Virus record (IMG/VR): IMGVR_UViG_3300044812_000039
Span: 1-46,511 of that record
Direction: 5' to 3' (one strand)
From: a virus
DNA: 46,511 nucleotides
Part shown: in pieces, positions 1-46,511 of the stretch
How the letters are laid out: each line of letters opens with the position of its first letter
Numbering within the stretch: position 1 is the first letter of the stretch
Program-made: the position numbers and the translations under genes
Notes under the pieces: generated by a model
Seen by the model: the letters and a program-made list of their open reading frames with translations, nothing else
What the model was told of the DNA's origin: nothing
Database searches by the model: none

Positions 1-1326
1 TCAGCTGGCGCGGCGATGCTGCCAGAGCGGGAGGATGATGCCTGAGCCGTCCGCGTAGTCGGGCATGATGGCATGCCAGGCGCGCGCTTCGTCTTCATCG
101 AACCCTTCGTTGTAGTTCTTCCGAATCTTGCTCTCGCTCGTGCCGGCGCATTCGGCGACCCACGCGCGATCGCGGGTGATACCGAGGTAGGCGCTGATGC
201 CGGTGTGACGCAGCGCGTTTTTCTTCCACCGATAGGGCAGCTGTTTTTTTGCAGCGATGGCGCTGAGGCGCGAGGTCTCGCGTTTGCTCGGCTGTTCGCC
301 GCTGCAGACAAAGCCGGTGCGATCGCGATACGGCGCGAGCCAGGCGATGAGGTTGTCGGGCATCGGGACGTTGCGCGGTTCCGGTTTTTTGCGGCCGGTC
401 TTGCTGACTTCGCGCCGGATCCGGATGTATTTCTTCTGCCAGTGGAAGTCGGACCAGCGGAGCCGATCTTTCGAGTCGTTCGGATCGGGCGCGACTTCCT
501 CGGAGCGGACCATGGAGAAGGCGCAAACGAGGAGCCACGGCAGGTACTTGTGATTGATGTTGCCGATCCAGAAGCGCATTTCCTCGGGAGAGTAGGTGAG
601 GACCGGCGACCACGAACGCGGCTCCTCGAGCGCCGGCACGCGCTGCGCGGCCGTGTCGCGGTCCTGGGGAAGCCAGACCATCCGCTTGGCGACGCCCCAG
701 ACGTAGACGCATGCTTCGCGCACGTGATTGCGGCGTTTCCACCCGAACTTCCGGAGTGCCTGGTGCGTGCGGATTTTCTCGAGAAGGTCTTCAGTGCGGA
801 CGTCTGCAATGGCGGTCTTCGGGAACCACTGTTTGATGAGCTTGCCGTCGTTGGTGATGTCCCGCGTGAAGCGGCTGGATAAATTGCGCTCCTCAACTTC
901 GGCAACGGTGTAGTCGACGCAGAACTCGACCGTCTTCTCGACAGGGAGGCAAGCGAAGTTGCGTTTGTGGAAGAGAGCGAGATCTCGCAACGCGACCCCG
1001 CCGGAGATCTGATGCGCTTCGGCGATCGCGCGCGCGGCGGCGTCGACGGGGATGCCTAACGAAGAGAGCGCATCGCGCGCGGCAATGTAGATGCGACGGT
1101 CCTCCGCCGTCATGTCGAGGACTGCAGTCTCGGCATTGAGGAGCGCGATCGCGACCCGCTCGACGTCGTCTTTCAGCTTGCCTAACGAGGTGCGGAGACA
1201 AGTTCGCCAGTCGCTGCCGTCCTTGTAGAGAAATCCGATGCGGCCGTCTTTGGTGGCGAAGACGTCGAAGGCAAGCGAGCCGTATTTGAGCGTCGCGGGA
1301 ATCCCTTTGGGAAGCGGGTGCGGCAT
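1..1326 (-). CDS. tyrosine recombinase (phage integrase)
   Basis: Site-specific recombinase expected to integrate and excise the phage genome. The 441-residue protein has a long N-terminal DNA-binding part and a C-terminal catalytic domain. Visible catalytic residues are Arg274 (in SMVRSEEV), a probable beta-hairpin Lys309 (SKTGRKK), the box ALRHTGIS with Arg373-His374, and the nucleophile Tyr405 in KNYNE. The usual His three residues before the box Arg is Asn370, seen in some families. It starts at ATG (minus, 1326), nine bases after the stop of the upstream membrane gene, and is the last gene of a minus-strand operon. The stop lies exactly at the window edge, so no attachment site can be looked for on that side. 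Confidence 0.95.
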   Translation of the reverse strand: MPHPLPKGIPATLKYGSLAFDVFATKDGRIGFLYKDGSDWRTCLRTSLGKLKDDVERVAIALLNAETAVLDMTAEDRRIYIAARDALSSLGIPVDAAARAIAEAHQISGGVALRDLALFHKRNFACLPVEKTVEFCVDYTVAEVEERNLSSRFTRDITNDGKLIKQWFPKTAIADVRTEDLLEKIRTHQALRKFGWKRRNHVREACVYVWGVAKRMVWLPQDRDTAAQRVPALEEPRSWSPVLTYSPEEMRFWIGNINHKYLPWLLVCAFSMVRSEEVAPDPNDSKDRLRWSDFHWQKKYIRIRREVSKTGRKKPEPRNVPMPDNLIAWLAPYRDRTGFVCSGEQPSKRETSRLSAIAAKKQLPYRWKKNALRHTGISAYLGITRDRAWVAECAGTSESKIRKNYNEGFDEDEARAWHAIMPDYADGSGIILPLWQHRRAS

Positions 1327-1334
1327 TCGGCTTC

Positions 1335-1736
1335 CTAACTGCCGGCTTCTTGCTCTGCGTGTTCAGCACGAGCGGGCCAGTTTTCTAGCATCCACTGCAA
1401 TGCCTTGTTCGTTTCGTCTCGTTCGGCATTGCCATGGCGCAGGAGCTCGTTCGTTTTTGCCAGCTGCATCTGCAGATCCGGCGTCGTCGATTGCACCATC
1501 GCGAGACGCGCGGCGATCTCGGACGAATCGGCGGCGATCTGCGCGATGAACACGACGATTTGCGCAAGGCCAAAGTAGAACAGCGCGGCAAACACCATGC
1601 CGACTGCGGCGACAAGGGCATACCAGCTACCGTCGACAGCCGCGGCGATGAACATCAGCGCTGCCGCTATAAGAAACACCGCTCCGAAAAAACGAAAGAC
1701 GCTGGCCAGGATCGGTTGCTTCGACTTGCCGCTCAT
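1335..1736 (-). CDS. small membrane protein with two TM helices
   Basis: Unrecognised 133-residue protein. Two hydrophobic stretches (about residues 12-32 and 38-66) predict two membrane helices; the remaining ~65 residues are polar, helical and possibly coiled-coil. Its ATG overlaps the TGA of the upstream regulator gene (ATGA), so it is translationally coupled to it, and the integrase follows after a few bases. The position between repressor candidate and integrase suggests expression in the lysogen; superinfection exclusion is a possibility, but only by context. Confidence 0.75.
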   Translation of the reverse strand: MSGKSKQPILASVFRFFGAVFLIAAALMFIAAAVDGSWYALVAAVGMVFAALFYFGLAQIVVFIAQIAADSSEIAARLAMVQSTTPDLQMQLAKTNELLRHGNAERDETNKALQWMLENWPARAEHAEQEAGS

Positions 1737-2056
1737 ACAGATCGGCGCCTTCGTGGTTTATACTCGCTCTCCGGTTCATTGGGGCCATGTAAGACCGTTG
1801 AAGACGATGAGCGCTCGCGCGCAGGCAGCGCAGGCGGAGTAGATGGGGAAGCGAATTTTTTTTCGTCGTCGTCGCCGGTGCGAGCGATTTTCACCGGGAT
1901 TGTGATCTCTCCGTATTTTTCTATGTGAGCGACGACGGCTTCGATCGCTGCGGCCTCGATGACCGACTCGTCGAGGTTCACCTTCTCCGCAGCCTGCTGT
2001 GCGCGGCGCTTGAAATCCGCAGTCGTTCGGAAGCTGATCCTGATTTGTTTGGCCAT
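1733..2056 (-). CDS. small putative DNA-binding regulator (ribbon-helix-helix-like)
   Basis: 107 residues from ATG 2056; an in-frame GTG at 2068 would add four. The N-terminal ~50 residues begin with a short strand (KQIRISF) followed by two predicted helices, as in Arc/MetJ/CopG-type dimeric repressors; the rest is acidic, Ser/Pro-rich and probably disordered. It is transcribed divergently from the gene at 2153 across an inverted-repeat operator, and leads the operon containing the integrase. That is the place of a lysogeny repressor, but the fold call is by eye. Confidence 0.6.
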   Translation of the reverse strand: MAKQIRISFRTTADFKRRAQQAAEKVNLDESVIEAAAIEAVVAHIEKYGEITIPVKIARTGDDDEKKFASPSTPPALPARERSSSSTVLHGPNEPESEYKPRRRRSV

Positions 2057-2121
2057 ACCGATGGGCACTGTAGGAACAGAAGTTTTGCGGTGTAAAGATT
2101 TTTCAAAGAAAAACTATTGAC

Positions 2122-2152
2122 GCGGTAACCAACGGTAACTACTGGTTACCGC
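2122..2152. promoter_or_regulatory. operator-like inverted repeat between divergent regulators
   Basis: Perfect 10-bp arms, GCGGTAACCA (2122-2131) and TGGTTACCGC (2143-2152), flank an 11-bp spacer that holds a third half-site CGGTAAC. The right arm abuts the ATG at 2153. A TTGACG hexamer at 2117-2122 overlaps the left arm and lies 36 nt before the ATG, so it could be a -35 box of a nearly leaderless transcript. A dimeric repressor here could control both divergent genes. Confidence 0.75.
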
Positions 2153-2347
2153 ATGGCGAACACGACGATCCAGGTTGATCGGGAGGCGGCGAGGAAACTC
2201 CGAGCGATCAAAAAGAGCACGAAGATCGCGATGGGGGTGCTAGCGAACGTAGGCATCGGCATGGTGGAGCGCGCGATCGAAAACGGTGAACTGCGCGCGG
2301 AGAACGGCGTCCTCGTCCGTCGCGAGTCGCAACTATCGGGGAAGTAA
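2153..2347 (+). CDS. small putative DNA-binding protein, first gene of the early operon
   Basis: 64 residues, basic N-terminal half (TTIQVDREAARKLRAIKK) followed by a second helical segment. Strand-helix-helix layout suggests a ribbon-helix-helix or Cro-like regulator, but no family is certain. The ATG follows the operator arm directly, with no room for a Shine-Dalgarno site, so translation may be leaderless. It faces the minus-strand regulator at 1733-2056; the pair could form a genetic switch. Confidence 0.65.
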   Translation: MANTTIQVDREAARKLRAIKKSTKIAMGVLANVGIGMVERAIENGELRAENGVLVRRESQLSGK

Positions 2348-2348
2348 A

Positions 2349-2380
2349 ACGGGAAGAGCCAACCCGAACAAACCGGCAAC
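2349..2380 (+). promoter_or_regulatory. degenerate copy of the 29-nt gene-start leader
   Basis: This stretch resembles the exact repeats at 16829-16857 and 17646-17674: it shares GGAAGAGCC, then an ACC/GA-rich part, then CAAAC and CGGCA, in the same order and with small insertions. It ends eight bases before the ATG at 2389, matching the spacing of the other copies. Confidence 0.5.
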
Positions 2381-2388
2381 TGAACGAA

Positions 2389-2631
2389 ATGCCTAACGAA
2401 GAAATGCGGATGCGGTCGAAGACTCCGCCGAAATGGATCTCGATCAAAGCCGCCGACCATCACGTGATTGAGGCCGAGGATTCGATCGATCATGCGCTCA
2501 CCTACGGCGGTCGCACAATCATGGCGCCCAAGCTGGCGTGCAATGTGGAGGGTGCGATCGGCCTGCCGGCTTCGGTCTTCAATTCCGCCGGAATGCAAGT
2601 TTGGACGCAACGCGAAAGGGCGACGCGATGA
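2389..2631 (+). CDS. hypothetical protein, early operon
   Basis: 80 residues, mixed alpha/beta composition, no recognised family. The start at ATG 2389 sits just after the degenerate leader repeat. Its TGA overlaps the ATG of the next gene (ATGA at 2628), indicating coupled translation. Confidence 0.65.
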   Translation: MPNEEMRMRSKTPPKWISIKAADHHVIEAEDSIDHALTYGGRTIMAPKLACNVEGAIGLPASVFNSAGMQVWTQRERATR

Positions 2632-3146
2632 GTCGCTACAGCATGAGCATATATCGGCGTGGTCGCTTCGGCGTCGAGTCTCTCCGGAATGCAAAGCTGT
2701 GCATGCTGGAGGAACTCGCGAAAGCCATTGCGCAGGAGCGGGGTTGCAAACGTCCGCGCGCAAAACTGCTGAGAGCGTTGGAGTCGAAAGCTCGCGAGCT
2801 GCGGACACGCAAGGCCGTGCTGGACGAGGTCCGCGCCGGCGAGTTCTTCGGAACTGTCTCGCCGCATGATGCACTGAGCTACGCCGGTGCCGCGGATACC
2901 CGGATGATGCTGGTGGCGGGACCACGAGCTGAGTACATCGACCACGGTCCGCTTCTTCACTGGCTCGCCTCGCTGACAGCGACGACCAAGGTGCGCGTCT
3001 ACAGCTGCGGCGGCACCTGCTATTTCGGCTTGGCTGAATTTCCTGCCGGGGTTTATGGGAGTGACCCGGCTATTGCTGCGCGCGGTGAGCGTCCGGAGGT
3101 CGAGGCGTTTTCGCCGCGCGCTAATTTTGCGGGGGTGGCGGCTTGA
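2628..3146 (+). CDS. hypothetical protein, early operon
   Basis: 172 residues, start chosen at the ATGA overlap with the preceding gene; the same frame is open further upstream but that part is antisense-like in composition. The N-terminal ~70 residues are basic and helical (KRPRAKLLRALESKARELR). The C-terminal half has a strand-rich segment with two cysteines (VRVYSCGGTCYFGL). No family recognised. Confidence 0.65.
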   Translation: MSRYSMSIYRRGRFGVESLRNAKLCMLEELAKAIAQERGCKRPRAKLLRALESKARELRTRKAVLDEVRAGEFFGTVSPHDALSYAGAADTRMMLVAGPRAEYIDHGPLLHWLASLTATTKVRVYSCGGTCYFGLAEFPAGVYGSDPAIAARGERPEVEAFSPRANFAGVAA

Positions 3147-3182
3147 AGGGCGAACCACCAAAGCCGCAGCTCATCGGCCCGC

Positions 3183-3422
3183 GTGCGCTGGCATTTCACG
3201 AAGCCGGAGCCGATCGCGATCCGACGCGGTGCGTCAGTGTATGTGCCGACGGCGGCGCAGTACCAGCGAGCGGTCGATTCGCTGCGCGATCAGCAGAAGA
3301 CGGGCGACGATCGGGCGCGGCTGGCGGCGGTGGCGCTGACGCGCAATCCGACGTCGCTGCTCGTCTGCATCGGCAAGATGCCGGACGGCGTGCGGGTGCT
3401 TTCACCGGTGGGGGTGAACTGA
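3183..3422 (+). CDS. hypothetical protein, early operon
   Basis: 79 residues from GTG 3183. Third-position GC is clearly highest in this frame, and the product (for example VYVPTAAQYQRAVDSLR) looks like a real protein. Another frame is open across the whole region from TTG 3143, but there its product is a Gly/Ala/Arg-rich shadow. Function unknown. Confidence 0.55.
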   Translation: MRWHFTKPEPIAIRRGASVYVPTAAQYQRAVDSLRDQQKTGDDRARLAAVALTRNPTSLLVCIGKMPDGVRVLSPVGVN

Positions 3423-3517
3423 GATGCTGTCTCCAGCTGACCCTCATCCGCTTCGCGCTAACGACGCGCGCTGTTGGGTCGATCGTTAAAGCGATTCGAG
3501 AGCTGAATCTGGACGAT

Positions 3518-3736
3518 GTGCGTGCGGAGCTCGCGTTCACTGAAAATGCGACGGGAGTCGTGAATTGCGGTGCGATCAAGGAGCTGACGGATAATCGGAT
3601 TCGACAAACGAAGATGCTGCTGTTCATCGCCGAGCAGCTGCAGCAAACAACGATATCGCGGGCCGAGATCGAACGGCTCCAGGCTGAGGCGGAAGCGTAC
3701 TGCACCGCACATGGAGGGAAGCCCCGATGGCGCTGA
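3518..3736 (+). CDS. hypothetical protein with uncertain start (possible frameshift)
   Basis: The coding signal in this frame begins before GTG 3518, at about 3422 (residues such as LIRFALTTRAVGSIVKAIREL), yet the frame has no ATG, GTG or TTG between 3146 and 3517. An ATG at 3424, next to the previous stop, opens a different frame that ends after 21 codons at TAA 3487-3489. Either the gene starts at GTG 3518 (72 residues), starts at TTG 3143 over the neighbouring gene, or carries a +1 shift near 3487. The C-terminal part is helical and charged. Function unknown. Confidence 0.45.
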   Translation: MRAELAFTENATGVVNCGAIKELTDNRIRQTKMLLFIAEQLQQTTISRAEIERLQAEAEAYCTAHGGKPRWR

Positions 3737-3966
3737 CCGACATCGAGCGTCGGCTGATCGTGGCGATTTTCTCGGGCACGGATGCGGAGACGGCGCGGCG
3801 GATTGCGGCCGATCAACTGCACCGCGGCACCTCGTTGACGGTGCTGCAGACCATGCGGGACGAGGCGCGCCGATTCGATCCCGAGCTCGCGGAGAAGATG
3901 ATCGCGCGACATACGGAAGCTGCTTGCGCGTCGTGGCAGATGTCTGGAGCGGCGGACGGAGCCTAA
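3727..3966 (+). CDS. hypothetical small helical protein
   Basis: 79 residues, preceded by a strong Shine-Dalgarno-like GGAGGG about nine bases before ATG 3727, and overlapping the upstream stop by ten bases. Predicted to be almost entirely helical (DAETARRIAADQLHRG). The stop lies inside a copy of the dispersed GCCTAACGA motif. No family recognised. Confidence 0.65.
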   Translation: MALTDIERRLIVAIFSGTDAETARRIAADQLHRGTSLTVLQTMRDEARRFDPELAEKMIARHTEAACASWQMSGAADGA

Positions 3967-3972
3967 CGAGTT

Positions 3973-4260
3973 ATGCCGTCACGCATCCCGATCGCTGCAG
4001 CGCGCCGGTTCATGAAGGAGCAGGGCTGCACGCACGTGATCATCTACGCGCATGACGGCACAGCCGGCCATGTGGTGACTTGCGGCAAGTCGACGGAAGC
4101 GGCCGGCCAGGCTGCAGACTTCGGAAACAAGCTGAAGCGCGAGCTGAAGTGGCCGGAATCGTTGTGCGCTGATCAGCCGTCGCGCGTTCGCAAGCTGCAG
4201 GCTCGCGTCGCCGAACTCGAGGAGCAGCTCGCGAAGCACAGTGGGAAGCCTAACGACTAA
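3973..4260 (+). CDS. conserved phage small protein with C-terminal coiled coil
   Basis: 95 residues. The N-terminal half (IPIAAARRFMKEQGCTHVIIYAHD) resembles a small protein widespread in phage early regions, usually starting with an IPIAAA segment and followed by a strand and a Cys/Gly turn; its role is not known to me. The last ~25 residues form a short charged coiled coil (RKLQARVAELEEQL). Confidence 0.65.
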   Translation: MPSRIPIAAARRFMKEQGCTHVIIYAHDGTAGHVVTCGKSTEAAGQAADFGNKLKRELKWPESLCADQPSRVRKLQARVAELEEQLAKHSGKPND

Positions 4261-4261
4261 T

Positions 4262-4951
4262 ATGAATACGAATCCAACAGTTTTGCCGGTGCTCGGCTTG
4301 AACGGGATCACGCTGCGAAGCGGTGGTCACCAGAGCCGGGATAAGGGGGTTTGCGCAATGGAAGCCGTCGCATGGCTGGCAGGCGAACCGCACAGCGACC
4401 AGCCGGTGTGCACGTGCCCGGTGATCGCCGCGTTCATGCGCCGGTGGAACGACCTGCTGCCGAACGACGCCGAGCGCGATCGGCTGCTGAAGCCGCTGTT
4501 GCCTGAGCTGATCGGCACGCGCGCCGATCGAGAAACGATGCGCGCTCGGGCCGATATGGCGACCGACTGGCTGGGTACGTCCGTTGCGCCGGCATTGCTG
4601 ACGCTCGCCGGCTTTGGAGCCGCCGCAGAGCGCGTGAAGGCGAATCCGCGTTCGGTCGACGTGGTGCGCGCTGCGGCGGAAGAAGTAAGGGCTGCGGCGG
4701 CCAGCAGGTTCGGAAGGGCTGTGTTTGAAGACGCCTACGCCTCCGCCTACGCCTACGCCTACGCCTCCGCCTCCGCCTACGCCTCCGCCTCCGCCTACGC
4801 CTCCGCCTACGCCTCCGCCTCCGCCTACGCCTCCGCCTACGCCTCTTTGCAAAAAATCGATCTCGCGCCGCTGAACGCGTCGCTCGAAGAGCAAGCGCAG
4901 TCGCTCGTTAGGCAGATGTGCGCGCTGACGAAGGAGAGTCAGAAAGCCTAA
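4262..4951 (+). CDS. hypothetical protein with Cys motif and an Ala-Tyr/Ser-Ala repeat tract
   Basis: 229 residues from ATG 4262. Residues about 30-62 (GVCAMEAVAWLAGEPHSDQP, then CTCPVIAAF and RRWND) match a domain I know from phage and actinobacterial hypothetical proteins that often carry an Ala-rich repeat tail. Here the tail is about 38 residues of alternating Ala with Tyr or Ser, encoded by a perfect 6-bp minisatellite (4733-4846), followed by a ~30-residue helical end. Repeat length would change in units of two residues without breaking the frame. Confidence 0.7.
   Translation: MNTNPTVLPVLGLNGITLRSGGHQSRDKGVCAMEAVAWLAGEPHSDQPVCTCPVIAAFMRRWNDLLPNDAERDRLLKPLLPELIGTRADRETMRARADMATDWLGTSVAPALLTLAGFGAAAERVKANPRSVDVVRAAAEEVRAAAASRFGRAVFEDAYASAYAYAYASASAYASASAYASAYASASAYASAYASLQKIDLAPLNASLEEQAQSLVRQMCALTKESQKA
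4733..4846 (+). repeat. in-frame hexanucleotide minisatellite (gcctac/gcctcc)
   Basis: Nineteen consecutive 6-bp units, GCCTAC or GCCTCC (the last is GCCTCT), encoding Ala-Tyr or Ala-Ser. The two unit types alternate irregularly, in blocks that look like slippage or unequal exchange products. The tract interrupts no reading frame. Confidence 0.95.
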
Positions 4952-4954
4952 CGA

Positions 4955-5230
4955 ATGAAGGCACTCGAGATCGATTGCCCGACGTGCCGCGCGAAAGCGG
5001 GCGTGCACTGCAAGCGGCCGTCCGGTCACCGGATTTTCGGCGGCGGTGAGCACGCGAGCCGCGAGAAGGCCGCGGAGCTGCGGCATCAGACGACGGGCTC
5101 AATCGCGGACCAGATTGAGAATGCGACCGCAGAAGCAACTCGCGCCGGCGGCGGCTCATTCTCCGGCCAGGGGAAGGGCTTCCGCTGGTCGCTCACGATC
5201 GGCTCAATCTCAATCGCGGAGCGCCGATGA
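4955..5230 (+). CDS. small zinc-knuckle protein
   Basis: 91 residues. The N-terminus holds CPTC-x7-C followed by His residues, a compact metal-binding knuckle like those in many short phage proteins that bind nucleic acids. The rest is Gly-rich and basic. It starts four bases after the stop of the previous gene, inside a GCCTAACGA copy, and its TGA overlaps the next ATG (ATGA). Confidence 0.65.
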   Translation: MKALEIDCPTCRAKAGVHCKRPSGHRIFGGGEHASREKAAELRHQTTGSIADQIENATAEATRAGGGSFSGQGKGFRWSLTIGSISIAERR

Positions 5231-5436
5231 AGTTCATGCGGATCGCGATCTACGTGAACCTGGGCTTTGCGGTGCTCGACGGTTGCCAGGGCAATTGGCT
5301 CTCGACGCTGAACTGTCTGTTTTGGGCGGGCTCTTCCTTCTATTGCGCCGACGCATTGCGCAAGGCGCGAGAGACGCAGGCGTGGGTTCGTGAGTCGCAT
5401 CAACGGCCAGCGGAGTTCTGGCTGCATCGGTCATGA
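5227..5436 (+). CDS. small membrane protein
   Basis: 69 residues with two moderately hydrophobic stretches (about residues 4-17 and 25-42), probably one or two membrane helices, followed by a charged tail. ATGA overlaps at both ends join it to its neighbours. Function unknown. Confidence 0.6.
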   Translation: MKFMRIAIYVNLGFAVLDGCQGNWLSTLNCLFWAGSSFYCADALRKARETQAWVRESHQRPAEFWLHRS

Positions 5437-5564
5437 TTGCGCGTTGCGTTCATTGCGGCGGAAAGTTCAGGCGTAAACGCTCCGGTTTCGCTGCGCGGCG
5501 CAGGTATTGCGGAACGCGGTGTTCCCGGGCTGCTAGCAGCCAACGGCGGCGCACACGGTCATGA
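5433..5564 (+). CDS. 43-residue Cys4 zinc-ribbon peptide
   Basis: Very small gene supported by ATGA overlaps at both ends. The peptide has a CVHC pair near the start and a CGTRC pair about 20 residues later, with a strongly basic body (RRKRSG, RRRYC, SQRRRTRS). Two spaced Cys pairs suggest a Zn ribbon that binds nucleic acid. Confidence 0.6.
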   Translation: MIARCVHCGGKFRRKRSGFAARRRYCGTRCSRAASSQRRRTRS

Positions 5565-5905
5565 AGCTCGAGTTCGAAGACGAGCTGATCATCGAGGGCG
5601 TCGCGCGCGCGGCCGAACGGATCCTGCTGAGTGGGGCGTTCGCGGACCGGATCGCCGATGCGATCGCGCAACGGTTCGAGTTGCTGACGCCGGCGGATGC
5701 GGCCGCAGTCCTGGACAACCTCACGACGCGGACGCTGGCCGACAACCACGTGGAGTGGGGGCTCGACAAGTCGGTGGCGTTCGGTCCCGCGAACCCGCGC
5801 TACTTCCTCTCGCAAATCCTCGAGCGCGCGAAAGCAAAGGTCATCAAGGGCCGGAAAACGGCACCAGCAAACGCAGTGAAGATGGAAGGAAGCAATGCAG
5901 CATGA
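5561..5905 (+). CDS. hypothetical protein, early operon
   Basis: 114 residues, mostly helical, acidic N-terminus and basic C-terminus. No recognised domain. ATGA coupling to the preceding and following genes. Confidence 0.65.
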   Translation: MKLEFEDELIIEGVARAAERILLSGAFADRIADAIAQRFELLTPADAAAVLDNLTTRTLADNHVEWGLDKSVAFGPANPRYFLSQILERAKAKVIKGRKTAPANAVKMEGSNAA

Positions 5906-6306
5906 GTGAGCGACGGGACGAATCGGAACATCTGGCGGATGAACTTGCGGCGGAGATCGGGCTGCATCGGGAAGAAGCGGCGCCGGCGGAAGAGATGTCG
6001 GCCGACGAGCGGTTGTTGATGGCGCGATTCGCGGGCGAAGTGCGCGAGAACGCGATTCCGGTAACGATCAACGTGGGCTGGGAAGTCGCGTGGGCGTTGC
6101 TCGCGACGATCCAGCTGGCATGCCGCAACGAGGCGTTTACCGGCCCGACGCGCAATGTCGCGGAAGGTTTCGGCCGACACCTGGAAAAGCAGATCGCTCT
6201 CGGGCCGGCCAGCGCCCAGATCGCGGCGATGGGCTGGGAGAAACATTACGACGCGCCGATTGCGCCTAACGAGGATGACGATGGGTCGGCGGAGGCGAGG
6301 TCATGA
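5902..6306 (+). CDS. hypothetical protein, early operon
   Basis: 134 residues from the ATGA at 5902; the frame is open further upstream but the upstream product is a shadow. Acidic N-terminal ~50 residues, then a hydrophobic helical core (NVGWEVAWALLATIQLA) that looks like a buried helix rather than a membrane segment. Function unknown. Confidence 0.6.
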   Translation: MSERRDESEHLADELAAEIGLHREEAAPAEEMSADERLLMARFAGEVRENAIPVTINVGWEVAWALLATIQLACRNEAFTGPTRNVAEGFGRHLEKQIALGPASAQIAAMGWEKHYDAPIAPNEDDDGSAEARS

Positions 6307-6749
6307 CACCGCTGCGCTGGATCATCCTGATCGCCGCGTGTGTGCCGGTGGTTCTGTTTTTGCTGGCGATGGCGATCCAGGCGCTGCTGATCCGGATTTT
6401 CTGCGGCGACTGCGACGAGGGCGCGCAGGCAGACGCCGCAACGCCGCCGGCACGAAAGTCGACGCCTAAGACGTACTCGCCGGAGGCGCTTCGGAACGCG
6501 CGCCGGCGGGGATTGAACGCGGGACTTCGCGGGCACCCGCGCACGTCGTGCCCGTACCACCAGCAGACGGACCAAGGGCTCGTACGCGAGTGGAACGAGG
6601 GCTACACGATTTGGCAGGCGAGGGGGAACGGAACACGGCCGGCGTTGCCGTGGATGCAGCAGCGAGAAGGAGGAAACGATGGCAGCAACAATGGAGGCGC
6701 GCAGAGCCGCGCCAGCAAAAGCAGCGGGCGCCCCCAGGCCGAAGCCTAA
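6303..6749 (+). CDS. membrane-anchored protein with RMF-like domain
   Basis: 148 residues. An N-terminal TM helix (about 5-32) is followed by a linker and by residues ~60-102 that fit the ribosome modulation factor pattern: ARRRG, NAGLRG, R, CPY, then W-x3-GY. RMF dimerises ribosomes in stationary phase; similar domains occur in phages without known function. The anchor is unusual. The gene overlaps the next one by 71 bases in another frame. Confidence 0.6.
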   Translation: MTPLRWIILIAACVPVVLFLLAMAIQALLIRIFCGDCDEGAQADAATPPARKSTPKTYSPEALRNARRRGLNAGLRGHPRTSCPYHQQTDQGLVREWNEGYTIWQARGNGTRPALPWMQQREGGNDGSNNGGAQSRASKSSGRPQAEA

Positions 6750-8508
6750 CGGCGCCCACCAGAACGCTTCCCCCGAAGCCGATCGCCGCGAGCCTAACGA
6801 GTTAAAGGCGCGGGCGCAAGCGGCGAGTGCTTCGTTGACCGCGACGATCGAACGCGCGGCGGCGAAAGCGGGTGTGACCGTGGAAGCGTTCGCGAAGCTG
6901 CCGGTGGGGGAACAGAACGCGTTCCTGATCGAGACGAAGGCCGACGCGGAGCATCCGGAGAATGTGGCTGCGACGCGGTGGGTGAGTCCCGCCACGATCG
7001 AGCGATCGCCGTTCAACCGCGACATGTTCGACCCGGAGAAGCTGGCGGAGCTGATCGAGAACGTGAAGCAGCATGGGGTGCTGCAACCGCTGCTCGTGCG
7101 GCCGGTGCGATACGAGATGCGCGAAACGCCGCTCGGCTGGCACTTGATGTGCAATGAAGCGGTGGTCGCCGAGTTCACCGCGTCGCAAGAAGGCTTGGTG
7201 CGGAAGCGCCTGTCTGATTACACGCACATCACTCTGCAGATCGTGGCGGGCGAACGCCGCTGGCGCGCGGCGACGGTCGCGAAGCTGTCGGCAATCCCGG
7301 TCGTGGTGCGTCAGCTGACGGACGAAGAGGCGATCGAGTTCCAGGCAATCGAAAATCTGCAGCGTGAAGACCTGAACGCGATTCACGAAGCGGAGAAGTA
7401 CCAGCAACTGCTCGATTCGTATCACAAGCGCGGGCTCGAGCCGGCCGCGGCGATGGACCTGCTCGTCGAGAAGATCGGCAAAGCGAAGTCGACGATTTAC
7501 GAGCGGCTACGGCTGCTGAAGCTGCCGGAGAAAGCGAAAGCCGCTGCGATTGCCGGCACGTTGCCGCCGTCGCATGCGGCGCTGATCACGAAGTTGGCCG
7601 ACGATCCCGAGGCGCAAGCAGCGGTGACCGCTCGGATTCTGAAGCCGGCAAGGCATGAGGTCGCGAGTCACGAGCATGACAGCGGCGATCCGGCGGCCGG
7701 CCTGCCGGTGATGTCGTTTCGCGACGCGAAGCACCTGATCGATCAGGCAGCTCGCCAAATCGAGACGCGCCGGACCTTCAACAAACTGCGCGATGAGTTT
7801 GTGAAGAAGGGGAACCTCGTTCTCTCGTCGGCGGACAATAAGAAGGTCTTCCCGCACACCTACTCGTCTTCGCCGGATGCGAAGAGCGGGTTCGTTCGGG
7901 TGGAAGATTACTGTCCGCTCGGCAGCAACTCGAAGTCGTGGAAGGAAGCGCTCGGTAAATTCGCCCCTTCGCCGGTGCTCGGCCAAACGCAGAGCGGCGA
8001 GGCGGTCATTCTGTATGCGGCTACGGAGGCGCGTGCCGCGGCGAAGAAGAAGGGGCTGAAAGCACGCACGACCGACTCGGGTGGGCGTGTGGAGAGTGCC
8101 GCTGACAAGAAGCGAAAGGAAGAACTCGCGGCGCGGCAGGAACGGTTCGACGCGACACTGCAGCTGATCGGCGAACGCGCGAAGAACGTCTCGGGCGATT
8201 CGCCGGCGCTGTGGCGGTTTCTGTTCGAGCAGATCGTGAGGAGCGGCGCCGCGCGCGGTGATGGCATGCGGAAGCGGCTCGGCATCAAGGGCGACTATTG
8301 GGATCACAAGCCGCTGCTCGAGCACTTCAAGAACGCGACCGCGAAAGAACTGCGGGCGGCGATCGCTGAGCTGCTCGTAGGCGGCCACCGGCCCGGTTTG
8401 TACGGACAGCCGAAATGGGACTCGGCGTTCGTTTCGGCGTGCGCTGCCTTCGAGGTGAAGGTGCCTTCCTGGAACGTCGGCGGGGCAAAGCAGACATCTG
8501 GACGATGA
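6679..8508 (+). CDS. ParB/RepB/Spo0J-family protein
   Basis: 609 residues. The N-terminal CTPase/nuclease-like domain covers about residues 100-215 and contains the GERRWRA box (191-197); a helix-turn-helix follows at about 255-282 (GKAKSTIYERLRLLKLP). Between the first strand and the GERR box lies an extra ~40 residues (about 145-185) not usual in ParB. The ~290-residue C-terminal part is unassigned. Family members bind parS-like DNA sites for partition; in a phage operon a role in maintenance, replication or regulation is equally possible. An alternative start downstream of ATG 6679 would avoid the overlap with the preceding gene. Confidence 0.85.
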   Translation: MAATMEARRAAPAKAAGAPRPKPNGAHQNASPEADRREPNELKARAQAASASLTATIERAAAKAGVTVEAFAKLPVGEQNAFLIETKADAEHPENVAATRWVSPATIERSPFNRDMFDPEKLAELIENVKQHGVLQPLLVRPVRYEMRETPLGWHLMCNEAVVAEFTASQEGLVRKRLSDYTHITLQIVAGERRWRAATVAKLSAIPVVVRQLTDEEAIEFQAIENLQREDLNAIHEAEKYQQLLDSYHKRGLEPAAAMDLLVEKIGKAKSTIYERLRLLKLPEKAKAAAIAGTLPPSHAALITKLADDPEAQAAVTARILKPARHEVASHEHDSGDPAAGLPVMSFRDAKHLIDQAARQIETRRTFNKLRDEFVKKGNLVLSSADNKKVFPHTYSSSPDAKSGFVRVEDYCPLGSNSKSWKEALGKFAPSPVLGQTQSGEAVILYAATEARAAAKKKGLKARTTDSGGRVESAADKKRKEELAARQERFDATLQLIGERAKNVSGDSPALWRFLFEQIVRSGAARGDGMRKRLGIKGDYWDHKPLLEHFKNATAKELRAAIAELLVGGHRPGLYGQPKWDSAFVSACAAFEVKVPSWNVGGAKQTSGR

Positions 8509-8780
8509 GCGCGGGCGACCAACCAGAAGTCTACCAGGAGAGCTTCACGTCAGCCGCGGTTGATGGGGCGCGGATCAGCTGCGTAACCGCCAGTGTGCTG
8601 GTGCAGCTCGACAAGCGCATCATCGAGGAAGGCCGGCGCGAGTTCATTCTCGAGCAAATCGAGCTCGCCAGACAGTTCCTCGATATCGCGCGCAAGGCGC
8701 TTCCCGACGGTCCTGTCACATCGGTTCACATCGTGGGCGCTAACGAGGCCGCTGGAAGTGGGCTCATCATTCCAAGATGA
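8505..8780 (+). CDS. hypothetical protein, early operon
   Basis: 91 residues from the ATGA overlap at 8505. Mixed strand/helix with a central charged helix (RREFILEQIELARQFLDIARK). No family recognised. Confidence 0.6.
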   Translation: MSAGDQPEVYQESFTSAAVDGARISCVTASVLVQLDKRIIEEGRREFILEQIELARQFLDIARKALPDGPVTSVHIVGANEAAGSGLIIPR

Positions 8781-9127
8781 CGATCGACTCGATTCTCACG
8801 GAGTTGGTGATCTTCGCGAAGGAACGCGGCGCCGACGAGGAGCCCGAGTTCCGGAGTGTGATCAAGGCGGCGGAGCGGCACCTGGAAGATCTGCGCCGGC
8901 ATCGAGCGAAGCGATCGCGTTTATCGCGCCAGCCGGAGTGTGAGCGTTGCTGCGGGCCAAGCACGTCGGGCATTCTCTGTTGGGATTGCATCGCCGCGGC
9001 GCCGTTCGCGATCCGGAACGCATTTCGCAACGCGAGCGGGCTCGACGGCATCCGCGATGCGGCTGAGCAAATCCGGACCTGGATACGGACGTCGAGCCAT
9101 TCCGAAGAACGGAGGCACGCGGCGTGA
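8777..9127 (+). CDS. hypothetical protein with Cys-rich centre
   Basis: 116 residues. Cys residues at CERCC and CWDC, about 13 residues apart, form a likely zinc site between two helical parts. Coupled by ATGA to the upstream gene; its stop overlaps the next start (GTGATG). Confidence 0.6.
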   Translation: MTIDSILTELVIFAKERGADEEPEFRSVIKAAERHLEDLRRHRAKRSRLSRQPECERCCGPSTSGILCWDCIAAAPFAIRNAFRNASGLDGIRDAAEQIRTWIRTSSHSEERRHAA

Positions 9128-9333
9128 TGCCTCTGCGCGAAACCCGCAAACTGGCGACGGTTTTTGAAGAAGCGATCGCCGCGCTGCCGACACGCAACGT
9201 GCGGCGCGCGCTGCGCGAGGCGTCGCAGGGCACCGAAGTCGAGTGTGATCTCGCGCCGGCCATTCGCCGGCTCGCGCGCCGAGAACTCGCGAAGCGCGAT
9301 CGCCGCCGGCGTCAGCAGGTGTTGCCGCTATGA
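9127..9333 (+). CDS. hypothetical small basic protein
   Basis: 68 residues from ATG 9127; GTG 9124 directly before it is an equal candidate. Helical, with a very basic C-terminus (RRELAKRDRRRRQQ). It lies immediately upstream of the replication initiator. Confidence 0.55.
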   Translation: MPLRETRKLATVFEEAIAALPTRNVRRALREASQGTEVECDLAPAIRRLARRELAKRDRRRRQQVLPL

Positions 9334-10343
9334 CGGAAGATTTTCAGGGGCACTACCTAACGACGCGTGACGGCATGCTGAAGAAGCGCGTTGGCGAACA
9401 GGCGCAACGCGTGCTCGAGGCTTTCATGAAACTGTCGTTCCTGGCCGATCGGCTGACGGCTCCGGTGGCCAGGCTCGATGAGCTCGCGGATGCGACGCTG
9501 ATTCACCCGGGCAATCTGCGGCGGGTGATCGACGAGCTCGTGGAAGCGAAGGTGGTCGAGGAGCAGGCGCACGGCGAGTGGCTCGTGTATGAGGTGCGGC
9601 CGGACTGGCAGCAATGGCTGCTGCCGATGCGCAACCGGCCGGAGAAAGAGCAGCGGGCCGAGGCCGCGCTGAAGCGGATGATCGCCGCTGCGGCGAACGA
9701 TCCGGAGCAAATGAAGCTGCGAATGGCGATCGAGGAGGACGAGCTGAGCGAGAACAGCCGCGCGTTCGCGCCGGTCGTACGTCGTACGAGTGAGCAGGCC
9801 GAATCGATCGTACCGGGTACGAGTGGGGCGGTCGTACGAGGTACGAGTGACCGATCGTACGAGGTACGAGTCCCTCGTGAAGGTCCGGTCGTACGAGGTA
9901 CGAGTGACCCGCCCTTTAAAGCTTTAGGAGTTGTACAGGAGTCTAACGACTTTAAAGCTCCTAGAGCTTTAGGAGTGGAAGGGGCAACTCCGTGGGAGCC
10001 TGGCGAAGAATCCGGAGAATCGCGGTCGAGTGCCGACGATCCCGACTTCGAGATCCTGCTCGAGCGGATGTGGCGCGTGATTCCGGACCAGCGGGAGCAG
10101 TATGCCGGCGGATGGATCAACCGGGCGCGGTGTTGCCCGCGTGCAATGCGAATGGCGGTCGACAAGTGGCTGGAGTCGCCGCCGAAGAAGCTGAAGACGA
10201 CGAGTTGGCAGTGGCTGCGCGCGGAATACATCTCGACGGCTTACGCGCTGGGACTTGGCGACAAGCTCTCGCTGCAAGACCAGGACCGCCGCGGCTGGTG
10301 GAAACGACTGAGCGGGCGCGTGACTGCAACGTTGTGGCTGTGA
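9330..10343 (+). CDS. replication initiator (lambda O-like organisation)
   Basis: 337 residues. The N-terminal ~100 residues look like a winged helix (LADATLIHPGNLRRVIDELVEAKVV, strand wing after). Residues about 148-193 are a repetitive linker with VVRGTSD units, encoded by five 21-bp iterons. The C-terminal ~110 residues are a compact helical domain with several Trp. An initiator gene that contains its own iterons followed by an AT-rich stretch is the layout of the lambda origin in gene O. Protein family membership is inferred from this layout, not from strong sequence similarity. Confidence 0.7.
   Translation: MTEDFQGHYLTTRDGMLKKRVGEQAQRVLEAFMKLSFLADRLTAPVARLDELADATLIHPGNLRRVIDELVEAKVVEEQAHGEWLVYEVRPDWQQWLLPMRNRPEKEQRAEAALKRMIAAAANDPEQMKLRMAIEEDELSENSRAFAPVVRRTSEQAESIVPGTSGAVVRGTSDRSYEVRVPREGPVVRGTSDPPFKALGVVQESNDFKAPRALGVEGATPWEPGEESGESRSSADDPDFEILLERMWRVIPDQREQYAGGWINRARCCPRAMRMAVDKWLESPPKKLKTTSWQWLRAEYISTAYALGLGDKLSLQDQDRRGWWKRLSGRVTATLWL
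9773..9907. repeat. five iterons of a putative replication origin
   Basis: Five 21-bp direct repeats begin at 9773, 9806, 9830, 9853 and 9887. Three start GGTC and two GATC; the shared core is TCGTACGAGGTACGAGT, with changes in copies 1 and 2 only. Spacings of 33, 24, 23 and 34 bp place the copies irregularly on the helix. Each contains the palindrome TCGTACGA or a derivative. They are the expected binding sites of the initiator that encloses them. Confidence 0.85.
9914..9978. other. AT-rich stretch beside the iterons (putative duplex unwinding element)
   Basis: Directly downstream of the iterons the GC-rich sequence gives way to a locally AT-rich stretch with TTTAAAGC at 9915 and 9951 and GCTTTAGGAGT at 9921 and 9966. 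In lambda-type origins the unwinding region lies at this place. Confidence 0.65.
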
Positions 10344-10711
10344 TGAGCGCGAAGTTTCCGAACGGCGTTGCGGGTCATGTGGTGTCGATGCACCGGGCTT
10401 ACGCTTCCGTTCCCACCTCGTTAGCGGTATGCGAATGCGGCTGGCGTTCTGAGCTCCCGACGCGGCATTTCCGGAAGCAGGACCGCGCGATCGATAAACA
10501 CTGGGCAGAGGTATCCGACCGCTACGTTCTGGTAACGACGAGGGGCGGCGAGCGTTACTACATCTCGGGCGAGCGTGTCGACGAGGGCAAGTGGACGAAC
10601 AGACTCAGCCGAGCGCGGACGTTTAGCGCCGAGGAAGCGAAGACGGCGAAGGGTAGATCGCATGCCGAAATTCTGCCGTTGGGGAACGCGAAAGCGGAGG
10701 TTGCGAGTTGA
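10343..10711 (+). CDS. hypothetical protein, early operon
   Basis: 122 residues from ATG 10343, which overlaps the stop of the initiator gene (TGATG). A CECGW turn near residue 32 and several His residues hint at a metal site. Its place directly after an O-like gene is where lambda carries the helicase loader P, but nothing in the sequence supports that role. Confidence 0.6.
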   Translation: MSAKFPNGVAGHVVSMHRAYASVPTSLAVCECGWRSELPTRHFRKQDRAIDKHWAEVSDRYVLVTTRGGERYYISGERVDEGKWTNRLSRARTFSAEEAKTAKGRSHAEILPLGNAKAEVAS

Positions 10712-10899
10712 GCGCGAGCACCGAAACGACGTCGCCGCCGTGGAGCGGTGTGAAGTACGTGTGCAAGTGCGGGACGCGCTGGCAGCTCGAGGCGGCCGAC
10801 AAGTGCACCGAACTCTTCATCGACGGCACAGCTGGTCGGTCGTTCAAAACGCCGCCGTGCCCGGATTGCGAGGCTGTCAGCTGCGTGGAGGTACCGTGA
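10708..10899 (+). CDS. small zinc-ribbon protein
   Basis: 63 residues, start TTG 10708 overlapping the upstream TGA (TTGA). Two Cys pairs, CKCG and CPDC, about 30 residues apart, form a probable Zn ribbon. Function unknown. Confidence 0.6.
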   Translation: MSASTETTSPPWSGVKYVCKCGTRWQLEAADKCTELFIDGTAGRSFKTPPCPDCEAVSCVEVP

Positions 10900-11213
10900 G
10901 AATGGTTTTCGAATTCGATGAAGGTCAACGGCAGGCGACGGTGCTAGCGCTCGCGAAGCTGTCGCTCACGCGGCCTGGCTGGCTGGATCTGCTGACGCGG
11001 ATCGCGACGAAGCTCGGCGGCGACGATCTGTTCGAAGACTTCCGCCGACAAGGTGCTGATGAGGGCGTCCCGGGCGTCTGCAAGCTCTGTGGCTGCACGG
11101 AAGAGGATTGCCGGCGCTGCATACAGCGGACCGGCGGTCCGTGCATGTGGGTGAACGAGGAACGCACGATCTGCAGCGCGTGCGTGGGAAGTCTGCTGAC
11201 GATCGGTCTATGA
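10896..11213 (+). CDS. Cys-rich zinc-binding phage protein
   Basis: 105 residues from GTG 10896 (GTGA overlap); ATG 10902 is an alternative start. Helical N-terminus, then a Cys-rich tail: CKLCGC, CRRC, PCMW and CSAC. This spacing matches a C-terminal motif I know from many small phage proteins that end in a CSAC-type segment; the function is unknown. Confidence 0.65.
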   Translation: MRMVFEFDEGQRQATVLALAKLSLTRPGWLDLLTRIATKLGGDDLFEDFRRQGADEGVPGVCKLCGCTEEDCRRCIQRTGGPCMWVNEERTICSACVGSLLTIGL

Positions 11214-11323
11214 GCGATCACCGCGCCACAATGCTGCTGCGCTCGGTGCGAAGAGCACGACCGCAAACACAAATGAACGACCGGCGGCGCTTCACCCAAT
11301 CGAACGTGGGACGAGAATCATGA
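11210..11323 (+). CDS. 37-residue basic peptide
   Basis: A very short gene supported by ATGA overlaps at both ends (11210 and 11320). The product is strongly basic (RRARPQTQMNDRRR). No function can be given. Confidence 0.45.
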   Translation: MSDHRATMLLRSVRRARPQTQMNDRRRFTQSNVGRES

Positions 11324-11556
11324 GCAAACTCTCTGAAGCAGCGTCGTACGCGAAACTGATGCCTACGCAGATTCGGCAGGAGATTGTGCAAGCCGACATG
11401 GCGATCGCGCGCGCTCGATTCCTGATCGAGGGCTGCAAGCTGCACAGCGACGACTACTGGAGCTACGCGCGGGTGATCGAGAGCAAGCGCAACTTCCTCG
11501 CGATCGCGAAGCGTGCGCTCGCGGCGCACAACCAGGACGGTACCAGAAAGACATGA
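11320..11556 (+). CDS. hypothetical helical protein
   Basis: 78 residues, predicted helical throughout, no recognised domain. ATGA overlap to the ATPase gene that follows suggests joint synthesis with it. Confidence 0.6.
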   Translation: MSKLSEAASYAKLMPTQIRQEIVQADMAIARARFLIEGCKLHSDDYWSYARVIESKRNFLAIAKRALAAHNQDGTRKT

Positions 11557-13388
11557 GCGAACTCGCAGTCCCTGTAAAAGTCCTCGATCAACACTTGGTC
11601 GTGCTCGGCAAAACCGGCGCCGGCAAATCATCCACGCTCCGCCATTTCGTGGAGTACCTGCTGTCGCATAACAAACGCGTCTGCATCATCGATCCGAAAG
11701 GCGACTGGTGGGGACTGAAGGCGGCGGCCGATGGGAAAGGGAAAGGCTTTCCGGTGATAACGTTCGGCCAGTTCAAAGGTGAAGAGGATGTGAGCGACGT
11801 GCCGATCAGTCGTGAGTCGGGAACGGAAGTCGCGGAGATCGTGGCGAGCGGAAACCGGCCGATGGTGATCGGGTTGCGCGGTTGGATGCCGGCGGCGCAG
11901 TCGCAATTCTGGGTCGACTTCGCGTCGACGATCTACAACTCGAAATCGTGCGGCGGCTTGTATCTGATCATCGATGAGATCCAGAACTGGGCGCCGAAAG
12001 AGCGGACCGGGTTCGAGGCGGAGAACATGGCGCTCTACTGGACGAAGAAGCTGCTCTCGGAAGGGCGGGGCCTCGGCCTGACGATCTTCTGTGGATCGCA
12101 ACGGCCGCAGAGCGTGCACAATGGCGTGCTGACGCAGTGCGAGACGCTGGTGGCGATGCGTTTGATTCACGACGCCGATTGCACGGCCGTGGAAAGCTGG
12201 CTGAAGCGCACGCGCGACAAAGAGAAGCGAGCTGAGATCATGACCAGCCTGCCCGACCTCGGCCGCGGCGAGGCGTGGGTGTGGTCGCCGGAAGTCGGCT
12301 TCGGTCCGGTGCGGATGCAGTTCCCGATGTTCGAGACGTTCGACTCGTTCGCGGCGCTGCAGCTGCAGAAGAAGGTAAACAAACGCGGCTGGGCGGATGT
12401 GAACCTGGAGGACGTGCGGCAAAAGCTCGCGGCGGTGATCGAGGAGAAGCGTGCTAACGATCCGCGCGAGCTGAAGGCTGAGATCGTGAAACTGAACCGC
12501 ACGAAGATGCAGCAAGACATGGTGGCCACGCGCGCGACGCAGGACATGCGTCGGACCGTTGAGAAGCGCGTCGAAGTGCCGGTGCTGAAGGATGGGCAAA
12601 TAGCCGCCGTGGAAACGGTCCTAACCCGCGCAGAACGGCTGTTCTCGAAGTATCGCGAGGATTCGCTAACGCTCGTCTCCGGAATGAGCACGGCACTGAA
12701 GCCGCTGGAGGATGCGTTCTGCAAAGTTCGCGATGCCGGGTTACCATCACCAGCACGCGAGACGCGCGCTCTGCCCGGCGGTCGGATCGCCACCGGCCAA
12801 ACGATTCGGCCGAATGAGCAATCGCCATTGCTCACCGGCACGCCGGCGGCGACCAGCGTTCCGCCGCCGCCAGTCCAGACATCTGCCAAGGGCGGGACGG
12901 ACCTGCCGCCGCGACGTCAACGGATCCTCGATGCGCTGTTGTTCTTTGAGTCGTTAGGCTACGGAGACGCGGCGCGTGAGTGGGTGGCGTTCTTCTGCGA
13001 TACTTCGCCGAATTCCTCGACCTACGAGAAAGACTGCGGCGCGATGCGATCGGCGGGATTGGTCAGTTATCCGGCAGCCGGCCGTATGCAGCTGCAGGAG
13101 CCCGGCAGAACGGTCGCGCGGCCGACGCAGCCAATCTCACTCCCGGAGTTCCACGCGAAGGTAGAGAGGCTCCTACCGCCGCGCCGGCAGAAGATCGCGC
13201 GGGCGTTGATCGACGTGTATCCGGATGCGCTGCGGCGCGATCAGCTCGCGGAGCGTTGCGTCACGAGCGCGGACTCGAGCACGTTCGAGAAAGACTTGGG
13301 CGGCATGCGCACGGCGGGGCTGCTGGTTTATCCGCAGCCTAACTACGCGAAGGCGGCAGATCTGCTATTTCCACCGCTGCCAGCGTAA
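11553..13388 (+). CDS. HerA/FtsK-like ATPase with two C-terminal winged-helix repeats
   Basis: 611 residues. An ATPase domain of the HerA/VirB4/DUF87 kind: Walker A GKTGAGKS at 19-26 and Walker B LYLIIDE ending at Asp141-Glu142, with a later GSQRPQS segment typical of the sensor region. Residues ~280-350 are charged and coiled. The C-terminus carries two copies of a ~55-residue winged-helix-like unit (about 451-507 and 541-594), each starting LPPRRQ and ending AGLxxYP. Such ATPases translocate DNA or protein. Conjugation-type partners are absent; a role in DNA processing of the phage is inferred. Confidence 0.8.
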   Translation: MSELAVPVKVLDQHLVVLGKTGAGKSSTLRHFVEYLLSHNKRVCIIDPKGDWWGLKAAADGKGKGFPVITFGQFKGEEDVSDVPISRESGTEVAEIVASGNRPMVIGLRGWMPAAQSQFWVDFASTIYNSKSCGGLYLIIDEIQNWAPKERTGFEAENMALYWTKKLLSEGRGLGLTIFCGSQRPQSVHNGVLTQCETLVAMRLIHDADCTAVESWLKRTRDKEKRAEIMTSLPDLGRGEAWVWSPEVGFGPVRMQFPMFETFDSFAALQLQKKVNKRGWADVNLEDVRQKLAAVIEEKRANDPRELKAEIVKLNRTKMQQDMVATRATQDMRRTVEKRVEVPVLKDGQIAAVETVLTRAERLFSKYREDSLTLVSGMSTALKPLEDAFCKVRDAGLPSPARETRALPGGRIATGQTIRPNEQSPLLTGTPAATSVPPPPVQTSAKGGTDLPPRRQRILDALLFFESLGYGDAAREWVAFFCDTSPNSSTYEKDCGAMRSAGLVSYPAAGRMQLQEPGRTVARPTQPISLPEFHAKVERLLPPRRQKIARALIDVYPDALRRDQLAERCVTSADSSTFEKDLGGMRTAGLLVYPQPNYAKAADLLFPPLPA

Positions 13389-13407
13389 CGGGGCTTGCCT
13401 GCTGGTG

Positions 13408-13413
13408 TATAAT
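13408..13413 (+). promoter_or_regulatory. candidate -10 box
   Basis: A perfect TATAAT, preceded by TGGTG, lies 18 bases before the ATG at 13431 in the short space after the long early operon. No -35 hexamer at standard spacing is evident. It could start transcription of the 13431 gene. Confidence 0.45.
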
Positions 13414-13430
13414 CGCGTGCAAAGCGCGAA

Positions 13431-13706
13431 ATGGTCACACTGGCTGTCCAGGGCACAACACCCGACGAGATCGATGACTGGTGCATCAACCGGCTACGGC
13501 AACGCGGTTATATCGTCGAGACGCGCGGGCCGTGGGAAACACCGGCGAAACTCTGCCGGCGGCTGAGGATATCGCGGAGCAAGTTCCGCCGGCGCTGGCG
13601 CCGGTATCCGCGGCCGAAAGCATCGGATGTGCAGATGGGCGAGAAGGGTCGACTGGTGAGCCTGCGGAGCAACACGGTGCTCGATCTGTTCCTGAAGAAT
13701 CGCTGA
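13431..13706 (+). CDS. small basic HTH protein
   Basis: 91 residues. A helix-turn-helix-like segment (TPAKLCRRLRISRSKFRRRW) in the centre and a highly basic surface point to DNA binding. It follows a candidate TATAAT box and precedes another HTH protein; excisionase or regulator are both possible. No family match recognised. Confidence 0.6.
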   Translation: MVTLAVQGTTPDEIDDWCINRLRQRGYIVETRGPWETPAKLCRRLRISRSKFRRRWRRYPRPKASDVQMGEKGRLVSLRSNTVLDLFLKNR

Positions 13707-13719
13707 CACGAGCAACTTA

Positions 13720-13745
13720 GCTCCGCAATTCTGCGAGTTAGGAGC
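13720..13745. other. short stem-loop in the 13707-13779 gap
   Basis: GCTCC and GGAGC arms enclose a nested CGCA-ATTC-TGCG hairpin. No T-tract follows, so a terminator role is doubtful. Apart from this structure the 73-bp gap shows nothing. Confidence 0.35.
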
Positions 13746-13779
13746 GGGTTAGCGTCGGTCTGGGCGCTTGAGTGTTTGA

Positions 13780-14580
13780 ATGCTGACAGTCGATCACGGA
13801 AGACTTGCGGCCATGCGAGACGCTCAGGGCGACGGAGAAGAGTACGTCGGGAAGGAAGAGCGGCTGCATCGCGAGCGGTTGCGCAGGATCGCCGGGATGA
13901 CGCCCGAACAGAAGAAGCGCGAAATCGAGCGCCTCGATCGCGAGCAGTCGAAGATGTGGGACGAAGGCGACGAGGCAACAAGCGGACCGAGGCGCAACGG
14001 CCGCAAGCTTGCCGTGGTGGACGAAGACCTTTATCTGCCGGCCGAAAGCGAGGAATCGCGCGTGCTCTCGATCATCGCTTCGCAGGCGGTGAAGTTGCCT
14101 GCCGGTATCTCGCGGCTGTGGTTCAACCAGGCTGTCGCGAGTGTGGTAGTCGCGACGCTGCAGGACGCGGCTTCTGGCAAAGAACTCGGCGAACTGTTTG
14201 AGGGCGACGGTTACACGCGGTCGGAGATGGAGCTCGCAGCGAGATTGCTGGCTGAGCTGATCGACGCGACCAATCCGAGGCTGCAGGCGAAGTGCCTGGC
14301 ATTCGTCCTCGGGCTGAACATCGGCGGCGGAAAGAGCGAGACCGCGATCGCGCTCGAAGAGGGAGTCGGGAGAGCGACCGTGTCGAAGCGGTGCGTGCGA
14401 CTCAAACAGGTTTTCGCGTTGAATCCATCGCGCGGGATGAAGAGTGAGGCCGCGGTGCGGTCTTACAGCAAACGCCAGACTGGCAAACGCGCGCGGCCGA
14501 AGCCGATCGCGTGGAGCTTGTCAGGATTACTGAAAGGGGTACTCGACAGTGCGTCAGTTATCAGACCAGCAACAGCCTAA
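13780..14580 (+). CDS. hypothetical protein with C-terminal HTH
   Basis: 266 residues from ATG 13780; ATG 13813 is an alternative. Charged helical N-terminus (to about 80), a middle helical domain, then an HTH-like segment (SETAIALEEGVGRATVSKR) near residue 190 and a basic tail. The layout resembles phage transcription factors or recombination regulators. The stop falls inside a GCCTAACGA motif and overlaps the next gene by 32 bases. Confidence 0.6.
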   Translation: MLTVDHGRLAAMRDAQGDGEEYVGKEERLHRERLRRIAGMTPEQKKREIERLDREQSKMWDEGDEATSGPRRNGRKLAVVDEDLYLPAESEESRVLSIIASQAVKLPAGISRLWFNQAVASVVVATLQDAASGKELGELFEGDGYTRSEMELAARLLAELIDATNPRLQAKCLAFVLGLNIGGGKSETAIALEEGVGRATVSKRCVRLKQVFALNPSRGMKSEAAVRSYSKRQTGKRARPKPIAWSLSGLLKGVLDSASVIRPATA

Positions 14581-15103
14581 CGAATTGCAGATCATCGAGC
14601 CGGAGATGGCCAAGGTCTGCGACGCAGTGCAAGAAGCGATCGCTGCGGAGCATCAAGCGATGGCTGCGATCCACCATCTCATCCGAACGAAGATCATCGC
14701 AGGGGAATTACTCGCTGCGAAACGCGAGAGCGCGAAGCGCGGTGACTGGGTCGCCTGGTGTGACAACGTGCTGCCAATCTCGTACGACACAGCTAATCGC
14801 TGGATCGGTCTCTTCCTGTTCATCAAGACGCGAGGAGAGCACGCGCTGGATGACGCGAAGACGGTCCGTCAGGCTTACGTGCTTGCTGGGTTGCTGCCTG
14901 AGTCGCAGGGCGGAACAAGTGGCGGTGGGTCGTCTGCGTCGGAGGATGCCTACCTGACAGACCTAGTGAGAACAAACACGCGTCTCAGCGCGCAAGTCGC
15001 CAAGCGTCCGCTCGCACAGTGGCCAGTGGATCAGCTGCGCAGTCTGCGCGAGCGGCTCAAACCGCTGGTAGAACTGTACGTCGAAGTGCAGGCGATCGCG
15101 TGA
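14549..15103 (+). CDS. DUF3102-like protein
   Basis: 184 residues from GTG 14549. The segment IIAGELLAAKRESAKRGDW followed by VAWCDNVLPIS and TANRWIGL matches the DUF3102 pattern found in phage and plasmid proteins, which often sit near ParB-type genes. The C-terminal ~50 residues are helical and basic. Biochemical role unknown. Confidence 0.65.
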   Translation: MRQLSDQQQPNELQIIEPEMAKVCDAVQEAIAAEHQAMAAIHHLIRTKIIAGELLAAKRESAKRGDWVAWCDNVLPISYDTANRWIGLFLFIKTRGEHALDDAKTVRQAYVLAGLLPESQGGTSGGGSSASEDAYLTDLVRTNTRLSAQVAKRPLAQWPVDQLRSLRERLKPLVELYVEVQAIA

Positions 15104-15158
15104 CCAGACCCACCCCCCCACTAGGGAGTCTCCTACGCACTGCCAAAATTGAGGGGTC

Positions 15159-15341
15159 ATGACGACTCCCGTCGTTTGCGTATCTGAGATGAAAAAAGCA
15201 ACTTCCCACGAAATTTCGAAACGACGGTCGATCGATCGGCGTCTCCGCGATGACCATGAAGGGCGCCAAAACGCCAAAGCAGGGCATCTGGAATCGCGGT
15301 TTTCTGCAACTGCGATCGCATCATGCCGTCTGCCGATCTGA
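15159..15341 (+). CDS. possible small basic protein (doubtful)
   Basis: 60-residue frame with a good GAGGGG Shine-Dalgarno site five bases before ATG 15159, but an unremarkable basic product and a 19-base overlap with the next gene. The 15104-15158 spacer before it shows nothing clear. Confidence 0.3.
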   Translation: MTTPVVCVSEMKKATSHEISKRRSIDRRLRDDHEGRQNAKAGHLESRFSATAIASCRLPI

Positions 15342-16021
15342 CGCCGCACCCGAAGAATCCGAAGAAGCACCCGGCGAAGCAGCTCGATCGCTACGAACTC
15401 GTCGTCGCCGGCGATCCCGCGAAGAAGAAGAAAGGCAACGGCTGGAGGCGCGCGATCGTCGTCTCGAGGCGCTCGCTGTTCATCATCAAAGGCAACGGTG
15501 CCTGGCAAATGGCGATGCGCCGCGGCTGGGATGTGCCCGTCGAATTCCAGGACTACAAGTCGGAAGCCGAGGAACTGCGCGATCTCATCGCCGACAATCG
15601 TCTCGCCGAGCTTGCCGAAACCGACGACGACAAGTTGCAGGCGTTGCTCGCGGGCCTCGATGCCGCGGACCTCCAGCTAACCGGCTTCGATGCCGGCGAC
15701 CTGGAGAAGATGATCCGCGACAGCAATGTTCCCGAAGGCGAGTTCCCGATCACCGCGAAGCTCGGCGAGTCATACGACTACGTCGTCATCTTCACGACCA
15801 ACGACACCGAGTTCGCGTTTCTCCAGACACTCCTCGGGATCCAACAGGAGCGATCCTACAAGAAAACCGGCATCGGCCTCGGCCGCGCCATTCCGCTCGA
15901 GCGAGCATTGAAAGCACTTCGTGAAAATCGTCATTCCCTCGATGTCCAGGGCCGCGACGATGACGACGCATCGGCTTCTGCCAAGCGCCGTCGTCTGCGT
16001 TCCCGAAAGCCAGCGCGCTGA
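15323..16021 (+). CDS. ParB-like nuclease-domain protein
   Basis: 232 residues from ATG 15323. The opening DLTPHPKNPKKHPAKQLDR and the later DLIADNRLAELAE and GFDAGDLEKM fit the ParB-like N-terminal domain used by phage proteins that are often joined to DNA methylases. Here the usual GHGR-type box is replaced (IIKGNGAWQMAMRRG), and no methylase follows; the tail is short and basic. A second, separate ParB-family protein is at 6679. Confidence 0.7.
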   Translation: MPSADLTPHPKNPKKHPAKQLDRYELVVAGDPAKKKKGNGWRRAIVVSRRSLFIIKGNGAWQMAMRRGWDVPVEFQDYKSEAEELRDLIADNRLAELAETDDDKLQALLAGLDAADLQLTGFDAGDLEKMIRDSNVPEGEFPITAKLGESYDYVVIFTTNDTEFAFLQTLLGIQQERSYKKTGIGLGRAIPLERALKALRENRHSLDVQGRDDDDASASAKRRRLRSRKPAR

Positions 16022-16217
16022 ATATCAGCAACGTCTGCGAGATGATCTCGCGTACTACGCTCATTTCGCTACGCGGCCGTCCGTTCTCACGCATCCGGAT
16101 TCCGTCCGCGGTTTAACTCCGAAGTTAAACCAATACTGCAGCGCTGCAGCTGCCGGATCAGCTCCTGGTCCGGTACTTCCGTCAGAACACGATCGACGAC
16201 GTCGCGAGCGTCGATGA
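15921..16217 (+). pseudogene. truncated gene resembling phage KIVIPS-type proteins
   Basis: From GTG 15921 the product (KIVIPSMSRAATMTTHRLL, VVCVPESQRAEYQ, then HPDSVRGLTPKLN) looks like the N-terminal ~70 residues of a phage protein family that begins with a glycosyltransferase-like strand and S-x-R-A turn. Just after PKLN the coding quality collapses at a palindrome (16110-16131) and the frame runs on as an Ala/Arg-rich shadow. The family members I recall are much longer. It overlaps the end of the preceding gene by 101 bases. Confidence 0.5.
16110..16149. repeat. two palindromes at a gene junction
   Basis: GGTTTAAC and GTTAAACC (16110-16131, 6-bp loop) form a perfect inverted repeat, followed at 16136-16149 by the perfect 14-bp palindrome CTGCAGCGCTGCAG. 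They sit where the reading frame of the upstream gene fails and that of the next remnant begins, so they may mark a deletion or insertion scar, or be an operator. Confidence 0.6.
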
Positions 16218-16317
16218 GGACACGCAAACCCGCGACATCGTCGTCACGCTGCGATCGGGCGAGACGGAGCGTTGGAAATACATCACCGATCTAGGCTGGA
16301 TTCCGGACGAGTCCTAA
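16129..16317 (+). pseudogene. start-less coding remnant
   Basis: A clearly protein-like frame runs from about 16144 to TAA 16315-16317 (57 residues; RYFRQNTIDDVASVDED, later RWKYITDLGWIPDES). It is bounded upstream by an in-frame TAA at 16126-16128 and contains no ATG, GTG or TTG before its coding part. It is therefore either the 3' end of a gene cut by a deletion or a frame-shifted continuation of an upstream gene. Confidence 0.5.
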
Positions 16318-16332
16318 CTCATTGTCCGGCGA

Positions 16333-16692
16333 GTGAGCGCGCAAGACGCAAAAGAAGCAGCCGACGATTTTGTCGCCAAGCGGCGACTGCAACCGGCGGC
16401 GAAGGGTGACAAGCGCAAGTTCCAACTCGTCACGTTCGTGACCGAGGAAGATTGCCGCTTCTTCTATCCGCGTGGCTCGTTAGGCTGGCAGCAGAAGTTC
16501 AACACCTACATCTCTCGAGCGCTGCGCGAACGTTACGGGATCCGCGTGCAACGGATCGCCCTCAGTCAGGGCGATTACGAGGACTGGTGCCGCCGAAATG
16601 CGGCTGGCCTGTTCGGCGACGGTGCTCCGCCGAAGATGCCTAGTCCGCGCGAATTCGCCGATTCGCACCTTCGGCTGATCGATCCCAAGTAA
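16333..16692 (+). CDS. hypothetical protein
   Basis: 119 residues from GTG 16333. A compact alpha/beta protein rich in aromatic residues (CRFFYPRGSLGWQQKFNTYI, RIALSQGDYEDW). No recognised family. Confidence 0.6.
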   Translation: MSAQDAKEAADDFVAKRRLQPAAKGDKRKFQLVTFVTEEDCRFFYPRGSLGWQQKFNTYISRALRERYGIRVQRIALSQGDYEDWCRRNAAGLFGDGAPPKMPSPREFADSHLRLIDPK

Positions 16693-16828
16693 CTTTCCCC
16701 GGGGGCGGGGCACAGCGGCGGCTTAGGCATCGGCCTTGCCACGCGACGGTTTATTTCAGCGACGATTGCTTTAGCGCGACGTCCCGAATTGCGGCTGCGA
16801 AACTCTCATTCGTAGTCAGAAAACCAAC
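16693..16828. other. intergenic region with no recognised gene
   Basis: Part of a 172-bp gap. It opens with a GC-rich CCCCGGGGGCGGGG stretch that can fold on itself; the rest shows no reading frame, tRNA or clear promoter. The gap ends with the 29-nt leader repeat. Confidence 0.5.
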
Positions 16829-16857
16829 ACGGAAGAGCCGACCGACCAAACGGGCAC
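16829..16857 (+). promoter_or_regulatory. 29-nt gene-start leader, copy 1
   Basis: Exact 29-nt repeat of 17646-17674, beginning ACGGAAGAGCCGACC and ending AAACGGGCAC, seven bases before ATG 16865. There is no Shine-Dalgarno site between the repeat and the start, so the repeat itself is the likely 5' untranslated control element. Confidence 0.75.
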
Positions 16858-16864
16858 AAGACGA

Positions 16865-17569
16865 ATGGACACACCTAAAGAAGTCATCGAAAAACTGCGG
16901 AAGCTGCTCCGCCTCGGCGAGTCATCGAACATGCACGAGGCGGAGCTCGCGATGCAGCGCGCTCAGGAAATCGCGACCAAGTATCGCATCTCGCTGAGCG
17001 AACTGAGCGAGACAGAGCAGAACGCAGAGGGCTACACGCGCGAGGACATCCGCCGCAAACGCACCTTCCATCAACGCTTCGTCGACTGGATTGTGCGCAA
17101 GCACTTCAACGTCCACGTGATTCTGAAGAGCGACGGCGGTGTCTGGTACGTCGGCAAGCCGAGCGACATCGAGTTCGCGAAGTTCGTGAACGACTACCTT
17201 TGCGCCGAGTTCCCGCGCCAGTGGGGATTCTTCCGCAAGACGTGCGCCGGCGCGCACATGCACACCTTCTTCCACGGCATGTGGAAAGGGCTCGATGAGA
17301 AGCTGACCGAAGCGCGCGAGGCGACGATCCGCCGCGAGTTCATCGGCCGCACCGACGCCGCTAACAAGTTCGCGCTCGTCGTGGTGAGCGAGAAGAAAGC
17401 GCTCGCGCTGGCGGTGCACGGCTTTTTTCCGAAGCTCGGCAACGCCGGCCGCGGCACGCTCTACAACAACAACGCTGCCAGCTTCGCCGGCGGACACGCC
17501 GCGGGGCGCAGCGTCAATATCAGCCGTCCGCTCGGTGGTGGAAGGGCGCCGGTCGCGCGGCTGCGGTAG
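16865..17569 (+). CDS. DUF2786-domain protein
   Basis: 234 residues. The first ~45 (IEKLRKLLRLGESSNMHEAE, then MQRAQEIATKYRI) match DUF2786, and the following part fits the associated C-terminal domain seen in many phages and actinobacteria. The C-terminus is Gly/Asn/Arg-rich. Function of the family is unknown to me. Expression is probably set by the leader repeat just upstream and ends at the hairpin at 17578-17618. Confidence 0.75.
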   Translation: MDTPKEVIEKLRKLLRLGESSNMHEAELAMQRAQEIATKYRISLSELSETEQNAEGYTREDIRRKRTFHQRFVDWIVRKHFNVHVILKSDGGVWYVGKPSDIEFAKFVNDYLCAEFPRQWGFFRKTCAGAHMHTFFHGMWKGLDEKLTEAREATIRREFIGRTDAANKFALVVVSEKKALALAVHGFFPKLGNAGRGTLYNNNAASFAGGHAAGRSVNISRPLGGGRAPVARLR

Positions 17570-17577
17570 TTCCCACA

Positions 17578-17618
17578 CCGCCGTTTTCTCGCTTTCCGAT
17601 AAAGCAGGAAAACGGCGG
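17578..17618 (+). terminator. strong hairpin after the DUF2786 gene
   Basis: CCGCCGTTTTC (17578-17588) pairs exactly with GAAAACGGCGG (17608-17618); inside, GCTTT and AAAGC pair again. The stem begins eight bases after the stop. No U-tract follows, so it may act as an mRNA 3' stabiliser or weak terminator rather than a classical one. Confidence 0.6.
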
Positions 17619-17645
17619 CAGGGAGCAATCACGCTCCACAACAAA

Positions 17646-17674
17646 ACGGAAGAGCCGACCGACCAAACGGGCAC
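17646..17674 (+). promoter_or_regulatory. 29-nt gene-start leader, copy 2
   Basis: Identical over 29 bases to copy 1, ending nine bases before ATG 17684 with an A-rich spacer. Two exact copies in a phage genome at the same position relative to start codons imply selection or recent duplication. Confidence 0.75.
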
Positions 17675-17683
17675 TGGAAAAAA

Positions 17684-18034
17684 ATGCATAAAAGCATAAG
17701 CAAAATCCGCTCAGCGGGATTCGTGAAGATCAACCAGCTCGTGCGCGCCGCCGCGCACCTGAAGGAACTGAAACCGGCGTTCGCCGAGTGGCAGGCGGGC
17801 GAAATCTACGTCTGCAAAAAGACGGGCACCTACCGCTACCGCTTCGGCGTTCTCAGCAAGTCGGTCACGCCATGGAGCGCGATCGTCGAGAAGCTGTTCA
17901 CTTCGCCCGCCGGCTTCGCCTTCGCCGCGATGGTGCTCGCGCCGGAGACGAAGGAATCCATCACGCAACCCCTCGCCCTGCCGGCGCCGTCCACCGATCG
18001 CGTCGACGTCGTCGCGCTCGCGAACGCAGCCTAA
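17684..18034 (+). CDS. hypothetical protein
   Basis: 116 residues, basic N-terminus (HKSISKIRSAGFVKINQLVR), a central strand pair (GEIYVCKKTGTYRYRFGV) and a Pro/Ala-rich end. No family recognised. Preceded by leader copy 2. Confidence 0.6.
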   Translation: MHKSISKIRSAGFVKINQLVRAAAHLKELKPAFAEWQAGEIYVCKKTGTYRYRFGVLSKSVTPWSAIVEKLFTSPAGFAFAAMVLAPETKESITQPLALPAPSTDRVDVVALANAA

Positions 18035-18038
18035 TCCG

Positions 18039-18266
18039 ATGCGCACGCTCACCGTCTCAAAGCTGTTCCGCCCGTTGAAGTGGAGCACGCAGTTCGTGCC
18101 GTTCATCCGCGTCAGCGGGAACTGGCTCGCGTCGGCCGGATTCAATCCGGGCGAAAAGGTCACCGTGCGCGTCGAGAACGGCGCGCTGATCATCGAGCCG
18201 TTCCTTGAGCGGTTAAGCAAAAACAGTTCAGTTTGCGATTTTTCGCAAAACGGAGGTCAGCGATGA
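18039..18266 (+). CDS. SymE-like protein
   Basis: 75 residues. Residues ~20-54 (VPFIRVSGNWL, AGFNPGEKVTVRVENGAL) match the SymE/AbrB-like swapped-hairpin domain of the SymE toxin family, whose E. coli member is an SOS-induced RNA-condensing toxin. No antisense antitoxin RNA can be recognised. The gene overlaps the AAA+ gene by ATGA, suggesting operon use rather than a free-standing toxin. Confidence 0.65.
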   Translation: MRTLTVSKLFRPLKWSTQFVPFIRVSGNWLASAGFNPGEKVTVRVENGALIIEPFLERLSKNSSVCDFSQNGGQR

Positions 18267-18895
18267 TCGACGACTACAATCACGCGCTCGTCGGGCCCGC
18301 CGCCTCCGTTTTGGGGGCGGCGCGGCAGCTGGCGGCGAAGCACAACCCGCTAGCGGTGTTGCTCGAGGGCGACCCGGGAGTAGGGAAGGGGCACGTCGCC
18401 GACACCGTCGCGCTCGAGCTGACCGGCTCGGAGTTCGCGATCGAACACATCAACGGGCAGTCGCTGAGCGTCGACACGTTGCGCTTATGGAAACATCGTA
18501 GCGCTTTTGGAAACCTGTTCAGCGCCTGGACAGTCAAACGCGTCGACGAAATCGATCAGGCCAGCAGTTCCGCGATGGCGGAGCTGCTCAGCTACCTCGA
18601 TTACCTGCCGCGCGGCCTCGCGATCATTGCCACGACTAACGAGTTTGCGAAATTGCGCACACTCACGAAAGGCCGGCTGGAGTCCCGCTTTATCCGGCTT
18701 CACGTGGACGCGCCGAGTGTCGACGTAACTACGGCGTTCTTGCGGCGGAGATATCGCCTGGCCCGGTCACACGCGGAAGCGATCGCCGGCGGGGCGGTAC
18801 CGGAAGGTTGCCTGCCCTCGGTCGGCTGCAACATGCGCAGCGCCATCAATGACGCCAAAGGCCTGACGGCCGCGCAGAAAGCGAGGGCGGCATGA
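18263..18895 (+). CDS. AAA+ ATPase
   Basis: 210 residues, only the ATPase core. Walker A GDPGVGKG at 36-43, Walker B VDEID at 94-98, sensor 1 Asn126 in ATTNE, and a candidate arginine finger in RLESRF (Arg142). Clamp-loader/RuvB/RarA-like arrangement, but shorter than RarA, which carries an additional C-terminal MgsA domain. Such a domain is encoded two genes downstream (19175). Confidence 0.8.
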   Translation: MIDDYNHALVGPAASVLGAARQLAAKHNPLAVLLEGDPGVGKGHVADTVALELTGSEFAIEHINGQSLSVDTLRLWKHRSAFGNLFSAWTVKRVDEIDQASSSAMAELLSYLDYLPRGLAIIATTNEFAKLRTLTKGRLESRFIRLHVDAPSVDVTTAFLRRRYRLARSHAEAIAGGAVPEGCLPSVGCNMRSAINDAKGLTAAQKARAA

Positions 18896-19173
18896 TCGCA
18901 TTTCCACTTGGCCGCAAGATGATGACGCGCGGCATCAATGACGCGATCGCCGACGATGCGCCGTTCGCGATGGAGATCATCCTCGCGCTCGAGCGCCACG
19001 CGGCAGCCGACTTCCGCGAGATGACCGAAGACGATCAGGCGGCGAACGAGCGAGCAGTCGAGCAGGGAGACGAACGCGTTTTCTCCGCTTACGAAACCGC
19101 ACGCGGGCGCGTCTGGATTATCACCGAAGCCGATCGGTCGGCGACGACCATCCTGTTTCCGGAGGAATACTAG
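18892..19173 (+). CDS. conserved phage/plasmid protein (WIITEADRS motif)
   Basis: 93 residues. The C-terminal segment GRVWIITEADRSATTILFPE is the hallmark of a small protein common on plasmids and phages, sometimes labelled as a restriction-modification subunit without evidence. The N-terminal half contains an acidic helix. Coupled by ATGA to the AAA+ gene. Confidence 0.65.
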   Translation: MIAFPLGRKMMTRGINDAIADDAPFAMEIILALERHAAADFREMTEDDQAANERAVEQGDERVFSAYETARGRVWIITEADRSATTILFPEEY

Positions 19174-19174
19174 A

Positions 19175-19750
19175 ATGACCTTCTCCGAACTCACTACCAA
19201 GGGCGGCTACAACTGCGGCGAAGTGACGAGCGCGATGCAAAAGTGCATCCGGCGTGGTCTGGAAGAGGACGCCCTCTTCTGGGCCACCGAGCTCGATCTC
19301 ACCGGCTACGGTGAATACGTCTGGAAACGGCTTAGAATCATCGCGAGCGAGGACGTGGGGTTAGCAGACTCGCACGCGGCGTCGACGATCTACAGCCTCT
19401 ATCAGAGCTGGCAGCTGCAGAGGAAATTGAAGGACACAAAGCACGCGCCCGAACGCCTGTTCCTCGTCCACGCTGTACTAATCCTGAGCCGAGCGCCGAA
19501 ATCTCGCACAGTCGATCACGCGCTCATCGCGATGTACGAGGCGACGCGCGAGCGGAGAGGCATTCCAGACTTCGCGCTGGACCGGCACACCGCGCGCGGA
19601 CGCAAGCTTCGCCGCGGCTGGCGGCACTTCTGGGAGCACGGAGCCAAACTACTGAACAAATGTTCAGGTCACGACCCCTACGAGGCCACGGCACGCGGCG
19701 TGCGACAGGACAAACAGACGAACTTCGATTTCAACGGAGGCGACCTGTGA
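19175..19750 (+). CDS. RarA/MgsA C-terminal-domain protein
   Basis: 191 residues. The segment ALFWATELDLTGYGEYVWKR, followed by LRIIASEDVGLADSHA, and later SRAPKSRTVDHALIAMYEA parallels the C-terminal tetramerisation region of the replication-associated recombination ATPase RarA (MgsA): Ala-x-Tyr/Phe-Trp, then IASEDVG-x-AD, then APKS. The AAA+ part is missing here and encoded separately at 18263. A split RarA-like system acting at stalled forks is an inference. Confidence 0.7.
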   Translation: MTFSELTTKGGYNCGEVTSAMQKCIRRGLEEDALFWATELDLTGYGEYVWKRLRIIASEDVGLADSHAASTIYSLYQSWQLQRKLKDTKHAPERLFLVHAVLILSRAPKSRTVDHALIAMYEATRERRGIPDFALDRHTARGRKLRRGWRHFWEHGAKLLNKCSGHDPYEATARGVRQDKQTNFDFNGGDL

Positions 19751-19959
19751 ACAGCGAACTCGAAAAGATCATCGAAGCGCTCGTCGCGAAGCACGGGGTC
19801 GCGAAAGTGAAGCGCGAACTGGAGTCACTGCTCGGGAATCCAAAATGGAAGTGGCACGAGTGGCAGACCGTCTGCAACTACGTCGATCGCGTCGGGCGAC
19901 GGAAACCGAGCGCTAATTGTAAGAGCCGGAAGAGACAAGCGCCGAGGTGCCGTCAATAA
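19747..19959 (+). CDS. hypothetical small protein
   Basis: 70 residues from GTG 19747 (overlaps the preceding TGA). N-terminal half helical (SELEKIIEALVAKHGVAKVK), C-terminus basic with two Cys. Its last 47 bases overlap the convergent minus-strand gene. Confidence 0.5.
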   Translation: MNSELEKIIEALVAKHGVAKVKRELESLLGNPKWKWHEWQTVCNYVDRVGRRKPSANCKSRKRQAPRCRQ

Positions 19960-20140
19960 ACCACACGCGAAGCGCGTAATGCGCGCCGTCGCGTGCGATC
20001 TGCACCGCGTTGCTCGCGCAAAGCAGATTGCTCGATCGCCTGAGACCGGCGTTGGTCGCGATGTCACGGATGATCTGCGCCATGAACGTCTGGAAACATT
20101 TGGCCGGCTTGTTGCCCCCGTAGTCGTCTGCTGTATTCAT
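19913..20140 (-). CDS. minus-strand small protein, moron-like
   Basis: 75 residues from ATG 20140 (minus). The product (KCFQTFMAQIIRDIATNAGL, YALRVWFIDGTSALVSSG) looks real while no plus-strand frame does across 19960-20192. It stands alone against the direction of its neighbours, just before the packaging genes. Function unknown. Confidence 0.55.
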   Translation of the reverse strand: MNTADDYGGNKPAKCFQTFMAQIIRDIATNAGLRRSSNLLCASNAVQIARDGAHYALRVWFIDGTSALVSSGSYN

Positions 20141-20173
20141 CCGTTCTAGCGCGATGCGCTGAACGTAAAACCT

Positions 20174-20179
20174 TCGACA
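20174..20179 (+). promoter_or_regulatory. start-proximal element before the terminase genes
   Basis: TTCGACAC, a variant of the TTGACA element, lies 19 nt before the GTG at 20193. The following bases end CCAGCGTG, almost the same as in the copy before 38963. Confidence 0.45.
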
Positions 20180-20192
20180 CTGCACCTCCAGC

Positions 20193-21179
20193 GTGAAGTT
20201 CACGCCGGAAGACCTGCAGAAGATCGAGACGAAGAAGCTCGCGAACATCATTCGCAAGCTGAATGCCGGCGGCACTCTCACAGCGCGCGAGGATCGCATT
20301 CTCGCAGAGGCGAAGCTGAGCGGGGGAGAGCCACTCCAGACATCTGCTGCGGCGAATTTCGTCAGCACCTGGGACGAGCTGGCGAAGAATATAGGCGTCA
20401 CGCGCCGGACTCTGCAGACCTGGCGCATCGACGAGAAGCTCGGGCCTCAGTGCCCGCCTACTCGCGCCGGCGGGCAGCACGACGTCACCGCCTGGCTCGA
20501 GTTCATGGTCCGCTTCGGACTGAAACGCGCCGACGAACAATTCCATCCCGACGATCTGCCGGATGACGATCGTCGGTCGACGCGCGACTGGAAGAACGAG
20601 CGCGAGAAATTGATGTGCGTGCGCCTGCAGCGCGACATCGATCGCGACGACGGCAAGCTCCTCGTCGCGGACGAGCTGGAGATTCCCGTAGGCGCGACGT
20701 GGCTTGCGTTTCAGAACCGTTACTCGCAATTCCCGGAGCGCGCGGCCGGCCGCTGCACCGGCTTTGACGACAGCTACGAAGTCGAAGCGCGCATGCGCGA
20801 AATTGTCGATGCGGACCTGCGCGACCTGAACGCCGCTCGGTATCTCGACGAATCACTCAGCGACATCCTGAACACGCTGCCAGTCGACGAAGAAACCGAA
20901 CGCCTGATCGATCTCGTCACTTTCGCCGGCCAGGACCGCGCGAACCTGATGCTCCTGATTGAGCGCGTCGCTCGTGCGGCGCTGCAGCGGATCGGGCGCT
21001 GTGCGATCGCGCAAACTCGATCTCCAGACTCCGGACCTGAAAACACTTCAGGTGCCACTGCTCAGCCGGAGACAGCAGCGGTGCCAGCCGATCCCATTGC
21101 CGCCCCGTGCGCATCAGCGAAGCCTCAGTCAAAGCCACGCCGCAAAGCTAAGAGAGTGACACGCCGCCGCAAGGCGTGA
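20193..21179 (+). CDS. terminase small subunit candidate
   Basis: 328 residues from GTG 20193. A predicted HTH (WDELAKNIGVTRRTLQTWR) near residue 60-78 resembles the Nu1-type DNA recognition domain of small terminases; a charged helical middle and a basic Arg/Lys-rich tail follow. It directly precedes the large subunit with a GTGA overlap. It is longer than lambda Nu1 (181 residues). Confidence 0.7.
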   Translation: MKFTPEDLQKIETKKLANIIRKLNAGGTLTAREDRILAEAKLSGGEPLQTSAAANFVSTWDELAKNIGVTRRTLQTWRIDEKLGPQCPPTRAGGQHDVTAWLEFMVRFGLKRADEQFHPDDLPDDDRRSTRDWKNEREKLMCVRLQRDIDRDDGKLLVADELEIPVGATWLAFQNRYSQFPERAAGRCTGFDDSYEVEARMREIVDADLRDLNAARYLDESLSDILNTLPVDEETERLIDLVTFAGQDRANLMLLIERVARAALQRIGRCAIAQTRSPDSGPENTSGATAQPETAAVPADPIAAPCASAKPQSKPRRKAKRVTRRRKA

Positions 21180-23260
21180 CAAATGCCCGCCCGGCATCGG
21201 GCTTCATCAACGCGCGTGAATGGGTGAGGGGACTCATCCGCGCAACGGTCCGGCCGCGGCCGCGCATGCGCATCTGGCAGTGGGCCGACAAGAACGTCGT
21301 CATTCCCGACAACGGGTTCGAGCCCGGGCCGCTCAACACAAACCGCTTCCCGATCTTTCGCGGGCTCTACGATCTCGCGCAGAAACGCGGCGTTCACTAC
21401 GTGACGCTCTGCGCCAGCGCGCGCGTCGGCAAAACGCTCTTCTCGATCGTCTGCGCGCTCTACTGGATCGCGGAGCGCGTTGGATCCGCCGCCTGGCTCG
21501 ATCCGAGCAAGAGCAGCGCGGTCAAGTTCGTGAAGGACGAGCTCGAGGATTTCCTCCTGCTCTGTCCGCCGGTCCGCGCACTCGCCGTCCGCTCGAAAAC
21601 CCTCTGGACGACGCTTTGGAAGACGTTTCGGGGAAAAGTTCTCCGAATCATTGGCTCCGGCGCAGAGGCGGACCTGCACGGGTTCAACGCCTCGTTCCTG
21701 AATCTAAACGAGCTCGATCGCGCCCGACCGCAGACTGAGAGCGACGCCGCCAGCTACGAGAAGCTGATTGCGCGCACAAACCTTTACGCGCGCACCAGGC
21801 TCATCGTGGAGAACTCGACGCCAGGCGAAGGCGGCGAGCTGTCGGCAATCTGGCGCAAGTTCCAGAAGGGCTCGCAGCATCATTGTTACCTCCCGTGCCC
21901 GCATTGCAGCGAGTCGGGGCCCACAGACTGGCAGCCGCGACCGTGGGACGACGTCGAGGCCGGCCGTTCGCCGCAGTCGTACGATGTACGACTCAAAGGA
22001 TGGCAGCGGCTGACCTTCACCCCGGAGACGAAGCTCGTCCCGTTCGACGAAGATCTGAACCCGCTGCCAAAGGGCACTCCAAAGGACAAGTGGCGCGAGG
22101 AAACCACTGGCGGGATCCGCTTCCAGCAATTCGCGATCTGGGCGGAGCGCACCTGCAGCTACGACGCCACGAAGAAGGAGCGCTACAAAGTCGGTTACGA
22201 TACCGACGCCGTCGACCGCGGCGCGACTTACAAGTGCGCCCACTGCGAGAAAGACATCCCCTGGCTAAAGCTGGAGTGGATGCTGGCCCGCTTTCGCTGG
22301 GTTTCGCATAACCCGGCGGCGCCGTCCGATCGCATCTCGGCGCACCTGTGGAAAGCCTACTCGCCGTTCGAGACCTGGGGCGCGATCGCGAAAGAGTTCA
22401 TCGAGGCGAAAGGCGACGTCGGCGCGCTGATCAAGTTCGAGAACCTGACCAAAGGTCTGCCGTTCATTCGCCAAGGCGCCGCCGTCAAGGAAGAGGATAT
22501 CGATCGCGCGGTCGCGCGCACGCCGGTCCGCTACGCGAAAGGCGAGATTCCGCGCGAGGCCGAGATCCTGACGATGACCGTCGATAAGCAGGGATCGTCG
22601 TTTTGGTATGGAATTCGCGCATGGGGCGTTCTCTGGGATCATCCGGATCAGCCGACCTGGAGCGCCCTCGTCGATTGGGGCGAGGCGGTCAGCTGGGATC
22701 AAATCCTCGAGCTCGCCGGTGCGAAGGAAGACGGCCGCGGCAAGCTGAGGCGCTTCACGTGGCGCGATCCGGTCTCCGGCCGCGCGCGTGAGTATGACGT
22801 CACTCTCGGTCTGGTGGATTCCGGCTTTGAGCAGGAGGACGTGTGGGAGTTCTGCTTAAAGCAGGGCGGTGGGCTCTTCGATCCGTACAAAGGCGGCGAC
22901 TTATCTAAGACGGGCGGCGCGAAAGTTCGAGTGGCGAAAGTGCTCGATGGGAAGCTCGATCTCTACTGGTGCTGGTCCGACTTCTTCGCCCGCAACCTCT
23001 ACTACGATTGTGTCCTCTGGGGCACCGAGTTCGGCGATCCGGTACACTGGTGGCTGCCGGGCAACCTTGATGACGATTACAAGAAGCAGCTCTGCGATGA
23101 ATACCGCGACGACGACACCGGCAAGTGGGCCACGCGCACAAAGAACAACCACCTGGGCGACATGGAGAAGATGCAGCGCGTGTTGCGCGATCCGGTTGAG
23201 GAACTGATGGACGCGATCCGCGCGCAGCGCTCGATCGACGAGGAAGCGAAAGCTGCCTAA
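21176..23260 (+). CDS. terminase large subunit (gpA family)
   Basis: 694 residues; packages DNA into proheads using ATP and cuts it with a nuclease domain. Walker A-like CASARVGKT (79-87, Lys86), Walker B FLNLNELDR with Glu179, coupling segment NSTPG near 213-217, a zinc pair CPHC at 241-244 and a second one CAHC near 350. The C-terminal nuclease half begins at about TMTVDKQGSSFWYGI, with candidate Asp. The motifs and length fit the lambda gpA/GpA-type family, which makes cohesive ends. Starts at GTG 21176. Confidence 0.93.
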   Translation: MTNARPASGFINAREWVRGLIRATVRPRPRMRIWQWADKNVVIPDNGFEPGPLNTNRFPIFRGLYDLAQKRGVHYVTLCASARVGKTLFSIVCALYWIAERVGSAAWLDPSKSSAVKFVKDELEDFLLLCPPVRALAVRSKTLWTTLWKTFRGKVLRIIGSGAEADLHGFNASFLNLNELDRARPQTESDAASYEKLIARTNLYARTRLIVENSTPGEGGELSAIWRKFQKGSQHHCYLPCPHCSESGPTDWQPRPWDDVEAGRSPQSYDVRLKGWQRLTFTPETKLVPFDEDLNPLPKGTPKDKWREETTGGIRFQQFAIWAERTCSYDATKKERYKVGYDTDAVDRGATYKCAHCEKDIPWLKLEWMLARFRWVSHNPAAPSDRISAHLWKAYSPFETWGAIAKEFIEAKGDVGALIKFENLTKGLPFIRQGAAVKEEDIDRAVARTPVRYAKGEIPREAEILTMTVDKQGSSFWYGIRAWGVLWDHPDQPTWSALVDWGEAVSWDQILELAGAKEDGRGKLRRFTWRDPVSGRAREYDVTLGLVDSGFEQEDVWEFCLKQGGGLFDPYKGGDLSKTGGAKVRVAKVLDGKLDLYWCWSDFFARNLYYDCVLWGTEFGDPVHWWLPGNLDDDYKKQLCDEYRDDDTGKWATRTKNNHLGDMEKMQRVLRDPVEELMDAIRAQRSIDEEAKAA

Positions 23261-23475
23261 CGAATCACTTCGATCGTGATACGGACGCGGCTGCAGGGTC
23301 TTACTTTGAGCCCGGCTGCCGGAAGATTCTCGATGATCTCACCGGAGAGGCTTTCCGCCACGCTCATCGCGCATTTGCGGAGCGGGTCGTTACTCCAGCC
23401 GACGCTCGTGCTGACGACCATTCCTTCGATCGACGTGAATCGCTTCGGGTCAGCAAGTGCAGCTATCTCAGCCAC
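23257..23475 (-). CDS. minus-strand small protein 2
   Basis: 72 residues from GTG 23475 (minus). Mixed strand/helix, ending in a clear beta strand (SRVRITIEVI). It is the second gene of a two-gene minus-strand unit; its stop overlaps that of the terminase by four bases. Function unknown. Confidence 0.6.
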   Translation of the reverse strand: MAEIAALADPKRFTSIEGMVVSTSVGWSNDPLRKCAMSVAESLSGEIIENLPAAGLKVRPCSRVRITIEVIR

Positions 23476-23481
23476 AAGTGA

Positions 23482-23709
23482 TCACGGACAGCAGTAGCAA
23501 TCGACTCCCGGGAGCCCGTCATCAATTTCGCAGGTGTAACCGAGCATCGACATTTTCTGCTCGGTGGTTTGGAACAGGTCGCGCATGCCGCGCGATATCC
23601 ACACACCCGCCGGCGCACGTCCTTCGTGCGCAGCTTTGAAGTGATCGACGGAAGACTGGATCATTTCGACTGCCTGCTTCGCCTCAGGAGTTAACTGGTC
23701 CTCGCTCAT
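23482..23709 (-). CDS. minus-strand small protein 1
   Basis: 75 residues from ATG 23709 (minus). Helical and acidic N-terminus (SEDQLTPEAKQAVEMIQSS), ending in a Cys-rich CYCCP. Together with the next gene it forms a minus-strand island between terminase and portal, a typical spot for a moron. Confidence 0.65.
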   Translation of the reverse strand: MSEDQLTPEAKQAVEMIQSSVDHFKAAHEGRAPAGVWISRGMRDLFQTTEQKMSMLGYTCEIDDGLPGVDCYCCP

Positions 23710-23745
23710 CTTTTGACATTAGCGCCGAAGTGCATCGGCGACTAG

Positions 23746-23783
23746 ACAACGGCTCCGACTCCTAGCGAGTTCGGGGCCGTTGT
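23746..23783 (+). terminator. rho-independent terminator
   Basis: Left arm 23746-23761 and right arm 23767-23783 pair over about 16 bases (one mismatch, one bulge) around a five-base loop; TCTTTT follows directly on the plus strand. It would stop plus-strand transcription coming from the terminase side before the head genes. Confidence 0.8.
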
Positions 23784-23787
23784 TCTT

Positions 23788-23793
23788 TTGACA
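23788..23793 (+). promoter_or_regulatory. start-proximal TTGACA element
   Basis: TTGACA 22 nt before ATG 23810, overlapping the end of the terminator T-tract. Same element as before 25980, 26854, 29805, 31687, 38963, 43923 and 45464. Confidence 0.6.
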
Positions 23794-23809
23794 CACCCCG
23801 CTCGGCAGC

Positions 23810-24118
23810 ATGACCGCTGCCGATCTGACCGACTTCCTGATCGCCGACGCGCAGGCGTCCGATCCGGTTGACCTCACCTTCATCAACGGCCTGCTGACGA
23901 ACGCGAAGGCGAAGATCAGCGGCGGCAAAGGTGAAGTCGCGCCACTCACCCAGGGACAGGTCGGCGGCAAACAATGGATGCGCGAGATCAAGCTCAGCGC
24001 GCTCGAGGTCGCTTCCGCCTGCAGGAGTGCGCTCGATTTCCTCCAGGAAGATTCCCGCAGCGTCTCCGCCACGCGCTTCGACTTCGGCGGCCTGAATGAT
24101 TTCGGAGGTTGCCGCTAA
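23810..24118 (+). CDS. small head protein at the gpW position
   Basis: 102 residues, no Shine-Dalgarno site. It lies between the large terminase and the portal, where lambda carries head-tail joining protein W, and the end of its TAA overlaps the portal ATG (TAATG). The sequence (SALEVASACRSALDFLQED) does not itself prove this family. Confidence 0.55.
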   Translation: MTAADLTDFLIADAQASDPVDLTFINGLLTNAKAKISGGKGEVAPLTQGQVGGKQWMREIKLSALEVASACRSALDFLQEDSRSVSATRFDFGGLNDFGGCR

Positions 24119-25668
24119 TGAACGGCGGTTTGCTCGGCTTCTTCAACCGCCGGCACGAGGACAAGATTTGGCGGCGCTCCACTGAGCGCAGCAACATCTA
24201 TTACGTCCTTCCGGAGAGCCCGCACGAGTATCTCGATCCGCTCTCGCGGCAGGAAGTCGCGCGCCGCTACGAGTGGCTCCTGGAGAAATTCGGGATGGTC
24301 AAGGAGGGCACCAACGGTGTCGCCCGCCACACGATCGGCACCGGCCTCACGCTGCAGCTGAACAGCGACGATCCGGAGTTCAACGTCGACGGCCGCGCCG
24401 CGTTCAACATGTACGCGCTCACGCCTTCGCGCGTCGATATCTCCGGCCGGCGCAATCTCTACCAGATGCAGCGCACTGCGGTGCAGCAGCTCATCGGCCG
24501 GGGCGAATTCTTCTCCGCCAATCGCGAGAACCCGCGCTGGAAAGGGACATTCACTTCCACCGGCGCCGAAGTGGGCGAGCCGTGCGTGCAGCTCTTCGAC
24601 GCGAACCAGATCGAATCGCCGGAGGACGCGGATGAGTCTGTCTACGACGGCGTAAAACTCGGCCAGTACTTCGAGCCGCTCGGTTACTACGCGCGGCAGA
24701 AGGGCGGCACGCACGACTTCATTCCCGCGAACCTGATGACGCACTGGTTCGAGCCGACCGGCGTCGACCAAGTGCGCGGCCAGAGCGCGTGGTCGCCTGT
24801 CGTCGATAAGCTCGTCGACTGGCACGACCTCGCGAAGCTCGTCGTCGCCACCGCCAAGACACAGAACGCGATCGCGATCGCGGTGAAGAAGCTCGCGAAG
24901 ATCGGTGGCCGCGGGATCGGCAACCGCATCAAGCAAAGGATCGCGCAGACGACCGGCCAGAGCACGGAGCCGGAGACGGATACGAGCGCGCTCGAGAAAG
25001 CGTTCCCGGGCCTCGTCGCCTACCTCGGCGCCGACGGCGAGGCGGAGATGATCCATCACACCTCGCCTAACGACAAGCTGGAGCCGTTCCTCTCGAACCT
25101 GATCGGTCCCGACGTGTTTCTCGCGATCGGCGTGCCGTCCGAGTTCTTCTGGCGCTCAGCCAAAGGCAGCGCGGCCGACAACCGTTTCACGCTCATTCGC
25201 GCGGATCTGCGCTTCAAGGTGCTCGCCGACGAGCTGTGCGAGCGCTGGCTGAACGGCATCGCGTTCCGGTTTCTCTCGCATCGCATCGAGACCGGCATGC
25301 TCAAAGCGCCGACCGATCCGAACTGGGCGCAAAAGATCGGCTGGCAGAAACCGCCGCGGCTCACGGTCGACAACGGCCGCGACGGCGCGCTCGAGCTGCA
25401 GCAGCTGGAGAATGGCGCCGACAATCTTCGCAACATCTACGACCGCCGCGGCCAGGATTACCGCGAGGAAGGGATCGTGCAGTGGACCGCCGAGTGGGCG
25501 GAATTTCTCCTGGAAGCGAAACGCAAAAAGCTTCCGGAGTGGGTCATCCAGAAATGGCGCGCCGGCACGCCTGGAGCCGGCGGCAACACCGCGCAGCAAG
25601 ACGGGAAAAACGGAGGCAAGAGCAATGGCGATAGCTCGCAGACCACGGACGACGGGACGGCAGATTGA
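24118..25668 (+). CDS. portal protein (lambda-type)
   Basis: 516 residues from ATG 24118 (a TTG at 24109 is possible). Portal proteins form the dodecameric ring through which DNA enters and to which the tail attaches. The size, the position between terminase and S49 protease, and segments such as GPDVFLAIGVPSEFFW, with NRIKQRIAQTTG in the stem region, fit the lambda gpB-like family. The C-terminal ~40 residues are Gly/Gln/Ser/Asp-rich and disordered. Confidence 0.88.
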   Translation: MNGGLLGFFNRRHEDKIWRRSTERSNIYYVLPESPHEYLDPLSRQEVARRYEWLLEKFGMVKEGTNGVARHTIGTGLTLQLNSDDPEFNVDGRAAFNMYALTPSRVDISGRRNLYQMQRTAVQQLIGRGEFFSANRENPRWKGTFTSTGAEVGEPCVQLFDANQIESPEDADESVYDGVKLGQYFEPLGYYARQKGGTHDFIPANLMTHWFEPTGVDQVRGQSAWSPVVDKLVDWHDLAKLVVATAKTQNAIAIAVKKLAKIGGRGIGNRIKQRIAQTTGQSTEPETDTSALEKAFPGLVAYLGADGEAEMIHHTSPNDKLEPFLSNLIGPDVFLAIGVPSEFFWRSAKGSAADNRFTLIRADLRFKVLADELCERWLNGIAFRFLSHRIETGMLKAPTDPNWAQKIGWQKPPRLTVDNGRDGALELQQLENGADNLRNIYDRRGQDYREEGIVQWTAEWAEFLLEAKRKKLPEWVIQKWRAGTPGAGGNTAQQDGKNGGKSNGDSSQTTDDGTAD

Positions 25669-25939
25669 GTCGGACGACAGGCTTCGCCTCTTCTCGCTCG
25701 AGTACGCCACCGCGCTGCTCGATGAAACCACCAATGGCGTCGAGATGGCCGATCGGGCAGCCGAGACCGCTCTCAACCAGCTCGTTTGCGCGAGCTTTTG
25801 CGGCGACGACGACGACGTCGAGGAGGCAGAGCTGCAGGTGGAAGCCGTGGAGCAGGCGCAGCTGCGCACCCGCCGACGTTACGAGAGCGCTTTCAACAAA
25901 CTCGCCTTCGAAGTCGGCCAGGCTGAGCGCCTGAAATGA
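25625..25939 (+). CDS. hypothetical helical head-region protein
   Basis: 104 residues from ATG 25625, overlapping the portal end by 44 bases. Basic first ~20 residues, then acidic and helical (EEAELQVEAVEQAQLRTRRR). Function unknown; it ends at the palindrome 25939-25961. Confidence 0.6.
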   Translation: MAIARRPRTTGRQIESDDRLRLFSLEYATALLDETTNGVEMADRAAETALNQLVCASFCGDDDDVEEAELQVEAVEQAQLRTRRRYESAFNKLAFEVGQAERLK

Positions 25940-25961
25940 AAATTCGCACTGTGCGAATTTT
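25939..25961. repeat. perfect 10-3-10 palindrome
   Basis: AAAATTCGCA, CTG, TGCGAATTTT. As RNA it forms a ten-pair hairpin ending in U residues, so it can be a short terminator; as DNA it could be an operator. It overlaps the last base of the upstream stop codon and runs into the TTGACG element. Confidence 0.7.
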
Positions 25962-25965
25962 GACG
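25960..25965 (+). promoter_or_regulatory. start-proximal TTGACG element
   Basis: TTGACG 20 nt before ATG 25980, immediately after the palindrome; variant of the TTGACA element. Confidence 0.5.
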
Positions 25966-25979
25966 ACGGGTCGCTTGTC

Positions 25980-26819
25980 ATGAGACTGCAGCGCGTTCTT
26001 GAAATCGTTCACAACCGTCCGTGGCTGATTACGCCGAGCGGCCACGAAGTTATCCGTGAGCTTCTTCAGACGAAGCTCGCACCGGCTCTCGCCGGCGATC
26101 AGCGCGCGGGCTTGCTCGATGACCTGATGATCGGCCGGCCGGCGCCAACGATCGACGACCACGGCGTAGGTCATCTTCACGTTACCGGCGCGATCGGCGT
26201 CGGTTTCTCGAAGCTGGAGAAAACCTGCGGCAACACCGACACCGGTGATCTCGTTCAGGAAGCGCGCGACACGATCAAGGCCGGCGCGCGAAAACTGATG
26301 ATGTATTTCGATTCGCCTGGTGGAATGGCGGGCGGAACTCCCGAAGCGGCGGACGAGCTCGCGAATCTCGACGTGCCGTGGTTTGCCTACGTTGGACCTG
26401 GCTGCATGTCCTGCAGCGCTTCGTATTGGCTGAGCGTCGGTGCCGACCGCATCTATGCGAGCGAGACCGCGGAGGTTGGTTCCATCGGCGTCTACATGCC
26501 GTGGGTCGATCGCACCGCTGCCTACGAAGAGCGCGGCATGAAGGTCGAGCTGATCAAGAACAAGGAGGGCGACTTGAAAGGTGCTGGTTATCCGGGCACG
26601 CAGCTCACCGCAGCGCAAAAGGAAGACTGGCAGAAAGGCTGCCAGCAGCTCTTCGACATGTTTTCAAAGTTCGTCTGCGCTAATCGCCCTGGCGGGATCT
26701 CCGCCGACACCATGCGCGGCCAAACCTTCTTCGCGACTGAGGCGCGCAACCGGCATCTGATCGATGGCGTCGCGCCGCTCGCGGCCGCGCACCGCACCCT
26801 CCTGACGTACAACCGTTGA
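25980..26819 (+). CDS. S49-family prohead protease (lambda C-like)
   Basis: 279 residues. Serine peptidase of the SppA/ClpP fold: DSPGG at 111-115, candidate nucleophile Ser146 in MSCSASYW, and candidate catalytic Lys200 in GDLKGAGYPG, about the expected 50 residues later. Phage members mature the prohead by cutting scaffold, capsid or portal. It sits between portal and scaffold-like protein as in lambda. Confidence 0.9.
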   Translation: MRLQRVLEIVHNRPWLITPSGHEVIRELLQTKLAPALAGDQRAGLLDDLMIGRPAPTIDDHGVGHLHVTGAIGVGFSKLEKTCGNTDTGDLVQEARDTIKAGARKLMMYFDSPGGMAGGTPEAADELANLDVPWFAYVGPGCMSCSASYWLSVGADRIYASETAEVGSIGVYMPWVDRTAAYEERGMKVELIKNKEGDLKGAGYPGTQLTAAQKEDWQKGCQQLFDMFSKFVCANRPGGISADTMRGQTFFATEARNRHLIDGVAPLAAAHRTLLTYNR

Positions 26820-26831
26820 AGCTTCGCGCGT

Positions 26832-26837
26832 TTGACA
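26832..26837 (+). promoter_or_regulatory. start-proximal TTGACA element
   Basis: TTGACA 22 nt before ATG 26854; followed by ATGCC and GGCAT arms that form a small hairpin before the start. Confidence 0.6.
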
Positions 26838-26853
26838 TGCCCGCAGTGGCATC

Positions 26854-27405
26854 ATGCGCATCACCGACATTCGCCGCCTCAATGGTTTTCGTCTCCTCTC
26901 CGCCGATAAAGGCGCAGCCGCCGGCGGCGGTGGCGCGAAGTCGGACAAAACCGATCTCGAACAGCTGACCGAAGCTAACGCGCGCATCACAGCGCTCGAA
27001 GGCGAAGTCCAGACGGCTGAGCAAAAGGTCAAGGACATCGAGGCGAAAGTAACCGGCCTAACGACCCGCGCCGAGACTGCGGAAGCAAGCGTCACGCGCC
27101 TCGAAGCCGAGAAAACCGGAGCGATCGCTCGCGCTGAAAAGGCTGAAGGCGAAGTCACAACGCTGAAGAATGCGTCGAAGACGGCCGACCAGAAGGCTCG
27201 TGAAATTGCAGCCGCGAACGGCAGCAACCCGACGCCTAAAGACGGCGAGAGCACAGCAGCCGCCGCCAACGACGGCAAGGCTCTCTACGAGGCCTACGAA
27301 GCGCTCATGAAGGATCGCAAGTTCGCCGAAGCCTCGGCGCACATGGAGAAGCACCAGAAGGCGATCGACGCCTACGCCACGCAGGTCTTCAGCAAGCGCG
27401 ACTAA
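26854..27405 (+). CDS. coiled-coil scaffold-like protein
   Basis: 183 residues. A Gly/Ala-rich start, then a long regular coiled coil (about 35-115; repeated LE, AE, TTL heptads), and an Ala-rich helical end. Composition and place between protease and major capsid protein suggest the internal scaffold that guides head assembly. Confidence 0.65.
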   Translation: MRITDIRRLNGFRLLSADKGAAAGGGGAKSDKTDLEQLTEANARITALEGEVQTAEQKVKDIEAKVTGLTTRAETAEASVTRLEAEKTGAIARAEKAEGEVTTLKNASKTADQKAREIAAANGSNPTPKDGESTAAAANDGKALYEAYEALMKDRKFAEASAHMEKHQKAIDAYATQVFSKRD

Positions 27406-27433
27406 CCGCCGCGATCCGCACGCCACCCACTCT

Positions 27434-27439
27434 TTGACA
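27434..27439 (+). promoter_or_regulatory. TTGACA hexamer before the capsid gene
   Basis: TTGACA 38 nt before ATG 27472, further away than the other copies. The leader between ends ACCAAACAAACT, an A/C-rich run without a Shine-Dalgarno site. At this distance it could be a normal -35 box of an almost leaderless transcript, but no -10 box is clear. Confidence 0.4.
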
Positions 27440-27471
27440 GCAACTCTCAACTGACCCGCACCAAACAAACT

Positions 27472-28515
27472 ATGAATCTGAAACGCTCACTCTCTCGCAC
27501 CGGCATGGCCGTCGTAACCGTCATTGTCGCAGTCGCCGCATTCGCGGTCGGCCTCACTATCAACATGCCCGTCCTGATGGGTGTGACTCCGCAGCTCTGC
27601 GCGCTCAATCCCGGGGCCGCGCTCAAGCTCGACAAGATCATGCGCGACGGCATGCGCGCGCTGAAGAAGCGCCTCTCGCCGGTGATGGCGCTCTCCACTG
27701 TCTTCCGCGACCAGGTGCTTACCGAGACCGACACGATCCGGGTGCCGTACTACTCGCTCGAGACGCTCACTTCGAAAGACTTCGACGGCTCCTACGACTT
27801 CAGCAATGCCGACGGCGGCAACAGCTCGAAGTCGGTCACGGTGAACCAGCGGAAGTATCAACCGTTGGAGTTCACCTCCAAGGAACTGGCCCGCAATAGC
27901 GTCCTGGACCTGAACAAAATCTTGATGCTGAAGATCGAGAAACTCGCGGACGATGTGCTCAACGACATCTTCTCGATCGTCACGCTGGCGAACTTCGGCG
28001 GACCGATCTTCAAGGGCGACGCGAGCGGCTTCGATCGCACGGACCTCTCCGGCATCCGCACCAAACTGACGACGGGTTACAACTGGCCGTCCGCTGGTCG
28101 CAGCTTGATCCTCGACAGCGACTACGAAGGCGCGCTCGTCACGGACCAGTTGAACGTGAACACGACTGGCACCGATGCGGCTCTCCGCAACGGCGCTGTC
28201 GGTCGCTTGCTCAACTTCGATATCTTCGATCACCCGAACATGCCCGCGAACAGCGAGCACCTGGTCGGCTGCGCGATCCTGCCTTATGCGATCCTTTGCG
28301 CCTTCGCTCCGATCGCGCCGGCGGACGAGATCCCGACGATCTATCGCGCCTACACCGATCCCGAGTCGCAGTTGACTCTCGAGTATCGCGCCTGGGGCGA
28401 CCCGGACAGCGACAGCGCAAAGCGGACCATCGAAGTGAACTACGGCTACGCGAAGGGCGACGGTGCGCAGCTTAAGCGCTTCGTCGACGCATCCAGCAGC
28501 GAGTCCGTGGTCTAA
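27472..28515 (+). CDS. major capsid protein
   Basis: 347 residues; the main shell protein by position and size. The body (VTVNQRKYQPLEFTSKELAR, then LNKILMLKIEKLADDVLNDI, later RSLILDSDYEGALV) is consistent with an HK97-type fold, although the exact family is not recognised. Odd feature: residues ~12-30 (VVTVIVAVAAFAVGL) form a continuous hydrophobic segment like a signal anchor, after a basic KRSLSR. It could be a propeptide removed by the protease, or the real start could be Met32 or Met36. Confidence 0.8.
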   Translation: MNLKRSLSRTGMAVVTVIVAVAAFAVGLTINMPVLMGVTPQLCALNPGAALKLDKIMRDGMRALKKRLSPVMALSTVFRDQVLTETDTIRVPYYSLETLTSKDFDGSYDFSNADGGNSSKSVTVNQRKYQPLEFTSKELARNSVLDLNKILMLKIEKLADDVLNDIFSIVTLANFGGPIFKGDASGFDRTDLSGIRTKLTTGYNWPSAGRSLILDSDYEGALVTDQLNVNTTGTDAALRNGAVGRLLNFDIFDHPNMPANSEHLVGCAILPYAILCAFAPIAPADEIPTIYRAYTDPESQLTLEYRAWGDPDSDSAKRTIEVNYGYAKGDGAQLKRFVDASSSESVV

Positions 28516-28553
28516 GCGGCACCGTCACTTAGCTACCGGCACACTCTTTACCC

Positions 28554-28916
28554 ATGCGCACGGCAATCACGATCGCGACGAAACGGCAGGGCGGCTCTGT
28601 AGTCGTCGCTGGTCCCGAAGTCGCGATCGCAAAGCAGCTCGTAGACTTCAAGGCAGCGGCATCTGCCGGGACGCATCCGGAGTACTCCAGCATTGAGCTT
28701 TGGCACAACGACGCCGGGCGGACGAAGTTCGTGCGCCTGCGCGAACCGGCAAAGGAAAAGCCGCCAGTCCAGACACCTGCTCCAGAGCCACTGGCGCCGC
28801 CTGTAAACGACCAGGAACCGGCTGCAGCTGAAGCGCCGGCCCAACCACCTTCCGGGGAACCGCCAGCTGACGCGCCGGCGCAGACCTCTCGCAGAAACGC
28901 GCGTCGCTCCCGTTAA
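28554..28916 (+). CDS. hypothetical head-region protein with Pro/Ala-rich tail
   Basis: 120 residues. Residues 1-65 form a small alpha/beta domain; the rest is a Pro/Ala/Glu linker ending in a basic SRRNARRSR. A near copy of the TCCAGACATCTG motif lies in the linker. Position after the capsid gene suggests a head accessory protein. Confidence 0.6.
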   Translation: MRTAITIATKRQGGSVVVAGPEVAIAKQLVDFKAAASAGTHPEYSSIELWHNDAGRTKFVRLREPAKEKPPVQTPAPEPLAPPVNDQEPAAAEAPAQPPSGEPPADAPAQTSRRNARRSR

Positions 28917-28920
28917 TCCT

Positions 28921-29187
28921 ATGACTCAAGTTCGTCACACCACCGCCGGCTACAATGTCGGCACGTCCGCAACCCAGACCGTTGGCTTCCACGGTGCAAC
29001 GCCAGTCGCGCAGCGCGCCGGCGCAGCCCAGGCGGCCGTCAGCTCCACTGCGGTCCCGAACGTCGGCGGCACCTACTCACAGGCGGAAGTGAACGCGATC
29101 GTCGCGCGCACGACTGCGAACACCGTTCTCCTGAACGAGATTCGCGCTGCTTTGGTTGAAAAGGGCATCATCAAGGGCGCGGCCTAA
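28921..29187 (+). CDS. head fibre/decoration-like protein
   Basis: 88 residues. GFHGATPVAQRAG followed by an Ala/Val-rich segment and the end LLNEIRAALVEKGIIKG follow a layout I know from small phage head proteins sometimes called head fibres. Role by analogy only. Confidence 0.5.
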   Translation: MTQVRHTTAGYNVGTSATQTVGFHGATPVAQRAGAAQAAVSSTAVPNVGGTYSQAEVNAIVARTTANTVLLNEIRAALVEKGIIKGAA

Positions 29188-29205
29188 GTCTTTTACTACA
29201 GGGGC

Positions 29206-29230
29206 GCGGGCCGGTGACTAGCCGGCCCGC
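29206..29230. other. GC-rich hairpin
   Basis: GCGGGCCGG pairs perfectly with CCGGCCCGC around a seven-base loop. It lies between two head genes and lacks a T-tract; it may be an mRNA processing or stabilising structure. Confidence 0.6.
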
Positions 29231-29250
29231 TCCCGCACAAACCAGATTCC

Positions 29251-29391
29251 ATGCTTCGCCGCCTGCAGTGTTTCTTCCGCGGTCGCCACTTATGGCGTCC
29301 GAAACTCGTTAGCCACAAGATGCTTCAGAGCGTCGTCTGCACGCACTGCGAGCAGCAGCAGCGGATCCGCGTCTCAGGCCGCTACAAATGA
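29251..29391 (+). CDS. 46-residue Cys-pair protein
   Basis: Small gene from ATG 29251, ending in the ATGA that starts the next gene. Basic (LRRLQCFFRGRHLWRPK) with a CTHC knuckle. The leader CAAACCAGATTCC before its ATG is almost identical to that before 32291, which supports the start. Confidence 0.6.
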   Translation: MLRRLQCFFRGRHLWRPKLVSHKMLQSVVCTHCEQQQRIRVSGRYK

Positions 29392-29789
29392 GCGTTGCTG
29401 GTCTCACACCCGATCAGCTGGTCGACGCGGCCTACCGCCTTCGCTCGGAGATTGCCGATCGCGAGACCCAGCTCCGCGAAGTCTGCGAAGCGCTCGTCAG
29501 CCGCGGCCGCGGCGATCACAGCGGCACGCATGTATCGCGCGTCGCGAAAGTGATCGTCCCTGCCGCTCCGGAACCTGGCTACAAGCTCGAGAAGGAAAAG
29601 GAAGATCGCGCGCGTGAAATCGCAGGCGAGCAATTCAGCGACGTCTTCACGCGCAAAGTCTCCTACGCGCCGTGCAAAGCTTTCGGCGAAGTGGTCGCAA
29701 AACTCTTCACGCCGGCGAAAGCCGAGAAGCTCCTCGCCCTCTGCCGCGTCGAGCGCGAAACGCAAATCCCGTACGTGAAGTTCCTTTGA
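29388..29789 (+). CDS. hypothetical protein, head region
   Basis: 133 residues, helical, charged middle (KLEKEKEDRAREIAG). No recognised domain. Its TGA is part of the TTTGACT element preceding the next gene. Confidence 0.6.
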   Translation: MSVAGLTPDQLVDAAYRLRSEIADRETQLREVCEALVSRGRGDHSGTHVSRVAKVIVPAAPEPGYKLEKEKEDRAREIAGEQFSDVFTRKVSYAPCKAFGEVVAKLFTPAKAEKLLALCRVERETQIPYVKFL

Positions 29790-29791
29790 CT
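29786..29791 (+). promoter_or_regulatory. start-proximal TTGACT element
   Basis: TTGACT 19 nt before ATG 29805; it overlaps the stop codon of the upstream gene. Confidence 0.45.
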
Positions 29792-29804
29792 CGGCACACC
29801 TAGC

Positions 29805-30035
29805 ATGTTCGCGAAACCTTCCGTCACTCCGGTCACCGAATCCGGCACCGTTCCAGCGGGCGCGTATGCGGTCGACTTCGTCTTCTCCAGCGACTTCGCC
29901 GGCACAGTCGGCGCCGCCGACTATTCGGGCGCGACCGATGCTCGCCAATCCTTTGAAGCGCCGCACGGCCACAAGCTCGACTCGATCGACTACACGGTTG
30001 ACGCGGGCTCGATACGGATCGCGGTCGTTCTCTGA
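29805..30035 (+). CDS. hypothetical beta-rich protein
   Basis: 76 residues, rich in Val, Ser, Gly and Asp with short strands (YAVDFVFSSDF, GSIRIAVVL). Could be a decoration protein. No family recognised. Confidence 0.55.
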   Translation: MFAKPSVTPVTESGTVPAGAYAVDFVFSSDFAGTVGAADYSGATDARQSFEAPHGHKLDSIDYTVDAGSIRIAVVL

Positions 30036-30045
30036 GGGTCGCCAG

Positions 30046-30879
30046 ATGAGTTACGCACCCAGGACGGCCGCTACCACACCGGTCAAGTATGTTACTGGTT
30101 CCGACGCTCGGTTCGCACTGACGCCGGAGGAGGTTTCGATTGGCCAGCTCGTTAAGGAAGTAGGGGCCAAGAGCGTCTTCGTCATCGAATGTGGACCAGC
30201 CTCTGATTTGAGTGACGGCGATACCATTGGGTCGATCGGTAATAATGGTATTGAGCTGGACTTCTCAATCGGGTTTAATGGAAGCGGAAACGGAAGCATT
30301 AACGTTTCTGCAACGGCAACCCCATCGGAAGTCGCGGAAGCGATTAAGACATGGATTGAAGACCAAGCAGGCGGTGATCCAGACTGGGGTTTCGATGTCA
30401 GCCGCGACGGAGCTACCGTAACCGTTGTATCGCGCGCTTATTCGTACGGCGATTGGTGTAGCGACGGAGAACTAGGCGGCTTTTCGATTACTCAGACGGT
30501 GGCCGGAGCCACGCCCACTAATCTTTATTTCATCGTCGCTGATCTCGCGCATCTGGATAGCAGCGACGGATACGCTCAGACGCAAGGGCCTCCAGGCGAA
30601 CCAGGCCCACAAGGCGAACCAGGCCCACGTGGCGCACAGGGGGATACTGGACCGCAGGGCCAGGCAGGTGCTTCTGGCTCGACTACCTTTTACCCTCAGA
30701 CCGTCGGACCCTACAATTACGGACTCACGGATCACACTTCGCAATTGCTAATAAATTCTTCGGGCTCCGCGATAACGTTTAGTGTCGTAGGTCTTGGAAG
30801 TTTTAGTTTGCCTGCCGGTAAGATGGCGCTCATAGGCCGAGGGGAGGGCGGTCCGAACGCCATTAGTTTTCTCCCGTAG
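30046..30879 (+). CDS. collagen-like repeat protein (moron)
   Basis: 277 residues from ATG 30046 with a GAGGGT site upstream. A beta-rich N-terminal domain (1-175) is followed by ten Gly-x-y triplets at about 181-210 (GPPGEPGPQGEPGPRG and so on; 30586-30675), then a beta-rich C-terminal domain. Collagen-like stalks occur in phage fibres and head decorations. Its base composition is visibly more AT-rich than its neighbours (runs such as GGTAATAATGGTATTG), which suggests recent acquisition. Confidence 0.75.
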   Translation: MSYAPRTAATTPVKYVTGSDARFALTPEEVSIGQLVKEVGAKSVFVIECGPASDLSDGDTIGSIGNNGIELDFSIGFNGSGNGSINVSATATPSEVAEAIKTWIEDQAGGDPDWGFDVSRDGATVTVVSRAYSYGDWCSDGELGGFSITQTVAGATPTNLYFIVADLAHLDSSDGYAQTQGPPGEPGPQGEPGPRGAQGDTGPQGQAGASGSTTFYPQTVGPYNYGLTDHTSQLLINSSGSAITFSVVGLGSFSLPAGKMALIGRGEGGPNAISFLP

Positions 30880-30880
30880 A

Positions 30881-31198
30881 GTGAGCCAGTTCTCCGACTT
30901 CGCTGAGGAAGCGTTGGCGACTTCGATCGAAGTGGACGGCGGCGAGTTCTCCTGGAACGGCCGCGACATTGCCGGCGTCATCAGCGGGCAGACGATCACG
31001 GCCGCGAAGAGTTCTTTCCCCGCTGGGTACCCGCCGATCGGCGCCGCGATCCTGGTCGCCGGCAAGAAGCGCCAGGTCAAGGCACTCGCCAATAGCATGC
31101 TCGAGCTGATCCCGGGCGGCCTCCGCGACAAGACCCCTTTCGTCGACGATCCCTCCGATCCCGGGCTGCTCATCGAGTTCGGTTCGTTTGCCAAATGA
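30881..31198 (+). CDS. head-tail connector-region protein
   Basis: 105 residues from GTG 30881, one base after the previous stop. Two strand-rich parts joined by a Gly turn. Size and place match head-completion or connector proteins of the lambda FII kind, inferred from order only. Confidence 0.5.
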   Translation: MSQFSDFAEEALATSIEVDGGEFSWNGRDIAGVISGQTITAAKSSFPAGYPPIGAAILVAGKKRQVKALANSMLELIPGGLRDKTPFVDDPSDPGLLIEFGSFAK

Positions 31199-31662
31199 GC
31201 ATTACCGACCTGGTTGAAATGGCGGTGATCGCGGACCTCGCCGACGAGCCGGAGCTCGCGGCGTTCCTGCCTAAGCCGCGCGACAACGATACCAGGCTGG
31301 CCGGCGATGATGAGCCTGGCGAAGACGAGGCGACGCTCACGCTTTCCGTCAGTGCGATCGACGAAGGCGAATTCTACCGCGGCAGCGGCATCAAGCGCGT
31401 TGCGCTCACCGTCGAGATCCGGCACAACGCAGTTGCCGAGGAAGCCGACCGCTCGCAGCTAGACTCGGTGGCCGAGCTCGTCGACGACCGGTTGCAGCCT
31501 TCCACAGCGATCGAAGGCGTTGTCGGCCGCGAAGCGGCGTTCTCGTCCGACGTGCTGAAGGTCTTCGGGATCATCGCGACGACGCCCGAACCGCGGGAGA
31601 ACGAAGATCTGATTCGGATTCGCCGCATCACACGCGTCTTCGTTGCCGCGCAGCTCGCGTAG
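31195..31662 (+). CDS. tail terminator-like protein
   Basis: 155 residues, ATGA overlap with the connector gene. Alpha/beta with a strand-helix ordering (RVALTVEIRH, SVAELVDDRL) common to tail-completion proteins (lambda U/Z group). Assigned by gene order. Confidence 0.5.
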   Translation: MSITDLVEMAVIADLADEPELAAFLPKPRDNDTRLAGDDEPGEDEATLTLSVSAIDEGEFYRGSGIKRVALTVEIRHNAVAEEADRSQLDSVAELVDDRLQPSTAIEGVVGREAAFSSDVLKVFGIIATTPEPRENEDLIRIRRITRVFVAAQLA

Positions 31663-31665
31663 CCG

Positions 31666-31671
31666 TTGACA
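31666..31671 (+). promoter_or_regulatory. start-proximal TTGACA element
   Basis: TTGACA 21 nt before ATG 31687. Downstream, GCTGCC (31678-31683) and GGCAGC (31689-31694) form a perfect hairpin whose loop TATAT runs into the AUG, so the start codon could be partly masked. Confidence 0.6.
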
Positions 31672-31686
31672 CGCAGCGCTGCCTAT

Positions 31687-32070
31687 ATGGCAGCTGGCGA
31701 TCCCATCAAGCTCGGCGCTCTGGCGACGAACGGTGTTTTCCTCATGACCTCGGAGACGGGGATCATCATTTCCTCGTATCGCCGTAACGTGGATTCGAAG
31801 AAGTTCGAATTCTACGACGGTTCCGCAGGTCAGGTCACCGGCGTCGTGTATCACGACTTCAAGGCCACCTACGAAATTAAAGGCGCGACGAACGGCACTA
31901 CCGGTCTCATGGCCGCCTCCGTCGGCGTAGCCCTCACGATCACGAACACGAGTGCCGGCTTCGGTGTCGCCACCGGCGGCATCTACACGGACTCGGTGCA
32001 GATCGATCACCAATCGGAGCAGCTCCGCGAGATCACAGTGCAGGCCACGCAGCGCGCCAGCATCACGTAA
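31687..32070 (+). CDS. major tail tube protein candidate
   Basis: 127 residues from ATG 31687; an in-frame TTG at 31666 is part of the TTGACA element and less likely. Beta-rich, Gly/Thr/Ser-rich protein of the size of short tail tube proteins, located before the chaperone pair and the tape measure gene. Confidence 0.55.
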   Translation: MAAGDPIKLGALATNGVFLMTSETGIIISSYRRNVDSKKFEFYDGSAGQVTGVVYHDFKATYEIKGATNGTTGLMAASVGVALTITNTSAGFGVATGGIYTDSVQIDHQSEQLREITVQATQRASIT

Positions 32071-32076
32071 ACCGTT

Positions 32077-32253
32077 ATGGACATCGAATACGCAGTGAAG
32101 CAGCTCGACCTGGAGATTCGCCAGGGTGAACAGCGGGTGACCGAAAAACGCCAGCAGCGCGATCAGCTCTACAGCGCTCTCTCAGCCGAGCAGAAGGCGC
32201 GCGTCGACGAAGCGGGTAAACCGCCCAAGCCGAAGAAGCCGCATACGACGTAA
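32077..32253 (+). CDS. 58-residue coiled-coil protein
   Basis: Helical, heavily charged (VKQLDLEIRQGEQRVTEKRQ) with a Pro/Lys tail (KPPKPKKPHTT). Complete ATG-to-TAA frame with plausible codon use, too short for the usual length cut-off. Function unknown. Confidence 0.6.
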   Translation: MDIEYAVKQLDLEIRQGEQRVTEKRQQRDQLYSALSAEQKARVDEAGKPPKPKKPHTT

Positions 32254-32290
32254 GCGGCAAGGCCGCTCCCCTCAGTTCAAACCAAATTCC

Positions 32291-33079
32291 ATGGAACAGC
32301 AGCTCGCCGCCTCCTCATTCGCAGAGGGCATGACGATCCCGGTCGGCGATCAGCGGTACCCGTCGAGCAACATCCGCCTCTCGGCCGCCATGTGCGCGAT
32401 TGGCTTCCCGATCAAGCATGAGGAGCCGTGCACGCGCACGATCGAAGCTGGCGATCGCGGACCCCGCGAGATCGTCACCTTCTGGCATGAGCCGCGGCTT
32501 GCCGATGGCGACAAGACTCATCCGACATGTCCGAAGCTCGCCGCCGTCGATGTCGACGCGTGGTGGCGTTATCCCGGGAAGTTCACCGTTTCCGGCTACG
32601 ATGATGCGCTCCTGGCCATGCGCCGGGTGCTCGAGTGCCGTCAATGGCTCATCGAGATCGTGCACGGCGCGCGCCGTATTCAGAACCAGCACTTCTCCCG
32701 CAGCTCGGTTGTTACCGACGAACTGCACTACGCCAGCGTCCTGAAAGCGTGCGGCTTCGAATTGCTCGCGGCGGAACGGCGCGGACGGAAATTTTTGTTC
32801 GTATTCGGATCCAAGGCGGCGCGCGTCATCGAGTTGCTCGTGCGCAGCGAAAGCCCGGAAAGCGTCTATCCCGATCGGCGTCCGGAGGGCGAGAAATCGG
32901 AGCCCGATCTGTGCGTCGACTGGATGCTCTGGGCGCTGAAGTACCGCGACTGGCTGCACCGCATCGTGAACAGCCCCGACTGCGTTCCGATGATTGAAAT
33001 GCGCGACGGCGAGCGCGTGCTGCGCATCTCGAGCAACATGCCCGACAAGCTGAAAAAGGAATGGGTGAGCTATCTCTAA
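32291..33079 (+). CDS. hypothetical tail-region protein
   Basis: 262 residues. Mixed alpha/beta, several Trp and Cys (CRQWLIEIVHGARR, DLCVDWMLWALKYRDW). Preceded by the leader CAAACCAAATTCC next to the ATG, nearly the same as before 29251. Ends directly before the chaperone gene. No family recognised. Confidence 0.6.
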   Translation: MEQQLAASSFAEGMTIPVGDQRYPSSNIRLSAAMCAIGFPIKHEEPCTRTIEAGDRGPREIVTFWHEPRLADGDKTHPTCPKLAAVDVDAWWRYPGKFTVSGYDDALLAMRRVLECRQWLIEIVHGARRIQNQHFSRSSVVTDELHYASVLKACGFELLAAERRGRKFLFVFGSKAARVIELLVRSESPESVYPDRRPEGEKSEPDLCVDWMLWALKYRDWLHRIVNSPDCVPMIEMRDGERVLRISSNMPDKLKKEWVSYL

Positions 33080-33619
33080 ATGAAGACCGACTTTTCCTCC
33101 GACGACAATCTCACCGCGCCGCCGGCGTCAGGCGATCTCGACCTCGAGCGCGTCTACACGCGGCCGGGCTACACCTTCAAAGGCCGCCCGCTGCATCCCT
33201 ACAGCCACGGCATCGATCTGCTTTTCTCGCAGGTGACCGACTTCGCGAACGATACGCAGTTCTACCACTGGGTGGCATTCCTCTTCCTGCTCGTCGTCCG
33301 GGATCCTGCCCTCACAGCGATCGACGATCGCAAGCGTCACGTCCTGCCGCTCGCGTGGAATATGCTGGCGTTTCGCGCCGCGCTCGTGGAGTGGCTCGAC
33401 GACATCAAGTGGGTGCCAGCCGACACGACCGAAGCCGAGCGTTTGTTCAACGAGATCCGTGCCGAAGCTGACGGCACCGCCGTGGAGATAGTTGGAGGCA
33501 GCAGCGGAAAAAAAAAGTCGGCGGAGCGGTCCCGACCGAAACCGCGTTCCTCATCAGCGCGCTCAGCGGCCAGTACAGCCGCGACGAAATCCTCTGGGCG
33601 GTCCCGAAGGCGGAGCTGA
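33080..33619 (+). CDS. tail assembly chaperone, zero-frame product (G-like)
   Basis: 179 residues. The N-terminal ~145 form a helical/aromatic domain; after the A9 run the zero frame becomes a Ser/Arg-rich low-quality tail. This is the pattern of lambda G and its relatives, where most ribosomes finish the short product and a fraction shift frame to make a longer one that loads the tape measure protein. Confidence 0.75.
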   Translation: MKTDFSSDDNLTAPPASGDLDLERVYTRPGYTFKGRPLHPYSHGIDLLFSQVTDFANDTQFYHWVAFLFLLVVRDPALTAIDDRKRHVLPLAWNMLAFRAALVEWLDDIKWVPADTTEAERLFNEIRAEADGTAVEIVGGSSGKKKSAERSRPKPRSSSARSAASTAATKSSGRSRRRS

Positions 33620-33759
33620 ACCAGGCGCGCCACGTCTACCTCTACCGCGGCGGTTCGCGCTGCCGGCGGCCGGGCGACAAGGACGCGCATTATGAACGTC
33701 TGGAATCGGTCAATGAGTACCTCCGCAAGCTCACGCTCACTCCGCGGTCGTTAGGCTAA
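33080..33759 (+). CDS. tail assembly chaperone, predicted -1 frameshift product (GT-like)
   Basis: A -1 shift at A-AAA-AAG (33511-33517) joins 146 zero-frame codons to the frame starting GTC 33517, giving 80 further residues (GQYSRDEILWAVPKAELNQ, then NEYLRKLTLTPRSLG) up to TAA 33757-33759. The extension frame has no start of its own and much better protein character than the zero frame there. Total 226 residues. The tail completion of the fusion ends in a TAATG overlap with the next gene. Confidence 0.75.
33511..33517 (+). promoter_or_regulatory. slippery heptamer for -1 frameshift
   Basis: A-AAA-AAG in the zero frame, inside a run of nine A (33508-33516), the same heptamer as in E. coli dnaX. 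A possible short stem-loop (CGGT, ACCG) follows within 20 bases. Confidence 0.75.
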
Positions 33760-34565
33760 TGCGCATCCGCGGTAAACTCGATACGTCGAAGCTTCGCCGG
33801 CGATTCGAGAAGGTAAAAAGGACTGTGCCTATGACGCTCGGCGGCGAAGTGAAGCGGGCCGCTCGCATCGTCGCGGTCCAGCTCGCGCACACCGCGCAGC
33901 CTTTCGGGCTGGACGACAGAGCAAAGCAGCTCGGCGAGAACGCCACCGCCAGCGACATCCGGCGCTGCTACGCGACTCCGTCCGACGTTTACTCCGCATT
34001 CAACGACAAACGAATGGCGAAGGCGTTCTATGCGCGCCTGAAGAAGGGGGAACTCGCCGCCGCACAACGCATCGTCGACGAACACTGTGCGCAGTTCAAA
34101 GGCGTGCCGATCGGCGCGTTCGATCTCTTCCTGCACCAGGGCCGGCGCAACAAACGCGGCCGCATCCCGGCCAAGCAAAAGCCACTCCAGATCGTGATCA
34201 ATCCGAAAGCGATGCACGACTACATCGCGGTCGAGAAGAAGCTTGTCGGCTGGGGCAAAGCAGGCTGGGGGAACTGCGCGCTCATTCTCGGTCGCGACGG
34301 CGACGTGTCGGTGGCCACGCCCACTCGCGGGCTGAAGCGATGGGTCACGCGGCATGTGAGCGCGCCGGCATCAATCGTCGACGGCACACGCAGCGGATCC
34401 GAAAAGCCTTACGTCATTCTCGTCAACGGCGTCGGCTATGCCGCCCTCATCTTGACAGCGTCCGACAAGGCGGAGGCCGTGCGCATCGGGCTCGAGCGTT
34501 ACCTCGCCGACAAACGGGTGACGACGCTCGTGCGTGACGCGCTCCGCAAAGAACTGACCACATGA
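33759..34565 (+). CDS. tail-region protein
   Basis: 268 residues starting at the TAATG overlap. Basic N-terminus, helical, with a strand segment (KPYVILVNGVGYAALIL) in the C-terminal third. Between chaperone and tape measure; a minor tail or tail-completion protein by position. Confidence 0.6.
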   Translation: MRIRGKLDTSKLRRRFEKVKRTVPMTLGGEVKRAARIVAVQLAHTAQPFGLDDRAKQLGENATASDIRRCYATPSDVYSAFNDKRMAKAFYARLKKGELAAAQRIVDEHCAQFKGVPIGAFDLFLHQGRRNKRGRIPAKQKPLQIVINPKAMHDYIAVEKKLVGWGKAGWGNCALILGRDGDVSVATPTRGLKRWVTRHVSAPASIVDGTRSGSEKPYVILVNGVGYAALILTASDKAEAVRIGLERYLADKRVTTLVRDALRKELTT

Positions 34566-36955
34566 GCGACCAGGTTAAAATCGGCGGCGACAGCACGGAA
34601 TTCGTGCAGGCGGTCGACAAGGCCGAGCAGCGCTGGGACCGGTTCGGCAAAGCGATCAATCGCACTCCGGACTTCGGCGATTTCGAGAAGCGCGGCCGCC
34701 GGGTCATCGACACGACTACGCAGAGCGTCGAGGCCTCCGGCGCCGCCGCGCGCAAAGCCGCTGTCGATTACAAGCGCCTCGCCGATGAGAGCAAGCGTGC
34801 ATCCGAGTACATCGCGAATGGCGGCAAGACAGGACCGAAGCCGAAGACAGCGGCGAACTTCAGGCCGGCCGGCCCGCGCACGTATTTGCATCCAATTGCG
34901 ATCGAGGAGGAGGAACGCCTCACCGCGAACGCGGCTGCAGTCGCCCGGGCGAATGCGCGACGTGGCTCTCTTGGTGGCCGCGGCATAGGCGGCGCCATCG
35001 GCGCGCGCGTTGCCGGCGATATCATCAACATCGGCACCGCCAGTTCCGGCGCAGCGATGCAGGTGAATGCGCTCAGCCATTTGTTAGGCGGACTGGCGCC
35101 GGCAGCCGGCATCGTGGCCGCGGTCGCTGCTGCGAGAAAGCTTTACGAGATCGCGAAAGAGGCGAGCAACGCGATCAAAGCGCTAAACAAAGAAGTGTCG
35201 CAAAAGCCCGCTGATGTTGTGGGCAAGCTCGGTTCGGCCGGCATTCGTGAGCAGATTGCTCGTGAAGGCAAGCTCGCGAAAGATGCGGGGACAAAAGCGC
35301 GACGCGCTGATTACGTCGAGCGTGCCGCCCTTCCCATTGGCGGGGGATTGGTGCGAGCGGCCAGCGGTGGAGAAGAGCAGCATGATCGCCTCCGTCGCGA
35401 CGCCAAAGCCCGCAAAGGTGAACTCGAAGGCAAACTTGTGGACGCGGGCGCTGCCGGCGTCGACCTCGCCCGCGAGAAGGCGAACGGCAGCGCGCGCGAA
35501 GCAGCACTGAAGGAAGCGCAGCTCGAGACGGAGAAGAAGATTGCCGCGATCGAGCTCGACAGGACGATTTCGCGCCGGACGCGCCTGCAGCTAACCGAGC
35601 AGGAAAACGAAAAGCTCGCCATGCAGAAGCAGGCCATCGAAGCCGCGTTCCAAGCGCAGGAACGCCAGTATGCGCTCGCGCAAAAACTGAACGACATGCG
35701 TGCCAATGGCAGCACGACGGTCGCTCAGGCCCGGGCACACCAGGCAGCGGCGCTTGACGATCTCTCGGCAGCCAAAGCGAGCGGAAACGACAAGGACATC
35801 AAGGATGCCACCGGGCGCGTCGGCAGCACCGGCGCCGACCTCGCGATCGCACTCAACCAGCAGGCGATTCTCGAACACAGCGTCCGGATCGCGGAGTTCC
35901 GCGGCAATCAGGAGGCGGAGACGGCGAACTCGCTTGATGAGCAGCTCGCCGCCGCGCAAAAGATTCTGGATGCCGATCAGCGCCGGCTGGCGGTGGCGCA
36001 GGCTCGCAAGGCGATCTCCGATAACGAAACAGCCGTCGAGCTCGCCCGCATCAGCCGATCGGAAAGCGTGCAGGCGTCGCGCATCGGCGCGAGTGCGGAC
36101 CAGGCGTCCGTTGGGGCGTCTCCGGAACAGCGGCAACGCAATTCGCTCCAGGCTCAGCTCGACATCGCGCAAAAGCTTGCCGCTGCAGCCAAAGCGAAAT
36201 GGATTGCCAGCAAGGGTAGCGCGGAAGCGGAAGCGGAAGCGCAGATAGCGGCGAACGGCGTGCTCTCTGCCAAAGCCGCCCTCGCACAGTTCGAGCGCGA
36301 CACTGCTTTCGCGAACGATCAGGAACTCACGGCTGCCAAGGCGCTCACCGCCGAGCTGCTGCTGCAGGCCAGCGGTCGCGACATCGAGGCGCAGCGCGTG
36401 GCCACGGTCGCCTCCTTCCAGGAGCGGATCGCGAAAGCGCTTCACGACGGCCGGACTGATCTCGCCGAGCAGCTGCGCCTGCAGCGCGACATCACTCTGC
36501 AATCGAAGCTTGCAGATCGCATCGGCAAGACTCCGCAACAGCGCGCGGCCGAGGCCGAAGCACAGCGGGCACAAGAGAGGGATTTCCGCACCGCTGGATT
36601 CCAGGAGAAAGACGCGCTCGAGAAAGATCAGCGCGTCAGCGACGAGAAGTTCGGATTCAACAAACGCTTCCATCCGGACCGCGTGCCGAAAGACGTGCGC
36701 GAAGCCGATGAGAATCGCGGTCGACGGATCGGCGAGCTGAATCGCCAGCTCAATCCGGAGAGCGCCAGCCGCCCAGGCCCGCTTAGCGACGGCGACTGGC
36801 ACAATCAATTTAAGCCGCTGTCGCAGGACGCGCAGGCGAAGCACGAAAAACAAAACGCGCCGGACGCGAAACCGGGCGATTCGCCGCTACTCGGGAAGAT
36901 CGACACGCTGGTTAGCACGTTGAACGAGCTGCCGGGCAAAGTGGGAGTGCTGTAG
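34562..36955 (+). CDS. tape measure protein
   Basis: 797 residues, the longest helical protein here, coupled by ATGA to the upstream gene. Long Ala/Gln/Glu/Lys-rich coiled segments, one hydrophobic patch (about 175-200, LGGLAPAAGIVAAVAAARK), and a Pro/Asp-rich end. Tape measure proteins set tail length; at about 0.15 nm per residue this predicts a tail near 120 nm. Confidence 0.85.
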   Translation: MSDQVKIGGDSTEFVQAVDKAEQRWDRFGKAINRTPDFGDFEKRGRRVIDTTTQSVEASGAAARKAAVDYKRLADESKRASEYIANGGKTGPKPKTAANFRPAGPRTYLHPIAIEEEERLTANAAAVARANARRGSLGGRGIGGAIGARVAGDIINIGTASSGAAMQVNALSHLLGGLAPAAGIVAAVAAARKLYEIAKEASNAIKALNKEVSQKPADVVGKLGSAGIREQIAREGKLAKDAGTKARRADYVERAALPIGGGLVRAASGGEEQHDRLRRDAKARKGELEGKLVDAGAAGVDLAREKANGSAREAALKEAQLETEKKIAAIELDRTISRRTRLQLTEQENEKLAMQKQAIEAAFQAQERQYALAQKLNDMRANGSTTVAQARAHQAAALDDLSAAKASGNDKDIKDATGRVGSTGADLAIALNQQAILEHSVRIAEFRGNQEAETANSLDEQLAAAQKILDADQRRLAVAQARKAISDNETAVELARISRSESVQASRIGASADQASVGASPEQRQRNSLQAQLDIAQKLAAAAKAKWIASKGSAEAEAEAQIAANGVLSAKAALAQFERDTAFANDQELTAAKALTAELLLQASGRDIEAQRVATVASFQERIAKALHDGRTDLAEQLRLQRDITLQSKLADRIGKTPQQRAAEAEAQRAQERDFRTAGFQEKDALEKDQRVSDEKFGFNKRFHPDRVPKDVREADENRGRRIGELNRQLNPESASRPGPLSDGDWHNQFKPLSQDAQAKHEKQNAPDAKPGDSPLLGKIDTLVSTLNELPGKVGVL

Positions 36956-36958
36956 ACT

Positions 36959-37663
36959 ATGGCCGGCCAACCAATTCCACTCGGCAGCGCGCGAACCGGC
37001 GCGCTCATTCCAGACATCGGGAGTAGCGTCGCGACGAACGATTACGGCATCGACGAAGGTCGCGTCCGCCATTCGTTAGGCGATCAAAGTCTCGCACAAC
37101 AGCGCCGCCCGAAACGCGGCGGGCCTTACGCCGGCACGCTTCCGCAGTTCAAGGGCATGTTCGTCGACCGCAGCGCGATCGTTGGCGCGGAGGGCAAGGC
37201 CTGCTTCGTCGATGTCGACTACAAGGCACTCAACTCGGGCTGGGGTATTCAGCCGCCCGAGCAGTCGGCCGAGATGGAGGTGCGGGATCTCACTTCGTTC
37301 GGCGACAACCTCTTCACGTCCGGACGCGGCCAGACGCTGCATCTGCCGCATCCGGTCCTCACCTACAAATTCGCCGATACCAAGCCGAGCAACAAACGCG
37401 GCACCTACGCGCTCGAGCTCCCGAACGCGCCGACGATCGGGCAGTTCGAATTCGAGGTGATCTGGATCAACAGCGTCCAGGGCGAGGACGGAAATATCTC
37501 GATCACGACGCGCAACAATTACTCTCTCATTTTCTCGCCGCACCCGTCCGGCTGGTTCTGCATGAAAGACGATTGCGAACCGCTCTGCGGCGGCCGGCTC
37601 TTCCAGATCGAGCAGCAATGGAAGCGCTTTTACCTCTGGACCGGTTACAACCGCCATGGCTAA
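36959..37663 (+). CDS. minor tail protein candidate
   Basis: 234 residues, beta-rich with aromatic residues near the end (HPSGWFCMKDDCEPLCGGRL). First gene after the tape measure, where distal tail or tip proteins are found. Family not recognised. Confidence 0.6.
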   Translation: MAGQPIPLGSARTGALIPDIGSSVATNDYGIDEGRVRHSLGDQSLAQQRRPKRGGPYAGTLPQFKGMFVDRSAIVGAEGKACFVDVDYKALNSGWGIQPPEQSAEMEVRDLTSFGDNLFTSGRGQTLHLPHPVLTYKFADTKPSNKRGTYALELPNAPTIGQFEFEVIWINSVQGEDGNISITTRNNYSLIFSPHPSGWFCMKDDCEPLCGGRLFQIEQQWKRFYLWTGYNRHG

Positions 37664-37916
37664 TGATTCACTACCCGATTTCGAGGCGGGCAAAACTTAC
37701 CTGATCAGCGGCGCCACCGGCAAAGCGCTCGTCGACGCGATCCGCCGCTACCGTCCCGACATCGTGACCGGCTCCGGTCTCGACAAGGAAGTGCGAGCCG
37801 ACGGTACCTACTTTAAGGGCGGTTCCATTCCCGCTCCGCCAAGCGGCGGCGTTTACGTGCTGGGAACTGATGGTGCCGGTGGGCTGACGTGGATCGGGAC
37901 CGACACCTGTTCGTGA
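37656..37916 (+). CDS. hypothetical small tail protein
   Basis: 86 residues; ends in a Gly-rich segment (GGVYVLGTDGAGGLTWIG) of the kind found in receptor-binding or fibre-attachment proteins. Overlaps the preceding gene by eight bases. Confidence 0.6.
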   Translation: MANDSLPDFEAGKTYLISGATGKALVDAIRRYRPDIVTGSGLDKEVRADGTYFKGGSIPAPPSGGVYVLGTDGAGGLTWIGTDTCS

Positions 37917-37919
37917 CGT

Positions 37920-38699
37920 ATGCCGGTGATGCTGAAAAATGCCGGCGGCAAGGTGCTTCTCGCTGACGGGAAGGTAGCGATCGCTCGCGCCTGCTGCTGC
38001 TCGCCTGGTTGCGCCTGCCCCGATGGCTTGGCCGACACACTCTGCGTTAGTGGTAATGCTTTCCTGAGCGGACAGCTCGCGATGTGCACGGTCGGCGCGT
38101 GCTCGTGGTGTGGCGTCAGCAGCTACAGCGACGACGCTCAGAAGTTCTCGCTCGCCAAAGTAGACAATGGATTCGATATCGGCGACGTCATCGAATGCTG
38201 CTGGTCCCTCTCATACAACGACGGCATCAACGGGGCCTATAAGTTTTGGGATAATGGAAACCCGGTCGGCACCTACTACCCGTTCAGCTACTTCGCCGAC
38301 GGCGTAGGCGCTTCGTTCGCCACGATAGCGGAGTGCGAGTCGGAATGCCTGCCATGCGATGGTCTTGAATGTTTCACAGGCACCATCCCTGTCACAACTA
38401 GCGAGAGCTACGACGTGGTCATCGATAACCCGTTTGGGTTCCGGTTAGTCACTTGCGCGTACCGTTTCGACGGCGGCCTTCTCACATTCAAGCAGGGTTA
38501 TTTCACCACGGGCGAAGGCGTTCAGTTCATCGACTTCGGCCTCGGAACAGAGTTAAGCATCAACAACGATACCTTCGTGTTCGATTGCGATCAGATCGTG
38601 CTAGCGCCCGCTAATCTGCAGATCAACACGATCGATATCAACGAGGGCGGCGACGGCTCCGGAAACCTTTTCTATAACCTCTGCTTTGAGCGCATCTAG
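37920..38699 (+). CDS. Cys-rich tail protein
   Basis: 259 residues. A Cys-rich block (CCCSPGCACP) at about 25-34 and many later Cys pairs suggest disulfide- or metal-stabilised folds at the tail tip. The rest is beta-rich with Asn/Asp/Gly turns. No family recognised. Confidence 0.6.
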   Translation: MPVMLKNAGGKVLLADGKVAIARACCCSPGCACPDGLADTLCVSGNAFLSGQLAMCTVGACSWCGVSSYSDDAQKFSLAKVDNGFDIGDVIECCWSLSYNDGINGAYKFWDNGNPVGTYYPFSYFADGVGASFATIAECESECLPCDGLECFTGTIPVTTSESYDVVIDNPFGFRLVTCAYRFDGGLLTFKQGYFTTGEGVQFIDFGLGTELSINNDTFVFDCDQIVLAPANLQINTIDINEGGDGSGNLFYNLCFERI

Positions 38700-38715
38700 T
38701 CGTCCTTCGATCGAC

Positions 38716-38913
38716 ATGACGATGCACACCAGCGTCGTGAAAAAGTGCGGAGACTGCGGCAGGGCCGGCCTCGGCGACCGCGTTGCCCGGATCGCCACGC
38801 CGATCGCGCGAGCGCTCAACCTACCCTGCGTCGATCCCGCCACGGACGACCTGCGTCCCGAGAGCAGCTGCGCCAAACGGAAAGCCTGGCTCAATCGCCT
38901 GAGCGGCTCCTGA
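38716..38913 (+). CDS. small Cys-pair protein downstream of tail-tip genes
   Basis: 65 residues from ATG 38716 (a TTG at 38686 overlaps the previous gene). CGDCG near the start, then RIATPIARAL and RPESSCAKRK. The order of these segments recurs in small phage proteins next to tail genes in my recollection; function unknown. Confidence 0.55.
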   Translation: MTMHTSVVKKCGDCGRAGLGDRVARIATPIARALNLPCVDPATDDLRPESSCAKRKAWLNRLSGS

Positions 38914-38943
38914 GAGTTCGAGCTTGGAGCTTTAGCGCGCGCT

Positions 38944-38949
38944 TTGACA
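38944..38949 (+). promoter_or_regulatory. start-proximal TTGACA element
   Basis: CTTTGACAC 19 nt (from TTGACA) before GTG 38963, ending CCCAGCGTG. Nearly the same as the copy before 20193. Confidence 0.6.
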
Positions 38950-38962
38950 CTTCGCGCCCAGC

Positions 38963-41900
38963 GTGGCGAGTGCACCCAGCAACATCCTTTTCGGGCCGTT
39001 CTTCTACAGCGCCGCCCGGAACGAGTATCAGGTCCTCAGCTGGACGGAAAACGAGTCCGGTCCCTGCTCCTATCGCGTCGAGGTAAGAGCACCGGGCTCG
39101 TCGGTCTGGAATTACGTCACCGACGTCGCCAAGGGCGTCGGCTTTTGCCAGTTCGGAAATTACTCGAAATTCCTCTACGACCACCGCGTCACCTGCGTGC
39201 CATCGAGCGGCTCGTCCGCCTCGGCTACTCGCGCGCTCATCTCCTGGACGCGCACCAACGATCAGCCGCACGATCTCGCTCCCTCGATCGCGACCGCCAA
39301 CGGCAGCACGTCGCTTCTCTCGCTCCAGTGGACCGATCTCTCGTCCTACGTCTACGAAGTAGGCGTTAAGATTTTCCGCGTCAGCGGCTCCGGTCAGCCG
39401 ATCTGGTTCACCCGCACTTCGCCCGGCGGTTCCTACGCGCTGCTCCGCTCGAATGTCTTCCTCGATGGCTCACTCGCCAATGGCGCCAGCTCGAACTACG
39501 CCGCGACCTGGAACATCAAAGATGCCGCGGTCGCGATCGGCGCAGGCTCGCCCGATAGCCTCCGCGATGGCGACCTTGTCCGCGTTGAAATCCAAACGTG
39601 GTCCGGCGTCTCCAGCTCGCAGGGCCCGGAACCCGTCGTCACGACCGGCCTGCTTTTCACCTATCACGCGCCGATCTCGCTCACCACGTCGCAGCTGCTC
39701 GTCGCGACGAAGGATCAGCCTTACTCGGTAAACTTCGCCGCCGGCGCGATCGGCACGCCTGTTTCGTGGGCGATCTCGAGCACGCCGACCGGGCTCAGCT
39801 TCAACACCGGCACGGGTGTCCTGAACGGCACGCCGACTGTCCAGGGCACCTTTGGTTTCGATATCTCGGTCACCAACGGCGCCGGCCAGGTCACCACTCA
39901 GCATTTCACTCTTCAGGTCAATCCGGTCGCGATCCCGGTTATCTCCGCGCCGGCCACCGCTGCGCTCAATGTCGGCGTGGCCGCGAGCGTGCAGCTGGTC
40001 GCGTCGAATAACCCAACCTCCTACGCGATCGTCTCTGGCACACTGCCGGCGGGCCTCTCGCTCGACACTTCCACCGGCATCATTTCCGGCACGCCCACCA
40101 CAGCCGGCACTCCAACAGTTGTCTTCAAGGCAACGAACTCCGGAGGCGACTCGGCTAACTGGTCGCTCGCTTTCACCGTCACCGCGATCGCGGTCCCGGT
40201 CGTCACTTCCGCCACCACGGCCAGCGGTTACTCCGGCGATCCGTTCGGATACCAGATCACCGCGAGCAATTCGCCGACCGCATATAGCGCGGCCGGTCTG
40301 CCCGCCGGTCTCTCGCTCGATTCCACGACCGGCTTCATCTCCGGAACGCTCACCAGCACCGGCACTTTCTTCATTACGCTTCGCGCCTCGAATGCCGGCG
40401 GCATTGGCGCCGCGGTCACGCTCACGCTCACCGTTTCGAATCGCATCCCGACCGTCACCGGTGGATCCGCTTCAGCGACCCAGGGCCAGACCTTCGGCTA
40501 CCAGATTCACGCCGCGAATTCGCCGACCTTCTTTTCCGCTACCGGGCTTCCGAACGGCGTCTACTGCAACTCCACGAGCGGCTTCATCTTCGGCACGCCG
40601 AGCGAGTCAGGCACGTTCACCGTCACGCTATCGGCGCGCAACTCTGCCGGCACCGGCACCGCAACGCTCACCCTGACGGTCGCTGCTCCCGCGGTGTCGC
40701 CGCCGGTCATCAGCTCGCCGACAACGGCCTCGGGCAAGGCAGGGCGCGCGTTCAATTATCAGATCACCGCTTCGAATTCGCCCACCAGCTTCGACGCGCA
40801 GAATCTTCCCGCCGGCGTCTCGGTCGACCCCGTTTACGGGCTCATCACCGGCGTCCCGACTGTCTCGGGCACGTTCTATGTCACGCTCACCGCGTCCAAC
40901 TCCGGCGGATCGGGAACGGCGACGCTCACAATCACGCTCGCAGCCGCGCTGCTCCCGCCGGTCATCACGTCGTCCGCGACCGTTTCCGGAAGGATTGGGC
41001 GCGCCTTCACCACGTACCAGATCGCGGCCTCGAACACGCCGACCAGCTTCGGCGCGAGCAGTCTGCCCGCGGGTCTTGCGGTCGATACCAGCACCGGCCG
41101 CATCACGGGAACGCCGAGCGGAATACCGGGCACCTTCGTTGCCGTCATCACTGCGACGAATGCAGCAGGCACCGGCGAAGCCGAGCTGACGATCACGCTT
41201 GCCGCCGCGGTGGTTCCACCGGCCATCACCAGCGCCGCGACTGCCAGCGCCAAGGTTGGCCGCGCGTTCAGTTATCAGATCGGCGCTACCAATTCGCCGG
41301 CCAGTTATGCCGCGTCCGGATTGCCAGGCGGCCTAACGGTTAGTACCACCACCGGCCGCATCTCCGGCACGCCGACTGCGAACGGCACGTTCGACGTCAC
41401 AATCAGCGCGACGAACACCGGCGGCACAGGTGATGCGACGCTCACGATCACGGTCGCCCCCGCAGCGATCGCGCCGGTCATCACGAGCAACACCACCGAT
41501 GCCGCGCCCGCAGTTACCGGCTCGAACTTTTCGTATCAGATCACCGCGAGCAATGTTCCGACGAGCTTCGGAGCGACAGGACTTCCGGCCGGTCTCACCG
41601 TCAATACGACCACCGGCCTCATCTCCGGCAAGCCGACTGTTGCCGGTACCTACAGCGCGACGATTAGCGCCACGAACACGGCCGGCACCGGCTACGACAC
41701 GCTCGAGATTGTTGTTACCAGCGCGATCGCAGCGCCGGTTATCTCGATCTCCGGCGCTGTGCCTGGCGTCGTCGGCGTCGCCTTCAGTTACCAGATCGCC
41801 GCGACGAATTCGCCCACCAGCTACGGCGCGACTCCGCTGCCCGCCGGTCTCTCGCTCAACGCGACCACCGGCGTTATCTCCGGCACTCCCACCGCGGCCG

Positions 41901-43879
41901 CCACGACGTCCGTGGCGCTCACGGCGACGAACTCCGGCGGTACTGGGGCGGCGACGCTCTCGATCGTTATCGCCGCTTCCGCGCCGGTCACGCCGCCGCC
42001 GGTCATCTCGAGCGCGAACTCGATCTCGACTGCTGTCGGCACCGCGATCGATTTCCAGATCACGGCAACGCATTCGCCCACCAGCTTCGCGGCGACCGGT
42101 CTCCCCGCTGATCTCACTCTCGACTCCGCCACCGGTCGCATCACGGGCACGCCTGGCACGGCTGACACCTATATCGTCACGCTTAGCGCGACGAACGCCG
42201 GCGGCGCCGGTTACGGGTCGCTGCTCATCGACGTGCAGGCGATCGAAGGCGACGGCGATATCCCGGTTCGCGCGACGAGCTGCAAGTTCTGGGTCGACAC
42301 GGTCGCGAAGCGCCTGGTCTCCGGGTTCAACTCGAGCACTCCCGCCGACACGTACCGTTTTTTCCAGGGCGACACCCCTTCGGTCGATATCGTTTTCCTC
42401 GAGCCGACAGGCGACGTCTTCGCGCCTTACAAGGTCAAGAAGTACATCGGCGCCGCGGTGCGCGTCGGTGTCGGGAAACCGGCAGTGCCAACCTCCGGCA
42501 CATTCCCGCTCAAAGATGCTGCGCAGTCGACGGCGGCGATCGCCTGCAACGCCAGCGCCGCCGCTGTGCAATCGGCGGTCCGCGCCGGCCTAACGACTCG
42601 ATGGAGCGCGGCAGTGGTTACCGGACCCGACGGTGGCCCGTGGCGCATCGATCGCGGTGTAACCGGATCCGCGCCGGCCCTGACCGCCGACCCCGCGAAC
42701 CTGGTGCCGGATTCCGAAGTCCTGATCAAAGTGCGGCGCGACGGATCGAGCACACAGAACGCGCTCCAGACGGTGAGCCTGCAGCAGCTCTCGGCCGCTT
42801 ACTCCGACACCTGGACTCCGTTTGCACAACACCGCGGCTTCACCGGCGAGCTGAGCTTCGATACCGAAGGCGTCGACCAGATGATCGGCGCCGCGGCGGA
42901 AGTAACCGACGCGATCATCGAGATCGAAGTGACCCGGGCAGGATGCAAGCCGGAGACGCTGGTGCACGAGACGTGCACGGTCATCAACGATCTGCTCGAG
43001 AACGGGATCTACGGCGCGACTCCGAATCCGAACGCGGTCACGGCCGACCAGGACATTGTCGCCACGCCCGCGAACACCGGCACGGTCACGCAGCTGTTCA
43101 GCTGGATCGCGAAGCTCATCAAAGGCATCACCGGCAAGAGCGATTGGAAAACGGCGCCGGCGATCACGCTCGAGGCGGCGAAGACTCAGCTCGATGCGAA
43201 GGCGCTCGCGGCCGATCTGCTGTCCACCTTCCGGAGCGACATCAACGGGCCGTCGTCGCTCGCCGCCGTTCCCACTGTCGATCTGCACGGTTGGACGAAT
43301 GACGCGAACGACGGCCGGCCGGTCATGTTCACGTACCACAATGGGGACGACGACGGCACGATCGACACCTATCTGCTCGTTAGCGACGCCTACACCGACT
43401 TCAGCGCGCAGCAGCCAACGCAGGCAGTGCAGCCCGCCGATTTCGACGCGACCACCAACGCGAAGCACTGGGCGCTGATCAGCCGGTTCGACGACGGCGG
43501 CGCGATTGGTTTCGGATCTGTGATGATGCCCGAGGGCAGTTTGCTGGTGGTCAATGAGATCGTCTTCAACGTCGCCGGCCTTCTCGCGCTCAACGGCAGC
43601 GTCCTCGGCACCGTCAGTTTCGTTGCGAGTGCGTTTAACCTCGGGGGCGGGGCTCGAAGCGCCTTCTACAGCGGCTCGACTTCCGTCGACTGGAGAATGC
43701 CGAACCTCAGTGACGTGGCAATCGGCTACGAGATCATCGTAGGGCACGACGGCTCCGCAGGCACACTCACGGTCAAGAACAACGCCGGAACCAGCACGCT
43801 GGCAACGATGGCGGCCGGCGAAACATCGCTCTTCATTTCGCGCGGCGCGACGTGGAAGCGGATCAAGTTCGCGACCTAA
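38963..43879 (+). CDS. large tail fibre/tip protein with ten Ig-like domains
   Basis: 1638 residues from GTG 38963. N-terminal part (1-236) is fibronectin-like in composition. Residues ~237-1093 are ten ~85-residue repeats of the putative-Ig (He_PIG) type with the pattern FxYQIxAxNSPTSF, LPAGL, TGxISGTP, GTxxVTLxATN. The C-terminal ~545 residues contain a phage-like linker and an end domain with Gly-rich strands, ending in GATWKRIKFAT. Ig-like repeats on tails are thought to bind cell-surface sugars. Repeats 3-10 are most alike and probably arose by internal duplication. Confidence 0.85.
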   Translation: MASAPSNILFGPFFYSAARNEYQVLSWTENESGPCSYRVEVRAPGSSVWNYVTDVAKGVGFCQFGNYSKFLYDHRVTCVPSSGSSASATRALISWTRTNDQPHDLAPSIATANGSTSLLSLQWTDLSSYVYEVGVKIFRVSGSGQPIWFTRTSPGGSYALLRSNVFLDGSLANGASSNYAATWNIKDAAVAIGAGSPDSLRDGDLVRVEIQTWSGVSSSQGPEPVVTTGLLFTYHAPISLTTSQLLVATKDQPYSVNFAAGAIGTPVSWAISSTPTGLSFNTGTGVLNGTPTVQGTFGFDISVTNGAGQVTTQHFTLQVNPVAIPVISAPATAALNVGVAASVQLVASNNPTSYAIVSGTLPAGLSLDTSTGIISGTPTTAGTPTVVFKATNSGGDSANWSLAFTVTAIAVPVVTSATTASGYSGDPFGYQITASNSPTAYSAAGLPAGLSLDSTTGFISGTLTSTGTFFITLRASNAGGIGAAVTLTLTVSNRIPTVTGGSASATQGQTFGYQIHAANSPTFFSATGLPNGVYCNSTSGFIFGTPSESGTFTVTLSARNSAGTGTATLTLTVAAPAVSPPVISSPTTASGKAGRAFNYQITASNSPTSFDAQNLPAGVSVDPVYGLITGVPTVSGTFYVTLTASNSGGSGTATLTITLAAALLPPVITSSATVSGRIGRAFTTYQIAASNTPTSFGASSLPAGLAVDTSTGRITGTPSGIPGTFVAVITATNAAGTGEAELTITLAAAVVPPAITSAATASAKVGRAFSYQIGATNSPASYAASGLPGGLTVSTTTGRISGTPTANGTFDVTISATNTGGTGDATLTITVAPAAIAPVITSNTTDAAPAVTGSNFSYQITASNVPTSFGATGLPAGLTVNTTTGLISGKPTVAGTYSATISATNTAGTGYDTLEIVVTSAIAAPVISISGAVPGVVGVAFSYQIAATNSPTSYGATPLPAGLSLNATTGVISGTPTAAATTSVALTATNSGGTGAATLSIVIAASAPVTPPPVISSANSISTAVGTAIDFQITATHSPTSFAATGLPADLTLDSATGRITGTPGTADTYIVTLSATNAGGAGYGSLLIDVQAIEGDGDIPVRATSCKFWVDTVAKRLVSGFNSSTPADTYRFFQGDTPSVDIVFLEPTGDVFAPYKVKKYIGAAVRVGVGKPAVPTSGTFPLKDAAQSTAAIACNASAAAVQSAVRAGLTTRWSAAVVTGPDGGPWRIDRGVTGSAPALTADPANLVPDSEVLIKVRRDGSSTQNALQTVSLQQLSAAYSDTWTPFAQHRGFTGELSFDTEGVDQMIGAAAEVTDAIIEIEVTRAGCKPETLVHETCTVINDLLENGIYGATPNPNAVTADQDIVATPANTGTVTQLFSWIAKLIKGITGKSDWKTAPAITLEAAKTQLDAKALAADLLSTFRSDINGPSSLAAVPTVDLHGWTNDANDGRPVMFTYHNGDDDGTIDTYLLVSDAYTDFSAQQPTQAVQPADFDATTNAKHWALISRFDDGGAIGFGSVMMPEGSLLVVNEIVFNVAGLLALNGSVLGTVSFVASAFNLGGGARSAFYSGSTSVDWRMPNLSDVAIGYEIIVGHDGSAGTLTVKNNAGTSTLATMAAGETSLFISRGATWKRIKFAT
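39671..42240 (+). repeat. array of ten ~255-bp Ig-domain coding repeats
   Basis: Ten in-frame tandem copies within the tail fibre gene. Nucleotide identity between neighbouring copies is visible in the TTCxxYCAGATC, CTGCCCGCCGGTCTC and ATCTCCGGCACG blocks, making the array a likely site of recombination. Confidence 0.8.
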
Positions 43880-43902
43880 CATCGGGCAGCGCCGCCGGCG
43901 CT

Positions 43903-43908
43903 TTGACA
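43903..43908 (+). promoter_or_regulatory. start-proximal TTGACA element
   Basis: TTGACA 20 nt before GTG 43923. The constant distance favours GTG 43923 over GTG 43911 as start of the next gene. Confidence 0.5.
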
Positions 43909-43922
43909 CCGTGCGCGCAAGT

Positions 43923-44333
43923 GTGAATCTCGCGCGTCTTACGGCCTTCGCCGCAGTCTGCGCAGTCGGCGTGTTAGTCGGCCGGTTGCAGCCGCGAACA
44001 GATGTCTGGAGTGGCACCGATCGGCGGCACGGCAGGCTGCCGAACGACTGCGAGATCGTGGCGACTGAAGCGGTCGCGCGCATCGCACCGACGGGCGCGT
44101 GGGTGCGCATCCTGCGCGTTGTCTTCATCGATCGCGGCGGAGTTCCCCAGGGGCATGCCGTCGCCGTCTGGCAGCCGCCCACCGCGGCGCGGGTCGCGAT
44201 GTACGATCAATATTTCTGCGCCGGCGGCTGCACTCTCAATCTCGACGTCGCGAGCCACAATCCGCGCCAGATCGGCGGCGCAATCGCGCGTGCGCTCAAC
44301 CTCGCCGTCATCGAGGCGGAATTCCTCGAATAG
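43923..44333 (+). CDS. membrane-anchored protein of the lysis region
   Basis: 136 residues from GTG 43923 (GTG 43911 would add four). A short N-terminal hydrophobic helix (FAAVCAVGVLVG) could be a signal or anchor. The rest contains NDCE, GGVPQGHAVAVWQP and MYDQYF; the Cys-His-Asp order recalls papain-like or transglutaminase-like cysteine peptidases, but this is weak. Holds a copy of the CAGATGTCTG motif. Confidence 0.55.
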   Translation: MNLARLTAFAAVCAVGVLVGRLQPRTDVWSGTDRRHGRLPNDCEIVATEAVARIAPTGAWVRILRVVFIDRGGVPQGHAVAVWQPPTAARVAMYDQYFCAGGCTLNLDVASHNPRQIGGAIARALNLAVIEAEFLE

Positions 44334-44337
44334 CAAA

Positions 44338-44643
44338 GTGGACGGCGGCACCACATTCAATCCGCTCAGCGTCGACGCGATGTTCTCCCGCATCCTCGAG
44401 CGACTCGACTCGCAGGAAAAAGACCAGGAGAAGCGTCACACGGAAAACGTGACGGAGCTCCGCGAAATTCGCGCGCAGACGACCGCCACGAACGGCCGCG
44501 TCACCAAGCTCGAGAAGACGGCCGCCACCGTCGACCAAGTGAAAAAGCTCGAGGACCAACGGAATACCTTTACCGGCTACATCGCCGCGATCACAACCAT
44601 CGCCGGCATCGCCTGGGCCTTGTTTGTCCATTTCACGCGATGA
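44338..44643 (+). CDS. coiled-coil plus TM protein (XhlA-like, holin accessory)
   Basis: 101 residues from GTG 44338 (start uncertain). A charged coiled coil (about 15-75) is followed by one C-terminal TM helix (about 79-98, YIAAITTIAGIAWALFV). This layout is that of XhlA-type haemolysin/holin accessory proteins in phage lysis operons. Overlaps the next start by ATGA. Confidence 0.6.
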   Translation: MDGGTTFNPLSVDAMFSRILERLDSQEKDQEKRHTENVTELREIRAQTTATNGRVTKLEKTAATVDQVKKLEDQRNTFTGYIAAITTIAGIAWALFVHFTR

Positions 44644-45200
44644 AACGGTTCGTCATCATCGTCGTCGCCGCGCTCTTCGCGAGCTGCTCCGCTCCTCACA
44701 AATTTGCGCCGCCCAGCGTGGCTCCAGTCCGCGAGAAAATAGCCAACGCGCAAGAGCACGTCGCGAATGCACAGACCCACGCTGGGCTCGCAAAAATTGC
44801 CGTCGACCGCGCCCGCGCTATCGCGCCGGCTGAGCTGAACGATCTTCGCCAGGCGTTGGATCTCGCCAGCGCCGAAATCGATTCGCTCACCGACGAGCTC
44901 CTGCACGCGCAGACCGCGCTCCACGATGCGCAGCTAAAACTCGACACGCTCGAGAAGCGCGTAGGGGAGCAAACCGAGAAGCTCAACGCCGCGACCGAAG
45001 CCGCTCGAGTCGCGATCGGCAAATACCACCTGCTCAAATTTTACTTCTGTCTCATCGCCGCGGCCGCGGTCTTCCTCGTCGTCTTCTACTTCCGCAAGGT
45101 GCTCATCGCGATCCCGCCGCCGTTTAGCATTTACGCCGGCGCCGCCGCATTCGCCGGATTACCGGCCGCAACTTTCGGCGCGCTCTGGTTCCGGTTGTGA
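44640..45200 (+). CDS. unimolecular spanin candidate (lipoprotein with C-terminal TM)
   Basis: 186 residues. N-terminal lipoprotein signal ending LFASC (Cys16), then a long coiled coil (about 30-125), then two hydrophobic segments (131-151 and 160-184). A lipid anchor in the outer membrane and TM helices in the inner membrane joined by a periplasmic coiled coil is the topology of u-spanins such as T1 gp11, although those have one TM helix. Its place between coiled-coil/TM protein and holin candidate supports a role in the last step of lysis of a Gram-negative host. Confidence 0.6.
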   Translation: MKRFVIIVVAALFASCSAPHKFAPPSVAPVREKIANAQEHVANAQTHAGLAKIAVDRARAIAPAELNDLRQALDLASAEIDSLTDELLHAQTALHDAQLKLDTLEKRVGEQTEKLNAATEAARVAIGKYHLLKFYFCLIAAAAVFLVVFYFRKVLIAIPPPFSIYAGAAAFAGLPAATFGALWFRL

Positions 45201-45206
45201 CGTCAC

Positions 45207-45437
45207 ATGCAGGCGCTGAGTAATTGGATCTCTCGCGCGCTCTCCGAAGGCGACGGCTCTCCATCGAGTGCACGGGCGGTCTTCGTCGGAGTCGTGCTCG
45301 TTGGTCTCGTCGTCTTCGTGGTTGATTTCAGTCTGCACGGACTAACGGCGCCGAATCTGCAGTTGTTCGGCACGGTGATCGGAGCCTGCGGCCTCAACCG
45401 CATCGCCGGCCGGTTCGCCGAAACGAAGGACACCTGA
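45207..45437 (+). CDS. holin candidate
   Basis: 76 residues. One strong TM helix (about 24-42, AVFVGVVLVGLVVFVVDF) and a second weaker one (about 50-66), short charged ends. Size, topology and position directly before the endolysin fit a class II-like holin. Confidence 0.6.
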   Translation: MQALSNWISRALSEGDGSPSSARAVFVGVVLVGLVVFVVDFSLHGLTAPNLQLFGTVIGACGLNRIAGRFAETKDT

Positions 45438-45444
45438 CCCCGCG

Positions 45445-45450
45445 TTGACA
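45445..45450 (+). promoter_or_regulatory. start-proximal TTGACA element
   Basis: TTGACA 19 nt before GTG 45464. CACGCCG and CGGCGTG between it and the gene form a perfect seven-base hairpin (loop CGTT) whose right arm includes the GTG. Confidence 0.6.
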
Positions 45451-45463
45451 CGCCGCGTTCGGC

Positions 45464-46015
45464 GTGGGTTACAGCCAGAAGTTTCTCCGCGCTATCGGCT
45501 TCATTCTGCCGCACGAAACGGATTACGTCCGCGGCCACTGGGGCGATGACGCGTTTGTCGTGACGGAGAACGTTGCCGGCGATAGCGGCGGTCGCACGAA
45601 GTACGGCATCGATGCAAGCAGTCACAACGGAATCGACATCGCCGACCTGGACCGCGAGCAGGCAATCGAGATCTACTTCGATGAGTGGCAGCGCTACGGC
45701 ATTGAAGCGCTGCCGGAGAAAATTGCCGTCGCACAATTCGATGTTCGCGTAAACGGTGGCCACGCGACCACGTGGCTGCAGCTCGCGATGAATCGCGTCG
45801 GTGGAACGCACCTCACTGTCGACGGCGACATGGGCCCGGCCACGATCTCGGCCGCACAACACCTGAACGACGAGCAGCAGCGCGCCGTCCTGGTGTTGTT
45901 CATCCGCCAGCGCGACGCAAGGTTCGAAGCGATCGCATCCGGAGCGCGCGCAAAATTCCTCGCCGGCTGGAAGCAGCGCGATCGCGATCTGGAGAAGTAT
46001 CTCGGGATCGCCTGA
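45464..46015 (+). CDS. endolysin, glycoside hydrolase 108-like
   Basis: 183 residues from GTG 45464. The family pattern HE (His17-Glu18, catalytic Glu), followed by GDSGGRTKYGID at 39-50 and the later DVRVNGGHATTWLQLA, matches phage lysozymes of the GH108 type, which cut peptidoglycan. There is a ten-residue insertion between HE-x2-YV and the GG motif. No signal peptide, so release depends on a holin. Confidence 0.85.
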   Translation: MGYSQKFLRAIGFILPHETDYVRGHWGDDAFVVTENVAGDSGGRTKYGIDASSHNGIDIADLDREQAIEIYFDEWQRYGIEALPEKIAVAQFDVRVNGGHATTWLQLAMNRVGGTHLTVDGDMGPATISAAQHLNDEQQRAVLVLFIRQRDARFEAIASGARAKFLAGWKQRDRDLEKYLGIA

Positions 46016-46018
46016 CCG

Positions 46019-46231
46019 ATGACATACCTTCGCGCCGTTCCGACAGTGAAGCTCGCGAAGGTCGCACGCGGGATCCGCGTCGAGCTCGAACACCGCGCCG
46101 AGTACGCCGCGAGGTTCGGGATCAGCGCGCCCGGTCAAATCAGCCTGGCTGCATTTTGGCCGCCGCCGCTATCTCCATTGCTCCCCGTCGCGATCGCACT
46201 CGCCGCGCTCGCGTGGTGGGTACTCCGTTAG
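46019..46231 (+). CDS. small TM protein after the endolysin
   Basis: 70 residues. Basic amphipathic N-terminal half and a C-terminal hydrophobic helix (PLLPVAIALAALAWWVL). It may be a second holin-like or anti-holin component; evidence is position and topology only. Confidence 0.5.
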   Translation: MTYLRAVPTVKLAKVARGIRVELEHRAEYAARFGISAPGQISLAAFWPPPLSPLLPVAIALAALAWWVLR

Positions 46232-46238
46232 GTAAACC

Positions 46239-46511
46239 TCACCCACGACTGGTAACGGCCCGGGAACGCTGTTTGGGAAAGTCTGCCCAGATCAGGGCAG
46301 CCTTCGCCGGCCATGGGATCGTCTGCTCGAGTTCGCCGGCCGCGTTAAACACGCGCACCTCGCCGCATCTGCGCATCTTCATCCGCTCAGTCGCGTACGT
46401 GATCGCGTACTGTTTTGCGTCGGCCTCGATCCAATAAGGCTGAACGCCCGGCGCTTCGAATGCCTGCCATCCGCCGCGATGCGGCCTGATCTCGATGACG
46501 TCGAGGCTCAC
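46239..46511 (-). CDS. minus-strand protein reaching the window edge
   Basis: 90 residues visible; a GTG occupies the last three bases of the window, so the true start may lie outside. Strand-rich (GEVRVFNAAGELEQTIPW) with a helix (AKQYAITYATERMK). Similar in layout to small DUF2188-type proteins, unproven. It converges with the lysis genes. Confidence 0.55.
   Translation of the reverse strand: MSLDVIEIRPHRGGWQAFEAPGVQPYWIEADAKQYAITYATERMKMRRCGEVRVFNAAGELEQTIPWPAKAALIWADFPKQRSRAVTSRG

Follow-up and report, generated by a model that had tools for sequence, protein, structure and literature searches.

A nine-base word repeated along a phage genome is a genome-wide signature of a Verrucomicrobiota clade

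The word in the phage window

The DNA analysed here (the window, 46,511 nt) carries the genes of a phage that is probably temperate, since it encodes an integrase. Dispersed over early, packaging and structural genes are 18 copies of the word GCCTAACGA, i.e. 387/Mb, where an order-3 Markov model predicts 0.57. The 13 plus-strand and 5 minus-strand copies do not depart significantly from an equal split (P 0.096). A sequence-only reading had listed 19 positions of CCTAACGA, 18 of them GCCTAACGA, had called the count far above chance and had noted that four genes take their stop codon from the motif; all positions match exactly, and the other two statements are borne out by the Markov expectation and by the sites in Table 1.

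Table 1. Positions of the word and of its end variant in the window
Feature	Position	Strand	Context
GCCTAACGA copy 1	1054..1062	+	within integrase gene (PHROG_1), antisense to gene
GCCTAACGA copy 2	1180..1188	+	within integrase gene
GCCTAACGA copy 3	2391..2399	+	small ORF 2389-2631
GCCTAACGA copy 4	3961..3969	+	stop codon of ORF 3727-3966
GCCTAACGA copy 5	4248..4256	+	overlap of ORFs 3973-4260 and 4241-4951
GCCTAACGA copy 6	4905..4913	-	ORF 4241-4951; inverted relative to copy 7, 32 bp between
GCCTAACGA copy 7	4946..4954	+	stop codon of ORF 4241-4951
GCCTAACGA copy 8	6264..6272	+	ORF 5437-6306
GCCTAACGA copy 9	6792..6800	+	ParB-like gene 6679-8508 (ParB_N)
CCTAACGA with preceding A = ACCTAACGA	9356..9363	+	end variant, enriched in host genomes
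GCCTAACGA copy 10	12951..12959	-	HerA-like ATPase gene 11553-13388
GCCTAACGA copy 11	14575..14583	+	stop codon of ORF 13780-14580
GCCTAACGA copy 12	16477..16485	-	ORF 16333-16692
GCCTAACGA copy 13	23255..23263	+	stop codon of terminase large subunit 21176-23260 (PHROG_15, PF05876)
GCCTAACGA copy 14	25065..25073	+	portal gene 24109-25668 (PF05136)
GCCTAACGA copy 15	27056..27064	+	ORF 26854-27405
GCCTAACGA copy 16	33748..33756	-	intergenic
GCCTAACGA copy 17	37073..37081	-	ORF 36959-37663
GCCTAACGA copy 18	42588..42596	+	long tail gene 38963-43879 (PHROG_8763)

When all 9-mers of the window are ranked, GCCTAACGA has the top z value (23) and no other 9-mer shows a comparable excess. The runner-up is the unrelated word AGGCGTAGG, whose 9 copies are due to a local short-period repeat, the ACGCCT array at 4731-4844. 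Nor does codon bias generate the word: synonymous-codon shuffles that keep the proteins and the codon usage contain only 2.6 ± 1.1 copies (maximum 7 in 1000 runs), and the copies not placed at stop codons are spread over several frames and both strands. Among the codons of the window genes, 5 of 24 TTA and 2 of 35 CTA lie within the word. One-mismatch variants are near chance (15 against 11.4 expected), therefore the word is sharp in the window, and no common bases were found flanking its copies. Half of the copies (9/18) lie in the first 7 kb at the left end (binomial P 0.0005 in a post hoc test).

Two further candidates were examined and rejected. An operator of the ParB-like protein does not fit, as the ParB relative G002 lacks GCCTAACGA and has a different palindrome, TCCAGACGTCTGGA. 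Integron attC half-sites (RYYYAAC) do not fit either, the copies being single or wrongly oriented to each other. A near-form of TCCAGACGTCTGGA is also present in the window.

A genome-wide word in Verrucomicrobiota chromosomes

The genomes that hold homologues of the phage capsid protein are all Verrucomicrobiota MAGs, and the best match of TerL (61%) is in a Chthoniobacteraceae MAG. In the chromosomes of a clade of this phylum the word is present in thousands of copies. The genomes compared are mostly MAGs, and the reversed word in the same genome served as the control count. G187 (2.9 Mb) contains 1802 copies of GCCTAACGA (933 on the plus and 869 on the minus strand; control 70), while CCTAACGA occurs 5493 times in G502 (4.3 Mb; strands 2752/2741; control 174), 3430 times in G494 (162), 2672 times in G490 (137) and 2498 times in G454 (165). 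The sequence-only reading had proposed that the word and its one-mismatch variants be counted against a Markov model. In G187, G502 and G490 the exact word reaches 44-54 times the expectation, the one-mismatch words 2.2-2.9 times and the two-mismatch words 0.7 times. The tolerated changes are mainly terminal (GCCTAACAA, GCCTAACGG, CCCTAACGA, GACTAACGA and ACCTAACGA) and CTAAC is kept. Of the meanings that had been offered for the word, the one that holds, for a clade of the host phylum, is a genomic signature of the host which the phage has copied, and a packaging signal is excluded as the primary meaning by the thousands of copies in bacterial chromosomes. G187 also holds a second, unrelated word, AAGATCGACA, in 4653 copies.

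In the host genomes every one of the four stop-free frames is occupied, on either strand, with sense and antisense in balance; together with the synonymous shuffles, this use of frames rules out an amino-acid or codon cause. Their flanks are near background and the word is not part of a longer repeat. Sites in G187 are spaced apart (2 pairs within 100 bp against 12.5 expected), and close inverted pairs, as in terminators of the Neisseria type, are not in excess in G187 or G502. A 105-kb conjugative island in G187 carries 95/Mb as opposed to 600/Mb outside, i.e. 10 copies observed and 63 expected at the core rate, a sixfold depletion in this one island.

The distribution of the word follows phylogeny. 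In a single-gene tree of ComEC, all 16 tested motif-positive genomes form one clade (support 100/99), which belongs to the order of G187, apparently Chthoniobacterales. The mere presence of a ComEC domain does not discriminate, as 39 of 40 genomes have one, whether they are motif-positive or motif-negative. In motif-negative Verrucomicrobiota GCCTAACGA is scarcer than the reversed control, which rules out the general composition of the phylum as the cause. The probability that the count arose by chance, from biased codons or dinucleotides in a GC-rich genome or as the remnant of some longer repeat, is negligible in our opinion: k-mers are biased in general, but nothing further speaks for this explanation, and the synonymous shuffles, the low counts in the motif-negative relatives and the unconserved flanks speak against it.

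A related word is found in Verrucomicrobiales, where TCTAACAR is present 2409 times in G717 (control 154) and 2207 times in G014 (control 203), and also on the related phage G006 and on contig L029 of G014. The CTAAC core is invariant across the dialects and the ends are loose. These data bear on whether the word could belong to the phage itself. Stoperators of cluster A mycobacteriophages are asymmetric, phage-owned sites dispersed in temperate phages, some of them at gene ends. GCCTAACGA is also asymmetric and dispersed, several copies lie at gene ends, their density is higher in the early region on the left, and the related phage G006 has a YCTAACA variant, as the variants of a repressor operator in relatives might be. 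However, stoperators are a property of the phage whereas GCCTAACGA is a property of host chromosomes, with thousands of copies in a defined bacterial clade; the variant in G006 matches the chromosomal dialect of Verrucomicrobiales, and copies lie deep within structural genes on both strands. The host chromosome counts rule out an operator or repressor site as the primary meaning, and we regard a phage-owned operator as very improbable.

Possible function of the word

What could be the role of such a signature? The sequence-only reading had listed an uptake signal among several options, and this is the best-supported meaning of the host signature: we consider it rather likely that GCCTAACGA tags the host's own DNA in the manner of a DNA uptake sequence (DUS), and that a temperate phage has accumulated it. 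Firstly, a predicted DNA receptor on the cell surface, part of the competence machinery, would favour DNA bearing the word. Secondly, as cells take up and recombine conspecific DNA time and again, the word would become enriched chromosome-wide, on both strands, where coding permits. Finally, a prophage residing in the chromosome would gain the host word as any resident segment does, up to the 387/Mb seen here. The denser left 7 kb of the window is not predicted by a model of uniform accumulation.

It is instructive to set the word beside known systems. The USS of Pasteurellaceae (Hin-USS and Apl-USS dialects; PMC6776037) is similar in as much as it has a non-palindromic 9-bp core on both strands and mostly within genes, clade dialects and a tens-fold excess; its copies build up in the temperate phages of this family (cut-off 100/Mb, saturation at about 750/Mb; PMC6776037), and the window, too, exceeds 100/Mb. 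The differences are the unrelated sequence, the other phylum, an uptake preference that is putative in Verrucomicrobiota, and the very weak flank signal. The DUS of Neisseriaceae (PMC3630211) likewise reaches thousands of copies (5918 of kingDUS in 2.4 Mb) and its dialects track phylogeny around an invariant core, CTG there and CTAAC here. The Verrucomicrobiota word differs from it in showing no excess of close inverted pairs, in its mostly coding sites and in that a ComP-type receptor is only putative.

Could the word be a recombination signal instead? In its Chi-like form, a RecBCD/AddAB-type nuclease of the host would halt degradation at GCCTAACGA, and chromosome and phage would keep the many copies to protect and repair their own DNA. 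Chi of E. coli is also a short, non-palindromic word spread genome-wide (GCTGGTGG), a phage would profit from the Chi of its host, and clade-specific dialects could equally follow a nuclease. Yet Chi is strand-polar, whereas the host strands are equal here (933/869 in G187; 120/102 along a 420-kb part of a single contig, whose GC skew of about zero makes it a weak test of polarity) and sense and antisense are balanced. It is also hard to reconcile AAGATCGACA, at similar density in G187, with a single nuclease. The excess differs as well, being about 6.7-fold for Chi in E. coli (1008 observed, 151 expected; PMC1939737) and 44-54-fold for GCCTAACGA. Taken together we find a Chi-like signal unlikely, and a segregation signal of the polar type is disfavoured by the equal strands.

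A site of methylation or restriction self-recognition (HIP1-like, or the target of an orphan methyltransferase), copied by phages as self, would account for the equal strands and for the phage copies. HIP1 of cyanobacteria (GGCGATCGCC; PMC1939737) is a similarly abundant, short genome-wide word that is enriched also at one mismatch. However, HIP1 is a palindrome containing a methyltransferase site and GCCTAACGA is not self-complementary. The fixed core with tolerant ends and the two words in G187 are atypical of methylation targets, and phages usually avoid restriction targets rather than accumulate them. We therefore judge this explanation to be quite improbable.

Returning to the uptake tag, we see about equal grounds for and against the broader proposal that Verrucomicrobiota evolved a DUS family independently of Neisseria and Haemophilus, with the dialects GCCTAACGA, GCCTAACRA and TCTAACAR, at least one lineage (G187) with two words, and phages that carry the local word. 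The joint occurrence of GCCTAACGA and AAGATCGACA in G187 possibly reflects two receptors or a dialect replacement under way. To our knowledge, uptake via dispersed genomic words has been described only in two Pseudomonadota families, the relatives of Neisseria and of Haemophilus, and our search of an incomplete literature collection turned up no account of such motifs for Verrucomicrobiota. If true, this would add a third case, remote from and independent of the other two, in a soil and freshwater phylum that is abundant and scarcely cultivated. It would predict natural transformation in Verrucomicrobiota, provide candidate new receptors and permit a comparative test of the origin and spread of uptake words; supplying transforming DNA with the appropriate word may make such environmental bacteria genetically tractable.

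Host of the phage and other viral contigs

A DNA megablast of the window against phage records gave no match. The closest relative of the phage, L009, has one copy of GCCTAACGA in 6.3 kb, G007, which hosts the nearest prophage, is motif-negative, and no close relative of the phage was found in any motif-positive genome. The ratio of GCCTAACGA to GCCTAACAA is 18:1 in the window, 349:24 in G502 and 249:97 in G187 (Fisher P 0.03), so the word ratio of the window fits G502 better than G187. We infer that the exact host is a species similar to G502, G494, G454 or G490.

The word may also serve to assign metagenomic phages to hosts. A scan of viral contigs for paired motifs returned mostly chance pairs, and 14 of the 16 whole viral records checked had 2-3 copies only. 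The sole standouts among the 16 were G618 (292/Mb) and G613 (158/Mb), with 7 copies each, whose hosts, like that of the window, are putative.

A dispersed 9-mer in the phage genome

The 9-mer GCCTAACGA occurs 18 times in the window and its octamer CCTAACGA 19 times, and the sequence-only reading had placed every copy correctly. That reading would have been overturned by many equally enriched 9-mers or by codon-pair bias, but GCCTAACGA tops the ranking of all 9-mers (0.57 copies expected under an order-3 Markov model) and synonymous shuffling gives only 2.6 +/- 1.1 copies (maximum 7 in 1000 shuffles). The next most enriched unrelated 9-mers are due to a tandem array of the 6-mer ACGCCT. Words with one mismatch are near background (15 vs 11.4), so that GCCTAACGA is a sharp word, and the bases flanking its copies are random. 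Four copies do supply a stop codon, as had been claimed; the others lie in several frames and on both strands, one of them being intergenic. The leftmost 7 kb, where the integrase gene lies, hold half of the copies (post hoc P 0.0005).

The window, an IMG/VR virus record, is probably a temperate tailed phage (see table). It has no nucleotide relatives in the phage collection. Alignment of the major head protein gives 12 genome loci, every one of them in a Verrucomicrobiota MAG; the top match (64%) is in the Chthoniobacteraceae MAG G007, whose terminase is 61% identical to that of the window. The ORF at 6303-6749 matches ribosome modulation factor, which seems out of the ordinary in a phage.

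Genes and repeats of the window
Feature	Position	Strand	Remark
Integrase	1-1326	minus	
ORF containing ACGCCT array	4241-4951		
ACGCCT tandem array	4731-4844		19 copies
ORF, ribosome modulation factor match	6303-6749		RMF, PF04957, E 1.1e-7, exceeds curated cut-off
ParB-like protein	6679-8508		
ORF containing imperfect repeats	9330-10343		weak UBact match
Short imperfect repeats	9805-9990		23-bp unit at 9805-9871; repeated AGCTTTAGGA-like pieces around 9943
HerA-like ATPase	11553-13388		
Second ParB-domain protein	15323-16021		
GpA-type terminase large subunit	21176-23260		
Lambda-type portal	24109-25668		
Head protease, major head protein, long tail protein, endolysin			
TCCAGAYRTCTGGA matches	3935-3948, 8489-8502, 12874-12887, 20335-20348, 37009-37022, 43997-44010		<=2 mismatches

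The word and its dialects in Verrucomicrobiota

Enrichment of GCCTAACGA was not found in the 12 MAGs with head-protein relatives. The related phage G006 and the contig L029 have TCTAACA, CTAACAA and CCTAACA as their own top words, and the MAG carrying L029 (G014, Verrucomicrobiales) contains 737 copies of TCTAACAA vs 143 of the reversed controls, which suggested that such words are a property of the host. Among 388 Verrucomicrobiota genomes surveyed, G187 showed a genome-wide excess of GCCTAACGA (933+869 vs 70 controls). Copies of CCTAACGA in the order of this genome reach 5493 in G502, 3430 in G494, 2672 in G490, 2498 in G454 and 2254 in G187; about 20 more genomes have moderate numbers, and the others are mostly under control level. 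The order is probably Chthoniobacterales, since G007, a MAG named Chthoniobacteraceae, and G015, named Chthoniobacter flavus, also belong to it. The word is limited to one clade: in a ComEC domain tree of 38 genomes all 16 positive genomes group together (support 100/99), a clustering matched by none of 500 shuffles.

G526 has a mixture of GCCTAACGA and GCCTAACAA, and the Verrucomicrobiales word is TCTAACAR (2409 vs 154 in G717, 2207 vs 203 in G014, 567-1503 in about nine other genomes, most remaining ones under control). These dialects share the core CTAAC, much as the Neisseriaceae DUS dialects are built around an invariant CTG core (PMC3630211).

In sampled sequence of G187, G502 and G490, GCCTAACGA is present at 44-54 times expectation, one-mismatch words at 2.2-2.9 times and two-mismatch words at 0.7 times; tolerated variants are mainly changed at the ends, with CTAAC kept. 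The flanks are near background, apart from weak pyrimidines immediately upstream. Both strands are equally used and all four stop-free frames are occupied in both orientations, hence no protein or transcription function accounts for the word. Copies less than 100 bp apart are rare in G187 (2 vs 12.5 expected) and at chance level in G502, and close inverted pairs are not enriched in either genome.

Another genome-wide word of G187, unrelated to the first, is AAGATCGACA (2314+/2339-, reversed controls 0; loci L169-L182, L195-L214, L245-L249). It is about 141-fold above expectation and roughly twofold denser in intergenic regions than in genes. Hundreds to 1500 copies are present in several dozen other genomes of this order, among them G580 (1509), G578 (1419), G581 (1179), G555 (1070) and G498 (1016).

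A proposed uptake role, rival roles and the probable host

In G187, a 105-kb stretch with sharp boundaries (contig C14, 354,865-459,713; loci L211-L214, L245-L246) is an integrative conjugative element. It encodes TrbI, TraG and a T4SS coupling protein, has an integrase gene at the right-hand edge, and also carries efflux, metal-ATPase and restriction-like helicase genes. It is bounded by the loss of both words: GCCTAACGA occurs 10 times where the core rate predicts 63 (P 1.5e-16), and AAGATCGACA, with about 178 copies expected, is absent. Both words are thus a mark of resident DNA and uncommon in this recently acquired element.

The best-supported reading of these sequence patterns is that GCCTAACGA is a putative DNA uptake sequence. 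In this model, to which uptake preference, receptor and competence belong, a receptor of the competence machinery would favour DNA carrying the word, and biased uptake with recombination would spread it over susceptible parts of the chromosome, including prophages. ComEC was found in 39 of 40 genomes, motif-positive and motif-negative alike, so the machinery is no argument for or against uptake. A Chi-like signal or a methylation-related site is possible, but the equal strands, the non-palindromic word, the end-tolerant mismatch profile and the presence of two unrelated words in one genome count against both roles. If the uptake reading is true, sequence-specific transformation would have arisen independently outside Pseudomonadota; we found no report tying such words to Verrucomicrobiota in the literature searched, coverage of which was incomplete.

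The density of GCCTAACGA is 387 per Mb in the window and 292 and 158 in the viral contigs G618 and G613. By comparison, the conjugative island has 95 per Mb, and sampled sequence from the most strongly enriched host genomes has 400-1100. The value of the window falls within the range of Pasteurellaceae temperate phages, where the host USS accumulates above 100/Mb with saturation near 750/Mb, which has been interpreted as a phage-host coevolution clock (PMC6776037). No close prophage of the window was seen in any motif-positive genome examined. The 18:1 ratio of GCCTAACGA to GCCTAACAA in the window agrees with that of G502 (349:24) but not with that of G187 (249:97; P 0.03), and the window has only one copy of AAGATCGACA, which makes a host of the G502 type more likely than one of the G187 type.

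Other repeats

The near-palindrome TCCAGAYRTCTGGA has six matches in the window vs 0.4 expected, and these are candidate operator or parS-like sites of the ParB-like protein encoded at 6679-8508. Contig G002, which has a homologue of this protein (39%), is enriched in the perfect palindrome TCCAGACGTCTGGA, and ACGTCTGGA occurs there 12 times vs 0.24. GCCTAACGA is absent from the relative G003 / L011 (head protein 63% identical), where GCTGGTGGA, which includes the E. coli Chi sequence, is found 7 times vs 0.7 expected. G014 (L215-L222) has a dispersed repeat, AAAACTTACCTCTA, separate from TCTAACAR (13-24 copies in 138 kb), and G426 (L223-L228) has a longer, REP-like dispersed repeat around CGGATCGTACAGTTCCG, with about 24 copies in 120 kb.
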